A program made the position numbers and the translations under genes. Source: Sulfuritalea sp. (GTDB taxonomy: Bacteria > Pseudomonadota > Gammaproteobacteria > Burkholderiales > Rhodocyclaceae). Taken from it: DNA of 64,000 nucleotides. The notes beneath the pieces are model-generated. The model saw only the letters and a list, made by a program, of their open reading frames with translations. It was not told the DNA's origin and made no database searches. Positions 1 to 64,000 of the stretch are shown piece after piece. The stretch spans positions 1-64,000 of the forward strand of contig NZ_JAFLDR010000009.1 of NCBI RefSeq assembly GCF_017302275.1. The letters are read 5' to 3'. Each line of letters opens with the position of its first letter. Position 1 is the first letter of the stretch.

Positions 1-202
1 CGAGCTGGGCCGGGCGGCCTCTTTCTGGCACGGCGCGAAGGGCATCGATGCCCCCTTCATCGAGCAGCCCTTTCCACGTATATACCGTTTGCCGTGCCAC
101 GCCCACCGCCTTGGCTACGTCCGAGCAGCCTTTGCCCGCGAGCAGCATCCGGCCTGCCTTCAATCGCTTCTTTGTTGCGTCGCTTAACCGCTTTTGTGCC
201 AT
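1..202 (-). CDS. IS630-like transposase, N-terminal part (runs off the left edge)
   Basis: The frame opens at an ATG at 202 and reads leftward off the window, so only 67 residues are visible. They form a helix-turn-helix DNA-binding segment (GCSDVAKAVGVARQTVYTW, about residues 24-42) followed by a G-I-D-A-L-R-x-x-P-E-R-G-R-P linker. That layout is typical of the N-terminus of IS630-family transposases, which bind terminal inverted repeats and use a C-terminal DDE domain not seen here. The neighbour to the right is tRNA-Asp. Base composition between 203 and 300 is AT-richer than the chromosome around it, which fits an element end. It could instead be a stand-alone HTH protein; the rest of the gene would decide. 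Confidence 0.7.
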   Translation of the reverse strand, partial: MAQKRLSDATKKRLKAGRMLLAGKGCSDVAKAVGVARQTVYTWKGLLDEGGIDALRAVPERGRPAQL

Positions 203-210
203 GACAACAT

Positions 211-232
211 TCTCCAATATCACCATTGGAGA
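211..232. repeat. Perfect inverted repeat before the transposase start
   Basis: Arms TCTCCAAT (211-218) and ATTGGAGA (225-232) are exact reverse complements around a 6-nt loop, 9 bp upstream of the transposase ATG. It may be a regulatory hairpin in the leader or a transposase binding site. No T-tract follows, so it is not an obvious terminator. Confidence 0.55.
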
Positions 233-297
233 TACAACGTTTCAGATGATCAAAAGTTGTCCTGTTTTACGGAAATATCAATAACTCCCAACATTTC

Positions 298-317
298 GCG
301 TGCAATTCATTGCACGC
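298..317. repeat. Palindrome upstream of tRNA-Asp
   Basis: Arms GCGTGCAAT (298-306) and ATTGCACGC (309-317) pair perfectly around two bases. The right arm contains the proposed -35 box of the tRNA promoter (310-315), so the palindrome could be an operator or a hairpin that stops transcription arriving from the IS element. Confidence 0.5.
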
Positions 318-338
318 CCCGGTCGCCTGTGGCACAAT
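310..338 (+). promoter_or_regulatory. Sigma-70-type promoter of tRNA-Asp
   Basis: TTGCAC (310-315) and CACAAT (333-338) are separated by exactly 17 bp, and the tRNA starts 17 bp after the -10 box. The bases just after the -10 (GCGCGCC) are GC-rich, like the discriminators of stringently controlled stable-RNA promoters. Promoter strength and control are inferred. Confidence 0.65.
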
Positions 339-354
339 GCGCGCCTTCCAACGC

Positions 355-431
355 GGAGTGGTAGTTCAGTTGGTTAGAATACCGGCCTGTCACGCCGGGG
401 GTCGCGGGTTCGAGTCCCGTCCACTCCGCCA
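355..431 (+). tRNA. tRNA-Asp (GTC)
   Basis: A 77-nt cloverleaf with encoded CCA. The acceptor stem GGAGTGG (355-361) pairs with CCACTCC (421-427); the discriminator is G428 and CCA is 429-431. The anticodon GTC is at 389-391 in loop CTGTCAC, and the T-loop GGTTCGAGTCC is present. It closely matches bacterial tRNA-Asp. Confidence 0.97.
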
Positions 432-442
432 AGTCACAAAAC

Positions 443-471
443 AAAAAAAGCGCCTTCCAGGGCGCTTTTTT
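443..471 (+). terminator. Rho-independent terminator after tRNA-Asp
   Basis: Stem GCGCC (450-454) and GGCGC (461-465) with a short loop, flanked by an A-run on the left and TTTTTT on the right. It lies 12 bp after the tRNA and could work in both directions. Confidence 0.85.
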
Positions 472-576
472 GTTGCCCGCAGTCCGCAGCGGAGCGACCC
501 ACGGCACAACCGTCGGTGCGCTGCGTCCGTGCCGGGCGGGGTATCATCCCGGCTGATTTCCGATTGGGCATCCGCG

Positions 577-2133
577 TTGAAAATTCCTCCCGTTGAACCC
601 GGCACCGTCGGCCCCTGTCCGGTGGCGCCCGACGCCCTGCAGGGCATCGTCCGTCAGCAGACCAATGCCGCACGCTGGAACGGCGCCGGCTGGCGCGAGT
701 TCGTCGCCGAACTGGGCGCCGCAGGCGTTGCGCTTGCCGAAGGCGCGGCGGCGACGGGCATCTACGCCACCGACGCGGGCGGCACCGCTTACGGCCTCCC
801 GCACGGCGTGCTGGTCGCGCGCAGCGCCGCGCAGGTGGCCGCGCTGCTGATGGCGGCGCAGGCGCATCGCGTGCCGGTCACGGTGCGCGGCGGCGGCCTT
901 ACCACCGAGGGCGAATCGGTCGCCTATGGCGGCGTTCTGCTCGACATGACCGGCATGGGCCGCGTGCTGGCGATAGATGCAGAAGCAATGACCGTGCGCA
1001 CGGAGGCCGGCATCTATTGGCACGACCTGGCCGAGGAACTGCGCCGCGCAGGGCTCGACTACCTCTCGGCGCCGCTCAACATGACATCGTCGGTGGGTGG
1101 CACGCTGGGTGTCGGCGGCATCGACGTGAATTCGGCGCGCCTGGGTTGCAGCGCCGATCAGGCGATCTCGCTGCAGGTGGTGACGCCGACCGGAGAGATC
1201 GTCGAATGTTCCGACAGCGAGAACGCGGATCTCTTTCAGCGCGTGATCCTCGGCTACGGCCAGTTCGGCGTGATCACCGAGGCGACGCTGAAGATCCGCC
1301 CCTACACGCCGCTGTCCATGCACTACTACTATTACTCGACCTTGCGCGAGGCCATAGAAGACTTGCAGATGCTGGACGCCAACGACGCCAGCGACTACTC
1401 GGGCATCCTCACCATCATGGATTGCGCGGTGAACCTGCTGGTGGCCTTCGATTCGTCCGAGCGCGAGGCCGCGTTCAAGGCCACGTGGGAAAAGCGCCTG
1501 CGCGGCCATGGCGAATTCGGCTTCGCCCTGTGCGTGGCCGGTCACTACGCCATGCGGCCGTGGAAGCTCGGCGAAGCGCTGTACCTGCTGAAGCGCAAGC
1601 AGGCCGTCTTCCCGGAATTCCGTCGTGCCGAATTCCATCGCGACGGCCGCATGGAAGACCGCACCGTGGTCTTCTCGCGCGCGGTGTGGAAGCACTGGGG
1701 CTCGCGCAACATGGTGATCCCCGACCTGGCGACCTCGGCCGACAAGTTCATCGAGGCCGTCGAGCGCGGCAATGCCGTGTGCCGCAAGTTCTTCCCGCAT
1801 TACACGCTGTATTGCGTCGGCATCAAGCTGCGCGCGGAACACAAACCGCACTACGAGATGTCCTGCGTGCCGCCGGACGCCGCTGGCTGGGCTTACGGCT
1901 GCGAGTTCGAGCCGATGATCGAGGACGCGGTGTACAGCCGCGACCATTTCCAGTCCTTCAAGAATGCCATCTACGACATCGGCGTGGACCTCGGCGCCAG
2001 CTACTACCGCTTCGGCGGCATGATGAAGGGCTACATCCGCCGCGTCTTCGGCGATGCCCTGGTGGATCGGCATCTCGCCATGAAGCGCCGCGCCGACCCG
2101 GCGATGATCCTCAACCGCGACGTCATTTTCTGA
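577..2133 (+). CDS. FAD-binding PCMH-type oxidoreductase
   Basis: About 518 residues with a vanillyl-alcohol-oxidase/PCMH FAD-binding domain at about 75-250. Visible motifs are VTVRGGGLTTEG (flavin-binding turn), SSVGGTLGVGGI and GQFGVITEATL. The C-terminus GYIRRVFGDALVDRH resembles the end of DHCR24/cytokinin-oxidase-like enzymes. Such enzymes oxidise or reduce a carbon substrate through FAD; the substrate is unknown. The stop overlaps the next gene's ATG by one base, and a ferredoxin and a second flavoprotein follow, so electrons are probably passed between them. The start is uncertain: TTG 577 gives a full N-terminus, GTG 622 is an alternative, neither has a good ribosome site, and the first in-frame ATG lies inside the FAD domain. 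Confidence 0.82.
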   Translation: MKIPPVEPGTVGPCPVAPDALQGIVRQQTNAARWNGAGWREFVAELGAAGVALAEGAAATGIYATDAGGTAYGLPHGVLVARSAAQVAALLMAAQAHRVPVTVRGGGLTTEGESVAYGGVLLDMTGMGRVLAIDAEAMTVRTEAGIYWHDLAEELRRAGLDYLSAPLNMTSSVGGTLGVGGIDVNSARLGCSADQAISLQVVTPTGEIVECSDSENADLFQRVILGYGQFGVITEATLKIRPYTPLSMHYYYYSTLREAIEDLQMLDANDASDYSGILTIMDCAVNLLVAFDSSEREAAFKATWEKRLRGHGEFGFALCVAGHYAMRPWKLGEALYLLKRKQAVFPEFRRAEFHRDGRMEDRTVVFSRAVWKHWGSRNMVIPDLATSADKFIEAVERGNAVCRKFFPHYTLYCVGIKLRAEHKPHYEMSCVPPDAAGWAYGCEFEPMIEDAVYSRDHFQSFKNAIYDIGVDLGASYYRFGGMMKGYIRRVFGDALVDRHLAMKRRADPAMILNRDVIF

Positions 2134-3107
2134 TGTATTCGAGCGCCCATCCCCGCGCCTACTCGGCCTGCAGCGGCTGCAGTCTTTGCCGCCTGGTCTG
2201 CCCCATGTGGCGTGCCCGGCGCGATCCGTGCTACAGCCCGGAAGGCATCGCCAAGGCGCGCCAGAGCGGCGCGGCGCTTGCCGAACTGGCGCCCGCGCTG
2301 GAGGCCTGCACGCTGTGCGGCGCCTGCGATCCGGTGTGTCCGGAGGATATAGCCCTGTCGGCCATGATCATGGCCCTGCGTCGCGAACTGCCGCCGCATC
2401 CCGAACTCGTCGCGCTGCAGGTCGGCTACCGGCAGGCGGCCGAATCTGCCGCAGCCGACCCGGCGGGCGCGCTGCTGCTGCCGGGTGCCGCCATGCGCGC
2501 CGACCCGGCGCTGCACGAGAAAGTGACGGCCCTGCTCGGCATCCGCGCCGCGCAGGACGACGGCGCCGACATTGCCGTGGCGCTGGAAATCGGCGGGCAG
2601 ATCGCGCCGCAACGCCTGCGCCGCTTCCTCGACGGCCTCGATGGCCGCGGCCTGGTGGTCGGCGACGGCCTGCTGCTGGCCGCATTGAGGCGCTGGCTGC
2701 CCGCCGCGCGGCTGCAGGGCCTGGGCGAGGCGCTGGGCAACCTCAACGCCATCCGGCGCCGTATCGCCAGCGCCGACTTTTACGTGATCGAGGCGCGCGC
2801 CTACCATGCCGACCATGAACGCCTGGTGGCGCACTACGACGCGCTGCGCAAGGAAAGCGGCTGCGCCATGAACCTCGACCTGCAGCGCATCGCCATGCCT
2901 CCGCATGCCAGCGCCTATCCAGGCCTGCGCATCGGTTCGGCGCGCGAGGACCTGGCCCAGGCGCGCTGGCTGCTGCAGGGGCGCAACCCGGCACGCATCG
3001 TGGTCGAGAATGCGGCCGAGCGCGAAGTATTCCGGCGCGTGGCCGACGTGCCGGTGCTGCACCTGGCCGAGCTGGCCGCGTCGAACGAGGAAATTCATCA
3101 TGCGTGA
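2133..3107 (+). CDS. Ferredoxin-type protein with two 4Fe-4S clusters
   Basis: 324 residues. Two CxxCxxCxxxCP motifs lie near the N-terminus: C13, C16, C19, C23 and C59, C62, C65, C69, as in the iron-sulfur subunits of GlpC/GlcF-type oxidases. The CCG domains of those subunits are missing. The C-terminal 240 residues look alpha/beta and I do not recognise them. The start ATG overlaps the stop of the FAD oxidase and the end overlaps the next gene by 8 nt, so the three are translationally coupled. The likely role is electron transfer between the two flavoproteins or to the quinone pool (inference). Residues 209-216 (RRIASADF) are encoded by a copy of the dispersed 24-bp element. Confidence 0.85.
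   Translation: MYSSAHPRAYSACSGCSLCRLVCPMWRARRDPCYSPEGIAKARQSGAALAELAPALEACTLCGACDPVCPEDIALSAMIMALRRELPPHPELVALQVGYRQAAESAAADPAGALLLPGAAMRADPALHEKVTALLGIRAAQDDGADIAVALEIGGQIAPQRLRRFLDGLDGRGLVVGDGLLLAALRRWLPAARLQGLGEALGNLNAIRRRIASADFYVIEARAYHADHERLVAHYDALRKESGCAMNLDLQRIAMPPHASAYPGLRIGSAREDLAQARWLLQGRNPARIVVENAAEREVFRRVADVPVLHLAELAASNEEIHHA
2757..2780 (-). repeat. Dispersed 24-bp element, copy 1
   Basis: Reverse-orientation copy inside the ferredoxin gene. The complement reads AAAGTCGGCG, CTGGCG, AT, ACGGCG, a full match to the family consensus. Here it encodes R-R-I-A-S-A-D-F. Confidence 0.85.
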
Positions 3108-4311
3108 TGTCGATGTCGTCATCGTCGGCGCCAGCCTCGCCGCCGCCGCCGCCGCCAAGCGCACGGTCGACGCCGGACTGGAAACAGTGGTCCTCGAACG
3201 CAAGGAATTGCCGCGCCACAAGATCTGCAGCGGCATCCTCTCGCCGCGCGGCCACCGCTTCCTGCTGGAGAACTTCGGCCCGCTGCCGCGCGAAACGCTG
3301 CACGAGCCGACCTCCTGCCGCGGCGTCACCTTCCATTTCCCCTGCCGCGTCGAAATGCCGATGGATTTCTTCCACGGCACCACGCCGCACCTGCATCGCA
3401 AGTATTCCGACCACTGGGCGATCCAGCGCAGCGGCGCCGAGGTTCACGACCAGACTTCCTTCGCCGGGCTCGAGGAACGCACCGACCACATCATCGTCCA
3501 TGCCCGGCGCGGCGGCGAGCCCATCGAATACCGCGCGCGCCAGGTGATCGGCGCCGACGGCCCGAGTTCGCTGGTGGTGCGCGCGGTCTATCCGGATTAT
3601 CCCAAGCAGATCCCCTGGTTCTTCGTCGGCCAGAAGTTCCACGAGATCATCGACTGCCCCTTGTCCCCGGATTACTTCCATTTCTGGTTCCACCCAGGCC
3701 TGGGACACTACACTTGGAGCCACGCCCGCGACGGGCGCCAGATCGTCGGTGTCGGCTTCAAGCGCGGCGACAATTTCGCCAGGAAGCACCAGGTGGTCGA
3801 GCAGTACCTGAAGGACAAGCACGGCGTGCAGCTGAAGCCGGCCGACGATGACCACGAGGGCTGCGCCGAGAACTTCGGCCCCTCGCTGATCAACCGCTAC
3901 GTCTTCGGCAAGGGCAATGTGCTGGTCACCGGCCAGGCCGCCGGTTTCCTCAACATGATCGGCGAGGGCATGAGCTGCGCCCTGCACTCGGGGGCGATCT
4001 CCGGCGAGGCCATCGTCGAAGCGGCGCGACGCAACCGGCCGGTGCAGGAGATCTACCGCAAGATGATTGCCTCGGAAGTACGGCGTTGCAGCGACCAGTG
4101 GAACCCGCTCAAGATCGCCTTCGACCGGCCGCATGAAGCGGATTTTCCGGAGGCGCTGCTGAAGCTCTCCTGGCGCGAGCGCAAGCTGGTGTTGCGCGAC
4201 ATGTGGAACTTCATCGTGCTGTTCAAGGAATTTAAGTGGGGCCGCCAGATCGCGGCGGCGGCGCTGCAGCGGCCGCTGCTCGGCGGCTACCCGCTGCAGA
4301 AGTGGTTGTAG
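3100..4311 (+). CDS. Geranylgeranyl-reductase-like FAD-dependent oxidoreductase
   Basis: 403 residues. The N-terminus VDVVIVGASLAAAAAAKRT is a Rossmann FAD-binding beta-alpha-beta unit with a modified GxGxxG, followed by an acidic end (VVLERK). CSGILSPRG is a typical second motif of the geranylgeranyl reductase/tryptophan halogenase superfamily. Near residue 280 the segment NVLVTGQAAGFLNMIGEGMS corresponds to the family's GDAAGF motif with the Asp replaced by Gln. Family members reduce isoprenoid double bonds or hydroxylate aromatics; the substrate here is unknown. The gene overlaps the ferredoxin gene by 8 nt, and that protein may supply its electrons. Confidence 0.8.
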   Translation: MRDVDVVIVGASLAAAAAAKRTVDAGLETVVLERKELPRHKICSGILSPRGHRFLLENFGPLPRETLHEPTSCRGVTFHFPCRVEMPMDFFHGTTPHLHRKYSDHWAIQRSGAEVHDQTSFAGLEERTDHIIVHARRGGEPIEYRARQVIGADGPSSLVVRAVYPDYPKQIPWFFVGQKFHEIIDCPLSPDYFHFWFHPGLGHYTWSHARDGRQIVGVGFKRGDNFARKHQVVEQYLKDKHGVQLKPADDDHEGCAENFGPSLINRYVFGKGNVLVTGQAAGFLNMIGEGMSCALHSGAISGEAIVEAARRNRPVQEIYRKMIASEVRRCSDQWNPLKIAFDRPHEADFPEALLKLSWRERKLVLRDMWNFIVLFKEFKWGRQIAAAALQRPLLGGYPLQKWL

Positions 4312-4315
4312 GTGA

Positions 4316-6250
<1,935 letters not shown>

Positions 6251-6254
6251 AGAA

Positions 6255-6278
6255 GCCGAAGGACTTGCGTCCCTCGGC
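6255..6278 (+). terminator. Hairpin between pgm and metY, possible terminator
   Basis: GCCGA (6255-6259) plus GGAC (6261-6264) pair with GTCC (6269-6272) plus TCGGC (6274-6278), with one A-C mismatch. It sits between the 3' ends of two convergent genes, a usual terminator position, but lacks a clean T-tract. Confidence 0.4.
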
Positions 6279-6304
6279 CATTGTTGCGTCGGCTTGCGAC
6301 CGGT

Positions 6305-7576
<1,272 letters not shown>

Positions 7577-7632
7577 GTTCGGGCTTCCTCCGGTCGATGG
7601 GACGCGGAAGTATAGGGTCAATGGGCGCACTT

Positions 7633-8445
7633 ATGAAACGGGTCATGCTCGCGCTGCTGCTGTGGAGCACCCTGGCCTGGGGCCAGGCGCTGGAGATCAT
7701 CGAGCTGCGGCATCGCAGCGCCGAACAGCTGCTGCCGCAGCTCGCGTCCTTCGTCGAGCCGGGCGGCGCGATCACGGGCATGAACGACAAGCTCTTCCTG
7801 CGCGCATCGAGGCGCAACCAGGCCGAGATCCGCGACCTGGTCGCCGCCCTCGACAGGCCCCTGCGGCGGTTGATGATCAGCGTGCGCCAGGACGGCGCCG
7901 ACAGCGGCGCCGAGCGCGGCGCGGGAGTCTCCGGTCGCGTGGAAGTCGGCGTCCCACGGGGACTTCCTCCGGTCGCCGGCGGCACGGCGATTACCGGCCA
8001 CGGCCACCTCTACCAGTCCGACAGCAGCAGCCGGCGCGACATCTCGCAGCAGGTGCAGACCATCGACGGCGGCCGCGCCGCGATCCTGGTCGGCCAGTCG
8101 CTGGTGCTGCCCTTGCGCCAGGTGATCCTGACCCCGCTCGGCGTCGTGGTCTCCGAATCCCTGGTGCAGCGCGACCTCGGCACCGGCTTCGTCGCCGTGC
8201 CGCGCCTCAATGGCGATCGCATCTCCCTGGAGATCAGCCCGCGCGACGACACGCCGGGGCCGCTGCCGGGCTCGGTGAATACCCAGCGCCTGCTCACCAC
8301 GGTCAGCGGCCGCCTCGGCGAATGGCTGGAGCTGGGCGGTTCGGTCGGCGAACAGAGCGGCAGCACCGGCGGGATCACCAGCTACGGCACCCAGTCGGCG
8401 TCGCGCCAGCGCCGGCTTTTGCTCAAGGTCGACGAACTGCCCTAG
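7633..8445 (+). CDS. Orphan secretin-domain (type II/III secretion-like) exported protein
   Basis: About 270 residues. A signal peptide (MKRVMLALLLWSTLAWGQA) precedes a short secretin N0-type domain (ALEIIELRHRSAEQLLPQL to LVAALDRPLRRLMI) like those of PulD/PilQ-type proteins. A Ser/Gly-rich linker and a beta-rich C-terminal part (GQSLVLPLRQVILTP) follow. It is far shorter than a real secretin and lacks the pore-forming barrel. No secretion or pilus genes are nearby, so it may be a periplasmic accessory protein. ATG 7621 is an alternative start four codons upstream. Residues 105-119 come from the long form of the dispersed repeat, in the linker. Confidence 0.75.
   Translation: MKRVMLALLLWSTLAWGQALEIIELRHRSAEQLLPQLASFVEPGGAITGMNDKLFLRASRRNQAEIRDLVAALDRPLRRLMISVRQDGADSGAERGAGVSGRVEVGVPRGLPPVAGGTAITGHGHLYQSDSSSRRDISQQVQTIDGGRAAILVGQSLVLPLRQVILTPLGVVVSESLVQRDLGTGFVAVPRLNGDRISLEISPRDDTPGPLPGSVNTQRLLTTVSGRLGEWLELGGSVGEQSGSTGGITSYGTQSASRQRRLLLKVDELP
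7943..7989 (+). repeat. Dispersed element, long form (copy 2)
   Basis: Begins AAGTCGGCG and ends GGCACGGCG like the 24-bp family, but the middle carries about 23 extra bases including CCCACGGGGACTTCC and CGGTCGCCGG. It encodes V-G-V-P-R-G-L-P-P-V-A-G-G-T-A in the secretin-like protein. A second long copy, in the same reading, lies in lapD. Confidence 0.8.
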
Positions 8446-8562
8446 CCCGGATATTTCACCAGCCCCATGATTTGGGCGCGTAGATATGCTGGACAGGTTG
8501 ATCGTGATGCGAGCGGGGGTATTTGATCAAATTTTGATCGAATACGCGAACTTCATACGGAC

Positions 8563-8614
8563 GCCCCCCAACCCCCGAAGATCACCATGTCGGGAGCGCT
8601 CTCGTTTGTCGCCA
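8563..8614 (-). pseudogene. Possible fragment of a glucose-6-phosphate dehydrogenase start
   Basis: From ATG 8614 the minus strand reads MATNESAPDMVIFGG and then loses the family pattern. This resembles the N-terminus of Zwf, whose NADP-binding motif usually reads V-I-F-G-A/G-T-G-D-L. Only about 17 codons match, so this could be chance or a short leftover of recombination. Confidence 0.3.
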
Positions 8615-8722
8615 TGGGGTCGCCAAGGCGTTGGCGGCGACGAGGTAGATGTCGCGCAGCGGATGGTGCGATGCCAGCAGGATGCGGATTCGCCGCGTAT
8701 TGCGAATCGCCGCCGCGGGTAT

Positions 8723-8746
8723 GCCGTGCCGCCAGCGCCGACTTTT
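8723..8746 (-). repeat. Dispersed 24-bp element, copy 3 (intergenic)
   Basis: The complement of 8723-8746 reads AAAAGTCGGCG, CTGGCG, GC, ACGGC. It is an almost complete family copy and lies outside any gene, which shows the sequence is not kept only for its peptide. Confidence 0.75.
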
Positions 8747-8826
8747 CACCTGCTTCGCCATTCACTGACTCTTGCGTGCCCGGAACGGAGCGCCGGAGTC
8801 CGAAGGGAGTCGGAGACCGATCGCCG

Positions 8827-11214
8827 CTATGTGACAGTTGCCGGCGCGGCGGCCTTTTCGGTCTTTTGCAGCCAGCCCAGCAAACTCGCATACAGCACCT
8901 TGGGCGTCACCGGCTTGCCGATATGGTCGTTCATGCCTGCGGCCAGGCAGAGGGCGCGATCCTCGTCGAAGGCGTTGGCCGTGAGGGCCAGGATCGGGAT
9001 ATCCGCCCCGGAAGGCAGTTGGCGGATGGCGCGCGTCGCGTCCAGTCCGTTCATCACCGGCATCTGCATGTCCATCAGGATCAGTGCGCAATCGCCGCCA
9101 CGCGCCATTTCCACCGCTTCCTTGCCGTTGGCCGCCAGGGCGGGGACCAGGCCGGCTTCCCGCAGCAGGAAGACCATGACCTCGCGGTTCACCGGCTCGT
9201 CTTCCGCAAGCAGGATGCGGGTGCCTGCAAAGCGGCGCGCCAGCATCGCCTGCTGCGATTCGCCGGGCGCCGCGGCGGCGGCCAGCGGCGCCGCAACCGC
9301 GAGCCGCAGCCGGACCGTGGCCCAGAACGTGCTGCCCTTGCCTTCCTCGCTGACGACGCCCACGTCGCCGCCCATCAGCTGGGCGATGCGCTTCGAGATG
9401 ACCAGGCCGAGGCCCGTGCCGCCATACTGGCGCGTCATCGAGTTATCGGCCTGGGTGAAGGAGCGGAACAGCCGCGCCTGCTGCTTCGCGCTGATGCCGA
9501 TGCCCTGGTCGGCCACTTCCAGGCGCAGCAACAGGCCGTCGGCGTCTTCCGCGACGCGGCGCGCGCGCAGGCTGATCAGGCCGCTCGGCGAGAACTTGAC
9601 GGCATTGCCGACGAAGTTGATCAGGATCTGTTGCAGGCGCATCGCGTCGCCGTGCAACTGGGCGGGCAGCGCCGGATCGATGTCGGAGATCAGGCGGAGG
9701 CCCTTGGCCCGTGCGGCTTCCTCCTGCATGTGCAGCGTGTCGTCGAGCACCTTGCCGAGCGAAAAGTCCTGCTCGTCGAGGACCATGCGCTCGGCTTCGA
9801 TCTTGGACAGGTCGAGGATGTCGTTGATGACGGAAAGCAGGTGCCGGGCGGAATCCTGGCTCTTGTTCAGCCAGTCGATCTGCTGCGGATCCGTCGCCCG
9901 GCGCAGCACCATGCCGGTCATGCCCATGATGCCGTTCATCGGCGTGCGCAGCTCGTGGCTCATGTTGGCAAGGAAAGCGCTCTTGGCGCGGTTGGCGGCT
10001 TCGGCCGCGTCGCGCGCGGCCGCCAGTTCGGCGGTGCGGGACGCCACCAGTTCTTCGAGGTGGTGGCGGTGTCCCTCGAGTTCGAGTTCGGCTGACTTGC
10101 GTTCGGTGACGTCGCGCGAGAGCACCATGAAGCGCGGCTCCTCGCCCGCGGCAACCTCCTTGCGCGCGGCCGACAGTTCGAACCACCGCGTGCCGAGGGG
10201 CAGTGGCAGCGCAAACTGGTGTCCGCTCGACCGTCCCTCCCGGTTGGCCTTTTGCAAGGCCTGCAGGCAGGTCGCGGCCGCATCGGCGGGCAGGACATCG
10301 CTTACCGTGCGACCGATCAGGCTGTCCGCCGGGGCCGCCAGCAGGTCATCGCGCGGGGAAAACACCTCGTGGTAACGCCCGTCCAGACCGACCTCGAACA
10401 TCAGGTCAGGGATCGCATCGAGCGTGGCCTGGAGCTGGTTCCGGGTGCCGAGGATTTCGGCCTCTATCCTCTTGCGCTCGACCAGTTCGGCATTGAGGCT
10501 GGTGTTGTTCCTTTCCAGCGAGGACAGCATCGCATTGAAGCCGTGCGCCAGCTCGCCGATCTCGTCGTTGCTCACGATCCGCGCGCGCTGGCTGTGGTCG
10601 CCTTCGCGTTCGACCTTGCGCATCACTGCGGTGAGATCTTCGATGGGGCGGATGACCGTCCCGCTCAAGCGCCGGAACATCAGGTTGGCAGCAACCAGGA
10701 TCAGGACGCCGATCAGCATGCCGGCACCGACCGTCAGCAGCATGTCGCGGTTGATCCTGTCCAGGCTGGCGACGATCATCAGGCGCGCGGAACTGCCGGT
10801 CGCGGAAACTATGTTGCGGGCCACGCCATGGCGATGCAATGTCGTGAATTCGTCTTGTGCCGAAAGCAGCGCTATGCTGTGGTCGGTCGCGGCGCTGCCG
10901 TCCCTCCTGTAGCGCGCAAAGACCTTGCCATCGGTCAGTATGATGGTGGCGTCATGGACATCGGGATAGTGGTGCAGGGCATCCAGCGTCTGTTGGGCGA
11001 AGCCGGCGTCGCCGAAGGCCACTGCGGCATCGAGGCTGCCCGCCAGCACGACGGCCTGCGTGTTGAGGTTCTGGTGGGCGATCACCCGCGCCTGCTGGTA
11101 CAGGTAAGTCAGCGAGATCATGCAGGTGGCCAGGATCGCGGAAATGGCGACGGCGAGGAAGATGCGCGTCAGCCGGGTGGCGATCGGACGCAGGGTCGAC
11201 GGGGTGTCGCTCAT
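8827..11214 (-). CDS. CHASE8-HAMP-PAS hybrid sensor histidine kinase
   Basis: 795 residues. TM1 (about 16-38), a periplasmic CHASE8-like domain (about 40-155, with LAGSLDAAVAFGD and ALHHYPDVHDA), TM2 (161-180), HAMP (181-240), PAS (258-372), coiled linker, HisKA with His420 in MSHELRTPMN, HATPase with GIGISAKQQARLF and GGTGLGLVIS, and a C-terminal receiver with Asp715 in LILMDMQMP. It autophosphorylates in response to a periplasmic signal and relays to its own receiver; an Hpt partner is not in view. ATG 11214 overlaps the stop of the YfiR gene (ATGA), so the two are coupled. CHASE8 is the sensor type of YfiN, which YfiR controls, so this kinase is probably regulated by its neighbour. Confidence 0.9.
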   Translation of the reverse strand: MSDTPSTLRPIATRLTRIFLAVAISAILATCMISLTYLYQQARVIAHQNLNTQAVVLAGSLDAAVAFGDAGFAQQTLDALHHYPDVHDATIILTDGKVFARYRRDGSAATDHSIALLSAQDEFTTLHRHGVARNIVSATGSSARLMIVASLDRINRDMLLTVGAGMLIGVLILVAANLMFRRLSGTVIRPIEDLTAVMRKVEREGDHSQRARIVSNDEIGELAHGFNAMLSSLERNNTSLNAELVERKRIEAEILGTRNQLQATLDAIPDLMFEVGLDGRYHEVFSPRDDLLAAPADSLIGRTVSDVLPADAAATCLQALQKANREGRSSGHQFALPLPLGTRWFELSAARKEVAAGEEPRFMVLSRDVTERKSAELELEGHRHHLEELVASRTAELAAARDAAEAANRAKSAFLANMSHELRTPMNGIMGMTGMVLRRATDPQQIDWLNKSQDSARHLLSVINDILDLSKIEAERMVLDEQDFSLGKVLDDTLHMQEEAARAKGLRLISDIDPALPAQLHGDAMRLQQILINFVGNAVKFSPSGLISLRARRVAEDADGLLLRLEVADQGIGISAKQQARLFRSFTQADNSMTRQYGGTGLGLVISKRIAQLMGGDVGVVSEEGKGSTFWATVRLRLAVAAPLAAAAAPGESQQAMLARRFAGTRILLAEDEPVNREVMVFLLREAGLVPALAANGKEAVEMARGGDCALILMDMQMPVMNGLDATRAIRQLPSGADIPILALTANAFDEDRALCLAAGMNDHIGKPVTPKVLYASLLGWLQKTEKAAAPATVT

Positions 11215-11732
11215 TTCACCGTCCCCGCCAGCTTGAGCAGTTGCGAGCTGAGGCGCAAGCCGGTTTGCCGGGCGACGCCGAGGTTGATGTCGAAACGGTA
11301 GCGGCCGCCCACCGGCACCAGGCCAATCATGCCGCCGGCCTCGATGAAATCCGGCGAGTCGCCGACGGTCAGCGCGCCACCTTGCTGTGCCGCGTTGAGC
11401 CAGGGGGCGGCGGGCCCCGGAGTTTCCGCGGGAATGTAGAGTACCTGGCAGCCTGCCGCCTCGCCGGGCCGCTGCAAAGGCCTGACGGCGATGGCATGTC
11501 CGGGAACCGTTTGGCGCGCCAGGTCGCCCAGGTGGGCCGCCATCTCGGCATCGCCCGGGGCGAGGCAGATGCGCAGCGGCGCGCCCGGCTGCAGCGCGGA
11601 TTCCGGCCATTCGACAAAGCGGCTGAAGTTCAGCAGGAAGCCCAGCCGCAAGGCCGCCGCGCTCTGCGCGCAGGCGCTACCGGCGCCAAGCAGCAGCGCC
11701 AGGGCGAGCAGGAGTGGTTTCAGGCGCGACAC
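11211..11732 (-). CDS. YfiR-family (DUF4154) periplasmic regulator
   Basis: 173 residues with a signal peptide (MSRLKPLLLALALLLGAGSACAQS). The core matches the YfiR/DUF4154 family: LGFLLNFSRFVEWPES, then LRICLAPGD, GCQVLYIP, ALTVGDSPDFIEAGGMIGLV and RYRFDINL near the end. In Pseudomonas, YfiR is a periplasmic repressor of the CHASE8 diguanylate cyclase YfiN. Here the gene lies nine bases after a TonB-dependent receptor and overlaps the CHASE8 hybrid kinase by 4 nt. It most likely links outer-membrane signals to that kinase (inference from context). Confidence 0.88.
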   Translation of the reverse strand: MSRLKPLLLALALLLGAGSACAQSAAALRLGFLLNFSRFVEWPESALQPGAPLRICLAPGDAEMAAHLGDLARQTVPGHAIAVRPLQRPGEAAGCQVLYIPAETPGPAAPWLNAAQQGGALTVGDSPDFIEAGGMIGLVPVGGRYRFDINLGVARQTGLRLSSQLLKLAGTVK

Positions 11733-11741
11733 GGGAGTTGG

Positions 11742-13748
11742 TCAGAAGTCGATGCGTACCTGGCCCACCAGGCTGCGCGGCTGGCAGGTGGGAATGACGT
11801 CGGAATTGGTGGCCGCCGCCGGCAGGCCGGCCAGGGCATCGCAGGCGCCGTTGTTCAGGTTCTGTCCGGCCAGCGACAGTTCCAGCGTCCTTGTCGGCCG
11901 CCATGCCACGCGCAGGTCGAATCCGTCGAAGGACTTGCGCTCGAGTTGCGCGCGTGCCGGCGTCCCCGGGCGCGACCCGGTATGGCGCAGCCAGGCGTCG
12001 ACATTGATGCTGGCGGTCGGCGTCCATGACAGGCGCAGCGAGGTGATGCTGGCGGGCACCGTGCCCGCCGGATCGATGGTCGTGGGCAGCGCTCGCTTCA
12101 GCTGGTTCCAGGTCTGCGCCAGTTGCAGGCGCCAGGCCGGGTCGAAGCGCCAGTCGGCGCTCAGCTCCGCGCCGTTGAGCGCCAGCTCGCCGCCATTGCG
12201 CACCTCGACGTTGACGATGGTGAGCGGAAATCCCGGCACCAGAGTCTGGGTGCCGCCGACGCGCAGCAGGTCCTTGTAGCGGTGGCTGAAGGCGACGAAA
12301 TCGGTGGATAGCGTGGACGCCCATTGCGAGCGCAGGCCGATCTCGGCGGCCTTGAGCTGTTCGCTCGCCTGGGCTTCGGTGCTGTGAAGGACGGTCAGGA
12401 TGTTGGGCAGGCCGGGTATGAAGACATTGTTGCGTCTGAAACCGCTGTCCACCCGCGAGGGCGCGCGCGCGGCGCGGGAAAAGGCGCCCCAGAGCGTATG
12501 CGCGGGTTGCAGGTTCCACGACAGCCGCGCCGTGGGCTGCGTGTCCCAGCCGGAAATCGGGTTGTGGTCGGCGCGCAGCCCGAGCGTCAGGCGCAGGTGT
12601 TGCGCGAGCGTGATCTCATCCTGCGCGAAGATGCCGTAGTAGCTCATGCGGCGCGAGGGCACGTTCATGGCCATCATCGGGCTGGGCGCGATGGTGTCGT
12701 CGCTGGCGCGGTAGTTGGCGCCCCAGACGAAATCCTGCGCGTCGCCGAGGCCGAAGCGGTGCTGGAAGTCGAGGTCGAAGGTGTCGCGCCGGTCGGTGAA
12801 TGCATATGGGATGCTCAGCAGGGTGCCGGCATAGGCCGCCTGGACCTGCAGGTTGCCGCCGTCGGCCAGCGCCTGCTCGTAGCGGCCGCGCAGCGTCGTG
12901 CCGCGGTGGCGCTCGGTCTGCCGGTCGATGGTGGTGCCGGTGGGAAGGTAGGTGTAGGCGGTGCCGTCGCTGCGGTTGGCGAACCAGTCGGCCGAGATGT
13001 CCCAGCGTGCGCCGCCCGCGAGATAGCCGTCGACGCGGACGCCGGCGGACTCGTGGCCGTAGCCGTCCCTGCCGTCGCCGCCCGCCGCCGTCTTCTGCGC
13101 GTTGGCATGCTGCGCGGAGCCATAGACGCGATAGAACACGCTGCCGTCGGCATTCTGGCCACCCCAGCGCATGCGGCCGTAGCCGCCCTCGACCGTGCCG
13201 CCGCCGACCACCGCCTGACCGCCCTGGGTCGCGGCGGCGGACTTGGTGATGATGTTGATCACGCCGTTCATGCCGTTGCTGCCCCAGACGGCGGCGGCGG
13301 GACCGCGGATCACCTCGATGCGCTCGATGTCTTCCAGCGGAAACTGGAAGTCCTGCCACATCACCCCTGAAAAGGCTGGGCTGAAGGCATGGCGCCCATC
13401 GACCAGGACCAGCAGTTTCTCGGCGAAAACCTCGGAGAAGCCTCGCGTCGACACCGCCCAGCGATTGCCCGACGAACGCGTGGCATCGACGCCCGGCGCC
13501 AGGCGCAGCACTTCGGGCAGCGAGTTGGCGCCCGACAGGCGGATGTCGTCGGCAGTGATGACATGGACAGCGGCGGCGACGTTGGCGAGCTTCTGCGGCT
13601 TCTTTGCGACCGAGGTCACTTCGACCTGCATCAGGTCTTCCAGGGAGAGCTGTCCGAGCGGGCTGTCCGGCGGCGCGGCGAGACCGGCGGCGGGCGTCAG
13701 CGGCAGTGCGGCGGCCACCAGGAAGATGGCGGTGCGTTTGGATGTCAT
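11742..13748 (-). CDS. TonB-dependent outer-membrane receptor
   Basis: 668 residues. A signal peptide (about 1-24) precedes a plug domain (about 45-165) with ITADDIRLSGANSLPEVLRL, a serpin-like start SVAKKPQKLANVAAAVHVI, and IERIEVIRGPAAAVWGSNGM. A C-terminal 22-strand-type beta-barrel follows and ends in VRIDF with a terminal Phe, as outer-membrane proteins do. These receptors import siderophores, vitamin B12 or other ligands using TonB energy. No ligand can be told from the sequence. It is first in a leftward operon with YfiR and a hybrid kinase, so it may sense as well as transport. ATG 13748 has AAGGAGAG seven bases upstream. Confidence 0.9.
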   Translation of the reverse strand: MTSKRTAIFLVAAALPLTPAAGLAAPPDSPLGQLSLEDLMQVEVTSVAKKPQKLANVAAAVHVITADDIRLSGANSLPEVLRLAPGVDATRSSGNRWAVSTRGFSEVFAEKLLVLVDGRHAFSPAFSGVMWQDFQFPLEDIERIEVIRGPAAAVWGSNGMNGVINIITKSAAATQGGQAVVGGGTVEGGYGRMRWGGQNADGSVFYRVYGSAQHANAQKTAAGGDGRDGYGHESAGVRVDGYLAGGARWDISADWFANRSDGTAYTYLPTGTTIDRQTERHRGTTLRGRYEQALADGGNLQVQAAYAGTLLSIPYAFTDRRDTFDLDFQHRFGLGDAQDFVWGANYRASDDTIAPSPMMAMNVPSRRMSYYGIFAQDEITLAQHLRLTLGLRADHNPISGWDTQPTARLSWNLQPAHTLWGAFSRAARAPSRVDSGFRRNNVFIPGLPNILTVLHSTEAQASEQLKAAEIGLRSQWASTLSTDFVAFSHRYKDLLRVGGTQTLVPGFPLTIVNVEVRNGGELALNGAELSADWRFDPAWRLQLAQTWNQLKRALPTTIDPAGTVPASITSLRLSWTPTASINVDAWLRHTGSRPGTPARAQLERKSFDGFDLRVAWRPTRTLELSLAGQNLNNGACDALAGLPAAATNSDVIPTCQPRSLVGQVRIDF

Positions 13749-13787
13749 TGCAGGCTCTCCTTTTTATTTCCCATGTTGCATTCCGTT

Positions 13788-14249
13788 TCAATGGCCGAAG
13801 ACGGCCTGCTGCGGGCGAGTCCAGTTCCGTGGCGGGCTGTTCAGGTAATCGCGCGCCTTGAAGTTCGCGCCGAGGCGGCCGACCACGCTCGGCACCTCGG
13901 CAATTGCCGCGCTGTTCGCATCGAAGATCATCAGGCCGCCATTGAGGCGCGAATGCAGGGAGTTCCGCATTTCAAGGAAGCGCTGCAGCGATGCCGTGTC
14001 GCCGGGATTCACCGTTGCAAGTTCCCCGGCAGCCGCTTCGAGTGCGTTCACCCGCCCGGCAAAAAATGCGTTGAGTTCTGCCGCGAGCAGCGAGGCGGTC
14101 GAGAATTGGCGCTCGCCGCGGAGTTTCTGCATGTCCTCGCGCAGCGTCCGGCTGGCGTAATCGGCCAGCGACCAGATGCCCGGCAGGAAAATGGCCAGTG
14201 TGACCAGGGTCACGCGTACCTGGAGCGAGCGCCACGGCAGACTGCTCAT
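13788..14249 (-). pseudogene. Truncated Cache-domain sensor protein (N-terminal fragment)
   Basis: 153 codons: a TM segment (LVTLAIFLPGIWSLADY) followed by about 110 residues of a dCache extracellular domain (LAAELNAFFAGRVNALEAAAGEL, GGLMIFDANSAAIAEVP, ARDYLNSPP). It stops in the middle of the domain. Complete relatives continue to a second TM and a kinase, cyclase or chemotaxis output, none of which is present. A 13-bp direct repeat (TGCATTCCGTTTC at 13777-13789 and 14256-14268) flanks the fragment, so a recombination event may have removed the rest. The short product may still be made as a membrane protein. ATG 14249 is the chosen start; an upstream start near 14417 is possible. Confidence 0.6.
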
Positions 14250-14515
14250 TTGATCTGCATTCCGTTTCGGGTTCCTGTGCTCGGGAAAACAACCGGATGT
14301 CACCGGACGGCCCGGTGCTGCTCCAGTCGGCGTACGGCCAAACCGTTGCTCGATGCGGATCAACGCAGCGGTCACAGCCCAGCTTGCCGGTGGCAATTCT
14401 CGCAACGAAACAAGCATCGATAAATCAGTGAATTCCGCGGCGAACTGCGGAACCTACGTAGTCGGCGTCCGGGACGGTCCGCCCCGCACCCGCGTGCTAC
14501 GATGCCGCGCCCGCC

Positions 14516-16501
14516 ATGACCGATCCCATCCACGAACTTGAGCGCATCTTCGCCCCCGAGGGGCCGCTCGCCGCAACCGTGCCCGCGTTTCGCCCGCGTC
14601 CGCAGCAGGTCGAGATGGCGCGGCGCATTGCAGAGGCGATCGCCGGCAATCTTGCCCTGGTCGCGGAGGCGGGCACCGGCACCGGCAAGACCTTCGCCTA
14701 CCTGGTGCCGGCGCTGCTTTCGGGCGGCAAGGTGATCGTCTCGACCGGCACCAAGACGCTGCAGGACCAGTTGTTCAACCGCGACCTGCCGACGGTGCGC
14801 GCCGCGCTCAAGGTCGGCGCCAGCATCGCGCTGCTCAAGGGGCGCGCCAACTACGTCTGCCCCTACCACCTGGAGCGCGCGATGAGCGCCGGGCGGCTGG
14901 CTTCGCGCGAGGAGGCCGCGCAGTTGCGGCGCATCGCGCGCTTTGCCGAACGCACCAAGACCGGCGACAAGGCCGAGTGCATCGATGTGCCGGAGGATTC
15001 GGGGGCCTGGGCGCTGGCGACCTCGACGCGCGAGAACTGCCTGGGCCAGGAATGTCCGCAGCAGAAGGGCTGCTTCGTTCTGGCGGCGCGCCAGGAGGCG
15101 CAGACGGCGGACGTGGTGGTGGTCAACCACCACCTGTTCTTCGCCGACGTGATGCTCAAGGACGAGGGCATGGGCGAACTGCTGCCCGCCTGCAACACGA
15201 TCATTTTCGACGAGGCCCACCAGTTGCCCGAGGTCGCCGGCCTGTTCTTCGGCGAGAGCGTGTCGACCAGCCAGATCATCGAGTTGGCGCGCGACACGAA
15301 GAACGAAGCCATCGTCGCGGCCAAGGATTACCCGGTGCTGCAGGACGCCGCCCAGGCGCTGGACAAAGCCGCGCGCGACCTGCGCCTGGCGGTGAAGGGC
15401 GAGAACCTGCGCCTGCCGGCGGCCAGGGTCGAGGGCGAAAGCGAATTCGTCGCGGCGCTGCGCGGCCTGGCCGACGCGATTGCCGAACTCGGGCGGCACC
15501 TCGACAGCCAGGCCGAACGCGGCGAGGGGATCGCCAACTGCCTGCGGCGTACCCAGGAACTGGCGGCGGCGCTCAAGCGCTGGCGGGGCGGCAGCGCGGA
15601 CCCCGCGCTGGCTGGCGCGGGTTTGCCGAATGAAGATGTGGTCAAGTGGGTCGAGGTCTATTCGCAGGCCATGTCGCTGAACCTGACGCCGCTCGACATC
15701 GCACCGATCTTTCAGCGCCAGATGGAAGGCCATCCGCGCGCCTGGATCTTTGCCTCGGCGACGCTCGCCGTCGGTACGAACTTTTCGCACTACTGCGGCG
15801 AACTGGGCCTGGCCGAGGCCGACACCGCGATCTGGGGCAGCCCCTTCGACTACGAAAGGAATGCACTGCTTTACGCCCCGCCGCACATGCCGGACCCGAA
15901 CAGCCCGCTTTACCAGGAGGCGGTGGCGGAAGCCGCCTGGCCGGCAATCCGCGCCTCGGGAGGGCGCGCCTTCGTGCTGTGCACCTCCCTGCGCGCGATG
16001 CGGCGGATCCGCGAGCTGCTGCAGGAAAAGCTGGCCGGCGAAGGACTCGACCTGCCGCTGCTGATGCAGGGCGAAGGCTCGCGCAGCGAGTTGCTGGAGC
16101 GCTTCCGCTTCCTGGGCAACGCGATCCTGGTCGCCAGCCAGAGCTTCTGGGAAGGCGTGGATGTGCGCGGCGAAGCGCTGTCGCTGGTGGTGATCGACAA
16201 GCTGCCCTTCGCGCCGCCCGACGACCCGGTGCTCTCGGCGCGGGTTGACCGGATGCGCGCGGCGGGGCGCAACCCCTTCCTCGAGTACCAGTTGCCGCGC
16301 GCGGTGATCAGCATGAAGCAGGGTTCGGGGCGGCTGATCCGTGACGAGGACGACCGCGGCGTGCTGATGATCTGCGACCCGCGCCTGATCGGCAAACCCT
16401 ACGGCAAGGCGATCTGGCGCTCGCTGCCGCCGATGCGGCGCACGCGTGACGTGGCCGAAGTCGAGGCTTTCTTCCGCGAGCCGGTAAAATCGGGCGCATG
16501 A
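14516..16501 (+). CDS. dinG: DinG/YoaA-family ATP-dependent DNA helicase with iron-sulfur cluster
   Basis: 661 residues of the XPD-like superfamily 2 helicases that unwind DNA 5' to 3' in damage repair and at R-loops. Walker A AGTGTGKT ends at Thr59; the DEAH box is at 232-235. Four cysteines for a 4Fe-4S cluster are C115 (YVCPYH), C175, C180 and C186 (NCLGQECPQQKGC). The C-terminal helicase domain has FVLCTSLRAMRR, SFWEGVDVRGEALSLVVIDKLPF and QGSGRLIRDEDDRG (motif VI). The length fits YoaA-like proteins. The stop overlaps the start of the ATP-grasp-like gene, so they are co-transcribed. Confidence 0.92.
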   Translation: MTDPIHELERIFAPEGPLAATVPAFRPRPQQVEMARRIAEAIAGNLALVAEAGTGTGKTFAYLVPALLSGGKVIVSTGTKTLQDQLFNRDLPTVRAALKVGASIALLKGRANYVCPYHLERAMSAGRLASREEAAQLRRIARFAERTKTGDKAECIDVPEDSGAWALATSTRENCLGQECPQQKGCFVLAARQEAQTADVVVVNHHLFFADVMLKDEGMGELLPACNTIIFDEAHQLPEVAGLFFGESVSTSQIIELARDTKNEAIVAAKDYPVLQDAAQALDKAARDLRLAVKGENLRLPAARVEGESEFVAALRGLADAIAELGRHLDSQAERGEGIANCLRRTQELAAALKRWRGGSADPALAGAGLPNEDVVKWVEVYSQAMSLNLTPLDIAPIFQRQMEGHPRAWIFASATLAVGTNFSHYCGELGLAEADTAIWGSPFDYERNALLYAPPHMPDPNSPLYQEAVAEAAWPAIRASGGRAFVLCTSLRAMRRIRELLQEKLAGEGLDLPLLMQGEGSRSELLERFRFLGNAILVASQSFWEGVDVRGEALSLVVIDKLPFAPPDDPVLSARVDRMRAAGRNPFLEYQLPRAVISMKQGSGRLIRDEDDRGVLMICDPRLIGKPYGKAIWRSLPPMRRTRDVAEVEAFFREPVKSGA

Positions 16502-17793
16502 ACAGCAGCGTCCAACTCGCCGAGCGCCTCAACGCCGATTGCCAGTGCGTCTCGCTCGACAGTCGGCGCCTGGAGGCGGAACTGGAGCGCGTCAGCCCCG
16601 GCTTTCATGCTGAAGTCATGGCCGGGCGGCCGCACCTGTTTTCCGCGTCGACGGCCTTCGTCGGCGCCGAGCACGTGGTGCGCATGGCACGGCTGGTCGC
16701 CGCGGTCGAGCGCGTGGCCGCGTTGCCTGCCTATGCCGCGCATGTGCTGGCCTGGGCGCCGGAAATCGCGCAGCACCCGACGCCGGTGCGCGGCGTCTTT
16801 CTCGGCTACGACTTTCACCTGGGCAGCAGCGGACCGCAGTTGATCGAGATCAACACCAATGCCGGCGGCGGCCTGCTCAACGCCCTGCTGGCGCGCGCGC
16901 AGAAGGCCTGCTGCGACGACGTCGAGGCCCTGTTGCCGGGAGACCTCGACAGCGACACGCCGGAGCACCTTTTCCTCGACATGTTCCGCGCCGAGTGGCG
17001 TGCGTTCGCCGATCATGCCGGCAACGGCGCCGCGCTGGGGACGGTGGCCATCGTCGACGAGGCGCCGCGCACCCAATACCTCTATCCCGAGTTCGTGCTC
17101 TTCCAGCGCCTGTTCGAACACGCCGGCATTCGCGCCGTGATCTGCGATCCGGGCGAACTGGCGTTTCGCCAAGGGGCGTTATGGCACGACGGCCTGCGCA
17201 TCGACCTGGTCTACAACCGGCTCACGGATTTCCCGCTCGAGGCGCCGGCCAACGCGGCCCTGCGTGCCGCCTGGCTGGCCGAGGCGGTGGCGCTGACGCC
17301 GCATCCGCGTGCCCATGCGCTGTACGCCGACAAACGCAACCTGGTCGCGCTCTGCGACGATTCCCTGTTGGCAAGCTGGGGCGTCGATGCCGAAACCCGC
17401 TCCATCCTTGCGGCAAAGATTCCGCGCACCGAACTCGTCCTCGCGCACAAGGCCGATGATCTCTGGGCGCGGCGCAAGGCGCTGTTCTTCAAGCCGGCGG
17501 CGGGCTACGGTTCGAAGGCGGCCTATCGCGGGGACAAGATCACCAGGCGCGTGTTCGACGATGTGCTGGCCGGCAACTACATTGCGCAGGCGCTGGTGCC
17601 GCCGTCCTCGCGCACCCTGAAAGTGGGCGAAGCGCCGGTGGAGCTAAAGCTCGACCTGCGCAACTACGTCTACAACGGGCATGTGCAGTTGATCGCGGCG
17701 CGCCTGTGGCAGGGCCAGACCACCAACTTCCGCACGCCGGGCGGCGGCTTCGCGCCAGTGCTGACGGTGCCGTTTTCCGAGGCTGCCACATGA
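16498..17793 (+). CDS. ATP-grasp-like protein of unknown function
   Basis: 431 residues. Features that resemble ATP-grasp ligases of the glutathionylspermidine-synthase/DUF404 type are LIEINTNAGGGLLNALLAR (about 119-137), LVYNRLTDFPLE (236-247), a loop FFKPAAGYGSKAAYRG (about 330-345) and the C-terminal RNYVYNGHVQLIAARLWQG with NFRTPGGGFAPV. These would give a carboxylate-amine ligase using ATP. The substrate is unknown. It overlaps dinG by 4 nt and mobB by 4 nt, so it is locked into an operon with DNA repair and molybdenum cofactor genes. No signal peptide or TM is present. Confidence 0.7.
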   Translation: MNSSVQLAERLNADCQCVSLDSRRLEAELERVSPGFHAEVMAGRPHLFSASTAFVGAEHVVRMARLVAAVERVAALPAYAAHVLAWAPEIAQHPTPVRGVFLGYDFHLGSSGPQLIEINTNAGGGLLNALLARAQKACCDDVEALLPGDLDSDTPEHLFLDMFRAEWRAFADHAGNGAALGTVAIVDEAPRTQYLYPEFVLFQRLFEHAGIRAVICDPGELAFRQGALWHDGLRIDLVYNRLTDFPLEAPANAALRAAWLAEAVALTPHPRAHALYADKRNLVALCDDSLLASWGVDAETRSILAAKIPRTELVLAHKADDLWARRKALFFKPAAGYGSKAAYRGDKITRRVFDDVLAGNYIAQALVPPSSRTLKVGEAPVELKLDLRNYVYNGHVQLIAARLWQGQTTNFRTPGGGFAPVLTVPFSEAAT

Positions 17794-18302
17794 AAGTATT
17801 CGGACTCGCAGGCTATTCCGGCTCGGGCAAGACCACGCTGCTGGAGGAACTGATCCCGCGCCTGAATGCGGCCGGGCTGCGGGTTTCGCTGATCAAGCAC
17901 GCCCACCACCGCTTCGACATCGACCAGCCCGGCAAGGACTCCTACCGCCTGCGCGAGGCCGGTTGTTCCGAGGTGTTGCTGGTGTCCGACCACCGCTGGG
18001 TGCTGATGCACGAACTGCGCGGCGCGCCCGAGCCTTCGTTCGACGAACAGCTTGCGCGCTTTTCGGCATGCGACCTGGTGCTGGTGGAAGGCTTCAAGCA
18101 GACGCCCATCCCGAAGCTGGAAGTGCATCGGCCATCGGTCGGCAAACCGCTGATCGCCGGCACCGGGGTCGAGACCATCGTCGCCGTCGCCACCGACGAG
18201 CCGGCCGCGCTGGCCGGGCAGACATCGCTGCCGGTACTGGAACTCAACGACCGCGACGCGATCGCGGATTTCATTCTTCGCCACCTGGAGTTTCGCCAAT
18301 GA
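17790..18302 (+). CDS. mobB: Molybdopterin-guanine dinucleotide biosynthesis adaptor protein
   Basis: 170 residues. A P-loop GYSGSGKTT begins at residue 8, followed by VSLIKHAHHRFDIDQPGKDSYRLR and VLVEGFKQTPIPKLEVHR, the hallmark blocks of MobB. MobB binds GTP and helps MobA attach GMP to molybdopterin. The start overlaps the preceding gene's stop, and the stop (TGA 18300-18302) overlaps the moeA start. This makes a cluster mobB-moeA-moaD-moaE. Confidence 0.93.
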   Translation: MKVFGLAGYSGSGKTTLLEELIPRLNAAGLRVSLIKHAHHRFDIDQPGKDSYRLREAGCSEVLLVSDHRWVLMHELRGAPEPSFDEQLARFSACDLVLVEGFKQTPIPKLEVHRPSVGKPLIAGTGVETIVAVATDEPAALAGQTSLPVLELNDRDAIADFILRHLEFRQ

Positions 18303-19582
18303 GCGGGATGCTTGAATTCGACGACGCGCTCGGGCGACTGCTTGCCGGCGCCTGCCCGGTCGGCCAGACAGAGTCGGTGCCGACCCAGTCTGCCGCCGGA
18401 CGGGTGCTGGCCATGGGCCTGCATTCCGCCATCGACGTGCCGCCACTGGACAACACCTCGATGGACGGTTACGCCCTGCGTTGCGCCGACGTGACGGCCA
18501 GCGGCGCCCGGCTCGCCGTGGCCCAGCGCATCCCCGCCGGCAGCGTCGGCCACACGCTGGCGCCCGGAACGGCCGCGCGCATCTTTACCGGCGCGCCGCT
18601 GCCGGCTGGCGCCGACGCGGTGGTGATGCAGGAACTCTGCGCGGTGGACGGCGACGCCCTCACCGTGAACCACGTGCCGCATGTCGGTGAATGGATACGG
18701 CGGCGCGGCGAGGACATCGCGGCTGGCGCCGAAGTACTGGCGCCCGGCACGCGCCTGACGGCGGCCCATGTCGGTGTCGCCGCCTCGGTCGGTGCGGCCC
18801 GGCTCACGGTGTTCCGCCGCCTGCGGGTCGCGCTGTTCTCCACCGGCGACGAACTGGCGATGCCCGGCGAGCCGCTCAAGCCGGGCGGCATCTACAACTC
18901 CAACCGCTACACCCTGCGCGCCCTGCTCGAAGGCCTGGGCTGCGCGGTCGACGACATGGGCATCGTGCCCGACTCGCGCGAGGCGACGCGCGCGGCGTTG
19001 CGCAACGCGGCGGCGGGTAACGACCTGATCCTGACCAGCGGCGGCGTTTCTGTAGGCGAGGAAGACCACGTCAAACCGTCGGTCGAGGCCGAGGGTTCGC
19101 TCGACCTGTGGAAGATCGCGATCAAGCCGGGCAAGCCGCTGGCGTTTGGCTCGGTGCGGCGAGAAGTTATGCCGCCGGCGAAGCCGGGGGCGGTATCCCC
19201 TGCGGACGGCGCTGGCGACACGGCGGCATCGGCCGTCGCGGGCCCTGCGGCGGCCTTCATCGGCCTGCCCGGCAACCCGGTGTCGAGCTTCGTCACCTTC
19301 CTCATGCTGGTGCGGCCCTTCATCCTCAAGTGCCAGGGCGGGTCCGAACTGCGGCCGCGCGCGCGGGGCCTGCAGGCGGATTTCGATTGCAAGGGCGATC
19401 CGCGCCGCGAGTTCCTGCGCGCCCGGATCAATGACACCGGCGGGCTGGACCTGTTTCCCAACCAGAGTTCCGGGGTGCTGACCTCCTGCACCTGGGCCGA
19501 CGGCCTGATCGACAATCCGCCGCGCCAGGCCATCGCATCCGGCGACACGGTGCGCTTCCTGCCTTTTTCCGAACTGCTATAG
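18299..19582 (+). CDS. moeA: Molybdopterin molybdenumtransferase, with an in-frame insertion
   Basis: 427 residues. MoeA inserts molybdate into adenylylated molybdopterin. Family blocks present: PPLDNTSMDGYALR, GTAARIFTGAPLPAGADAVVMQE, VALFSTGDEL, GGIYNSNRYTL, DLILTSGGVSVGEEDHVK, KIAIKPGKPLAFG and FIGLPGNPVSSFVTF. Between KPGKPLAFG and FIGLPGNP, where other MoeA proteins have only a few residues, lies an extra stretch at about 287-319. It is rich in Pro, Ala and Gly and ends with a partial copy of the 24-bp element (DGAGDTA). The loop lies near the active-site strand, but the reading frame is intact and all motifs remain, so the protein is probably functional. Confidence 0.93.
   Translation: MSGMLEFDDALGRLLAGACPVGQTESVPTQSAAGRVLAMGLHSAIDVPPLDNTSMDGYALRCADVTASGARLAVAQRIPAGSVGHTLAPGTAARIFTGAPLPAGADAVVMQELCAVDGDALTVNHVPHVGEWIRRRGEDIAAGAEVLAPGTRLTAAHVGVAASVGAARLTVFRRLRVALFSTGDELAMPGEPLKPGGIYNSNRYTLRALLEGLGCAVDDMGIVPDSREATRAALRNAAAGNDLILTSGGVSVGEEDHVKPSVEAEGSLDLWKIAIKPGKPLAFGSVRREVMPPAKPGAVSPADGAGDTAASAVAGPAAAFIGLPGNPVSSFVTFLMLVRPFILKCQGGSELRPRARGLQADFDCKGDPRREFLRARINDTGGLDLFPNQSSGVLTSCTWADGLIDNPPRQAIASGDTVRFLPFSELL
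19204..19225 (+). repeat. Dispersed 24-bp element, partial copy 4 in moeA
   Basis: The last 19 bases (CGGCGCTGGCGACACGGCG) are identical to the copy in hpnC at 60036-60059; the first bases differ (GGA instead of AAAGT). It forms the right part of the extra segment in MoeA. Confidence 0.65.
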
Positions 19583-19589
19583 TGAAACC

Positions 19590-19844
19590 ATGACAGTCAA
19601 AGTGCTCTTCTTTGCCGGCTTGCGCGAGGCGCTGGGCACCGGCTCCGAATCACTGGCCCTGCCCGGCGGCATTGCCACGGTGGGTGGCCTGCGTGACCTG
19701 CTCGCGGCGCGCGGCGAGCCCTGGTCGGCGCTGGCGACGACGAAGAACCTGCGCGTGGCGCTGAACCAGCAGATGGTCGGCCTCGACGCCCCGCTCAAGG
19801 GCGGCGACGAAGTGGCCTTCTTTCCGCCGGTGACGGGGGGGTGA
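19590..19844 (+). CDS. moaD: Molybdopterin synthase small subunit
   Basis: 84 residues with the ubiquitin-like MoaD fold: VKVLFFAGLREALG at the start, LRVALNQQMV in the middle and GDEVAFFPPVTGG at the end. The C-terminal Gly-Gly is the thiocarboxylate that delivers sulfur to precursor Z inside the MoaD-MoaE complex. moaE follows after one base, as expected for the two subunits. Confidence 0.95.
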   Translation: MTVKVLFFAGLREALGTGSESLALPGGIATVGGLRDLLAARGEPWSALATTKNLRVALNQQMVGLDAPLKGGDEVAFFPPVTGG

Positions 19845-19845
19845 C

Positions 19846-20328
19846 ATGACGGTCAGCGTGCAGGAAGCCGACTTCGACGCCGGCGCCGAGATTGCCGCGC
19901 TGTCGGCCGGGCGTGACGACGTCGGCGCCGTGGCCAGCTTCGTCGGCTTGGTGCGCGCCGACAAGGCGGCAAGAGTCGGCGCTGATCATACGGCAGCCGT
20001 GCAGGCGATGACCCTCGAGCACTACCCGGGCATGACGGAAAAGGCCCTGCAGGAAATCGTCACCGAGGCACGGGGCCGCTGGGAATTGCAGGGCGTGCGC
20101 GTGATCCACCGCGTCGGGCGCCTGCTGCCGGGCGCGCGCATTGTCTTCGTCGCCGTGGCTTCGTCGCATCGCGGCGATGCCTTCGCCGCCTGCGAATTCA
20201 TCATGGACTACCTGAAAACGCGCGCGCCCTTCTGGAAGAAGGAAGAAACCCCTGCCGGCGGCCGCTGGGTCGATGCGCGCGAAAGCGACGACGCGGCGGC
20301 GGGTCGCTGGCAATCCGGAGCGGGTTGA
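19846..20328 (+). CDS. moaE: Molybdopterin synthase catalytic subunit
   Basis: 160 residues. MoaE blocks are clear: VGAVASFVGLVR, MTLEHYPGMTEKALQEIV, VIHRVGRLLPG, IVFVAVASSHRGDAFAACEFIMDYLKTRAPFWKKE (split by my reading into consecutive blocks) and the end RWVDARESDDAA. The catalytic lysines in LKTRAPFWKKE are present. The loop after VGLVRADKAAR contains V-G-A-D-H-T-A (residues 44-50), encoded by a copy of the dispersed element, where relatives have a short variable loop. It is the last gene of the molybdenum cluster. Confidence 0.95.
   Translation: MTVSVQEADFDAGAEIAALSAGRDDVGAVASFVGLVRADKAARVGADHTAAVQAMTLEHYPGMTEKALQEIVTEARGRWELQGVRVIHRVGRLLPGARIVFVAVASSHRGDAFAACEFIMDYLKTRAPFWKKEETPAGGRWVDARESDDAAAGRWQSGAG
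19972..19995 (+). repeat. Dispersed 24-bp element, copy 5 in moaE
   Basis: Reads AGAGTCGGCG, CTGATC, AT, ACGGCA: the first 12 bases match exactly and the right part is slightly diverged. It encodes R-V-G-A-D-H-T-A in a surface loop of MoaE. Confidence 0.75.
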
Positions 20329-20355
20329 AGCGGCCCGCGTCGGCGACGGGCCGCT
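20329..20355. terminator. Strong hairpin between moaE and the convergent kinase gene
   Basis: AGCGGCCCG (20329-20337) and CGGGCCGCT (20347-20355) pair perfectly over 9 bp, directly after the moaE stop. The T-tract is weak. It probably terminates moaE transcription and perhaps the opposite strand. Confidence 0.6.
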
Positions 20356-20382
20356 TGCCGTCGCGCCCCGACTTCCGCGTGG

Positions 20383-22668
20383 CTAATCGACCGTATCCAG
20401 CGCCGGCATCCACTTCAGGGAAATGGCATACAGCCTTTGCGGGTCGAAGGGCTTGGTGAGGAAGTCGTTCATGCCGGCATCGAGGCAGCTCTTCCTGTCT
20501 TCGACGAAGGCGTTGGCCGTGATCGCGATGATCGGCGTTGCCTCCGTTCCGGGCAGGCGCCGGATTTCCCGGGTCGCCGCCAGGCCGTCCATGACCGGCA
20601 TCTGCATGTCCATCAATATCAGGTCATAGTCCGTACGCCGGACCATGTCGAGCGCGACGCGGCCGTCCTCGGCCGTGTCGATGCGGAAGCCCACGCACTC
20701 GAGCAGCATTTCGGCCACGCTGCGATTGACCTCGTCGTCGTCGACCACCAGGATCCGGCGCCCCGCATGGCGCTGTCGCAGGATGGTCTCTGCATTCGCC
20801 TCGTCCGGCCCCGGCGCGGAAGGCGAGACCGCGGCCGGTACCTTCTTCAGGCGCGCCGTGAACCAGAAGCGGCTGCCGACCCCCGGCGTGCTTTCCGCTC
20901 CGGCATCGCCGCCCATGAGCTCGGCAAGGTGGCGCGTGATGACCAGGCCGAGGCCGGTGCCGCCAAAGCGCCGCGTCATCGAGTTGTCGCCCTGCTCGAA
21001 GGAACTGAACAGGCGGGACAGGGTTTCCTGGTCGATGCCGATTCCCGTGTCTTCGACCTCGAAGCGCAACACGAGGTCCTCGGGCGCCTCCAAGACGACG
21101 CCGACACGCAGCGTGACGCTTCCTGCCGCGGTAAACTTGAGGGCGTTCACCGCGTAATTCAGCAAGGCCTGCTGCAGGCGGGCCTTGTCGCCCAGCAGCC
21201 TGGCGGGCAGGCCGCGTTGCTCGATGCGTAGCGCCACGTTTTTGGCGCGGGCCTTTTCCGCGAGGATGGCCACGACATTGGCGGCTATCCCGCCAATATC
21301 GACTTCCGCTTCGTCGATGGAGAACTTGCCGGCCTCGATTTTCGAGAGGTCGAGCACGGCACTGATGATTTCCAGCAGATGCTGGCTGGCGGTGTCGATC
21401 TGGTCGAGCTGTTCCGCCTGCTGCGGACCGACGCCGCCGCGTTTGATCAGGTGCACCATGCCGGTGATGGCATTCATCGGCGTGCGGATCTCGTGGCTCA
21501 TGTTGGCGAGGAAGGCGCTTTTCGCCACGTTCGCTGCATCCGCCTGCATCCGCGCCTGCTGCAGCTCGCGCGTGCGCTGCTGCACCAGGTCTTCTAGATG
21601 GTGGCGGTGGGCTTCGAGTTCATCCGCCATGCGCTTCTTTTCCGTGATGTCCTGCAGCGCGGTAAACACCACCGGCTTGCCGTTCAGCTCACTGATGCGG
21701 GCGGCCATCAGGCAGGTGCGGATCGCGCCATCGGGGCGGCGGAACTCGCCTTCGAAGCCGGATATTTGGCCGGTGCGTTGCAGCTCCGCGACCAGCCCTG
21801 CCCGCTGCCCGGGGTCGACGTAGGCTTGCAGTTCGCCTACCGTCCTGCCGACGATGGACTCGCGGTCGGCGGCGGTCATTTCAAGCCCGGCCTGGTTGAT
21901 GTCGATGATTCGTCCTTCGTCCGGCGTCGAGATCATCAGGGCGACCGGCGTCGTGGCGAAGACCGCGGCGAGATGCCGCTCGCTTTCGCTCAATTGCGTC
22001 AGCGCGGATTCGAGTTTGGCATTGGTTTCGAAGTCGGCGACCAGCTGCCTGCCGGCGAGCAGGGAGTACTGCACCAGCAGAATGTAAGCCACGGTGAGGC
22101 CGGCGGCCATCTCGATGCCGAACTGCGGGCTGCTGGTCCCCGCGTGCAGCGCGGGCAACAGCAGCAAGCCCGCATAGAAGGCCATCATCGACACGCGATC
22201 CGGCGAGAAGATCATCTGGCAGACGCCGGCGACGCCCATGAGGACCACGAAGATCAACAGATAGGAATGAAAGTCCGTCCCGGGGCCGAGGAACCAGACC
22301 GATGAGCCCCAGGCGATGCCGATCACCATTGACAGCGCGGTCATCCGCGGCATGGTGTAGCGCATTGCCGCCTGCCGGTCCGGCGCATTCCGGTGGCGAT
22401 GGGCGACAAGGATGATCAGCGCCTCCACGACATTGATCAGGCCCAGCCAGATCAGCGCGGGCTCCCAACCAGCTCCGGATCTGGACATGATCCAGGCAAC
22501 CAGGCATGTTCCCAGCGGCGAGGTCAGGGCGCCGCCGTACTGCCGGTCGACAAAGACGTCGACCCTTCTGGCCTCTACCCTGGTGGCGATTGGGGTTGCG
22601 CGGGTGGATGTTTCTGGCATGGGTTCGGTCTTGCGGGGCGGGGAGTGGCGGCTGCGGCGCCAAGTCAT
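20383..22668 (-). CDS. Membrane hybrid histidine kinase (PAS, HisKA, HATPase, receiver)
   Basis: 761 residues. The N-terminal half has about six TM segments (for example LIWLGLINVVEALIILVA and YLLIFVVLMGVAGVCQMIF), with no large periplasmic domain. A PAS domain (about 230-345), coiled linker and HisKA with His392 in MSHEIRTPMN follow. The HATPase has DTGIGIDQETLSRLF and GGTGLGLVITRHL; the receiver has Asp687 in LILMDMQMP. It is organised like the CHASE8 kinase at 8827 but with a membrane-embedded sensor. No partner regulator or Hpt gene is adjacent. ATG 22668 was chosen; a TTG at 22701 would overlap the phasin terminator, and ATG 22620 is an alternative. Confidence 0.88.
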   Translation of the reverse strand: MTWRRSRHSPPRKTEPMPETSTRATPIATRVEARRVDVFVDRQYGGALTSPLGTCLVAWIMSRSGAGWEPALIWLGLINVVEALIILVAHRHRNAPDRQAAMRYTMPRMTALSMVIGIAWGSSVWFLGPGTDFHSYLLIFVVLMGVAGVCQMIFSPDRVSMMAFYAGLLLLPALHAGTSSPQFGIEMAAGLTVAYILLVQYSLLAGRQLVADFETNAKLESALTQLSESERHLAAVFATTPVALMISTPDEGRIIDINQAGLEMTAADRESIVGRTVGELQAYVDPGQRAGLVAELQRTGQISGFEGEFRRPDGAIRTCLMAARISELNGKPVVFTALQDITEKKRMADELEAHRHHLEDLVQQRTRELQQARMQADAANVAKSAFLANMSHEIRTPMNAITGMVHLIKRGGVGPQQAEQLDQIDTASQHLLEIISAVLDLSKIEAGKFSIDEAEVDIGGIAANVVAILAEKARAKNVALRIEQRGLPARLLGDKARLQQALLNYAVNALKFTAAGSVTLRVGVVLEAPEDLVLRFEVEDTGIGIDQETLSRLFSSFEQGDNSMTRRFGGTGLGLVITRHLAELMGGDAGAESTPGVGSRFWFTARLKKVPAAVSPSAPGPDEANAETILRQRHAGRRILVVDDDEVNRSVAEMLLECVGFRIDTAEDGRVALDMVRRTDYDLILMDMQMPVMDGLAATREIRRLPGTEATPIIAITANAFVEDRKSCLDAGMNDFLTKPFDPQRLYAISLKWMPALDTVD

Positions 22669-22699
22669 GGCAGATAGTATCCCTGTTGCGCCCGCGACC

Positions 22700-22730
22700 A
22701 AAAAAAGGCCGGCCGCTATTGCGGCCAGCC
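22700..22730 (-). terminator. Rho-independent terminator of the phasin gene
   Basis: On the minus strand GGCTGGCCGC and GCGGCCGGCC form a 10-bp stem with one mismatch and loop AATA, followed by seven T residues. It lies about 26 bp after the phasin stop. Confidence 0.9.
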
Positions 22731-22756
22731 TTCAGGAGGCTCCTCCTCCGGAAAAC

Positions 22757-23272
22757 TTACTTGCGCTTGGCGACAGTCTTTTTGACCGCATCGCCGACGC
22801 TGCTCATCGCAGCGGTGGAGGCCTTGCTGATTTGCTCGAAGGCCTGGTTGGCGGTGGCGATCGCCTGCTGGAAGGATTCCATCATGTTCGGCGTCTGGCC
22901 GGGCAGGCTCTTCATGAAGTTCTGCAGCGACTCGGTCATGTCCTGGCTGCCCGACGCGAGTTGCTCGGTGACGAGGCGGGAGAACTCGGCGCGCGCGGAG
23001 TTGCCGATCTCGGCGATCTGCTGGGCGGCGGCGACCATGCGTTGCGTGGTTTCCTGCGCGTACTGGGTACGCAACTGCATCATCGATTGCGGGTCGCGGG
23101 CGGTGGATTGCGCCTTGGCGTTCTCGACGCCGGACTGGAACATCTCCTTGGCCAGCTCGGTTTGCAGGGCCATGATGCGCTGCGAGTTCTCGATCGAAAG
23201 CTGGGCCATGCGCATGGCGGCTTCCATGTTCTTGCGGTGCAATTCGCTGAATTGTTCGACTTTGCCTGCCAT
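22757..23272 (-). CDS. Phasin family protein (PHA granule-associated)
   Basis: 171 residues, almost entirely amphipathic helix and rich in Gln, Ala and Met. Blocks such as VEQFSELHRKNMEAAMRMAQLS and QTELAKEMFQSGVENAKA are typical of PhaP/phasin_2 proteins. The Lys-rich tail (VKKTVAKRK) is also usual. Phasins coat polyhydroxyalkanoate granules and control their size; no PHA synthase lies in this window. ATG 23272 has AGGAGAG six bases upstream. A single-gene unit with its own terminator. Confidence 0.88.
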   Translation of the reverse strand: MAGKVEQFSELHRKNMEAAMRMAQLSIENSQRIMALQTELAKEMFQSGVENAKAQSTARDPQSMMQLRTQYAQETTQRMVAAAQQIAEIGNSARAEFSRLVTEQLASGSQDMTESLQNFMKSLPGQTPNMMESFQQAIATANQAFEQISKASTAAMSSVGDAVKKTVAKRK

Positions 23273-23431
23273 GTTGCTCTCCTGTGATTGGATTGAAAGA
23301 TTCAATGTAACACCAATGGCTTACGGGACTCTGACCTATGTCAATGGCCATGCGTTTAGTATCCGGCGTTGTTTTCGCGCCCGAGGTAGCCGATACTGGG
23401 CACATTCATTTCAGGTGGCAAAGGATAGTAC

Positions 23432-23791
23432 ATGAAGATTCTCGGCGCGGTTCTGGTGCTTTTCGTCGCCCTCGAACACCTGTATTTCCTCTACCTCGAA
23501 ATGTTCCTGTGGACCAAGCCCAAGGGACTGAAGATCTTTGGCAACACGGCGCAGAAGGCCGAGGACTCGAAAGTGCTGGCGGCCAATCAGGGGCTCTACA
23601 ACGGATTCCTCGCCGCCGGCCTGATCTGGGGGCTGACGTATCCGGGAGCGGCGGGGCCGCACATACAGGTGTTCTTCCTCGCCTGCGTGGTGGTCGCCGG
23701 CATCTACGGCGGCATGACGGTGAAGCCGCGCATCATGTATTTGCAGGCGGGGCCGGCGCTGCTGGCATTGGCGGCGTTGCTGCTGGCCTAG
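23432..23791 (+). CDS. DUF1304 membrane protein
   Basis: 119 residues with four predicted TM helices ([59 protein letters not shown] and [10 protein letters not shown]). The conserved signature A-L-E-H-x-Y-F-x-Y-L-E-M-F and [12 protein letters not shown] identifies the DUF1304 family, whose function is unknown. AAAGGA before the ATG gives a good ribosome site. It lies between phasin (divergent) and clpB and is probably transcribed alone. Confidence 0.88.
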
Positions 23792-23844
23792 CCGGCAGGC
23801 ACCGGGCGCTCCTCGGTAGCGGAAAGTCGTGCCTGCGGCCGAGG

Positions 23845-23872
23845 ATTGAAATCGGCCACGCAATCCCCATGT
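23845..23872 (+). promoter_or_regulatory. Sigma-32 (heat-shock) type promoter of clpB
   Basis: ATTGAAA (23845-23851) and CCCCATGT (23865-23872) are separated by 13 bp and lie about 33 bp before the clpB start. This matches the RpoH consensus CTTGAAA, spacer, CCCCATNT except for one base. ClpB is a classic heat-shock gene, which supports the reading. Confidence 0.8.
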
Positions 23873-23905
23873 TCTGCGCAATGACATCCTTTCGGGGCTA
23901 CCTCC

Positions 23906-26488
<2,583 letters not shown>

Positions 26489-26512
26489 AACCGGCGCGTG
26501 CCTGCCTATACC

Positions 26513-26532
26513 CCGCCAAGGGCGGTTGATTT
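26513..26532 (+). terminator. Weak terminator after clpB
   Basis: CCGCC (26513-26517) and GGCGG (26521-26525) form a short stem with loop AAG, followed by TTGATTTG. It lies 25 bp past the clpB stop, before a convergent gene. Confidence 0.5.
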
Positions 26533-26566
26533 GTCCATTCTTGCCTGTCTGCAACTTTTGGACGAG

Positions 26567-27856
26567 TCAGGCGGGCGTTTCAAGCAACTTCACCGGAAAC
26601 AGCATCGTAAACGTCGTTCCACTGCCAAGTTCGGTTTCGGCGAAAACCGCGCCATGATGGCTTTGGGCAATGCCATAAACCGCCGCCAGCCCCATGCCGG
26701 TGCCTTTCCCTTCATCCTTTGTTGTAAAGAAGGGCTCGAACAGGTGTTTGAAAACTTCCGGTTCGATGCCGGTGCCGGTATCCGCCACGGATACGCTGGC
26801 GTATGTTCCAGTCGCACATGTCAATCCGTGTTTGCGGCGATACTCTTTGTTAACGTCCACGGTCTTTGTAGTAAAAGTCAGTGCGCCGCCGTTTTTCATT
26901 GCGTCGCGTGCGTTGAGCCCCAGGTTCAGTAGCGCACTTTTGATCTGATCGACGCCACCGTCGAACACGGGAAGCTGCGCATCGGCAACATGCGAAATGG
27001 CGATGCTGTGCTTTACCGCACTCGAGAGCAGGGGAATGAGTTCCTGGATCAGCGTGTTGAGGTTCACAGGCCTGACAGGGAATTTCTTTTTGCGTGAAAA
27101 GGCCAGAAGCTGCGAAGTAAGTTCTGCCGCGGTTGCAGCGGCCTTCTCCACATTGAGAGCCCATTCGATCAGTGGCGAATCTGGTTCGAGCTTTTTGACG
27201 AGGAGAGCACTGTAACCAAGAATGATGTTGAGGTAATTGTTGAAGTCGTGCGCAATGCTGCCGGCCAGATGGCCGATCGCTTCCATTTTCCTGGCCTGCG
27301 TGAGGAACTCGTTGACTTTTTCAAGCTCGCGGGTACGTGCTTCCACCCGTTGTTCGAGTTCGTTCTGCAGCAGCATGAGTGACGCCTCCGCTTTTTTGCG
27401 CACGTCGATTTCATTACGGAGGTCCGCTGCGAGTCTTCCGAAATACCCCAGCAGAAGTGCAACACCGATGTGCACCAGGATACTGATGATCGCTTCCGGT
27501 GGATATGACCTGGTAAATTCAGGAGCGAGAATGAGAAATGCCGTGGATGTCCATAGATGGTTCAACGCCACCAAGGCGAGGCCGGCAACCGCACCGTTTC
27601 TCCACGCGATATAGCTGACGAATACTATCCCGAAGGTCGGAAGCGCCGAAGAGCGGACGAAGTGAAGCGCGACAAAAAGCAGGACAAAGTAGACAAGCGA
27701 AAACAAAAGGATGACGCCGGCAAGAACAAGGGTCTGTTGTCGGGGCATGTTCTTGCTCTCGGAAGGGTCTGGTGGATCCGGCGCCTCGGATGCGGATTGA
27801 TCACGGTTTTTGCCAGAATCCATTGTTTGCTGTCCCTGCTGTCCGTTCGATTTCAT
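26567..27856 (-). CDS. Orphan membrane sensor histidine kinase
   Basis: 429 residues. A polar N-terminus (1-40) precedes four TM helices (about 40-145, for example LVLAGVILLFSLVYFVLLFVA) and a coiled-coil. HisKA has GHLAGSIAHDFNNYLNIILGY (phospho-His in AHDFNN); HATPase has LLNLGLNARDAM, ADTGTGIEPEVFKHLFEPFFTT and GTGMGLAAVYGIAQSH. The AHDFNN form is typical of the kinases whose receivers act on their own; no regulator is adjacent. Codon use is richer in A and T than in neighbours, and a decayed transposase and a broken doc gene follow upstream, so it may be acquired DNA. ATG 27856 was chosen; ATG 27823 is possible. Confidence 0.85.
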   Translation of the reverse strand: MKSNGQQGQQTMDSGKNRDQSASEAPDPPDPSESKNMPRQQTLVLAGVILLFSLVYFVLLFVALHFVRSSALPTFGIVFVSYIAWRNGAVAGLALVALNHLWTSTAFLILAPEFTRSYPPEAIISILVHIGVALLLGYFGRLAADLRNEIDVRKKAEASLMLLQNELEQRVEARTRELEKVNEFLTQARKMEAIGHLAGSIAHDFNNYLNIILGYSALLVKKLEPDSPLIEWALNVEKAAATAAELTSQLLAFSRKKKFPVRPVNLNTLIQELIPLLSSAVKHSIAISHVADAQLPVFDGGVDQIKSALLNLGLNARDAMKNGGALTFTTKTVDVNKEYRRKHGLTCATGTYASVSVADTGTGIEPEVFKHLFEPFFTTKDEGKGTGMGLAAVYGIAQSHHGAVFAETELGSGTTFTMLFPVKLLETPA

Positions 27857-27883
27857 GACAGAATAACCCCACTAAGGCTACGG

Positions 27884-28262
27884 CTTCAAGCCGAAGATCA
27901 TCGTGACCCGGGTCGGCCAATTGATCTTCGACTGTCTCAAATGCGTTGCGGTGGCTTGTATCCCGGCGCCCCGGAGAAGGGCACGCGCACCGCAGGCGCT
28001 GAGTATCGCCTTTGCCGGGATGTATGTGCAGGGCGCCTCCACCCGCAAGTGACGGACATCCTGGTGAAACTTCCGGGACCAGCGGTGTGGATCTCCCAGC
28101 CCCGGGTTAGTTGCGGCGCCGAACAACTCGATGCCGGCCTGTCCGTCAGGCGCAACCGACCGCTGGATGAAACCCCGTATGTCTTTCTCGGTGCGCGCGA
28201 CGAGCGTGTGCGTGCAGGTGGCGCCTGGTCGATTGCGCGGTGGGGGTGGCGGTCGGCATCTC
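27884..28262 (+). pseudogene. Decayed IS256-family transposase fragment
   Basis: Pieces of an IS256/mutator transposase appear in successive frames: GFKPKIIVTRVGQLIFD, then GGLYPGAPEKGTRTAGAEY, then IAFAGMYVQGASTRKVTDI, then CGAEQLDAGLSVRRNRPLDE and PYVFLGARDERVRAGGA. The order matches the family. At least two frameshifts separate the pieces. The first catalytic Asp, expected in a LDARYEKVR-like block, is Gly here, and the rest of the DDE domain is missing. The remnant is joined directly to the doc fragment. Confidence 0.75.
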
Positions 28263-28270
28263 GCGGGCCG

Positions 28271-28625
28271 GTCATCGCCGCGTGCCATGAGCAACTGGCG
28301 GAGCATGGCGGTGCGGCCGATCTCGGCGACACGGCCCTGCTGGACTCTGCGCTGGCACGTCCCGAAAATTCCGCCGCCCATGGCAAACCCGATGTCGCGT
28401 TGCTCGCTGCCGCGCATGGGTTCGGCCTCGTTCGCAAACATCCCAAATTGGACGGCAACAAGCGTGCCGCGCTGATTGCGACCGAACTGCTTCTCGCGCT
28501 CAACGGTTCCGATCTTGTTGTCGATAATGCCGAATGCGTGCTTGTCGTTGTCGCTCTTGCCGCGGGCGAACTCGCGGGGGGGGGAATTCCCTGCGTGGCT
28601 TCGCGCCCACGTCGAGCCGCGCCAG
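28271..28625 (+). pseudogene. Broken Doc/Fic-type toxin gene
   Basis: Reads VIAACHEQLAEHGGAADLGDTALLDSALARP (consecutive family blocks) and carries the Fic motif HPKLDGNKR at 28439-28465, the Doc form of HPFxDGNKR. Doc phosphorylates elongation factor Tu. The original start is lost where the IS256 remnant joins. Near the end a run of nine G residues (28576-28584) coincides with a frameshift: after AAGEL the family tail (EFPAWLRAHVEP) continues in another frame. No phd antitoxin is visible. A sequencing slip in the G-run cannot be excluded, but the missing start makes the gene inactive in any case. Confidence 0.75.
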
Positions 28626-28637
28626 CCGAAAGCCTGG

Positions 28638-29726
28638 TCAGCGCGTTTCGGCGGCCTTCCACGCCGCCACCCGTGGGTCCATGAAGCGCCGCCACAGCGG
28701 CGGCAGTAGCGCCAGCAGCACCAGCGAGGCATAGCCGGTTGGCAGTTGCGGCGCTTCGTCGTGGTGGCGCAGAATCTGGTAGCGGCGCGCGGCGAAGGCG
28801 TGGTGGTCGGAGTGGCGCTGCAGGTTGAGCAGCGCGAGGTTGGACAGGTGGTGGCTGTCGTTCCACGAATGGCGCGGCGTCACCCGCTCGTAGCTGCCGT
28901 CGGGGCGTTGGCGGCGCAGCAGGCCGTAGTGCTCGATGTAGTTCACCAGTTCCAGCAGCACGATGGCGACGAAGGCCTGCAGGGCGAAGAAGCCAAGCCC
29001 CGCGGCACCCAGCCACGCCGTCATTCCTGCCGCGAACAGCAGCGTCAGCCCGTGCCACAGGTACATTTCATTGCGCCAGTGCCAGGCCGGCAGGCCGCGC
29101 GCGCGCAGGCGTTCGCCGGCCAGCTGCCAGGCGCGCAGCGGATTGACCAGCAGTGAGCGCAGCAGGAAGGCATAGGCCGACTGGCCCAAACGCGCCGTCG
29201 AGGTGTCGCGCGGCGTGGCGACATCGACATGGTGTCCGTAGACGTGCTCTACCTTGAAGCCGCCGTTGGCGACCAGCGCCAGCAGGATGCCACCGGCATT
29301 GCGCTCCAGCGCCGTCGGCTTGTGGATCAGCTCATGCGCGTAGGTAATGCCGATCGCGCCGCCGACGATGCCGACCGCCAGGCACAGGCCGAGTGCGCCC
29401 AGCGGGCTCTGTGCCGCCAGCGCGACCGCCGCGGGCGCGGCCCAGAGCAGCATCAGCGCGTGGGCCGGCAAGGCGGCCAGCGGCAACAGGCGGTAGCCCG
29501 TCGCGGCGGAAAGGGCGGCATCGCTTCCGGGCGGCGGATTGCGTGTGTCGATTCCGATCCAGGTGTCGATCAGCGGAAATGCCACGAACACCCAGAACGG
29601 CGTCAGCAGGTTCCCCAGGCCGGGCATCCCGCCGAGGTCGCCGAGCGCGTAGCCCAGCAGCGGCAGGCTGAGGAACTGCAGCAGGACCAGCCAGGCGACG
29701 CGGAGGTTGTAGGGGGTGCGTTCCAT
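28638..29726 (-). CDS. alkB: Alkane 1-monooxygenase (AlkB-type membrane di-iron hydroxylase)
   Basis: 362 residues with about six TM helices. All histidine clusters of the integral-membrane di-iron family are present: HELIHK (131-136), EHVYGHHVDVATPRD (from 160), NYIEHYGLLR (from 262), RHSWNDSHH and LQRHSDHHA (about 302-310). AlkB hydroxylates the terminal carbon of medium-chain alkanes using rubredoxin and a reductase, neither of which is encoded nearby. ATG 29726 was chosen over TTG 29735. Fatty-acid desaturase relatives have other spacings, so AlkB is the best call, although substrate range cannot be read from the sequence. Confidence 0.9.
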   Translation of the reverse strand: MERTPYNLRVAWLVLLQFLSLPLLGYALGDLGGMPGLGNLLTPFWVFVAFPLIDTWIGIDTRNPPPGSDAALSAATGYRLLPLAALPAHALMLLWAAPAAVALAAQSPLGALGLCLAVGIVGGAIGITYAHELIHKPTALERNAGGILLALVANGGFKVEHVYGHHVDVATPRDTSTARLGQSAYAFLLRSLLVNPLRAWQLAGERLRARGLPAWHWRNEMYLWHGLTLLFAAGMTAWLGAAGLGFFALQAFVAIVLLELVNYIEHYGLLRRQRPDGSYERVTPRHSWNDSHHLSNLALLNLQRHSDHHAFAARRYQILRHHDEAPQLPTGYASLVLLALLPPLWRRFMDPRVAAWKAAETR

Positions 29727-29786
29727 AGGGAGCAATGTAGCACCCCCGCCGAAGCGCTGCCGACCGTCGCCCTGCCTCGGGTTCGA

Positions 29787-30353
29787 TCAGCCGCCGTGCC
29801 GATTGCCGCGGCCCTGCTGCCAACCCGCGTGGCGACCATTGTTGCCGTTGCTCGAAGTTGCCGCGTTGCCGCTTGCGGCGGCCGGGCGCCAGGCGGCCGG
29901 CCGCGCCTGCGCCGCATGGCGCCAGTCGGCGCGAGTTTCCCTGCGTTCTTCGGCATGCTGGCTCCAGCGGCTGTGCTGGCTGCCTTGCCAGTTGCCATGG
30001 CGGTTGTCCTGTTGCTGTCCGCGCCAGTGGTCGCGACGGTCCTGGTGGCGGTCGCGCAAGTCGCGCCGCAGTTCGGCGCGGTCGCGGCCGATCTCGCGCA
30101 GATCCTGGTGGATCTCCATGCGCTCGCGGTGCATCGCGCCGTAGTCGCCGGCCGCGCGGGCGCGGGCGTAGTCGGCGCGGTCCTCGGCCAGTTCGCGGTA
30201 GTCGGCGCGCAGTTCGCGCCTGTCCTGGCGGATCTCGCGGCTGTCACTGCGCCATTCGCGGCCATCGTCGTTGGCGTGGGCGGGCGCGGCGATGGCGCCG
30301 AGTGCAAACAGGGCACTGGCGATCAGGCTAAGTTGCAGTGTTCTTGCCTTCAT
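29787..30353 (-). CDS. Exported Arg/Asp/His-rich protein with repeats
   Basis: 188 residues: a signal peptide ending AAPAHA (about 1-27), then a charged helical stretch (about 30-115) with repeats of the type R-x-D-R-R-E-L-R-A-D-Y-R-E-L. A Gln/His/Asn/Trp-rich tail (HWRGQQQDNRHGNWQGSQH) with low complexity follows. No enzyme motif. Similar periplasmic proteins are common in betaproteobacteria and unassigned; metal binding through the His-rich tail is only a guess. GAGGAG before ATG 30353 gives a good ribosome site. Confidence 0.75.
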   Translation of the reverse strand: MKARTLQLSLIASALFALGAIAAPAHANDDGREWRSDSREIRQDRRELRADYRELAEDRADYARARAAGDYGAMHRERMEIHQDLREIGRDRAELRRDLRDRHQDRRDHWRGQQQDNRHGNWQGSQHSRWSQHAEERRETRADWRHAAQARPAAWRPAAASGNAATSSNGNNGRHAGWQQGRGNRHGG

Positions 30354-30484
30354 GGTGGTCTCCTCGGTTGTCGGGCGGCGCCCCTGCGCCGCCCATGGGA
30401 CGCAAGATAGGCAGCCCGGTAGCGGCCGTCTGTTACCGAGTGTCAGTGGATATTTCAGCCATGGATATCGGTTAGCATCGGCCT

Positions 30485-31711
30485 ATGTCCCCCACTACCA
30501 CTTTCCGCGCCGATGCTGCGGTGATCGCGCTGGTCGGCGTGGCCCATGCCACTTCGCACCTGTTTCACCTTTTGTTACCTCCGCTGTTTCCGCTGCTGAT
30601 GCCCGATTTCGGATTTGGCTACACCGAGGCGGGCTTCCTGATGACGGTGTTCTTCGCCATCTCCGGCGTCGGCCAGGCGCTCGCCGGCATCGTCGTCGAC
30701 CGTTACGGCGCGCGCCGGGTGCTGATGGCTGGAGTCAGCCTGCTGGCGATTTCCGGCCTGGCGCTGGCGGCGGCGACCAGCTACGCGATGCTGGTGCTGG
30801 CGGTGGCGTTGGCCGGCTTGGGCAACGCGGTGTTCCATCCGGCCGACTTCTCGCTCCTGAACAAGAAGGTCTCGCCGGCGCGTCTGGGCCATGCCTTTTC
30901 CGTGCACGGCCTGTCGGGCAACCTGGGCTGGGCGCTGGGCGCGGCGGTTTCCGGCACGGCACTGGCGGGGGCCGGCTGGCGCGGTGCGGGCATTGCCGCG
31001 GCCATGGTGGCGCTGGCCTCGGTGATGGCCTTGCTGTTCGCGCGGCCTCTGCTCGACGACGAGCGGCCAAGAGTCGGCGCCGGCACAACGGCGCAGGGAC
31101 CGGTTTTCGGCTTCCTCAGAGTGCCGGCGATCTGGCTCGCGTTCATGTTCTTCCTCTTGATCACCGCGGCCTTTGGCGGCCTGCAGAGTTTTTCGGTACC
31201 GGTGCTGGGCGGCATTTACGGGATTTCCGCCGCGGTCGCCGTGGCCGCACTCACCGGCTACCTGCTGGGATCGGCGGCCGGCATGGTGGTCGGCGGCTTC
31301 GTCGCGGTCAAGGTTCATGCCCACGATCGCGCCGTGGGCGGTGCATTGATCGGCGCCGCCGTGTTCGCCTCGGTGCTGGCCAGCGGCCTGCCGCCGGCAT
31401 GGAGCGTGCTGCCGCTGATGGTCGGCGTCGGCGTCGGCGTGGGCCTCGCCGGCCCCTCGCGCGACATGCTGGTGCGCCGCGTCGCCACCGAATCGCTGCC
31501 CGGCGGCAAGGAATCGCCCGCCTTCGGCCGCGTCTATGGCTTCGTCTATTCCGGGCTCGATGTCGGCCTGGCACTCGGGCCGCTGGCCTTCGGCATGCTG
31601 CTCGACGCCGGCGGCCGTGACGGCGTGTTGCCCGGCGTCGCCCTGCTGCAGGTGCTGGCGGTGCTGACGGTGCTGGCCATGGGGCGGCGGGTAGCCGTCA
31701 GATCTTCGTAG
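30485..31711 (+). CDS. MFS transporter
   Basis: 408 residues and about 12 TM helices. The MFS signature between TM2 and TM3 reads G-I-V-V-D-R-Y-G-A-R-R-V. The early motif HATSHLFHLLLPPLFPLL and the conserved GLGNAVFHPADFSLL (TM4) place it near the fosmidomycin-resistance/NNP-like group often called MFS_1. The substrate is unknown. The central cytoplasmic loop between TM6 and TM7 (residues about 190-205) contains V-G-A-G-T-T-A from a copy of the dispersed element. It overlaps the convergent acyl-CoA ligase gene by 14 nt at the 3' end. Confidence 0.87.
   Translation: MSPTTTFRADAAVIALVGVAHATSHLFHLLLPPLFPLLMPDFGFGYTEAGFLMTVFFAISGVGQALAGIVVDRYGARRVLMAGVSLLAISGLALAAATSYAMLVLAVALAGLGNAVFHPADFSLLNKKVSPARLGHAFSVHGLSGNLGWALGAAVSGTALAGAGWRGAGIAAAMVALASVMALLFARPLLDDERPRVGAGTTAQGPVFGFLRVPAIWLAFMFFLLITAAFGGLQSFSVPVLGGIYGISAAVAVAALTGYLLGSAAGMVVGGFVAVKVHAHDRAVGGALIGAAVFASVLASGLPPAWSVLPLMVGVGVGVGLAGPSRDMLVRRVATESLPGGKESPAFGRVYGFVYSGLDVGLALGPLAFGMLLDAGGRDGVLPGVALLQVLAVLTVLAMGRRVAVRSS
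31070..31093 (+). repeat. Dispersed 24-bp element, copy 7 in the MFS gene
   Basis: Reads AGAGTCGGCG, CCGGCA, CA, ACGGCG. It encodes R-V-G-A-G-T-T-A in the cytoplasmic loop between the two halves of the transporter. Confidence 0.78.
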
Positions 31712-33233
31712 CCCTTCCCGTCCAGTATGGCTCGCGCATTTCGCGCTTGAGGGTCTTGCCGGCGGCGTTGCGCGGGAAGGCGTCGAGGATGATGACTTCG
31801 CGTACGCGCTGGTAGCGCGCGGCGACACGTTCGTTGATCCAGTCGCGCAGTTCGTCGGCGCCGGCCGCGCCGCCCGGCTTCAGCACCACCGCGGCAACCG
31901 GGGTTTCACCCCAGGTGTCGTGCGGCACTCCGAACACGGCGACCTCGGCGATGGCCGGGTGGCGGCTGGCGATGTCTTCGATGTCGCGCGGATAGACCTT
32001 GACCCCGCCGGAATCGATCATGTCCTTCTTGCGATCGACCAGGTAGAGGTAGCCTTCCTCGTCCAGGTGGCCGATGTCGCCGCTGTAGATCCAGCCGCCG
32101 CGCAGGGTCTCGGCGGTCAGTTCCTGTTTGCGCCAGTAGCCCTGCATGACGAAGGGGCCGCGGCCGACGATTTCGCCCGGCTGGCCGGGCGGCAGGTCGC
32201 GGCCGCCGTCATCGACGATGCGCACCGCGCTGAAAGGCGGCGGGCAGCCGACTGAGCCGGACTTCCGGACTGCATCGGTCTTGTCGAGGATGGTGACGAA
32301 ACCTTCGGTGAGCCCATAAAGCTCGTGGAAGCGGTCGGGCAGCAGGGCGTTCAACTGGTCCTTGCGCGCCTGCGGCAGCGGCGCGCCGAGCGAGAGGATC
32401 ATTTGCAGCGAGGCGAGCTGGCGCGGGTCGAAGGCGGGCGAATCGAGCAGGGCGATGATCTGCGCCGGCACCACCATGACGTGGGTGACCTGTTCGGCGG
32501 CGATGGTGGCCAGCATCGCGGCCGCGTCGAACTGGCGGTGCAGGATGTAGGTGGCGCCGAGGTGGAAGGCCGGCATCAGCGTGACGAAGGCGCCGTTGAA
32601 GACGATGGCGCCGGTGTGCAGCACCACCGATTCCGGCGTCATGCGCCAGGCGGCGCCCAGCAGTAGCGCGTACATGGCGCGCACGCGGTGGCTGTGCATG
32701 ATGCCCTTGGGCAGGCCGGTGGTGCCCGAGGTGTACATGATGTTGAACAGGTCGTCGGCGCCCACGCCCGCATCGGGCGGCGGGCCGTCGGGCGCGGCGG
32801 CGGCCAGCGCCGTGTAGCTGCCCCAGGGCGGCAGGTCGGCGTCGGTCAGCAGCACGCGGCCGGGTTCGAGCGTCGCCAACTCGGGTAGCACCTGTTCGAC
32901 CACCGGCAGCAGGCTGCTGCCGGTGACGAGGCAGGTGGCGCCGGCGTCGTTGATCAGGCTGGCCAGGCCGCTGCCCGTCAGCAGGGGCGACAGAGGTACG
33001 GCCACCGCGCCGATGCGGGCGCAGGCCCAGTAAAGGTCGAGCTGTTCCAGACAATTGGGCAGCAGCGAGGCGACGCGGTCGCCCTTGCCGACGCCGAGCG
33101 CGCGGAACATGTGGGCGACGCGGTCCGCGCGCGCGTGGTACTGCCGGTAGTCGAGGCGCCGGTCCTCGAACACCACCGCCGTGGCCTGCGGCCGGTAGCG
33201 GGCATGGTGTGCGAGCAAGGACGAGAGTTCCAC
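31698..33233 (-). CDS. Acyl-CoA synthetase (AMP-dependent ligase)
   Basis: 511 residues of the ANL superfamily, which activates a carboxylic acid with ATP and CoA. AMP-binding motif YTSGTTGLPKG is at 167-177; HELYGLTEG, GWIYSGDIGHLDEEGYLYLVDRKKD and the C-terminal catalytic Lys in NAAGKTLKREM are present. The substrate (fatty or aromatic acid) cannot be told. GTG 33233 was chosen because AAGGAG lies seven bases upstream and the domain starts right there; the longer open frame adds unconserved sequence. The MFS gene converges on it. Confidence 0.88.
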   Translation of the reverse strand: MELSSLLAHHARYRPQATAVVFEDRRLDYRQYHARADRVAHMFRALGVGKGDRVASLLPNCLEQLDLYWACARIGAVAVPLSPLLTGSGLASLINDAGATCLVTGSSLLPVVEQVLPELATLEPGRVLLTDADLPPWGSYTALAAAAPDGPPPDAGVGADDLFNIMYTSGTTGLPKGIMHSHRVRAMYALLLGAAWRMTPESVVLHTGAIVFNGAFVTLMPAFHLGATYILHRQFDAAAMLATIAAEQVTHVMVVPAQIIALLDSPAFDPRQLASLQMILSLGAPLPQARKDQLNALLPDRFHELYGLTEGFVTILDKTDAVRKSGSVGCPPPFSAVRIVDDGGRDLPPGQPGEIVGRGPFVMQGYWRKQELTAETLRGGWIYSGDIGHLDEEGYLYLVDRKKDMIDSGGVKVYPRDIEDIASRHPAIAEVAVFGVPHDTWGETPVAAVVLKPGGAAGADELRDWINERVAARYQRVREVIILDAFPRNAAGKTLKREMREPYWTGRATKI

Positions 33234-33303
33234 GATCGGCTCCTTCTGTTGATCCCGGCGCGGGGCACTCCGGCGGCATGAGGAGGACCGCGCCGCGCGC
33301 CAG

Positions 33304-35661
33304 CTATTTGTTGGGCATGGTCCATACGCCGTCCCATGCGGCGGGGGGTGGCGTGCTGCCGTAGATTCGGCAACGTTCGAAATAGATCTTCGACGGTCCG
33401 TCATTCGGATTGGCCGCGAGGGCGACGCTGAAGCAGTGTTCGGCGCCGCCCCAGTCGCGCTGGCGATAGCGCAGCAGGCCTTCGCTGAAGGCGGCAAGCG
33501 CCTCCTCGCGATGGGGAAAGCTGTCTTCCGAGTGGTGGCCCAGCGCTTCGTAGATGGCCACCGGCTTGTCCCGCCCACGCACGCGGATCAGGTCGATTTC
33601 GCGGGCGGCGGCATGATCGCGGACCGCCGTCCAGGTGGCATCGCAAAACAGGATCGAGGTGCCGTAGAACTTGTTGGCGCTTTCCAGGCGTTCGGCAAGG
33701 TTGACCCGGTCGCCGACCACGGTGTATTCCATGCGCTTGAGCGAGCCGATGTTGCCGGCAACGACGTGGCCGGTGCTGATGCCGACGCCGATGCGGATGG
33801 CTTCGTCGCCGCGCTCGGCGCGGCGCCGGTTGAGGTGGTGCAGCGCGGTCAGCATCTTGTTGCCCACCATCACCGCGTTGCTGGCGTCCTCGTCGCTTTG
33901 CAGCACCGAGCCGAACACGGCCATGATCATGTCGCCGATGTATTTGTCGAGCACGCCGTTGTGGGCGAAGACGATGTCCACCATGTCGGTGAAATACTCG
34001 TTGAGCAGCGCCACGGTCTCCTTCGCGCCGAGGCGCTCCGAGATCGAGGTGAAGCCGCGAATGTCGGAGAACAGCACGCTGACGTCGCGCCCGGTGCCGC
34101 CGAGTTCCACCTCGCCGCTCGCCAGCAGTTGGTCCACCACCGACTTGCTCATGTAGCGCGACATGGTGTTGCGCAGGCGCTTTTCGCGAGTGATGTCCTC
34201 CATCATCAGCATGTAGCCGATCGGCTCGTCGCGCAGGCTGTTCAGTTGCACCGTGACCAGGTTGACCGAGATGGTCTCGCCGCCTTCGATGAACAGGTCG
34301 GTATCGACGGTGATGTCGGTAGCTCCGGTCGCCCGCACCTTGTCCAGGCTCTTTGCCACCCAGCTGTTGCGACCGTAGAAGATGTCATCGAGCCCGTGGC
34401 TGATCAGTTCCCCGTCAGCGCGGCGCAGGATGCGCCGGGCTGACTCGTTGACCTTGCGCAGGGTACCGCCCGCATCGAGCGTCAGCACGGCGTTGTTCAT
34501 GCTGTGCAGGATGGCTTCGTTGTAGTTGCGCTCGGCGGTGATTTCCTCGAACAACTGCGCGTTCTCGATGGCGACCGCCGCCTGCGCCGAGAACGCGCGC
34601 AGGCGCCGCTCGTCGGAGCTGCCGAAGGCGCCGCCCTTGCGGTTGAGGATCTGCATCACGCCGATCTTGCGCTCGGCCCGGGCGATGATGGGCATGCACA
34701 GCATGCTGTGGGTGCGGTAACCCGTGTGGCGGTCGAAATCGGGATTGAAGCGTGAATCCGAATAAGCATCGGCGATGTTGATCACCCGCCCTCTGCTGAA
34801 GCACTCTCCGGCAATGCCGGCATCGGCCGGGAAACGGATCTCCTCGCCGGCGATGCCGCCGGCGACGCGGGAGTAGAGCTCGTGCGTGTCCGCGTCGTAG
34901 AGGAACAGGGTGCCGCGGTCCGCCTCGAGCAGGGAGGTGGCCGCGGCCATGATCCTCGCCAGCAGCGGACCGAGGTGGATCTCGGCGACGATCGAGATGC
35001 TGACTTCCAGCAGCATGGCCTCCTCGCGCTGCTGCCGCTCGACCTTCTCGAACAAGCGCGCGTTCTCCAGTGCGGCGGACGCCTGCAGCGAGAGGCCTTC
35101 GAGCAGGCGCTTGTCTTCGCTGTCGAAATCGCCCGCCTGCTTGTTCAGCACCTGGGTGATGCCGATCACCTCATGGTTCTTGTTGCGGATCGGCACGCAT
35201 AGGATGTTGCGCGTGCGGTAGCCCGTGCGCCGGTCCACCTCCTGGTTGAAGCGGGGGTCGGCATAGGCGTCGGCAATGATTTCGGCAGTGCCGCTGGTGA
35301 ACACCGATCCGGCGACGCCGAGATGGCAGGGGAAGCGGATTTCGCCGATGGCATCACCCTGCATTACGCGCGAGAACAATTCTCCGGTTTCGGCGTCGTG
35401 CAGGAACAGCGAACTGCGGTCGGCGTTGAGCGCCTCGGTCACGACCTCCATCAGGCGCGGAAAAAGCACGTCGAGCGAGAGGCTGTCGGATACCCGGTTG
35501 GCGATGTCGGCCAGCGCCGAGGTGCGGCGCAGCATTTCGGTAATGCGGAAAAACAACTCGGCCTTGCCGGCCTCGTCGAGTCCGTGCAGCAGTTTCTCGA
35601 TATCCTCCTGATGCAGGCGGTGTTCGAGGATCTGGCGAATGGTTTCGAAGCCGATTTGCAT
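33304..35661 (-). CDS. Adenylate/guanylate cyclase with two GAF domains and a PAS domain
   Basis: 785 residues. Two GAF domains (about 60-215 and 235-390) share FLYDADTHELYSRVAGG-like and RFNxxxDRxTGYRTxxxLC-like blocks. A PAS domain (about 400-510) is followed by a class III cyclase domain (about 535-720). The cyclase has VSVLFSDIRGFTSISERL (metal Asp), DKYIGDMIMAVFG (second metal Asp) and RMEYTVVGDRVNLAERLE. A short TPR-like tail follows. The product is probably cAMP, made under control of small ligands bound by the GAF domains. No TM. The gene stands between an acyl-CoA ligase and tag, all leftward; ATG 35661 starts the helical N-terminus. Confidence 0.9.
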   Translation of the reverse strand: MQIGFETIRQILEHRLHQEDIEKLLHGLDEAGKAELFFRITEMLRRTSALADIANRVSDSLSLDVLFPRLMEVVTEALNADRSSLFLHDAETGELFSRVMQGDAIGEIRFPCHLGVAGSVFTSGTAEIIADAYADPRFNQEVDRRTGYRTRNILCVPIRNKNHEVIGITQVLNKQAGDFDSEDKRLLEGLSLQASAALENARLFEKVERQQREEAMLLEVSISIVAEIHLGPLLARIMAAATSLLEADRGTLFLYDADTHELYSRVAGGIAGEEIRFPADAGIAGECFSRGRVINIADAYSDSRFNPDFDRHTGYRTHSMLCMPIIARAERKIGVMQILNRKGGAFGSSDERRLRAFSAQAAVAIENAQLFEEITAERNYNEAILHSMNNAVLTLDAGGTLRKVNESARRILRRADGELISHGLDDIFYGRNSWVAKSLDKVRATGATDITVDTDLFIEGGETISVNLVTVQLNSLRDEPIGYMLMMEDITREKRLRNTMSRYMSKSVVDQLLASGEVELGGTGRDVSVLFSDIRGFTSISERLGAKETVALLNEYFTDMVDIVFAHNGVLDKYIGDMIMAVFGSVLQSDEDASNAVMVGNKMLTALHHLNRRRAERGDEAIRIGVGISTGHVVAGNIGSLKRMEYTVVGDRVNLAERLESANKFYGTSILFCDATWTAVRDHAAAREIDLIRVRGRDKPVAIYEALGHHSEDSFPHREEALAAFSEGLLRYRQRDWGGAEHCFSVALAANPNDGPSKIYFERCRIYGSTPPPAAWDGVWTMPNK

Positions 35662-35759
35662 GCGCGACCCGGGGCCAAGCCCGGTGAGCAGTGGATGCGG
35701 GCATTGTAACCACAATCGCCATGAGGCATTCCGCCGCCAGCGGCGGCAGGCCGCGGGAA

Positions 35760-36335
35760 TCAGCCGCCGAGTTCGGCGTGGCGCCGACAAGACAACAGGT
35801 GGTCATTCACCATGCCGGTCGCCTGCATGTGGGCATATATCACGGTCGGACCGATGAAGCGGAAGCCGCGCCGCTTGAGTTCCTTCGACAGGGCTTCCGC
35901 TTGCGGGGTGATGGCGGGAACCTCCGCCATCTCCCGCCAGCGGTTGATGCGCGGCTGGCCATCGACGAAGGACCACAGCAACTGGTCGAGGGATCCGCCC
36001 TGTTCGTAGAGTTCCAGCGTCGCGCGTGCGTTGTCGATGCTGGCGGCTATCTTCAGCCGGTTCCTGACGATGCCGGCATCGCCCAGCAGGCGGGCGACAT
36101 CCTTTTCACCGTAACGCGCGATCTTGGCCGGATCGAAGCCATGGTAGGCGCGTCGGTAGTTTTCGCGCTTCCTGAGGATGGTGATCCAGGACAAACCGGC
36201 CTGTGCGCCTTCGAGGATGAGGAACTCGAACAGCGCGCGTTCGTCATGGCAGGGTACGCCCCACTCGGTATCGTGATAGGCGGTGTAGAGCGGGTCGCTG
36301 CCGCACCATGGGCAGCGGGTCGGGGTGCTGGGCAT
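35760..36335 (-). CDS. tag: DNA-3-methyladenine glycosylase I
   Basis: 191 residues, the normal length. Tag removes 3-methyladenine from alkylated DNA. Typical blocks are RCPWCGSDPLYTAYHDTEWGVP, ALFEFLILEGAQAGLSWITIL, FRFIGPTVIYAHMQATGMVNDH (family blocks given in part) and the zinc ligands (C8, C11 region with His and Cys near the C-terminus, NDHLLSCRRH). ATG 36335 is the natural start. Confidence 0.95.
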   Translation of the reverse strand: MPSTPTRCPWCGSDPLYTAYHDTEWGVPCHDERALFEFLILEGAQAGLSWITILRKRENYRRAYHGFDPAKIARYGEKDVARLLGDAGIVRNRLKIAASIDNARATLELYEQGGSLDQLLWSFVDGQPRINRWREMAEVPAITPQAEALSKELKRRGFRFIGPTVIYAHMQATGMVNDHLLSCRRHAELGG

Positions 36336-36534
36336 CGCATTCCTAGGTCGTTCGCGGCCGGACTCGCCGCGCTGCTACGTAGTAACCGCAGTTTGCCGCG
36401 CAAAACACGGATAAACAAGCTGCTGCGCGTTTGGGACCATAATTGCCCAGATCAATCGACCTTTTCCCGACGCAATCGCTGCATGCCACGGCAGGCTGCG
36501 CGGGGAGGAAGGCCGCCACCGGAATCCGCACGGT

Positions 36535-37266
36535 ATGACATCCAGGACGCGAACCTCGCCTCGGCATCTTTTCCTCGCGCCTGCCGCGCGGGCGCTGCCG
36601 CGCTGGCTGGAAGCCTTCCCCGGGGCCATTGTCGCGGCACCGGAGCGACTGCCGCGAGCGCTGCCGGACGACACATTGGTCTGGCTGCACCTCGATCCCG
36701 CGGTACCGGCCTCGGACCAGATTGCCGCACTGCGCGCCAAGGCGAACAATGTCGCGGTGATCGCACTGGCGAACCGTCCGCAGGATGAAGAGGGCCTCGC
36801 CCTGTTCTCGGCGGGATGTCGCGGCTACTGTAATGCCCACGCCACGGCCGGCAACCTGCGCCGCATCGCCGGCGTGGTACGCGCGGGCGGGCTGTGGATC
36901 GGTGCGGAACTGATGCGACGCCTGCTGGTGGCGACGCAGGCCGCGTTGTCGCGCTCGGCGACGCCAACCGCGGATGGGGACGATCGCGACTCCCTCCTCG
37001 CTCTTCTCACCCATCGCGAGCGGCAGGTCGCGGAGTGCATCACGCAGGGTTGCAGCAACAAGGAAGTGGCTCGCCAGCTGGCGATCACCGAGCGCACCGT
37101 CAAGGCCCATGTCGGCTCGGTCCTTGAGAAGTGCCAAGCGCGCGACCGGCTGCACCTTGTCCTGCTGCTGAACGGGCATCGGTCGGCACCCCCCGATTTG
37201 ACGGGTGACACGGCGGTGAAGGCCGTAGCGGTCCCTGGTCGTGCACGCCCTCAGCCGCGAACCTGA
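36535..37266 (+). CDS. LuxR/NarL-type transcriptional regulator
   Basis: 243 residues. The C-terminal HTH is clear: LLALLTHRERQVAECITQG, CSNKEVARQLAITERTVKAH (about 170-210). The N-terminal 140 residues have the fold of a receiver (alternating strands such as AIVAA, TLVWLHLD and VAVIALANR). The phosphorylatable Asp block is not obvious (LVWLHLDPAVP occupies its place), so it is probably a pseudo-receiver. It lies directly upstream of lapG and lapD and could control them, but this is inferred from position only. ATG 36535 has no strong ribosome site. Confidence 0.82.
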   Translation: MTSRTRTSPRHLFLAPAARALPRWLEAFPGAIVAAPERLPRALPDDTLVWLHLDPAVPASDQIAALRAKANNVAVIALANRPQDEEGLALFSAGCRGYCNAHATAGNLRRIAGVVRAGGLWIGAELMRRLLVATQAALSRSATPTADGDDRDSLLALLTHRERQVAECITQGCSNKEVARQLAITERTVKAHVGSVLEKCQARDRLHLVLLLNGHRSAPPDLTGDTAVKAVAVPGRARPQPRT

Positions 37267-37296
37267 ACGGGCCACCCGTACCGTTCGCCCGTCCGC

Positions 37297-38007
37297 ATGA
37301 GCCGTTTCGCGGCACGATCCTTCACCCCACTGCTGCGGCGGCCCCGTTGGCGCAAGGCGTTGGCCTGGCTGCTGCCGTTGTTAGCCGTGTCGGCGGCGGC
37401 CTTCGACTTCGACCGTTTGCAGCAGTTGCTGGTCGTGCGCTTCGGCGTTGCCCAGGTAACGCTGCTGCGCGACTGGCAACAGGTGCTCGCCGAGGCGGCG
37501 GCGCCCAAGCTCAGCGAACGGCAGAAACTGACCCGCGTCAATGACTTCCTCAATCGACGCGTTGCGTTCGACGACGACCACGCGATCTGGGCGCAAAGCG
37601 ACTACTGGGCGACGCCTTTGGAAACCATCGGCCAGGGGCGCGCCGACTGCGAGGATTACGCGATCATCAAATACTATTCGCTGAAGGACGCCGGAATCTC
37701 CCAGAACAAGCTGCGCCTGGTCTATGTCAAGGCCAGGATCGACGGTTCCGGCGGTCCGCAACTGCAGGCGCATATGGTTCTTGCATACTATCCGACGCCC
37801 GATGCCGAGCCGCTGGTGCTGGACAACCTGGTTCCGGATATCCGTATGGCATCGCAGCGCAAGGACCTGTATCCGGTTTTCAGCTTCAACAGCGAGGCGA
37901 TCTGGAGCGGTGTCGCCGGCAACGCCACCAAGGGGCGCGGCGGCACCGGGCAACTCTCGCGCTGGCAGGACCTGCTCAACAGGGCGCGCAGCGAGGGTTT
38001 CGAATGA
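37297..38007 (+). CDS. lapG: LapG-like periplasmic cysteine protease (BTLCP family)
   Basis: 236 residues. A basic N-terminus and TM/signal segment (about 18-36, ending AAAFD) are followed by the transglutaminase-like protease domain. The catalytic triad is visible: Cys118 in GRADCEDYA, His159 in LQAHMVLAYY and Asp176 in LVLDN. Other blocks are NDFLNRRVAFDDD and YWATPLETI. LapG cleaves a large surface adhesin to release biofilm cells and is held by LapD when c-di-GMP is high. lapD follows after a 268-bp repeat-rich gap. No adhesin gene is in the window. Confidence 0.9.
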   Translation: MSRFAARSFTPLLRRPRWRKALAWLLPLLAVSAAAFDFDRLQQLLVVRFGVAQVTLLRDWQQVLAEAAAPKLSERQKLTRVNDFLNRRVAFDDDHAIWAQSDYWATPLETIGQGRADCEDYAIIKYYSLKDAGISQNKLRLVYVKARIDGSGGPQLQAHMVLAYYPTPDAEPLVLDNLVPDIRMASQRKDLYPVFSFNSEAIWSGVAGNATKGRGGTGQLSRWQDLLNRARSEGFE

Positions 38008-38118
38008 ACATGGATCAGCAGGAAGGCAAACGTGAAACAACGGGTTCTGAGCGGCTGCTGATAGCCGAGCGAAGCCGGCTGAAAAGTAGCGTCCCCGCGC
38101 GGAGCGAGGCGGGAATTC

Positions 38119-38134
38119 GCGACGCATGCGTCGC
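38119..38134. repeat. 16-bp perfect palindrome
   Basis: GCGACGCATGCGTCGC is its own reverse complement. It lies in the lapG-lapD gap, just left of a larger hairpin. Confidence 0.7.
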
Positions 38135-38140
38135 GCCGCC

Positions 38141-38177
38141 GCGGCCCGCTGGCTGTGCGAAGCCAGCTGCGGGCCGC
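38141..38177. repeat. Large GC-rich hairpin in the lapG-lapD gap
   Basis: GCGGCCCG and CGGGCCGC form the base, TGGCT and AGCCA the upper stem, with a small bulge on the right arm and loop GTGCGA. It may stop or attenuate transcription from lapG, or be part of a mobile repeat with 38183-38261. Confidence 0.65.
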
Positions 38178-38182
38178 GCAGC

Positions 38183-38261
38183 GGATGGGAGGGCGGGTCT
38201 TCAATCCGCCTTTCGCGTGTTTCATCCTCGGCGCGCGGGTCTCGCTGCAATGAATGTTAGG
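38183..38261 (+). repeat. 79-bp intergenic repeat, copy A (before lapD)
   Basis: Starts GGATGGGAGGG and ends ATGAATGTTAGG, with TTTCAT near the middle and CTCGCTGC before the end. It aligns over its full length with 49285-49363 (same length, about two thirds of bases equal). The right end is followed by the lapD ribosome site AGGAAAGGAAG, so it forms part of the lapD leader. Confidence 0.75.
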
Positions 38262-38275
38262 AAAGGAAGTTCGTC

Positions 38276-40228
38276 ATGTCGATGTACCGCCAACTCTGGT
38301 TAGCCATTGTTCTCAGCATGCTGCTGGCGCTGGGCGGCAGCCTGTTCGCCACGCTGCTGTCCGCGCGCGCCTACCTGGAACAGCAACTGAGCATGAAGAA
38401 TGCCGACAATGCCGCGGCGCTGGCCCTGTCGCTGAGCCAGCAGGCACCCGATGCGGTCACGCTCGAGCTCACGGTGGCTGCGCTTTTCGACAGCGGCCAC
38501 TACGAGTACATTCGGATACTTGATCCGAACGGCAGGATCATGGTCGACCGGGTGGCGGCCACTGGCGACGCCGGTGCCCCGGAGTGGTTCGTGCGCCGCC
38601 TGCCGATCGCCGACGAGCCCGGCGTCGCGCAGATCACCAATGGCTGGAAGCAACTGGGAAGCGTGTCTTTGCTGAGCCACAGCCGGTTTGCCTATCAGGC
38701 GCTGTGGACCAGCACGCAGGAGATGGTCGCGGCACTGGCGCTGGCCAGCTTCATCGGCGGCTACCTCGGCAGCCTGATCCTGCGCCGCCTGCGGCGGCCC
38801 CTGCAGGCGGTGATCGACCAGGCGGTGGCGATCACCAACCGGCGCTTCGTCACCATCCCGGAACCAAAGGTGCCCGAACTGCGCAAACTGGCTAGCGCCA
38901 TGAATGCCACCGTGCTGCGCCTCAAGTCGATGTTCGAGGAGGAGGCCGCGCGGCTGGAGGCCGTGCGCCGTGAGGCCAATTTCGATCCGCTGACCGGACT
39001 CGCGAATCGTGACTTCTTCATCGCCCAGTTGCGATCGTCGGTGCAGGGCGAGGACTCCACCGGTGGTACGCTGTTCCTGATCCGCGTCGCCGACCTGGTC
39101 GGCATCAACAAGCGGCTGGGCCGCGCCGCGACCGACGACCTGCTGCGGCGCGTGGCCGAGACAATCGGCGCCCCACAGGGACTTCCGTCGGTCGCCGGCG
39201 GTACGGCGCAGGTCGATGCGCTGGCGGCGCGCATGAACGGCGCCGACTTCGCGCTGCTGCTGCCCGGCCGGCAGGCCGGCCGCGAGGTCGCCGAGGCGCT
39301 GCTCGAGTCGCTGGTGGCGTCTATGGAAGCCTATGTCGATGGCGGACCCTCGGCCTATATCGGCATGGGGACCTTCAAGCAGGGGACCGGTCTGCGCGTG
39401 CTGTTGTCACAGGTCGATGCCGCGTTGATTGCGACGGAAGCCGAGGGACTGAATGCGGTGCGCGAAGCCGTGGTGGCGACCGATGACGAAATGCCGACCG
39501 ATGGTGCAGAGTGGGGTCGCATCATCGAACAGGCGCTTGAGCAGCGCTGGTTGCGCCTGGTGTCCTTCCCGGTGGTCGATATGGAGGGCGGGCTGCTGCA
39601 CGTGGAGTGCCCGCTGCGCCTCAAGTTCGATGCCGACGGCGACTGGCAACCGGCCGGGAGCTTCCTGCCGATCGCGCAGCGCCTCGGCTTGGCGCCGCAA
39701 CTCGATTTCGCCGCACTGGAACTGGCGCTCGAATCGCTCGAAGGCCAGGATGTGCCGACCGGCCTGGCCATCAACCTCGCGGCGAGTTCGATTGCCGGGG
39801 CGAATTTCCGGCGCAAGCTCGACATGTTGCTGCATCGCCATCGCAAGGTCGCCAGCCGACTCTGGGTCGAAGTCGCCGAGACCGGCGTGCTGAAGCACGT
39901 CGACGCCTTCCACGAACTTTGCACCCTACTCCGGAGCCACGGTTGCCGGGTCGGTGTGGAACACTTCGGCCGCCAGTTCAGCCAGATCGGGCAATTGCAC
40001 GACCTTGGCCTCGAATACATCAAGGTCGATGCCAGCTTCATCCGCCACCTCGACACCAATCCGGGCAACCAGGCCTTCCTCAAGGGCGTCAGTTCCATCG
40101 CCCATTCGATCGGGACGCTGGTGATCGCCGAAGGGGTGGCGAACGAAGCCGAATTTGCGGCCCTCGGCGGCCTCGGCTTCGACGGAGCGACTGGCCCCTG
40201 GGTGAAACTGGCGGACGCGCCGGTGTAA
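38276..40228 (+). CDS. lapD: LapD-like c-di-GMP receptor with degenerate GGDEF and EAL domains
   Basis: 650 residues. TM1 (about 8-30), a periplasmic LapD/MoxY N-terminal domain (about 31-145), TM2 (about 150-170), HAMP (171-225), GGDEF-like (about 235-385) and EAL-like (about 410-645). Both enzymatic motifs are lost: GGDEF reads NGADF and EAL reads ECP. This fits a receptor, not an enzyme. LapD binds c-di-GMP through the EAL domain and captures LapG. Residues 297-311 in the GGDEF domain are encoded by the long form of the dispersed repeat, in a loop just before the degenerate GGDEF motif. AGGAAAGGAAG precedes ATG 38276. Confidence 0.9.
   Translation: MSMYRQLWLAIVLSMLLALGGSLFATLLSARAYLEQQLSMKNADNAAALALSLSQQAPDAVTLELTVAALFDSGHYEYIRILDPNGRIMVDRVAATGDAGAPEWFVRRLPIADEPGVAQITNGWKQLGSVSLLSHSRFAYQALWTSTQEMVAALALASFIGGYLGSLILRRLRRPLQAVIDQAVAITNRRFVTIPEPKVPELRKLASAMNATVLRLKSMFEEEAARLEAVRREANFDPLTGLANRDFFIAQLRSSVQGEDSTGGTLFLIRVADLVGINKRLGRAATDDLLRRVAETIGAPQGLPSVAGGTAQVDALAARMNGADFALLLPGRQAGREVAEALLESLVASMEAYVDGGPSAYIGMGTFKQGTGLRVLLSQVDAALIATEAEGLNAVREAVVATDDEMPTDGAEWGRIIEQALEQRWLRLVSFPVVDMEGGLLHVECPLRLKFDADGDWQPAGSFLPIAQRLGLAPQLDFAALELALESLEGQDVPTGLAINLAASSIAGANFRRKLDMLLHRHRKVASRLWVEVAETGVLKHVDAFHELCTLLRSHGCRVGVEHFGRQFSQIGQLHDLGLEYIKVDASFIRHLDTNPGNQAFLKGVSSIAHSIGTLVIAEGVANEAEFAALGGLGFDGATGPWVKLADAPV
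39164..39208 (+). repeat. Dispersed element, long form (copy 8) in lapD
   Basis: Begins ATCGGCGCCCC, contains ACAGGGACTTCC and GTCGCCGGCGG, and ends TACGGCG. It matches the long copy at 7943-7989 at nearly every position and encodes I-G-A-P-Q-G-L-P-S-V-A-G-G-T-A. Confidence 0.8.
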
Positions 40229-40327
40229 CGTCGAGGTTCGCGCTTTCTTAACTTGAAACAATTCGCTCGGAGTGAGTGGTACTAGTTGAGCGAAGCGAAC
40301 TGTTTGGTAGCCCCGCCCTGGGGCGGG

Positions 40328-40404
40328 AACGGGGGTGGGGGGCCTTGAATTTGCCGTTCGCGTGTTTCACTTCCGAGGGTGGCCCTGGGTGTCATGAGCG
40401 CTAG
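40328..40404 (+). repeat. 79-bp-type intergenic repeat, diverged copy C
   Basis: Shares TTCGCGTGTTTCA exactly with copy A, and the G-rich left part and the ATGA-x-GCTAG end are similar. It fills the gap between lapD and the convergent acetyltransferase gene and touches that gene's stop codon. Confidence 0.55.
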
Positions 40405-43091
40405 TTCAGGACCAGCACGCCGCGCTTGAGGCCGTGGTCCTCGGGGTGCGCCGAGAGCACGAATCCGAGGCTGGCGACGAAGGCCAGCATGCGCGTGTTC
40501 TCGGCGAGGAAATCGCCATGCATGTAGCGCAGGCCGCTGCTGCGCGCGGTGTCGATCAGCGTGCCCATCAGGCGCCGCGCGAGGCCCTTGCCCTGCCAGT
40601 CGTCGGCAACGACGATCGCGAACTCGCAGGATTCGCCGTCGGGACTGGTGGCGTAGCGCACCACCCCGATTTCCTTTTCGGCGCCGTTGTCGTCGACCGT
40701 GGCGACATAGGCCATCTCGCGGTCGTAGTCGATCTGGGTCAGCCGCACCAGTTGCGCCTGCGACACTTCGCGTATGGTGTTCATGAAGCGCATGTAACGC
40801 GATTCTGCGGACAGCGCCTTGACGAACTCGTGTTCCATGCGGATGTCCTCGGGCCGGATCGGGCGAATCGTGACCTGGGTTCCATCCTTGGCCTGGAAGC
40901 CGCCCTTCAGGTGAGAGGGATAGGGATGGATCGCCATGTGGTCATAGCGGCCGGCAGTGATCGGCGTGTTCTCGATGGTGATCCGCGCGTCCACGGCGAC
41001 CGCCCCGTGCTCGTCGACGATCAGCGGGTTGATATCCATGTGGCCGATCCACGGCAGTTCGCAGACCATCGCCGAAACGCTGAGGAGAATCGCCTCTATG
41101 GCCTCCATGTTGACCGGCGGCATGTTGCGGAATTTGCCAAGCCGGGCTGTGGTCCGCGTCGACGCCAGCATGTCGGCCACCAGCACCGGGTTGAGTGGTG
41201 GCAGCGCGACGGCACGGTCGCTGTAGTTGGCTTCCACGCTGGTTCCGCCGGGCCCGAAGACGATGGTGGGGCCGAATATCTTGTCGCGCATCATGCCGAC
41301 CATCAGTTCGCGGCCGTTGGGTTTCTGGATCATCGGTTCGATGGCGATGCCGTTGATATGCGCATCCGGACGGACCTTCTTCACTTCGTCCATGATTTCC
41401 AGCCAGCCATCGCGCACCGCGGCGAGGCTGTTCAGGTTCAGGCGAACGCCGCCGGAATCGCTCTTGTGGGCAATTTCGGGTGAGTCGACCTTCATCACGA
41501 CCGGCAGTCCGAGTTCTTCCGCCAGAACCATGGCCTCGGAGGCGGAGCGGGCGACCACGGTTTGCGCGATGGGGATCCTGAAGGCGGACAGGATGGCCTT
41601 CGATTCCATTTCGCTGAGCACCTTGCGCCCTTCCATCAGCGCGGTCTCGATCACCAGGCGCGCCGATTCGAGGCGCGGTGGAGCTTGTTCGGAGATCGAG
41701 GCCGGGGTTTGCACCAGCAACTGCCGGTTGCGGTAGTAGTTGGAGACGTGCGAGAACAGGTCGACCGCCGGCTCGGGGGTGCGGAATGTAGGAATGCCCG
41801 CGCCCTGGAACAGTTTTCGCGCTTCGCTCACCTGTTCCTCTCCCATCCAGCAGGTCACCAGGGGCTTGTCGCTGTGGCGCGCGATCTCGATCACGGTGCG
41901 CGCCGCCTGGGTCGGATCGGTCATTGCCTGCGGCGTAAGAATGGCGAGCACGCCATCGATGTTGTCGTCGTCGATGCAGGCCTGCAGCGCCACGCCATAG
42001 CGCGCCGGATCGGCGTCGCCGAGGATGTCGAGCGGATTGGACTTCGACCAGTTCGGTGGCAGCAGTTCGTTCAGCCGGCTTTGCGTGGCGGTATCCAGCT
42101 GGGCCAGCGGGATGTCTATGTCTGCGGCATGGTCGGCCGCCATGACGCCGGGACCGCCGCCATTGGTAATGATCGCCAACCGCTTGCCGCGCGGACGAAA
42201 GTGCGAGAACAGGGCGGACGCGGCGGCGTACATCTGGCCGACGTTGGCCAGGCGGACCACGCCGGCACGGCGCAGCGCGGCGTCGAACACGTCGTCGGCG
42301 CCCACCAGCGCCCCGGTATGGGAGAGCGCGGCCTTTTCGCCGGCCGGATGCTTGCCGACCTTGATCAGTAGCACCGGCTTGCAACGTGCTGCCGCGCGCA
42401 AGGCGCTCATGAAGCGCCGGGCGTTCTTGATGCCTTCGATGTAAAGGAAGATGTTCTCGGTGCGCGGATCGGAGACCATGAAGTCGAGCACTTCGCCGAA
42501 GTCGATGTCGCTTTCCGCGCCGAGCGAGACGACGCTGGAAAAGCCGATCTTGTTCGGCAGCGCCCAGTCGAGGATCGCGGTGCATAAGGCGCCCGACTGC
42601 GAAATGAGGCCGATCGTGCCGGCATGGGCGAAGCCATGGCCGAAGGTCAGGTTGAGCTGGTTGCCGGGGCGCATCATGCCGAGGCAGTTGGGGCCAAGCA
42701 GGCGCATGCCATGGCGCCGCGCGTTCTCCAGCGCCGCGCGTTCCAGCGCCGCACCGCGCGGACCGGCCTCGGCGAAGCCGCCGGAAATCACGATCGCGTT
42801 CTTGCAGCCGGCGCGGCCGCAGGCGTCGACGATGTCGGGGACGGTGGCGGCCTGGGTGCAGATCACGGCGACATCGAGGCGTTGCGCGATGGTGTCGACC
42901 GAGGCGTAGCTCTGCTGGCCGAACACCGTTTCGTGCCTGGGATTGACGAAATACAGCTTGCCCTTGTAGCCCGAATCCAGCATGTTGCGGACCAGGGTGA
43001 CGCCTATCGAGTTCGGCGTTTCCGAGGCGCCGATGATGGCGATCGACTGCGGTTCGAAGAGGGTGTGCAGGTAGTGACGTTCGTTATGCAT
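40401..43091 (-). CDS. Bifunctional acyl-CoA synthetase (NDP-forming)-like / GNAT acetyltransferase (PatZ-like)
   Basis: 896 residues. CoA-binding domain (about 8-135, SIAIIGASETPNSIG), two succinyl-CoA-ligase-like domains (about 145-440, GLISQSGALCTAILDWA and LSHTGALVGADDVFDAA), an ATP-grasp domain (about 475-705, PVVMKVDSPEIAHKSDSGGV) and a C-terminal GNAT domain (about 735-890, VADDWQGKGLARRLMG). This is the layout of PatZ/Pka-type protein lysine acetyltransferases that inactivate acetyl-CoA synthetase. In GNAT-first relatives cAMP can regulate the enzyme, but no cyclic-nucleotide domain is visible here. ATG 43091 starts the conserved N-terminus. Confidence 0.9.
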   Translation of the reverse strand: MHNERHYLHTLFEPQSIAIIGASETPNSIGVTLVRNMLDSGYKGKLYFVNPRHETVFGQQSYASVDTIAQRLDVAVICTQAATVPDIVDACGRAGCKNAIVISGGFAEAGPRGAALERAALENARRHGMRLLGPNCLGMMRPGNQLNLTFGHGFAHAGTIGLISQSGALCTAILDWALPNKIGFSSVVSLGAESDIDFGEVLDFMVSDPRTENIFLYIEGIKNARRFMSALRAAARCKPVLLIKVGKHPAGEKAALSHTGALVGADDVFDAALRRAGVVRLANVGQMYAAASALFSHFRPRGKRLAIITNGGGPGVMAADHAADIDIPLAQLDTATQSRLNELLPPNWSKSNPLDILGDADPARYGVALQACIDDDNIDGVLAILTPQAMTDPTQAARTVIEIARHSDKPLVTCWMGEEQVSEARKLFQGAGIPTFRTPEPAVDLFSHVSNYYRNRQLLVQTPASISEQAPPRLESARLVIETALMEGRKVLSEMESKAILSAFRIPIAQTVVARSASEAMVLAEELGLPVVMKVDSPEIAHKSDSGGVRLNLNSLAAVRDGWLEIMDEVKKVRPDAHINGIAIEPMIQKPNGRELMVGMMRDKIFGPTIVFGPGGTSVEANYSDRAVALPPLNPVLVADMLASTRTTARLGKFRNMPPVNMEAIEAILLSVSAMVCELPWIGHMDINPLIVDEHGAVAVDARITIENTPITAGRYDHMAIHPYPSHLKGGFQAKDGTQVTIRPIRPEDIRMEHEFVKALSAESRYMRFMNTIREVSQAQLVRLTQIDYDREMAYVATVDDNGAEKEIGVVRYATSPDGESCEFAIVVADDWQGKGLARRLMGTLIDTARSSGLRYMHGDFLAENTRMLAFVASLGFVLSAHPEDHGLKRGVLVLN

Positions 43092-43184
43092 GGCAACGCT
43101 CCACAGCCGCGGGGTGGCGTGTTCTCAATGGGTTGGTGCGGTGCAGCATAACACCTTCCCACCGCGGATAACCGAGGAAATCCC

Positions 43185-44525
43185 CTACAAACGCCTTGTC
43201 GCTTCCGCCCGGCTGTTTTTGTGGTGGCCGTAGTGCCGGTCGGCGCTGAGAATGTGGTTTACCAGCCACCCGGAAAGGAAGCGCTTGATGCGGAATCCGA
43301 GATAGACACGATCTTCGTCGCCGCGCAGGATTTCGCTGCGCAATTCGTCGAAATACTCGAAGAATCGCCGATGCTGTCTATTGTGCAGGTCAATGAAGGG
43401 GTACTCCTCGCCTTTCATCATCCCTTCCTCGATGTCGAAGACCAGGATGGCGGATGACTCGATCTGCGCCAGCAGTGGCGTCGCCAGTTCCAGCGCACCG
43501 ACGTTGATCGCGCGCGCCAGGGCGTTCATGTCGGCGAGCAGGGCCTTATGCGCCGTATCGACGGTTTCCGGTCCGAGCGAATAGTTTTCGTGCCACAGCG
43601 GCGGGCTGTCGCCGCGCACGCCATTGGTGACGCGGGCCAGCGGGCTGCAACGTTCGAGGTAGACATGGGCGGCGGTATCGTTGGGAACCGCCGCGACGTA
43701 GTCGACCAGACGCTTCCCGGCACTGACTTCGTCGTCGATGTGGTAGTAGGCAAGTGCTTCCTCGAAGCGCTTCCATGTCTGACGCTTGGCATCCGCGAGC
43801 ATGGGCGGATCGCCGTCGAAGACTTCATACACCGATTGCGCGCCCTGCTTGCCGCGTACGTGGGTGCGGTCGAGGAAGCGGATCGACCATTCCCGCGGCT
43901 GGTCAAGGCAGTAAAGAGTGTTTTCGCTGATCAGCAGCGAGACGCGGTATTCCTTGGTCAGGCGCTCCAGTCGCGCAGCGAGGTTGACCGCGTCGCCGAT
44001 CACCGTGCCGTCCATGCGCGCGGCGCCGCCGATGGTGCCCAGCATGACGATGCCGGTGTTGATGCCGATGCCGATCTTGATCGGGCGATAGCCGGCGCGT
44101 GCGCGGCCGTCGTTGTACTCGTCGAGCCGCTTCAGCATCGCCAGGCCGCAGCGCAGCGCCGCGTCGGGCGAATCGGGAAACAGCGCCATGATCGCGTCGC
44201 CGACGTACTTGTCGATGAAGCCTCCGTGGGCGGTGATCACCGGTTCCATCTGAACCAGGTAGGAGTTCAGGAAGTTGAAATTTTCCTGTGGGCTCATCGT
44301 TTCCGAGAGCGAGGTGAAATCGCGGATGTCGGCGAAGAGGATCGTCATCTTGCGCTCGACTTGCTGACCGAGTTCGACCTTGCGGATGTCCTCGATGCCC
44401 AGCAGGTTGAGGAACTGGCGCGGAACGAAGCGGCTGTAGGCCTCAGTGATCGTGCTCAGCCGCTCGCGCAGGGCATCGGGATGATCCTGAGCATTGCCAA
44501 ATTGGGGTTTCAGCTTTAAGGGCAT
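43185..44525 (-). CDS. Class III nucleotide cyclase fused to a hemerythrin-like domain
   Basis: 446 residues. The N-terminal half is a class III cyclase (about 50-235) with ILFADIRDFTSLSE and DKYVGDAIMALFP (two metal Asp residues) and GTVIGDAVNLAARLE. A short helical linker follows. The C-terminus (about 310-440) resembles bacteriohemerythrin: LWHENYSLGPETVDTAHKAL, then IDLHNRQHRRFFEYF (H-x3-H) and WLVNHILSADRHYG (HxxxxD). These would bind a di-iron centre that senses oxygen. Such a fusion would link cyclic nucleotide production to oxygen level (inference). The gene stands alone between the acetyltransferase and a methyltransferase. Confidence 0.82.
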   Translation of the reverse strand: MPLKLKPQFGNAQDHPDALRERLSTITEAYSRFVPRQFLNLLGIEDIRKVELGQQVERKMTILFADIRDFTSLSETMSPQENFNFLNSYLVQMEPVITAHGGFIDKYVGDAIMALFPDSPDAALRCGLAMLKRLDEYNDGRARAGYRPIKIGIGINTGIVMLGTIGGAARMDGTVIGDAVNLAARLERLTKEYRVSLLISENTLYCLDQPREWSIRFLDRTHVRGKQGAQSVYEVFDGDPPMLADAKRQTWKRFEEALAYYHIDDEVSAGKRLVDYVAAVPNDTAAHVYLERCSPLARVTNGVRGDSPPLWHENYSLGPETVDTAHKALLADMNALARAINVGALELATPLLAQIESSAILVFDIEEGMMKGEEYPFIDLHNRQHRRFFEYFDELRSEILRGDEDRVYLGFRIKRFLSGWLVNHILSADRHYGHHKNSRAEATRRL

Positions 44526-44812
44526 GCGGATTCGGGCACCGGCAGCGTTTCGAAACTTCGTTTCAACATAAAATGATACCCGACATGAGGAAGATATGAA
44601 CCCTCCCCGCCGTTGGGCCGCGCCCCGAAGGAAGTTCCCTTGGGGGACCCCAAGGGGGCGCAGCCAACCCATGGAGCCGCGCAGCGGCCAATCACAGCCA
44701 CTCCCTGCCTTGGGGCGAAGGCAGGGTTTCGCGGAGCACGGCTCCGCGCAGCCGCAGCAGGCCGGCTATGCAGAGCCGGCCGTGGGGTCGGGGTTTCGGG
44801 GGAGGTAGTCCG
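44526..44812. other. 287-bp repeat-rich intergenic region
   Basis: Holds no gene. It is rich in GGGGG/CCCCC tracts and short inverted repeats, for example GCACGGCTCC-type and CAGAGCCGGCC-type segments. The strongest hairpin is at 44637-44656. Divergent genes start on both sides, so promoters must lie here, but I cannot name boxes. Confidence 0.6.
44637..44656. repeat. 9-bp perfect inverted repeat
   Basis: CCCTTGGGG (44637-44645) and CCCCAAGGG (44648-44656) are exact reverse complements with two bases between them. Its position, between the divergent cyclase and methyltransferase genes, suits a regulator site, or it may be part of a repeat family. Confidence 0.7.
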
Positions 44813-45343
44813 GTGAGCGACGCACCTTCGGCCTGGATTCGACGCTTCCTGCCCATGGTCGCGGCCGGTGGCACCGTCCTCGACCTCGCCTGCGGCCGTG
44901 GTCGTCACGCCTTGCTGCTGGCGGAACGCGGCCATCGTGTCGTGGCGGTGGACCGCGACGCCGCCGCGCTCGCCGAAATCGCGGCGAAGGCGCCGGATGT
45001 GGAATCGGTGCAGGCCGACCTCGAAAGCGGGCCCTGGCCCTTCGCCGGGCGGCGCTTCGCCGGCATCGTGGTGACGAACTACCTGCATCGGCCCCTGCTG
45101 CCGCGACTGATCGACTCGCTGACCGAGGGTGGCGTGCTGCTGTACGAAACTTTCATGGTCGGCAACGCTCGATTCGGCAAGCCGTCCAGCCCCGAATTCC
45201 TGCTGCATCGCGACGAGTTGCTCAATGTGGTGCGCGGCAAACTGAGCGTGGCGGCCTTCGAGCAGGGTGAGGTCGTGACGCCGCGGCCGGCGGTGGTGCA
45301 ACGGCTTTGCGCGGTGCGCGGCGAGCCTGCGCTGCCGCCGTAG
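44813..45343 (+). CDS. Class I SAM-dependent methyltransferase
   Basis: 176 residues. SAM-binding motif I is VLDLACGRGRHALLLAERG (about 21-39), followed by VVAVDRDAAAL (acidic end of strand 2) and VVTNYLHRPLLP. It resembles small TehB/Tam-like methyltransferases; the substrate is unknown. GTG 44813 was chosen because GGAGGT lies seven bases upstream; no ATG fits the domain start. A single gene between an intergenic repeat region and the 2TM protein. Confidence 0.85.
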   Translation: MSDAPSAWIRRFLPMVAAGGTVLDLACGRGRHALLLAERGHRVVAVDRDAAALAEIAAKAPDVESVQADLESGPWPFAGRRFAGIVVTNYLHRPLLPRLIDSLTEGGVLLYETFMVGNARFGKPSSPEFLLHRDELLNVVRGKLSVAAFEQGEVVTPRPAVVQRLCAVRGEPALPP

Positions 45344-45476
45344 TCGCAGATCATCGCTGCCGGCAGCCGTCCATCTCCCGCTGTTGCCCGTTCGTCGCAT
45401 TCGGCTGGCGATCGTGGGTGCCTTGCCGGAAACTGCAGCCATCCCGTCATTGCGGGCACCTTCCAAGGAGAGAATC

Positions 45477-45785
45477 ATGGTCTGCCGTTCCCGATATGTC
45501 GATGATCCGTCACATTCCGTAGCCGAGCGCGATGCCCGCCGCCAGGTTGGCATGCTGCGCGCCTTCTACCACCACCTGATGGTGTTCGTGGTGGTCAATT
45601 GCGGGCTCCTGGCGATCAACCTGATCGCTTCTCCCGGACGCCTGTGGTTCTACTGGCCCTTGCTGGGCTGGGGCATCTGGCTCACCCTGCACGCGCTAAG
45701 CACGTTTGGCGGCAGGCGTTGGCTGGGGGCCGAGTGGGAAGAACGCAAGCTGCGCGAGTTGCTGGCCGACAAGGCCGTGAAATAA
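45477..45785 (+). CDS. Small 2TM-domain protein
   Basis: 102 residues. An N-terminal helix with charged residues (SVAERDARRQVGMLRAFYHHL) precedes two TM helices (VFVVVNCGLLAINLIA and PLLGWGIWLTLHALSTFG) and the tail EWEERKLRELL. This is the 2TM domain often found before LytS-type kinases. AAGGAG precedes ATG 45477. It is eight bases upstream of the kinase gene and is probably part of the same operon, perhaps as a membrane helper of the kinase (inference). Confidence 0.8.
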   Translation: MVCRSRYVDDPSHSVAERDARRQVGMLRAFYHHLMVFVVVNCGLLAINLIASPGRLWFYWPLLGWGIWLTLHALSTFGGRRWLGAEWEERKLRELLADKAVK

Positions 45786-45792
45786 TCGCGCT

Positions 45793-46800
45793 ATGACGAA
45801 ACTGTTCGCAACGCTGGCCGGCACCATTGTCTTCAGTACGCTGATTGCGGGCTTCCTGTCCGCGATCGGTTTTGGCGGTGGTTTCGCCATCAACCTGGTG
45901 TTCTCGCAGTGCATCGGCCTCAGCATCGCGATGCTGCTGCTGGCTGTCCTGCATGCGAACCTGCCGCCGCTGTTGCGCGGCCTGGCGGCGGCGGCCGGCA
46001 TCGTTGTCGGGGCGGCGTTGGGCGGCTTCCTCGGGCGCCTGCTGACCGGCGTCGGCAGGTCCGCCGACGGCGTCCATGAAGCGCAGTCGCTGCTGCTCGG
46101 ACTGGTTTTTGGCGCGATCGCCGCCGGGTTTTTCTGGCTGCGCGAGCGCAATTCCAGTCTTCGGCGCGATCTCCAGGCGCGCGAACTGGCCCGGCTGGAG
46201 GCCGAGAAGCAGGCCCTGGCCGCCCGATTGCGCCTGCTACAGGCGCAGATCGAGCCGCATTTCCTGTTCAACTCGCTGGCCAACGTGGCGGCCCTGATCG
46301 ATGTCGATCCGGGGCGCGCCGGCAGCCTGCTCGACGCGCTGATCCGCTACCTGCGCTCCAGCCTGCAGCGCACCCGCGCCGAGGGCGGCTCGCTCGGCGA
46401 CGAAGTGACCCTGCTCAAGGCCTACCTCGACATCCTGAAGATACGCATGGGCGATCGCCTGGACTACGCCTTCAAGATTCCGCCGCACCTGCTTGGCCGC
46501 GAATTTCCACCGATGCTGTTGCAGCCGCTGGTCGAAAACGCCATTCGCCACGGCCTCGAACCGAAGCTGGGCGGCGGCTTCCTGCAGGTCGACGCCGCAG
46601 TGGCCGACGGATGCCTGCGGATCAGCGTCGCCGATGACGGCGTCGGCATCGCCGAGGCGCCCGGCGAGGGCGTCGGCCTGTCCAACATCCGGGCGCGACT
46701 GCTGGCGCTCTACGGGCCGGCGGCGCGGTTGGAGGTGGCCGCAAAAGTCGGCGCTGGCGTCACGGCGACGCTTGACCTTCCGCTGGAGGCCGCGCCATGA
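45793..46800 (+). CDS. LytS/AlgZ-type sensor histidine kinase
   Basis: 335 residues. Four TM helices in the first 125 residues, then a coiled-coil and the His_kinase domain with QIEPHFLFNSLANVAALI (phospho-His156) and the LytS-type ATPase (LLQPLVENAIRHGLEP, VADDGVGIAE and GVGLSNIRARL). It pairs with the LytTR regulator that starts 4 nt before its end (ATGA overlap). Residues 318-325 (KVGAGVTA) lie in the last strand region and are encoded by a copy of the dispersed element, though related kinases also have G-x-G-x-x-x there. Confidence 0.9.
   Translation: MTKLFATLAGTIVFSTLIAGFLSAIGFGGGFAINLVFSQCIGLSIAMLLLAVLHANLPPLLRGLAAAAGIVVGAALGGFLGRLLTGVGRSADGVHEAQSLLLGLVFGAIAAGFFWLRERNSSLRRDLQARELARLEAEKQALAARLRLLQAQIEPHFLFNSLANVAALIDVDPGRAGSLLDALIRYLRSSLQRTRAEGGSLGDEVTLLKAYLDILKIRMGDRLDYAFKIPPHLLGREFPPMLLQPLVENAIRHGLEPKLGGGFLQVDAAVADGCLRISVADDGVGIAEAPGEGVGLSNIRARLLALYGPAARLEVAAKVGAGVTATLDLPLEAAP
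46744..46767 (+). repeat. Dispersed 24-bp element, copy 9 in the LytS-type kinase
   Basis: Reads AAAGTCGGCG, CTGGCG, TC, ACGGCG, a perfect consensus copy. It encodes K-V-G-A-G-V-T-A at a place where relatives often have a similar peptide, so this site may have been easy to replace. Confidence 0.82.
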
Positions 46801-47546
46801 AAGCCGTGATCGCGGACGACGAGTCCTTGTTGGCACAGCACCTGCGTACCCGTCTCGCCACCCTGTGGCCGGAACTGGACATTGCCGGCATCGCCGCCAA
46901 CGGCATCGAGGCGCGCGACATGATCGAGACCCTGCGTCCCGACCTGGCCTTCCTCGACATCCGCATGCCGGGCCTGTCCGGGCTGGAGGTGATCCCTGCG
47001 TTGTCGCCGGCGGCGCGTGCCGCCTGCCGCGTGGTTTTCGTCACCGCCTATGACGAGTTCGCGGTGCAGGCCTTCGAGCGCGAAGCGGTCGATTACCTGC
47101 TGAAGCCGGTCGCCGACGAGCGCCTCGCGCTGGCCGTCGAACGCCTGCGGCGGCGGATCGTCGCGGCGCCGCAGGACGACCTGTTGCAGCGCCTGCAGGC
47201 GCTGCTGCCGAAAGCGGCCAGTCACCTGGAGTGGGTGCGCGCCTCGGTGGGCAACGAGGTCAGGCTGGTGGCGGTGGACGAGGTCTGCTATTTCCAGGCG
47301 GCCGACAAATACACGGCGGTATTCACGCGCGACGCCGAATTGCTGATTCGCACGCCGATCAAGGAGCTCGCCGAACAGCTCGACCCGGAGAAATTCTGGC
47401 AGGTGCATCGCGGCACCCTGATCAATGCGCGCCAGGTGGTTTCCGCGCGCCACGATGCGCTGGGCCGCGTCAGCCTCAAGCTGCGCGATCGCGCCGAAAC
47501 CGTGGCCGTCAGCCGCGGCTATGCGCACCTGTTCAGGCAGATGTAG
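46797..47546 (+). CDS. LytTR-family response regulator
   Basis: 249 residues. The receiver domain (1-120) has Asp7/Asp8, phospho-acceptor Asp54 in AFLDIRMPG, Thr in VFVTAYDEFA and Lys in YLLKPV. The LytTR DNA-binding domain (about 140-245) has VDEVCYFQAADKYTAVFT and KFWQVHRGTLINARQV. It is the partner of the LytS-type kinase. The 3' end overlaps the convergent mnmH gene by 14 nt. Confidence 0.95.
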   Translation: MKAVIADDESLLAQHLRTRLATLWPELDIAGIAANGIEARDMIETLRPDLAFLDIRMPGLSGLEVIPALSPAARAACRVVFVTAYDEFAVQAFEREAVDYLLKPVADERLALAVERLRRRIVAAPQDDLLQRLQALLPKAASHLEWVRASVGNEVRLVAVDEVCYFQAADKYTAVFTRDAELLIRTPIKELAEQLDPEKFWQVHRGTLINARQVVSARHDALGRVSLKLRDRAETVAVSRGYAHLFRQM

Positions 47547-48594
47547 CGAGGATTTGCAGCGCGAGTTCGTCGAGCGCGGCCGGGTCGAGGCGTTCGGTTT
47601 GGTAGCGCGCCGCATCGCCGAACGAGGCGTAGTTGTTCGCCTGCGAGCGCTGGTAGAGCGGATCGTAGTGTTGCGCCAGGAGTTCGGCGACCAGCGTCGG
47701 AAAATCTTCCAGGGCGACCAGTTCACACCAGCGGGCCAGCGTCTCGTTGCTTTGCAATCCCTTGAGGTGGCCAAGGCGTTCCAGCAGCCAGGTCGGGTCG
47801 GCCACGGCATAGTCGTAATCGCGCAGCAGGAAATCGACGCGTGCTGCCAGCGGCGCCTCGATGCACAGGGTGGGCGCGCGACGCATGGATTCGAGCAGCA
47901 CGTCCGGCACCTGCAGGCGCCCGATCTTGCGGCTTTCGGCCTCGACGAACACCGGCTGCGCCGGGTCCAGCGCCGACAGCGCGGCCAGCAGTTGCGATTC
48001 GAAGCCCTTCTGCGCCGGCTGCGGCTGCCAGGGCAGGTTGCCCAGCACGGAACCCTTGTGCGCCGCCAGTTCCTCCAAGTGCAGGATTTGCGCGCCGCGC
48101 GCCGCCAGGGCCTCGAGCAGGCGGCTCTTGCCGCTGCCGGTGGCGCCGGTGACGACGCGAAAATGGAAAGTGGGCGGCAGCAGCGCGAGCTGTTCGACCA
48201 CGTGCTGGCGCCAGCGCTTGTAGCCGCCCTGCAGCCGATGCGCGTCCCAGCCGATCTCGCGCAGGATGTGGGTGAAGGCGCCGCTGCGCTGGCCGCCGCG
48301 CCAGCAATAGACCAGCGGCCGCCAGTTCTTCGGCTTGCCCAGCAGATGCTGTTCGATATGCCGCGCGATGTTCTTCGACACAAGCGCGGCGCCGAGCTTT
48401 TTCGCCTCGAACACCGATACCTGTTTGTACAGCGTGCCGACGCGGGCGCGCTCCTCGTCGTCCAGCACCGGCATGCTGATCGCGCCGGGCAGGCGATCCT
48501 CGGCGAATTCGCCCGGCGCGCGGGCGTCGATCACGGCGTCGAATTCCGCGAGCTGCTGTACGGTCGCGATGCCCTTGGGCAGCTTTTCATCCAT
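47533..48594 (-). CDS. mnmH: tRNA 2-selenouridine synthase
   Basis: 353 residues. An N-terminal rhodanese domain has the active Cys97 in YCWRGGQRSG and is followed by a P-loop GATGSGKS (about 150-157). This is the MnmH/SelU pair of domains. The enzyme geranylates 2-thiouridine at the wobble position of tRNA for Lys, Glu and Gln and exchanges sulfur for selenium, using selenophosphate. No selD is visible in the window. ATG 48594 is a clear start. tesA lies directly upstream on the same strand. Confidence 0.93.
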   Translation of the reverse strand: MDEKLPKGIATVQQLAEFDAVIDARAPGEFAEDRLPGAISMPVLDDEERARVGTLYKQVSVFEAKKLGAALVSKNIARHIEQHLLGKPKNWRPLVYCWRGGQRSGAFTHILREIGWDAHRLQGGYKRWRQHVVEQLALLPPTFHFRVVTGATGSGKSRLLEALAARGAQILHLEELAAHKGSVLGNLPWQPQPAQKGFESQLLAALSALDPAQPVFVEAESRKIGRLQVPDVLLESMRRAPTLCIEAPLAARVDFLLRDYDYAVADPTWLLERLGHLKGLQSNETLARWCELVALEDFPTLVAELLAQHYDPLYQRSQANNYASFGDAARYQTERLDPAALDELALQILATSA

Positions 48595-48618
48595 GGCGAG
48601 GGGGCGGGCCTGGAGACC

Positions 48619-49260
48619 CTAGCCGAGCAGCGGCTTCAGCGCGGCCCAGACGTGGTCGAGGATCTTCGGCTGCGCCGCGGCGGTCGGATGCAGGCCGTCG
48701 GCCTGGAAGGCCTGCTGGTCGAGGGCGATCGGCTCCAGCAGGAAGGGCAGCAGGGCGATCTTTTCGCGCCGCGCCAGGTCGCGGAAGGCGTCGTCGAAAT
48801 CCTTCGTGTATTGGGGGCCATAGTTGGGTGGCAGGCGCATGCCGACCAGCAGTACCCGGGCTTGCCGCTTCTTCGCCAGAGCCACCATCGCGGCGAGGTT
48901 TTCCTTCATCGCCGCCACCGGCAGGCCGCGCAGGCCATCGTTGGCGCCGAGTGCGAGAATGACCACGGAAGGCTTGAACTGTCCGAGCGCCGCATCCAGC
49001 CGCGCGCGACCGCCGGCGGTGGTTTCGCCGCTGATGCTGGCATTGGTTACCGTCGCGGCGGAACCGTTGGCCTGCAGGCGCTGTCCGAGCAGGGCCGGCC
49101 AGCTCTGGCTGACGGCGATGCCGAAGCCGGCGGAAAGGCTGTCGCCGAACACCAGGATGCGCTTTTCAGCGCCGTGGGCGGGTAAGCTGAGGAACAGCAG
49201 GGCAATTAACGTGAAAAAACCTGCTCGAAGGCGCCGGTTACATTCGAGCGCAGCGAGCAA
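48619..49260 (-). CDS. tesA: TesA-like SGNH esterase/thioesterase, start uncertain
   Basis: About 213 residues. Signal-like hydrophobic segment (FFTLIALLFLSLPAHGA), then the SGNH blocks: GDSLSAGFG (nucleophile Ser), SISGETTAGG, GANDG and DGLHPT (catalytic Asp and His). TesA is a periplasmic lysophospholipase/thioesterase. The true start is unclear: there is no ATG or GTG close to the signal segment, TTG 49260 fits best, and the upstream frame runs through the 79-bp repeat. The divergent partner is a YbbA-type ATPase, as in Escherichia coli. Confidence 0.82.
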   Translation of the reverse strand: MLAALECNRRLRAGFFTLIALLFLSLPAHGAEKRILVFGDSLSAGFGIAVSQSWPALLGQRLQANGSAATVTNASISGETTAGGRARLDAALGQFKPSVVILALGANDGLRGLPVAAMKENLAAMVALAKKRQARVLLVGMRLPPNYGPQYTKDFDDAFRDLARREKIALLPFLLEPIALDQQAFQADGLHPTAAAQPKILDHVWAALKPLLG

Positions 49261-49284
49261 ATCAGTAGCCTCCCCTTGCGGGGA

Positions 49285-49363
49285 GGATGGGAGGGGCGGG
49301 CGTCTAACTCGCCCTTCCGTCGTTTCATTATCGGATGTGCGGCATCGCTGCATGAAAGTTAGG
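49285..49363 (+). repeat. 79-bp intergenic repeat, copy B (before the YbbA-type gene)
   Basis: Starts GGATGGGAGGGG and ends ATGAAAGTTAGG, with CGTTTCAT in the middle and ATCGCTGC before the end. It aligns with copy A at 38183-38261 along its full length. The right end leads straight into the AGGAGG ribosome site of the ATPase gene. TTTCAT and ATGAAA inside it can pair. Confidence 0.75.
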
Positions 49364-49384
49364 CAGGAGGCAAGTTTCTTGAAC

Positions 49385-50074
49385 ATGATCGAAAAGCGTC
49401 TGGCGACGGACACGGTAATCGAGGTGAGCGCCCTGGGCAAGGTGGTGCCCAGCGGTGACGGCACGCTCACGATTCTGCACGAGATTTCGTTTGCGGTGAG
49501 GGCGGGCGAGGCGGTGGCCATCGTCGGCGCCTCGGGTTCCGGCAAGTCGACCCTGCTCGGCCTGATGGCCGGCCTCGACCAGCCCTCGTCCGGCAGCGTG
49601 CGCCTGGGCGGGGAGGATCTGGGCGGGCTCGACGAGGACGCCCGCGCCGAATTGCGCGGTCGCCTGCTGGGCTTCGTTTTTCAGTCCTTCCAGTTGCTGC
49701 CGGCGCTCACCGCGCTGGAAAACACCATGCTGCCGCTGGAACTCGCGGGTCGCGCCGATGCCCGCGCCTCGGCCTCCGCCATGCTGGCGCGGGTCGGGCT
49801 CGGCGCGCGGCTCGGGCACTATCCCAAGCACTTGTCGGGCGGCGAGCAGCAGCGCGTGGCACTGGCGCGCGCCTTCGCCATGCGGCCGCGGCTGCTGCTG
49901 GCCGACGAGCCGACCGGCAATCTCGACGCCGCCACGGGCGAGCAGATCATCGCGCTGATGTTCGACATGAACGCGGAAGCCGGCACCACGCTGATCCTGG
50001 TCACCCACGACGAGGCGCTGGCAAGGCGTTGCGGACGGACTTTGCGCCTGGCGAGCGGGCGGCTGGAAACGTAG
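49385..50074 (+). CDS. YbbA-type ABC transporter ATP-binding protein
   Basis: 229 residues. Walker A GASGSGKS, signature LSGGEQQR, Walker B LLLADEPTGNLD and the His switch VTHDEAL are complete. The sequence is closest to LolD/YbbA-type ATPases that serve membrane permeases, and tesA lies divergently on the left as in Escherichia coli. The permease (YbbP) expected next is missing; a restriction-modification operon follows instead. The AGGAGG site at 49365-49370 is 14 nt from ATG 49385 but 8 nt from TTG 49379, so TTG may be the real start. Confidence 0.9.
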   Translation: MIEKRLATDTVIEVSALGKVVPSGDGTLTILHEISFAVRAGEAVAIVGASGSGKSTLLGLMAGLDQPSSGSVRLGGEDLGGLDEDARAELRGRLLGFVFQSFQLLPALTALENTMLPLELAGRADARASASAMLARVGLGARLGHYPKHLSGGEQQRVALARAFAMRPRLLLADEPTGNLDAATGEQIIALMFDMNAEAGTTLILVTHDEALARRCGRTLRLASGRLET

Positions 50075-50086
50075 CGGCGATCTTCA

Positions 50087-50110
50087 AAAGTCGGCGCTGG
50101 CCGCACGGCG
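50087..50110 (+). repeat. Dispersed 24-bp element, copy 10 (intergenic)
   Basis: Reads AAAGTCGGCG, CTGGCC, GC, ACGGCG. It lies 12 bp after the ATPase stop and outside any gene, so it is free of coding constraint. Confidence 0.8.
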
Positions 50111-50207
50111 GCAGGGTCTGGAACGCTGCGGCTTTGATGACCGATTCCAGCATCCCAGCTTCATGTTTCTGGTATAAACCGGAGCAGTCCCTCGCAGGAA
50201 AGACCGC

Positions 50208-53030
50208 ATGGCCAAGAAACCCTCTTCCGTCGCCAAGTCGGCTGCCGCGGAAGCCGACATCCTCAGTTACCGCCATCCCGACCGGCGCAAGAACAATCCC
50301 GAGGTCGGCATGGTCACGCCGGCCACCGATCCGGACGACGGCAAGACCACCTGGCAGCATGATCCGCATCTTGACCCGAGCCTGAGCTGGACCGGCAAGG
50401 CCGAGCGCCTGAGCTTCGAGGTCGATACGGTCAGCCTGCACGTGCATGAGCGCATCGACCCGGCGAGCATCCTGTCCGCCGCACGAAAAGTCGGCGCTGG
50501 CGAGACGGCGAAAAGCGCGGCGAAAGACAAGGCCAAGGGAGCGAAAGCCGCGCAGCAGCGCGCCATGCAGCCCGGCCTGTTCGACGCGCCCTTCGAGAGC
50601 CTGCCGCTGCGCGACGCGATCGACTTCTACAAGCACGACAAGGGCTGGAGCAACCGGCTGGTGGCCGGCGACTCGCTGCTGGTGATGAACTCGCTGTTGC
50701 AGAAGGAAGGCATGGCCGGGCAGGTGCAGGCGATCTATTTCGACCCGCCCTACGGCATCAAGTACGGCTCCAACTTCCAGCCCTTCGTGAACAAGCGCGA
50801 CGTCAAGGACCGAAAGGATGAGGACCTGACGCAAGAGCCGGAAATGATCAAGGCCTTCCGCGATACCTGGGAACTCGGAATTCATTCCTACCTGACCTAC
50901 CTGCGCGACCGGCTGCTGCTGGCGAAGGAGTTGCTCTCCGAGTCGGGCAGCGTGTTCGTGCAGATTGGCGACGAAAACCTCCATCACGTTCGGGAAATAC
51001 TAGATGACGTATTTGGCGCAGAGAATTTCGTAAGTGTTATCACCTTCAAGAAGACCGCAGGGCAAACATCACTTTATCTGCCGGGCACAACTGACTTCAT
51101 CATTTGGTATGCAAAAGATCCAGCGCGCCTCAAGTTTCGCACCTTGTTTCGTGAGCGGGCTATGGGAGACGACGGATCAGATGCCTATACATCGGCTCGA
51201 CTTGCAAACGGTTCTATCCGGCGCCTAGCTGCTGAAGAGCTTTCGGGTGCGACTGCCATTTCTTCCGACGTTCGTCCTTTTAGATATCAGCTTGCTACGA
51301 GTCAGCGCGAAGGTCGTCCTTCTGGCGAAGGATCGGCCATGCACTTCCCAGTTCGGCTAAAGGGTGAAGACTTCTACCCAACTGCAAATCGAGGTTGGAC
51401 TGCGACATCGGGAGGCATGGAGCGGCTTGTAAAAGCGGGGCGCATGGCTAAGCAGGGTGCCAATGCAACGTATGTGCGCTATCTCGACGATTTCCCTGCA
51501 ATTCCAATAACCAACTTTTGGGCAGACACTCAGTCTGGCAGCGGAATGGACAAGGTGTATGTAGTCCAAACAAGTCAGAAGATCATCGAACGCTGCCTCC
51601 TGATGACCACCGACCCCGGCGACCTCGTGCTCGATCCGACCTGCGGCTCGGGCACCACGGCCTACGTCGCCGAGAAGTGGGGCCGGCGCTGGATCACCTG
51701 CGACACCTCGCGTGTGGCGGTGACGCTGGCCAAGCAGCGCCTGATGACCGCGAGCTACGACTACTACGAGCTGCGCTATCCGCACGAGGGCTTGCGCGGC
51801 GGCTTCATCTGGAAGACGGTGCCGCATGTCACGCTGAAATCCATCGCCAACAACCCGGACATCGACGCGATCTACGAACGCCTGCACCCGGCCATCGAGC
51901 AGGCGCTGGCCGAGTTGAACAAGGCGCTGAAGGCCGAGGCGCAGGAATGGGAAGTTCCCTTCGATTTCCCCGAGGGCGCCGACGAAAAGGCACGGCTGGC
52001 CTTCGCGGCCTTCCACGCCGCGCGCCAGGCGATGCAGAAGGCGATGGACCGTTCCATCGCCGGTCACGCCGATCAGGAAACGCTCTACGACCAGCCGGCG
52101 AAATCGAAGTCCAAGCTGCGCATCACCGGGCCGTTCTCGGTCGAGGCCGTGCCTTTCCCGACCGTGCAGGCGCTGGATGATGAGAGTCGGCGCTCGCGGG
52201 ACGGCGCTCAGTTGGGTACATGGTCAGCCGATGCGAGCATTGCGCGCTCCGGCGAGTCCTCGCGCCAGCACCAGTGGCGAGACGAACTGCTGAAAACCGG
52301 CATCCGCGGCAAGGGCGGGCAGATGCTGAAGTTCGCCGAGCTGGAAACCCTGCCGGGCACCAAATACCTGCACGGCACCGGCCATACCGAAGACGGCCAG
52401 CGCGTCGTCGTGCATTTTGGCCCCGAGCATGCGGCGCTGGAACAGCGCGCGGTGACCAATGCGCTGGAAGAAGCCGGCAACCTGTTCCCGCTGCCGAAGA
52501 TGATCGTCTTCTGCGCCTTCACCTTCGACCCGGAGGCGGCGAAGGACATCGACCACCTGAAGGGCATCACCGCGCTCAAGGCGCAGATGAACACCGACCT
52601 GCTGACCGAGGACTTGAAGAAGGCGCGCTCGTCGAACCAGTCCTTCTGGCTCATGGGTCAGCCGGACGTGGCGGTGCGCAAGCGCAAGGACGGCCTGTTC
52701 GAGGTCGAGGTCAATGGCTTCGACTATTTCGACACCGCCAAGGGCGAACTGGTCTCGGGCGGCAAGGGCCGCATCGCGATGTGGTCGCTCGACACCGACT
52801 ACGACGAACGCTCGCTGTTCCCGCATCAGGTGTTCTTCCCGCTCGCCGGCAAGGGCGAGGGCTGGGAAAAGCTGAAGAAGGACATCCGCGCCGAACTCGA
52901 CGAGGACGCGCTGGAAGCCTTCCACGGCACCGTCTCGCTGCCCTTCGCGGCGGGCGATAACCGGAAGGTGGCGGTGAAGATCGTGGACGACCGGGGAATC
53001 GAGTCCTTGCGCGTCGTGGGATTGGATTGA
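50208..53030 (+). CDS. Type III restriction-modification methyltransferase (Mod)
   Basis: 940 residues. Motif IV DPPY is at 179-182 (AIYFDPPYGIKYG) and motif I LDPTCGSGTT at about 476-485. This beta-class order is typical of Mod, which methylates adenine in an asymmetric site and gives the complex its specificity. The region between the motifs (about 50985-51590), which holds the target recognition domain, is visibly richer in A and T than the flanks. A long C-terminal extension (about 620-940) mediates assembly. Two copies of the dispersed 24-bp element lie inside the gene in different frames (K94-A101 and E659-A667). res follows after one accessory gene. Confidence 0.93.
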   Translation: MAKKPSSVAKSAAAEADILSYRHPDRRKNNPEVGMVTPATDPDDGKTTWQHDPHLDPSLSWTGKAERLSFEVDTVSLHVHERIDPASILSAARKVGAGETAKSAAKDKAKGAKAAQQRAMQPGLFDAPFESLPLRDAIDFYKHDKGWSNRLVAGDSLLVMNSLLQKEGMAGQVQAIYFDPPYGIKYGSNFQPFVNKRDVKDRKDEDLTQEPEMIKAFRDTWELGIHSYLTYLRDRLLLAKELLSESGSVFVQIGDENLHHVREILDDVFGAENFVSVITFKKTAGQTSLYLPGTTDFIIWYAKDPARLKFRTLFRERAMGDDGSDAYTSARLANGSIRRLAAEELSGATAISSDVRPFRYQLATSQREGRPSGEGSAMHFPVRLKGEDFYPTANRGWTATSGGMERLVKAGRMAKQGANATYVRYLDDFPAIPITNFWADTQSGSGMDKVYVVQTSQKIIERCLLMTTDPGDLVLDPTCGSGTTAYVAEKWGRRWITCDTSRVAVTLAKQRLMTASYDYYELRYPHEGLRGGFIWKTVPHVTLKSIANNPDIDAIYERLHPAIEQALAELNKALKAEAQEWEVPFDFPEGADEKARLAFAAFHAARQAMQKAMDRSIAGHADQETLYDQPAKSKSKLRITGPFSVEAVPFPTVQALDDESRRSRDGAQLGTWSADASIARSGESSRQHQWRDELLKTGIRGKGGQMLKFAELETLPGTKYLHGTGHTEDGQRVVVHFGPEHAALEQRAVTNALEEAGNLFPLPKMIVFCAFTFDPEAAKDIDHLKGITALKAQMNTDLLTEDLKKARSSNQSFWLMGQPDVAVRKRKDGLFEVEVNGFDYFDTAKGELVSGGKGRIAMWSLDTDYDERSLFPHQVFFPLAGKGEGWEKLKKDIRAELDEDALEAFHGTVSLPFAAGDNRKVAVKIVDDRGIESLRVVGLD
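50487..50510 (+). repeat. Dispersed 24-bp element, copy 11 in mod
   Basis: Reads AAAGTCGGCG, CTGGCG, AG, ACGGCG, a perfect consensus copy. It encodes K-V-G-A-G-E-T-A near the N-terminus. Confidence 0.88.
52183..52206 (+). repeat. Dispersed 24-bp element, copy 12 in mod (other frame)
   Basis: Reads AGAGTCGGCG, CTCGCG, GG, ACGGCG. Here the frame is shifted, giving E-S-R-R-S-R-D-G-A instead of K-V-G-A-G-x-T-A. Confidence 0.82.
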
Positions 53031-53037
53031 GGCGGCG

Positions 53038-54927
53038 ATGACCGAGCAGCAGTTGTCCCTGTTTGACGACCTGGGCTACTACGAGGGTGTCGACGTCGAG
53101 TACAAGGGCGCCAGGGGCGGCTTGCCGCGAGACCTTTGGGAAACCTATTCCGCCTTTGCCAATACCGACGGCGGCACGCTCTGGCTTGGGATCACGCAGC
53201 GCAACGGCAAGCTCGATGTCCATGGCGTGACCGAGGCAGAAAAGCTCGTTGCGGACTTTTGGAACACCATCAACAACCGCGGCAAGGTCAGTCGCAACCT
53301 GCTGACCACGAGTAGCGTCGGGATTGTGGCGGTGGACGACAAGCCGGGCCATGCGGTGATTCGCATCGACGTGCCGCGCGCCGGCAGGCGCGAGCGACCG
53401 GTGTTCATCGGCAGCGATCCCTTTCACGGCAGCTTTCGACGCAATTACGAGGGCGATTACCGTTGTCGCGATGACGAGGTTCGGCGCATGTTCGCCGATC
53501 AGGCGGAGGAGCCGCCGGATGCGAGGATTCTCAAGGGCTTCTCGCTCGACGATCTGGATACGGATTCGATACGGCAGTTTCGCAATCGCTTTGCCTCACG
53601 CGATCCCAATCATCCCTGGCATCGGGAGGATGATTCCGGGCTGCTGGTGAAGCTGCAGGCTTGGCGCCGGGACCGTGCCAGCGGGATTGAAGGGCTGACC
53701 GCCGCCGGGCTGTTGATGTTCGGCAAGCTGGAGGCAATCCGGGCACCTGAGGCGATCCCAGGGTTCCATCTGGATTACCGTGAGCGCCTGGCCGATGATC
53801 CTGCAGTTCGCTGGACGGATCGGCTGACTCTGGATGGCACCTGGGAGGGAAACCTGTTGCAGTTCTATCAGCGGGTGATCCTCAAACTGGGTAGCGGACC
53901 AGGAATCAAGGCACCGTTTCAGACCGATGCCGAAGGCTATCGCTTGTCGGGCGGGCCGGTGCATGAGGCCTTGCAGGAGGCCCTGGTCAATGCCTTGATC
54001 CACGCCGACTACAGCGGCCAAGGCGGCATCGTGATCGACCGATATCCGAACCGCTTCGAGTTCTCGAACCCTGGAACACTCCTGGTTTCACGGGAGCAGA
54101 TTCTGCATGGCGGTGTCAGCGAATGCCGCAACAAGTCATTGCAGCTTATGTTCCAGATGTTGGGGGTGGGCGATAAGGCTGGCTCGGGCATCGACAAGAT
54201 CAGGCAGAGTTGGGCGGCCGAACATTGGCAGTCGCCCAGCTTCAAGGAAACCATGCGGCCCGACCGGGTGCTGCTCACCCTGCCGATGGTCAGCATGTTG
54301 CCGGAGGGAACCGTCGAGGAATTGCGCGTTCGCTTCGGTGATGCGTTTGAGCAACTTGATCGGCACGAAGTACAGGTGGTGGTTGCGGCGGCGCTGGAAG
54401 GCGAGGTTAGCAACCAGCGCTTGCAGGAGATCCTCCCGCTGCACCGGGTCGACATCACCAAACTGCTCCAGGGCTTGGTCCGCAAGAATCTTTTGGTTCC
54501 CGAGGGATTTGGCCGCTGGACGCGGTATGCCTTGCCGGGGCAAATCGAACCGGAGGCCAACGGGGGTAGGTCGGAGGCTAACGGGGAGAGCTTGTTGTCT
54601 AACGGGGAGTGCTCGCCTGCTAACGGGGAGAGCTTGCTCGCTAACGGGGAGAGCTGGACGGTTGATGGGGAGCTGGTTGAACGGGTGCGGTCGAGCCAAC
54701 GGGCACCCACAGAGTTAGTTGAGCAGGCGATATTGTCACTCTGCTCGGAAAGTTTCCGGACCTTGTCCGAACTGACACAGGCATTGAACCGGAGTCCGAA
54801 GCGCTTGAGGAATGCCTACTTGCCAGCGCTGGTCGCCCGGGGAGCGCTGGAACTACGGTTTCCCGGTCAAGCCACCCACCCGGATCAGGCCTACCGGACA
54901 GTGATTCAGGGCATATCGGACACATGA
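53038..54927 (+). CDS. AlbA_2/Schlafen-type ATP-binding protein inside the R-M operon
   Basis: 629 residues. The N-terminus has an AlbA_2 (Schlafen-like) domain (about 12-150: VDVEYKGARGGLPRDLWETYSAFANTDGGTLWLGI). The middle holds a GHKL-type ATPase (about 300-420: EALVNALIHADYSGQGGIVI, RFEFSNPG and GDKAGSGIDKI). A linker of 7-residue repeats (EANGESL type, about 505-547) leads to a winged-helix-like C-terminus. Related proteins are often annotated as transcriptional regulators or as defence proteins. It sits eight bases after mod and overlaps res by 4 nt, so it is part of the operon. Its role (regulator or effector) is unknown. Confidence 0.85.
   Translation: MTEQQLSLFDDLGYYEGVDVEYKGARGGLPRDLWETYSAFANTDGGTLWLGITQRNGKLDVHGVTEAEKLVADFWNTINNRGKVSRNLLTTSSVGIVAVDDKPGHAVIRIDVPRAGRRERPVFIGSDPFHGSFRRNYEGDYRCRDDEVRRMFADQAEEPPDARILKGFSLDDLDTDSIRQFRNRFASRDPNHPWHREDDSGLLVKLQAWRRDRASGIEGLTAAGLLMFGKLEAIRAPEAIPGFHLDYRERLADDPAVRWTDRLTLDGTWEGNLLQFYQRVILKLGSGPGIKAPFQTDAEGYRLSGGPVHEALQEALVNALIHADYSGQGGIVIDRYPNRFEFSNPGTLLVSREQILHGGVSECRNKSLQLMFQMLGVGDKAGSGIDKIRQSWAAEHWQSPSFKETMRPDRVLLTLPMVSMLPEGTVEELRVRFGDAFEQLDRHEVQVVVAAALEGEVSNQRLQEILPLHRVDITKLLQGLVRKNLLVPEGFGRWTRYALPGQIEPEANGGRSEANGESLLSNGECSPANGESLLANGESWTVDGELVERVRSSQRAPTELVEQAILSLCSESFRTLSELTQALNRSPKRLRNAYLPALVARGALELRFPGQATHPDQAYRTVIQGISDT
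54553..54675 (+). repeat. 21-bp tandem repeat (six units) in the AlbA_2 gene
   Basis: About six imperfect 21-bp units of the type GCTAACGGGGAGAGCTTG followed by three more bases. They encode heptads EANGGRS, EANGESL, LSNGECS, PANGESL, LANGESW and TVDGELV. Changes in unit number would keep the frame, altering only linker length. Confidence 0.85.
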
Positions 54928-57704
54928 ACTCGCTGATCCTCAATTCTCCCTATGCCGAGCCAAACCGCCATTGGCAGCAGGCCAAGGGCGGTGAGTTGGT
55001 CGAGCTTGAAGGTCGCCGTCCCGCCAGCTACGAAATCTTCGACATTCGCAACAACACGCGGCGCAGTGAGCCGCTGGAGCGGGTCAACGAGATTCGCGGT
55101 CGCGTCGCCGCCTGGCGCGCGGCCGACTATCCGGGCGCGACGGCGGTTACCCGCCGCCTGCTGGAGCACTGGAACGACCGCACGGCGCGCCTGTACCCCT
55201 TCTATTACTGCCAGATCGAAGCGATCGAGACACTGATCTGGTGGGTCGAAGGTTCACCGGAGTTTCGTCAGGGCATATTCCTGCCCGGCGACGGCGGGCC
55301 GTGGGAACGCCTGTGCAGCAAGATGGCCACCGGCACCGGCAAGACGCTGGTGATGGGCATGATCGTGGTCTGGCAGGTGGCAAATGCGCTGACCTATCCG
55401 AAGCGCAAGGATTTTTCGCGGGCGATCTTCGCCGTCGCGCCGGGGCTGACGGTCAAGGAGCGCCTGCGGGTGCTGTATCCGGGCGAAGCCGACAACGTGT
55501 ATGACCAGTTCGCGCTCTGTCCGTCGGAAGCCATGCGCCAGCAGGTGAACCGGGCGGAGATCCTGGTGGAGAACTGGCACGCGCTGATGCCGCTGGAGCC
55601 GACAGTGCGTTCCGTGGTGAAGAAGGGCCGCGAGTCCGACGAGGCATTCACCCGGCGTGTGCTGGGCAAGCTGGCGGGCAGCCGCTACCTGGTGGTGATC
55701 AACGACGAGGCGCACCACGCCTATCGCGTGCCGGCCGATGTGAAGATCGGCCGCAAGCAGGCGGCGGAACAGGGCATCGATCTCGACGAGGCGACGCGCT
55801 GGATCGAAGGACTGGACCGGCTGCACAAGACGCGCGGCCTGCTGCGTGCCTTCGACCTCTCGGCGACGCCGTTTGCGCCGACCGGCAAGGCCAATACTGA
55901 GGCCGGTTTGTTCTCGTGGATCGTGTCGGACTTTGGCCTCAACGACGCCATCGAGGCCGGGCTGGTGAAGACGCCGCGCGTGGTGGTGCGCGACGATGCC
56001 TTGCCCGATGCCCGGACTTTGCGCTCGAAGCTCTATCACATCTACCGCGATGCCGAGGTGGCGGACGACCTGAACCGGCGCGGCGCCGAGCCGCACGAGC
56101 CGCTGCCCAAGCTGGTGCAGGATGCCTACACCCTGCTGGGCGCCGACTGGCGCGCGGCATTGCAGGACTGGCAGGCGGCGGGCCATGTCTCGCCGCCGGT
56201 GCTGCTGACAGTCTGCAATCGCACGGAAACGGCGGCGCGCATCGAGCATTACTTCAAGAAGGGCAATGCCCACTGGCTGGAACTGCACGATCCGGCGCGC
56301 ACTTTGCGCGTCGATTCCCGCGTGCTGGAGAAAGCGGAGCAGGGCGAGAGCGCCGCCAGCGACAAGGACTACGAGGCGGAGTTGCGCGCCATCGTCGACG
56401 TGGCGGACATTCCGGCGGAAAGGCGTGAGCGGCTGGCGCCGCTTTCCAAGGAGGAACTGCTGCGCGAGATCGTCGATACCGTGGGCAAGACCGGGCGCGC
56501 GGGGCAGGACGTGAAGAACGTGATTTCCGTGGCCATGCTCTCGGAAGGCTGGGACGCGAAGAATGTCACCCACATCATGGGCCTGCGCGCCTTTACCTCG
56601 CAGTTGCTGTGCGAGCAGGTGATCGGTCGCGGCTTGCGGCGGGTGTCGCACGACAAGGACGAAAACGGACTGTTCAAGCCGGAGTTCGTCAATGTCTTCG
56701 GCGTTCCGCTGTCGATCTATCAGGAAGTTGGCGGTGGTGATACGCCGCCGCCGCCGCGTCCGAGCACCCAGGTCGAGGCCTTGCCCGAGCGCAATGCGCT
56801 GGAAGTCCGCTGGCCCAATGTGCTGCGCGTCGATGTCGTGATGCGGCCGACACTGGCGGTGGATTGGCACAAGGTGCCGGCCCTGACGCTCGATCCGGCG
56901 ACGACGCCGGTGGTGGCGGAAATCGCGCCAGCCCTGGGCGGTGCGGCGGATCTCGACAAGATCACACGCATCGACCTGGAACTGCTGCCGGAAGAATTCC
57001 GTTTGCAGCGTCTGGTGTTTCGTGCGGCGCAAAAGGCCTTCGAGCAGACGGAAGGCCGCTTCAAGGGGCAACGGGATTTCCTGGCAATGCAGTTGATCCG
57101 GCTGGTGGAGAGCTTTCTTGGCCGCGACAAGCTGGACATTCCCAGCCTGTTCCATCAGGACGAAGCCCGCCGCCGCATCCTGATCGCGCTCAATCTCGAT
57201 GGCATCGTGCAGCACCTGATGCGCCATGTCGAAGAGCAGAACCGCGAGCGGCTGGAGCCGGTGTTCGACGAGGAAATGCCGCTGGGCAGCACGCGTGCCA
57301 TGCGCACCTGGTACACGACCAAGACCTGTCACCGGACGCAGAAGTCGCAGATCAGCCACATGCTGGCCGATTCGGCCTGGGAGCAGCATGCGGCCAACCT
57401 GATGGAGATGGATGCCCGGGTTGTTGCGTTTGCCAAGAACGACCACCTTGGTTTTCAGATTTTCTACCTGTGGAACGGCGTGCGCCGACGTTACCTGCCT
57501 GATTTCCTGATCCGCATGAGCAACGGCAAGACACTCGTGCTCGAAATAAAGGGCGAGGATTCCGAGCAGAACCGCGCCAAGCGTGCCGCGCTCGATGCCT
57601 GGGTCAGCGGCGTGAATTCAAAGGGCGGGTTTGGGGTCTGGTGCTGGGACGTGGCGTTGAAGCCACATGAACTGGCCGATATTCTGGCGCGGCACGCCGG
57701 CTAA
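54924..57704 (+). CDS. Type III restriction-modification endonuclease (Res)
   Basis: 926 residues. Superfamily 2 helicase motor: Walker A MATGTGKT (134-141), DEAH box in NDEAHHAY (about 261), motif III DLSATPFAPTG, and helicase C-terminal motifs NVISVAMLSEGWD and QVIGRGLRR. A PD-(D/E)xK nuclease lies at the end: YLPDFLIRM followed by LVLEIKGE (about 856-878). Res translocates or diffuses on DNA and cuts when two head-to-head unmethylated sites are met, together with Mod. All motor and nuclease motifs are present, so it is probably active. The end overlaps the convergent hpnE gene by 4 nt. Confidence 0.93.
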   Translation: MNSLILNSPYAEPNRHWQQAKGGELVELEGRRPASYEIFDIRNNTRRSEPLERVNEIRGRVAAWRAADYPGATAVTRRLLEHWNDRTARLYPFYYCQIEAIETLIWWVEGSPEFRQGIFLPGDGGPWERLCSKMATGTGKTLVMGMIVVWQVANALTYPKRKDFSRAIFAVAPGLTVKERLRVLYPGEADNVYDQFALCPSEAMRQQVNRAEILVENWHALMPLEPTVRSVVKKGRESDEAFTRRVLGKLAGSRYLVVINDEAHHAYRVPADVKIGRKQAAEQGIDLDEATRWIEGLDRLHKTRGLLRAFDLSATPFAPTGKANTEAGLFSWIVSDFGLNDAIEAGLVKTPRVVVRDDALPDARTLRSKLYHIYRDAEVADDLNRRGAEPHEPLPKLVQDAYTLLGADWRAALQDWQAAGHVSPPVLLTVCNRTETAARIEHYFKKGNAHWLELHDPARTLRVDSRVLEKAEQGESAASDKDYEAELRAIVDVADIPAERRERLAPLSKEELLREIVDTVGKTGRAGQDVKNVISVAMLSEGWDAKNVTHIMGLRAFTSQLLCEQVIGRGLRRVSHDKDENGLFKPEFVNVFGVPLSIYQEVGGGDTPPPPRPSTQVEALPERNALEVRWPNVLRVDVVMRPTLAVDWHKVPALTLDPATTPVVAEIAPALGGAADLDKITRIDLELLPEEFRLQRLVFRAAQKAFEQTEGRFKGQRDFLAMQLIRLVESFLGRDKLDIPSLFHQDEARRRILIALNLDGIVQHLMRHVEEQNRERLEPVFDEEMPLGSTRAMRTWYTTKTCHRTQKSQISHMLADSAWEQHAANLMEMDARVVAFAKNDHLGFQIFYLWNGVRRRYLPDFLIRMSNGKTLVLEIKGEDSEQNRAKRAALDAWVSGVNSKGGFGVWCWDVALKPHELADILARHAG

Positions 57705-58972
57705 TTCGCGTTCATGACAAGGCGCGCTGCTGCCACGCCGCTGCGCACCGCACCTTCGAGGGTCGCCGGGTAATCGCCGGCGACGTAGTCCCCGGCTAGC
57801 CACAGGCCGGGCAGGCCGCTGGCGGCGGCAGGCCGCGACAGGTTCGGCACGCAGGCGAAGGTGGCGCGCTTCTCGGTGATGGTCTGCACCTTCAGCGGCG
57901 CCGGCAGGCCGGGCACCAGCCGCGCGATTTCGCGATGGATTCCTGCTTCCAGCTCCTCCGCCGGTAGTTCCAGGTGCCTGCCGCGCGCGCTGATGACGGC
58001 GGCGACCAGGCCCTGCTGGCCGCACAGGGCACCACGATCGAACAGCCATTGCGCGAGCCCGGCGTCGACGCCCAGCATCGGCTGCGGCAGGCGCGTTGGG
58101 GGTGGATAGCTGAAGTAGCTGGTGACGATGGGTTCCCAGTCAAAGTGTTCCACTTGCGTAGCCAGTTCCGGAACCAGCGCGGCGAGATGGTAGGGCGCGA
58201 CGGCGACCACCACCTGGGCGAACGGCCCCGCGTCGTCAACGCGCCAGGCGTCGCCTTCGCGCCGCAGCGCGGCGACGCGATGGCCCGGATGGACGCTGCC
58301 GCCGCGTTGCCTGACGAACTCCGCCGCCGGTTGCGGAAACATTCGGGTGAGGTCGACTTGCGGCAACAGCATGTCGCTGGCTTCGCGGGTGCCGGCCAGG
58401 CTGTCGCGCAGCACGTTGGCCAGGACCTGGGCCGAGGCGCGCTCGGCCGGCGTGTTCAGCGCGGCGATGCACAGCGGTTCCCACAAAAGTCGGCGCTGGC
58501 GCGACGGCGTTTTGTTTGCGTCCAGCCATGCGGCGACCGTGATGTCCGGTTCGACGCGGAACCGTCGTGCTTTCAACCCCTGCATGAGGCGGATCGCGGC
58601 AAGCTTCTCGCGCCAGTCGAGCCCGCGCGCCAGCAGCAGGGCGAAGGCTGTGTGCAGCGGCGCCGGCAGGTGCGGTGCGCTCATGAGGAATTCGCCAGGG
58701 AACTCGAAGCGCAAGGGCGCGCGCCGCAACAGGCGCCCGGGATCGGCGCCGACCGCGCGCATCAGGCGCTGGGTTTCCGCATAGGCGCCGACCAGGATGT
58801 GCTGCCCATTGTCGACCTCGAAGCCGTCGATGCGCGCCGCGCGGGCGCGGCCGCCGAGTACGCGCGAGGCTTCGAAGACAGTGACATTCCGCCCGGCGGC
58901 GGCAAGTTCCACGGCCGCGGCCATGCCGGCATAGCCGGCGCCGATGACGGCCAGCTTCAGGCCATCAGCCAC
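57701..58972 (-). CDS. hpnE: Hydroxysqualene dehydroxylase
   Basis: 423 residues. The FAD-binding motif VIGAGYAGMAAAVELAAAG, the VFEASRVLGGRARA acid and GFEVDNGQHILVG block identify the amine-oxidase/phytoene-desaturase family. The position after hpnC and hpnD shows that it is HpnE, which converts hydroxysqualene to squalene. GTG 58972 was chosen; the longer TTG start would overlap hpnD further. Residues about 156-162 (PSRQRRLL) come from a copy of the dispersed element in reverse orientation, next to the conserved WEPLCIAALNTP block. Confidence 0.92.
   Translation of the reverse strand: MADGLKLAVIGAGYAGMAAAVELAAAGRNVTVFEASRVLGGRARAARIDGFEVDNGQHILVGAYAETQRLMRAVGADPGRLLRRAPLRFEFPGEFLMSAPHLPAPLHTAFALLLARGLDWREKLAAIRLMQGLKARRFRVEPDITVAAWLDANKTPSRQRRLLWEPLCIAALNTPAERASAQVLANVLRDSLAGTREASDMLLPQVDLTRMFPQPAAEFVRQRGGSVHPGHRVAALRREGDAWRVDDAGPFAQVVVAVAPYHLAALVPELATQVEHFDWEPIVTSYFSYPPPTRLPQPMLGVDAGLAQWLFDRGALCGQQGLVAAVISARGRHLELPAEELEAGIHREIARLVPGLPAPLKVQTITEKRATFACVPNLSRPAAASGLPGLWLAGDYVAGDYPATLEGAVRSGVAAARLVMNAN
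58486..58509 (+). repeat. Dispersed 24-bp element, copy 13 in hpnE
   Basis: Reads AAAGTCGGCG, CTGGCG, CG, ACGGCG, a perfect copy, opposite to the gene. In the gene's frame it encodes P-S-R-Q-R-R-L-L. Confidence 0.85.
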
Positions 58973-59790
58973 GTTTTTCCGGCCAGCCAAAGCTTGCGCA
59001 GCGGCGGTAAGGATATGCGCTGGTGCAGCACGCGGAAGTCGTCGCGCACGATCTCGTCCAGCGTCGCCTGGTAGATGGCGGCCATGATCAGTCCGGCGCG
59101 CTGTGCCTTGCGGTCGGCTTCAGGAAGCAGGGCGAAGGCCTGCCGGTAGGTGGTGCGGGCCCGTTCGACCTGGAATTTCATCAACTCGCGGAAGTTGTCG
59201 CCGTAGCGCGCGCCTGCCAGGTCGGCTTCGGTGACGCCGAAGCGTGCCAGTTCGTCCTGCGGCAGGTAGAAGCGTCCGCGCCGGGCGTCTTCGCCGACGT
59301 CGCGGATGATGTTGGTGAGCTGGAAGGCCAGCCCGAGGTCGTGCGCATACTTCAGGGTCTGGCGTTCGCGGTAGCCGAAGATTTCGGCGGCAAGCAGGCC
59401 GACCACGCTGGCGACGCGATAGCAATACAGGTGTAGCGCCTTGAAGTCGGCATAGCGAACCTGTTCGAGATCCATTTCCATGCCCTCGATGATTTCCAGC
59501 AACTGCTCCTGCGGCAGGAAGAAGTGCTTCAGGGACGTCGCAAGGGCCTGCGTCACCGGGTGGCTGGCGCGACCTTCGTACAGCGCGCCCACCTCGTTGC
59601 GCCACCATGCCAGCTTGCTGCGCGAGACGACCGGATCGGGGCATTCATCGACCACGTCATCGACTTCGCGACAGAAGGCGTACAGCGCGGTGATCGCCTG
59701 GCGGCGGCGCGGTTCGAGGAACAAAAAGCTGTAGTAGAAACTGGAGCCGCTGGCAGCGGCGCGTTCCTGGCAGTATTGGTCTGGGGTCAC
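58957..59790 (-). CDS. hpnD: Presqualene diphosphate synthase
   Basis: 277 residues of the squalene/phytoene synthase fold. The two aspartate-rich motifs are visible: FCREVDDVVDE (about 40-50) and NIIRDVGEDARRGRFYLP (about 160-177), with YCYRVASVVGLL between them. HpnD joins two farnesyl diphosphates to presqualene diphosphate. GTG 59790 overlaps the hpnC stop (GTGA) and starts the conserved region; an upstream start would extend into hpnC. The hpnC, hpnD, hpnE order is the usual hopanoid cluster. Confidence 0.93.
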   Translation of the reverse strand: MTPDQYCQERAAASGSSFYYSFLFLEPRRRQAITALYAFCREVDDVVDECPDPVVSRSKLAWWRNEVGALYEGRASHPVTQALATSLKHFFLPQEQLLEIIEGMEMDLEQVRYADFKALHLYCYRVASVVGLLAAEIFGYRERQTLKYAHDLGLAFQLTNIIRDVGEDARRGRFYLPQDELARFGVTEADLAGARYGDNFRELMKFQVERARTTYRQAFALLPEADRKAQRAGLIMAAIYQATLDEIVRDDFRVLHQRISLPPLRKLWLAGKTWLMA

Positions 59791-60623
59791 GATCGGGCTT
59801 CCAGGGGGCGGACCAGCGAGCGCCACAGGATACGCGGCCAATCGGCGGCCTGCAGCACCGGCCGTCGGGTGAAGACATCGTAGTCGACGGCCTCGATCTT
59901 ATCCAGGATGCGCAGGCCGCCGGCCACGATGGCGCGGATTTCAAGGCCGATGCGGCCCGGCAGGTCCCAGCCCAGCGAAGCGCCGGAGAGCATCAGGGCG
60001 CGTGCCCGGTCGACCTGGAAGCGCAGCAGATGTCGAAAGTCGGCGCTGGCGACACGGCGCAGAATCGCCGCGTCATCGACGCCGAAGCGCGCCATGTCGT
60101 CCCGCGGCAGGTAGATGCGGCCTGCGCTGCCCTTGCCTGCGTCGATGCCGACGTCCTGCCAATGATTGATCAGTTGCAGCGCCGAACAGATCGCGTCGGA
60201 GCGTCGCAGGTTCTCGGCCGTGGCATGGCCGAACAGATGCAGCAGGAGGCGGCCGACCGGATCGGCGGAGCGGCGGCAGTAATCCATCAGTTCGGCGAAG
60301 TCCTGGTAGCGGTCCTTGACCACGTCCTGCTGGAATGCGTCGAGCAGGTCGCGGAACAGTTGCGCCGGCAATTCGTACCGCGCTACGACAGGGCGCAGGC
60401 GCAGGAATATCGGATGCCGGGTTGGCGTAACGCTCGCCATGGCGTCGAGTTCGGCCTGGTATCCGGCCAATAGCTCCCTGCGCCGCTCCGGCGCCAGGTC
60501 GCCTTCGTCGGCGAAGTCGTCGGCGCTGCGGGCAAAGCCGTAGATCGCCGCCACCGGCTCGCGCAGCGAGGCCGGCAGCAGGATGGACGCAACGGGAAAG
60601 TTCTCGTAATGATCGACGGCCAT
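59787..60623 (-). CDS. hpnC: Hydroxysqualene synthase
   Basis: 278 residues, squalene/phytoene synthase family. Motifs FARSADDFADEGD (first Asp-rich) and NHWQDVGIDAGKGRIYLP-like (second Asp-rich, with NHWQDV as typical for HpnC), and YCRRSADPVGRLLL. It turns presqualene diphosphate into hydroxysqualene. First gene of the leftward hpnCDE operon; ATG 60623 was chosen over TTG 60641. Residues about 189-196 (RRVASADF) come from a copy of the dispersed element, read in the same frame as the copy in the ferredoxin gene. Confidence 0.93.
   Translation of the reverse strand: MAVDHYENFPVASILLPASLREPVAAIYGFARSADDFADEGDLAPERRRELLAGYQAELDAMASVTPTRHPIFLRLRPVVARYELPAQLFRDLLDAFQQDVVKDRYQDFAELMDYCRRSADPVGRLLLHLFGHATAENLRRSDAICSALQLINHWQDVGIDAGKGSAGRIYLPRDDMARFGVDDAAILRRVASADFRHLLRFQVDRARALMLSGASLGWDLPGRIGLEIRAIVAGGLRILDKIEAVDYDVFTRRPVLQAADWPRILWRSLVRPLEARS
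60036..60059 (+). repeat. Dispersed 24-bp element, copy 14 in hpnC
   Basis: Reads AAAGTCGGCG, CTGGCG, AC, ACGGCG, a perfect copy opposite to the gene. It encodes R-R-V-A-S-A-D-F and shares its last 19 bases with the moeA copy. Confidence 0.85.
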
Positions 60624-60789
60624 TGCGGGGACGGGAGGCAAGGATCAAAGCCGGAATTCTACTGGCGCTTTGGCCTTGGCCCGATACTCTCCGAGGTCTT
60701 GCGCCTGCCGCCCCAGGGAACTGAAAGCAGGTAAAATTCGCAATCCACATCGTGTCGCACGGGACATCGGCCATGACCCTGCGGCATGC

Positions 60790-60874
60790 GCCCAGGTGGC
60801 GAAATTGGTAGACGCACCAGATTTAGGTTCTGGCGCCGCAAGGCGTGGGGGTTCGAGTCCCTTCCTGGGCACCA
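60790..60874 (+). tRNA. tRNA-Leu (TAG)
   Basis: 85 nt including CCA. Acceptor GCCCAGG (60790-60796) pairs with CCTGGGC (60864-60870), A is the discriminator and CCA follows. The anticodon TAG (60824-60826) lies in loop TTTAGGT between stems CCAGA and TCTGG, and the long variable arm typical of tRNA-Leu is present. Confidence 0.97.
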
Positions 60875-60941
60875 TCCTCCGGGTACAGGCGCTGGATGGC
60901 CCGGAATCGAGTGTTGGCTCAAACTTTTCAACAAATTTTCA

Positions 60942-62279
60942 ATGACGGATACAGTGATGACGGACATGGCAACGACGGAAGCGACGAGTGAAACGACCAG
61001 CCCGCTGGAGCGGCGCATCGAGATGACGGTGGTTCTGGCTGACATCGAAAAGGATGTCGACCAGCGCCTGAAGCAGATGTCGCGCACGGTGAAGATGGCG
61101 GGCTTCCGTCCGGGCAAGGTGCCGATGAAGATGGTCGCCCAGCAGTATGGGTCGCAGGCGCGTTCGGACGCGATCGGCGCCGCCGTGGAAAAGGCCTATG
61201 GCGAAAAGGTGCGCGAGCAGAACCTGCGCGTCGCCGGCTATCCCCGCATCGAGCCGAAGTCCGACCCGGTTCCCGGGCAGTTGGGATTCACAGCGGTGTT
61301 TGAGGTGTACCCGGAAATAACCCTGGGCGACCTGGCGGGACAGGAAATCTCCAAGCCGACGCTGGCGGTGACCGACACCGAAGTGGACAAGACACTGGAA
61401 GTATTGCGCAAGCAGCGCACTACCTATGTCGAAACCGACCTTGTCTCGGCGAAGAATGATCGCCTGGTTATCGACTTCGTCGGCCGCAAGAATGGCGAGG
61501 AATTCGCCGGCGGCAAGGCGACCGATTACTCGGTGATGGTTGGTGGCGGCATGATGCTGCCGGACTTCGAGGCACAGATGGAAGGCGTCAAGGCCGGCGA
61601 GACGAAGACCTTCGACGTCAGTTTTCCGGCGGACTACCAGGCCGCCGAATTGGCCGGTTCGACCGTGCAGTTCGAGATGACCGTGAAGAAGGTCGAGGCC
61701 GCGCGCCTGCCCGAACTCGATGCCGACTTTGCCCGTCAACTCGGCGTGGCCGACGGTGATCTGGTGAAGATGCGTGCCGAGGTGCGGGCCAACCTCGAAC
61801 GCGAGGTAAAGAAGCGCCTGCAGGCCAAGGTCAAGGAGCAGGTCATGGATGCCCTGCTCAAGGTGAATCCGATCGAGGTGCCCAAGGCCCTGGTGGCGAT
61901 GGAATCCGAACAGATGGCCGAGACGGCGCGGCGTGACATGGAGTCGCGCGGCATGGGCATGAAGAACATCCCGGTCGAGGCGTCCTGGTTCACCGATCAG
62001 GCCGCGCGCAGGGTAAAGCTTGGCCTGCTTCTTGCTGAATTGGTCAAGGCAAGGGATCTCAACGTCAAGCCGGAACAAGTTCGGAAAATTGTCGACGAAT
62101 TTGCGGAGACATTCGAGGACCCGAAGGAAGTGGTGCGCTGGTACTATTCCCAACCACAACGTCTGGCCGAGGCCGAGGCGCTGGCTCTGGAGAACAACGT
62201 GGTGGATTGGGTGCTCGCGAACACACGCGTCAGCGAAACCCCGATCGCCTTTGATGCACTGATGGGAAATGCAGCATGA
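60942..62279 (+). CDS. tig: Trigger factor
   Basis: 445 residues. The ribosome-binding signature GFRPGKVP starts at residue 54, followed by the FKBP-type PPIase domain (about 160-245, [19 protein letters not shown]) and the C-terminal chaperone arms. Trigger factor receives nascent chains at the ribosome exit. ATG 60942 is the first in-frame ATG after tRNA-Leu; ATGs at 60957 and 60966 are possible, and none has a strong ribosome site. clpP overlaps by 4 nt, so tig, clpP and clpX form an operon. Confidence 0.96.
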
Positions 62280-62956
62280 TCCTGCCGGAGATGTCCATGT
62301 ACGGTTCGCGACACCATGGCGGCGTCCACGACGCGCCGACCCACGACACGCAAGCCCTGGGCCTGGTGCCCATGGTGATCGAGACCAGCGGGCGCGGCGA
62401 GCGGGCCTACGACATCTATTCGCGCCTGCTGCGCGAGCGCGTCATCTTCCTGGTGGGGCCGGTCAACGATTCGACGGCCAACCTGATCGTGGCCCAGTTG
62501 TTGTTCCTGGAGTCGGAAAATCCTGACAAGGACATATTCTTCTACATCAATTCGCCGGGCGGTTCCGTTACGGCGGGCATGGCGATCTATGACACCATGC
62601 AATTCATCAAGCCCAGCGTGTCGACGCTGTGCATCGGTCAGGCGGCGAGCATGGGGGCGTTCCTGCTGGCGGCGGGCGAAAAGGGCAAGCGCTTCTGCCT
62701 GCCAAATTCGCGCGTTATGATCCACCAGCCGATGGGCGGCTTCCAGGGCCAGGCCTCGGACATCGAGATCCATGCCAAGGAGATATTGTTCCTCAAGCAG
62801 AAGCTCAACAACATGCTGGCGCATCACACCGGACAATCGATCGAGCGTATCGAGCGCGATACCGATCGTGACAATTTCCTGTCGGCCGAGGCAGCCGTCG
62901 AGTATGGTCTGGTCGACAAGGTCCTGACCAGCCGTACCGAGGTAGCCGCAACCTGA
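62276..62956 (+). CDS. clpP: ATP-dependent Clp protease proteolytic subunit
   Basis: 226 residues, with a longer N-terminus than usual. Catalytic Ser125 in [14 protein letters not shown] and His150 in [17 protein letters not shown] are clear, and the Asp follows near residue 199. ClpP forms the 14-mer proteolytic barrel used by ClpX and ClpA. ATG 62276 overlaps the tig stop; ATG 62291 is an alternative that would shorten the extra N-terminus. Confidence 0.97.
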
Positions 62957-62980
62957 CCGTTCGCGCGGAGAGAAACGAAG

Positions 62981-64000
62981 ATGGCCGACAAGAAATCGGG
63001 CAGCAGCGAGAAGCTTCTGTATTGTTCCTTTTGCGGCAAAAGCCAGCACGAAGTCAAGAAGCTGATCGCCGGGCCTTCCGTTTTCATCTGCGACGAGTGC
63101 ATCGAGCTGTGCAACGACATCATTCGCGACGAGATCGCGGCCGAACCGGCAGGCGCGGCCAAGCGGGAATTGCCGGCGCCGAAGGAAATCCGCGAGATGC
63201 TCGATCAGTACGTGATCGGCCAGGATTCGGCGAAGAAAATCCTCGCGGTAGCGGTGTATAACCACTACAAGCGCATCCGGCACCAGGAGAAAGGCAGCGA
63301 TGGCGTCGAGCTGGCCAAGAGCAACATCCTGCTGATCGGTCCCACGGGTTCGGGCAAGACCCTGCTGGCGCAGACCCTGGCGCGCATGCTCAACGTGCCC
63401 TTCGTGATGGCCGATGCGACGACGCTGACCGAAGCCGGCTACGTAGGGGAGGACGTCGAGAACATCATCCAGAAGCTGCTGCAGAAGTGCGACCACGAAG
63501 TCGAGAAGGCGCAGCAGGGCATCGTCTATATCGACGAAATCGACAAGATCTCGCGCAAGTCCGACAACCCGTCCATCACTCGCGACGTCTCCGGTGAGGG
63601 CGTGCAGCAGGCGCTTCTGAAGCTGATCGAGGGCACGGTGGCGAGTATTCCGCCGCAGGGTGGGCGCAAACATCCGAATCAGGATTTCATCCAGATCGAC
63701 ACGACCAACATCCTGTTCATCTGTGGCGGTGCCTTCGATGGCCTCGACAAGGTGATCCGCAACCGGTCGGAAAAGGGCGGCATCGGTTTCGGCGCCGAAG
63801 TGAAGAGTCGCGACGCCGGCAACGTCGACGAAATGCTGAAGCAGGTAGAACCCGAGGACCTGATCAAGTTCGGCCTGATTCCCGAGTTGATCGGCCGCCT
63901 GCCGGTAATCGCCACCTTGCAGGAACTTGACGAGGCTGCGTTGATCGAAATATTGATCGAACCGAAGAATGCCCTGATCAAGCAGTATCACAAGCTGTTC
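62981..64000 (+). CDS. clpX: ATP-dependent Clp protease ATP-binding subunit ClpX (cut by window end)
   Basis: 340 codons visible; the last 80 or so lie beyond the window. The N-terminal zinc-binding domain has C15, C18, C37 and C40. Walker A GPTGSGKT is at about 119-126, followed by [17 protein letters not shown], Walker [11 protein letters not shown] and the GGAFDGLD block. ClpX unfolds substrates and feeds them to ClpP. GGAGA lies before ATG 62981, 24 bp after clpP. Confidence 0.98.

Follow-up and report, generated by a model that had tools for sequence, protein, structure and literature searches.

What keeps one short piece of DNA recurring among unrelated genes? The question is raised by a 64,000-nucleotide stretch of a Sulfuritalea genome (contig NZ_JAFLDR010000009.1, positions 1 to 64,000; hereafter the window), in which a preliminary description listed 14 sites of a 24-bp sequence and proposed an uptake-like signal, a binding site for a chromosome protein or a tiny selfish element. 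The sequence is present at every one of the 14 sites. At up to three mismatches the 24-bp pattern gives 11 matches in the window and none in 100 dinucleotide shuffles. Ten of the 11 had been listed and one (8396-8419) overlooked; the listed sites beyond these ten are two "long" copies (7943, 39164), a "partial" one (19204) and a degenerate one (19972). The repeat is real, but its conserved unit has 25 bp rather than 24, with the consensus RAAAGTCGGCGCTGGCGNNACGGCG (the word, in what follows). The long and partial copies also exist, but they are whole elements, each split by a nested in-frame insert.

The host genes in the window have Pfam matches to MoeA, MoaE, ClpB, MFS, a LapD-type GGDEF/EAL protein, a histidine kinase, a Fer4 protein, a DNA methylase, an amine-oxidase-type protein and an SQS/PSY protein, the last three being consistent with the names Mod, HpnE and HpnC given earlier. 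An exact element (2757..2781, minus strand) encodes RRIASADF in the Fer4-domain ORF 1017-3107 (plus strand), and the word is at the same place in all three genomes aligned there (G160, G069 and G117); this ORF has an uncertain start and internal stops in relatives and was therefore left out of the length tests. The next element (7941..7989, plus), in the host listed as secretin-like, contains a nested 24-bp insert (7950-7973), in frame in ORF 7489-8445, and the orthologous site has the short 25-bp form in the same three genomes. The overlapping ORF 7521-8483, in a different frame from this copy, has no Pfam match. The overlooked copy (8396..8420, minus) is decayed, with two mismatches; G160 has a further decayed site of the same length, and G069 and G117 have better copies. 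Judging from the ORF list, the element at 8722..8746 (minus) is intergenic.

All other elements in the window are on the plus strand. In moeA, the former partial copy (19162..19225) is an element with a 39-bp palindromic insert (19168-19206), in frame, and three genomes are 36 bp shorter at this site. A degenerate element (19971..19995) occupies a loop of MoaE that exceeds the corresponding loop of most outgroups by 7-8 residues. Others lie in the length-variable linker of ClpB (25456..25480, KVGADGTA), in the MFS transporter (31069..31093, RVGAGTTA) and close to the C-terminus of the histidine kinase (46743..46767, KVGAGVTA); at each of the latter two sites the word is found in all five other genus members aligned. 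The LapD-type protein has an element with a nested 24-bp insert, again in frame (39160..39208, insert 39169-39192), and G160 has the short form there. One element is upstream of the methylase gene (50086..50110, intergenic by ORF layout) and two are within it, the first (50486..50510, KVGAGETA) with a copy in the G159 orthologue too and the second (52182..52206) in the ESRRSRDGA frame. The last two are antisense in hpnE (58485..58509, PSRQRRLL) and hpnC (60035..60059, RRVASADF). The hpnE site is length-neutral against outgroups, and at hpnC the outgroups without the word have the same length, while Sulfurisoma (L167) and L211 have the word at the same place.

The word is not confined to the window. 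The 4.41-Mb genome (G000) contains 749 copies at up to three mismatches, as against five (1 + 4) for the reversed pattern in the same genome at the same threshold. In 450 long stop-to-stop ORF segments of our own choosing (651 kb of an 864-kb sample), we find 92 matches and none in each of five codon-order shuffles. Such extreme over-representation, far above chance, is expected of DNA uptake sequences. The use of both strands, claimed from the window, holds genome-wide (378 and 371 copies), and G069 has 353 on each strand; in 380 kb sampled from G069 and sorted by local GC skew, copies number 46 vs 28, a weak and noisy strand bias that is an observation against an uptake signal. About 21 positions of the word are nearly fixed across some 750 sites. 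A low-GC stretch of contig C1 (120 kb, 56-58.5% GC) has no copies at up to four mismatches, where about 20 are predicted from the genome average of 749 in 4.41 Mb.

Is it the DNA or the encoded peptide that is maintained? Of 130 sampled copies, 79 are in coding sequences (292 of 400 random positions are) and the remaining 51 are non-coding or unclear. All six reading frames are occupied, the KVGAGxTA frame accounting for 40 of the 79 coding copies. At orthologous sites (171 ordered site pairs from six genomes), 3335 of 3591 core positions are identical (0.929), compared with 0.83 for the flanks and 201 of 342 (0.588) for the two NN positions. At the MFS, MoaE, ClpB, HpnC and HpnE sites, order-level outgroups are without the peptide. 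Maintenance acts at the DNA level, not on the peptide, as the preliminary description had suspected. Of the two refuting conditions set there, each checked in part, neither came true: copies are far more numerous in the genome than by chance, and the outgroups do not share the peptide at the five sites just named.

Sulfuritalea and a few of its sister genera are rich in the word; most of the other genomes sampled have it at close to chance level. In a tree of HpnD, 24 word-bearing rows and one without the word fall inside the same fork (support 86/76), so that the word-bearers largely form one group. The spelling varies between genomes. At 14 distinct shared sites, G117 has A at core position 8 in ten and at position 6 in four, while its partners have A at neither position in 62 comparisons. 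This is a dialect, the same base altered at many orthologous sites; five other genomes, in small samples, also spell the word otherwise. Dialects between lineages are a mark of DNA uptake sequences, seen here in G117 and, in small samples, in other genera. Elsewhere the word has decayed. G163 has 27 matches at up to one mismatch, as against 252-599 in 18 other genus members searched; 96 kb of it contain four copies at up to four mismatches, and its sites are decayed or absent. In L156 the hpnE site is decayed, with its length unchanged.

Our tentative answer, to which we give a little less than an even chance, is that the word is one genome-wide signal upheld by biased transmission, most likely resembling a DNA uptake sequence, the kind of tag by which some bacteria tell their own DNA from foreign DNA. 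The support for this consists of the excess of copies, the balanced strands, the conservation at the DNA level, the dialect, the decay, the absence from one low-GC stretch and the lack of any 24/25-bp empty site among the sites compared (see below). Molecular drive would keep hundreds of copies, many at old sites, close to the consensus RAAAGTCGGCGCTGGCGNNACGGCG. The drive would most likely be the preferential uptake, in natural transformation, of DNA that carries the word, followed by homologous recombination; a pilus-type receptor would presumably read the word, and decayed lineages may have lost this reader. Of the three options first proposed, an uptake-like signal fits most tests. Uptake sequences originate through point mutations, not insertions; they are non-palindromic, show no orientation bias and prefer non-coding or unconstrained coding DNA, according to the available part of one study (PMC1939737); they are also known to have dialects (PMC3630211, in excerpt). 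Here the length-neutral hpnE and hpnC sites would fit an origin by substitution, and MoaE and MoeA look like insertions. ComEC is present in 37 of 37 genomes, and the core machinery is therefore present; since it is found with or without the word, it does not discriminate between the readings and is useless as a marker. A literature search that covered few subscription papers returned no known Sulfuritalea repeat and no uptake sequence from Rhodocyclales.

The interrupted copies show a second layer of structure, palindromic repeats found mostly within the word. All three have in-frame palindromic inserts (+24, +24 and +39 bp) that are missing from the closest relative. Such modules measure 12-42 bp, mostly in multiples of three, and lie at fixed points of the word, after AAAGT, after GTCGG or in the NN slot; the same modules occur at unlinked sites. 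Because the insert families lie mostly inside the word, it looks like their preferred landing site. They are not exclusive to it: a search that did not require the word's flank alongside found A-type modules outside the word too. It is tempting to hypothesize a two-layer system, in which a concertedly evolving, clade-wide 25-bp word also serves as the landing site of several palindromic module families. By forming a hairpin, a module could restore contact between the word's two halves, which would let the signal outlast being interrupted. We regard this scheme as speculative and rather unlikely; no described repeat or uptake signal, to our knowledge, behaves in this way.

The main rival to the uptake reading is a tiny non-autonomous mobile element that is copied in frame into genes, kept alike by conversion between copies and present in longer forms with extra hairpin modules, comparable to the small dispersed repeats of Nostoc or the Rickettsia palindromic elements (RPE). 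We consider this possible, though on balance doubtful. Several observations favor it and equally speak against an uptake signal. The word carries about 34.6 bits of information where 13.5 would suffice (a figure inflated by its computation from copies picked at up to four mismatches), and it is longer than the uptake words in the cited excerpts. The modules shared by unlinked sites show that DNA has been copied into the word, and there are the three insertions inside it relative to the closest relative. The longer MoaE loop and the 36-bp difference in MoeA point the same way, and several copies lie in IMG/VR contigs, some of them with phage genes. However, a mobile small repeat should leave clean empty sites in relatives, and in 31 comparisons without the word, at 11 sites, there is no net gap of -24/-25 bp; ten are of equal length. 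The clean differences of +24 and +39 bp belong to the nested modules, not to the word. The length-neutral sites in hpnE and hpnC and the change of dialect in G117, which conserves the sites, also count against mobility. No transposase was identified, and a search of 17 element-rich genomes found no Y1-type transposase in seven.

Alternatively, the word could be the target of a DNA-binding protein that organises the chromosome or serves in replication/repair, upheld by selection at each site. Its conservation at the DNA level, its genome-wide spread and the sharing of the hpnC site by several genera would suit such a role. Yet to keep about 21 positions nearly fixed in unrelated genes, at some 750 sites, would seem to take drive rather than selection site by site, the copies are without strong strand polarity (the counts for G000 and, by skew, G069 above), and they have decayed in two relatives (G163 and L156). 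We think this improbable, and among the three options first proposed a plain binding site is the least likely.

A little less probable still, and in our estimate very unlikely, is a REP of the GTAG/GTMG type whose short stem would be CGCYG/CGGCG and which RAYT (Y1) transposases would move. GTCG directly precedes a possible 5-bp stem that can pair in 83-96% of 290 distinct copies, and tags as loose as GTMG with 5-bp stems are described for Thauera in the available portion of PMC3733652. The 41 kb that surround 14 Y1-transposase genes also contain 18 copies, as against 7.8 expected (P 0.001), an enrichment drawn from element-rich genomes, with copies on both sides at four of the 14 loci; this roughly twofold frequency is a further observation against uptake. 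The contrast is lowered by the surroundings of three other genes, where 180 kb contain 43 copies (2.4 per 10 kb). Over five pairs, however, stem changes are one-sided in 253 cases and two-sided in seven, with no compensation, although the one-sided changes include T.G to C.G, still paired; the stem pairs are kept because the bases themselves are conserved. RNA folds of the short and long forms are no better than shuffles, the element-rich genomes include those seven where no Y1 transposase was found, and a REP should be mainly extragenic, whereas most of the sampled copies are in coding sequences. For want of stem compensation and of a mainly extragenic location we set REP/RAYT aside for the word itself. 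As for a bias in codons or peptides, or an artefact, the prominence of the KVGAGxTA frame is what one would expect of it, but the use of six frames, the 51 copies that are non-coding or unclear and the empty codon shuffles rule it out, leaving it next to no probability.

We know of no uptake signal from this group of environmental bacteria. If the word is one, whether such signals evolved for sex, food or drive becomes comparatively testable. As a mobile element it would rank with the smallest known, and it often sits within working enzymes. On either reading, provided that the 130-copy sample holds, hundreds of unrelated proteins owe some 8-9 of their amino acids to a process at the DNA level.

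How does the word compare with known systems? The small dispersed repeats (SDR) of Nostoc likewise have units of 20-odd bp, some within genes, but those are reported as insertions, and the word has no clean empty site among the sites compared. GTAG/CGTC REPs and RPE are short repeats too, some in frame in genes, and the nested modules share the palindromy (PMC3733652, in part); in contrast, the word shows no compensation in its possible stem, is found mostly in coding sequences, leaves the length unchanged at two sites and switches dialect without changing place. The Pasteurellaceae USS resembles the word in being non-palindromic; it arises by point mutation, as the word may do, and is most at home in unconstrained sites, as far as the available text of PMC1939737 goes. 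Its sequence is unrelated. The Neisseriaceae DUS differs in having 10 bp rather than 25 and some 1900-5900 copies rather than about 750, in belonging to another bacterial group and in being free of nested modules. Nevertheless, in both cases one short word occurs genome-wide in great excess, with dialects that differ between lineages (excerpts of PMC3630211).

The 25-bp dispersed element, or word, was described preliminarily as a 24-bp repeat with 14 copies in the window (65.6% GC). On re-reading, the sequence was present at all 14 places, with a further one, the 15th and decayed, on the minus strand at 8396-8420. With at most three mismatches there are 11 matches in the window versus none in 100 shuffles. 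The expectation that the genome-wide count lies above chance is borne out at the same threshold, with 378 + 371 matches in the 4.41-Mb draft genome versus 1 + 4 for the reversed pattern. In an 864-kb sample of this genome, which is non-random (about half was picked around exact copies), mismatch classes 0 to 6 hold 41, 34, 39, 18, 16, 11 and 28 copies, versus 0, 0, 0, 0, 1, 8 and 37 for the reversed pattern. Because the reversed-pattern counts stay at 0-1 through class 4, copies are genuine up to about four mismatches. No copy at this level occurs in 120 kb of contig C1 (80001-200000; L035-L040; 56-58.5% GC), where about 20 are expected from the genome average. This low-GC stretch looks like an acquired island. 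The contig carries copies on both sides of it. The window itself has, at 49200-57700, a block encoding a DNA methylase, a Schlafen/AlbA-RecG-like protein and a ResIII protein, without counterpart here in the closest relative, G160; the methylase gene holds two elements.

How widely is the word distributed? Among 150 genomes of the family, including our own, at least 64 matches were found in 17 genomes from 8 genera, while the remaining 133 have 0-32, most of them 0-10. Several of the best of the 24 matches in one genome (G056) are crowded on contigs C66, C104 and C557, possibly through contamination or transfer. In a class-wide sample of 369 genomes, 21 have a match at two mismatches or fewer, and none except our own has more than two such matches. 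The named records closest to the HpnD protein of the window belong to Rhodocyclales and Sulfuritalea MAGs, on which our use of the genus name Sulfuritalea rests. On a midpoint-rooted tree of a single gene product, HpnD (80 named proteins; word presence scored on no more than 20.9 kb of each record), the 24 word-bearing rows group in a single 25-row fork (support 86/76). Its sole word-less row is L156, with one match at four mismatches in 20.8 kb; the distribution requires two changes, consistent with a single gain and a single loss. In IMG/VR, exact matching yielded at least 120 stretches holding at least 185 copies. Two of six stretches inspected more closely have phage genes: L306 (2 copies; antirepressor, endolysin, tail) and L304 (5 copies; tail proteins). 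Another, L398 (6 copies in 13 kb), encodes a ParB-like protein and a methyltransferase. At 882-1854 of L304, four copies stand at an exact 316-bp spacing, as in a tandem array.

Of 32 sequence sets compared at the hpnE site, 28 have a copy, one more has it with five to six mismatches and three have no word; the sets represent fewer than 32 genomes, since some pairs, such as L141 and G160, are one and the same genome. In L156 this site is decayed, its length unchanged. At the hpnC site, the word is also found in Sulfurisoma (L167) and in L211. One genome, G117, has a dialect: at 14 distinct shared sites its copies have A at core position 8 in 10 and A at position 6 in 4, and neither base occurs among its partners (62 comparisons). 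A at position 8 is found in 43% of 35 sampled G117 copies and in none from the other genomes sampled. Further spellings occur in small samples of G008, G019, G045, G064 and G138. At the 66885 site of G159, both G159 and G001 carry the 25-bp element; at the G117 orthologue of this site (L230-L233) there is instead GTAGGAGCGAGCTTGCTCGCGA together with its inverse, which we take to be a classic-looking REP pair. At one mismatch or fewer there are 27 matches in G163, a member of the same genus, versus 252-599 in 18 others; G163 has four copies at four mismatches or fewer in 96 kb, and its words at compared sites are decayed or absent. G163 and L156 are two lineages of the genus in which copies have decayed.

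What maintains the word? Six genomes gave 171 ordered pairs of orthologous sites, picked by likeness to the consensus in only one of the two genomes compared. Identity is 92.9% over the 21 core positions, 58.8% over the two variable positions (NN) and about 83% in the flanks. Copies picked at four mismatches or fewer carry 34.6 bits of information versus the 13.5 enough to mark 749 sites. It is hard to see how selection at each site could preserve 21 positions across hundreds of sites that lie in unrelated genes, and a process preferring the word itself fits better. Our best reading, a tentative one, is an uptake-like drive. Preferential uptake would explain the use of both strands, the unconstrained sites and upkeep at fixed places, and likewise the dialects, the decay and the empty stretch. 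The reading also agrees with published uptake-sequence features (PMC1939737, PMC3630211).

The preliminary description asked whether copies are insertions or replacements, and the indications vary with the host gene. In protein alignments the hpnE and hpnC sites have the same length as word-less outgroups, the MoaE loop exceeds that of most outgroups by 7-8 residues, the ClpB copy is at a length-variable linker, and the MFS outgroups are too distant for length to be judged. MoeA in G160, whose four-mismatch copy belongs to a class outside our length survey, is 36 bp longer than in three genomes. The word is thus length-neutral at hpnE and hpnC and insertion-like at MoaE and MoeA. The survey covered 128 copies (three mismatches or fewer) in 33 sequence sets and 43 sites, the grouping splitting some sites; at 11 of the 43, one orthologue or more lacks a recognisable word, giving 31 comparisons. 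In this small part of the genome, a difference of -24 or -25 occurs in none of the 31 and equal length in 10. The others are +12 (5), +21, +24 (4), +30, +39 and +72, several of them words with nested inserts, and -3, -6, -15 (2), -19 (3) and -44.

These nested inserts are palindromic modules. Compared with G160 (on average 88% identical in nucleotides over the aligned parts), the window has 24 bp more at 7941 and 39160 and 39 bp more at 19162, all inside the word and in frame. In searches without a flank condition, with hits classified by eye, the A-type module (T[AT]TG, stem, GRTATCCC) was found 14 times within the word, with 7 or more further occurrences outside it in the sampled genomes. 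The C-type (CCCCACRGGGACTTCC, two changes or fewer) lies inside the word in 9 of 12 hits in our genome, with one more probably decayed, and in the single hit in each of G069 and G160. For the B-type, in the NN slot, the figure is 4 of 7, and a further hit has only the right end. Among 12 A-type modules in the word with both ends, 11 have lengths that are multiples of three (24, 27, 39, 42) and one has 38; hpnC has a 12-bp insert in several genomes. Outside the element, samples of G000 (our genome), G069 and G117 also contain isolated palindromic repeats built as TATGTC-stem-GACGGTATCCCC, relatives of the A-type. The modules form palindromic families in their own right and were mostly seen inside the word, small as its share of the genome is; it looks like their preferred landing site. 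In G000 and G160 the NN bases next to the two 24-bp inserts are identical, which argues for insertion rather than long conversion tracts.

The uptake reading leaves unexplained these modules, the viral-contig copies, the insertion-like MoaE and MoeA sites and an about twofold excess near Y1-transposase genes (loci L461-L486; in element-rich genomes, 18 copies in 41 kb around 14 such genes versus 7.8 expected; 2.4 copies per 10 kb around three other genes). All of these would be accounted for by a mobile element with conversion between copies, which we regard as the less likely of the two and which leaves the lack of empty sites unexplained.

Are the encoded peptides involved? Of 130 tested copies in our genome, 79 lie in open reading frames called by codon usage, compared with 292 of 400 positions drawn at random; the remaining 51 are intergenic or unclear. 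The copies use all six frames, with very unequal counts (KVGAGxTA 40, RRxASADF 17, then 9, 7, 3 and 3); therefore, proteins filter where the word is tolerated, and the word is identical in every frame. Protein conservation as the cause is ruled out because the dialect base changes glycine to aspartate in the MFS transporter and MoaE (L442, L086).

The literature library searched yielded no report of a repeat of this kind in the bacterial group. Classification as a REP fails on stem compensation (253 one-sided versus 7 two-sided changes) and on location, with 79 of 130 copies in open reading frames. For a RAYT link the signs point both ways: a Y1 transposase was not found in 7 of 17 element-rich genomes searched, and copies are in excess near the Y1-transposase genes that are present. 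At the Y1-transposase loci of G069 and G000 (L467, L468), the transposase genes sit between inverted GGGGACAGACCACG-like repeats that do not resemble the element. As for the DUS/USS uptake sequences, the word is at most a candidate member.
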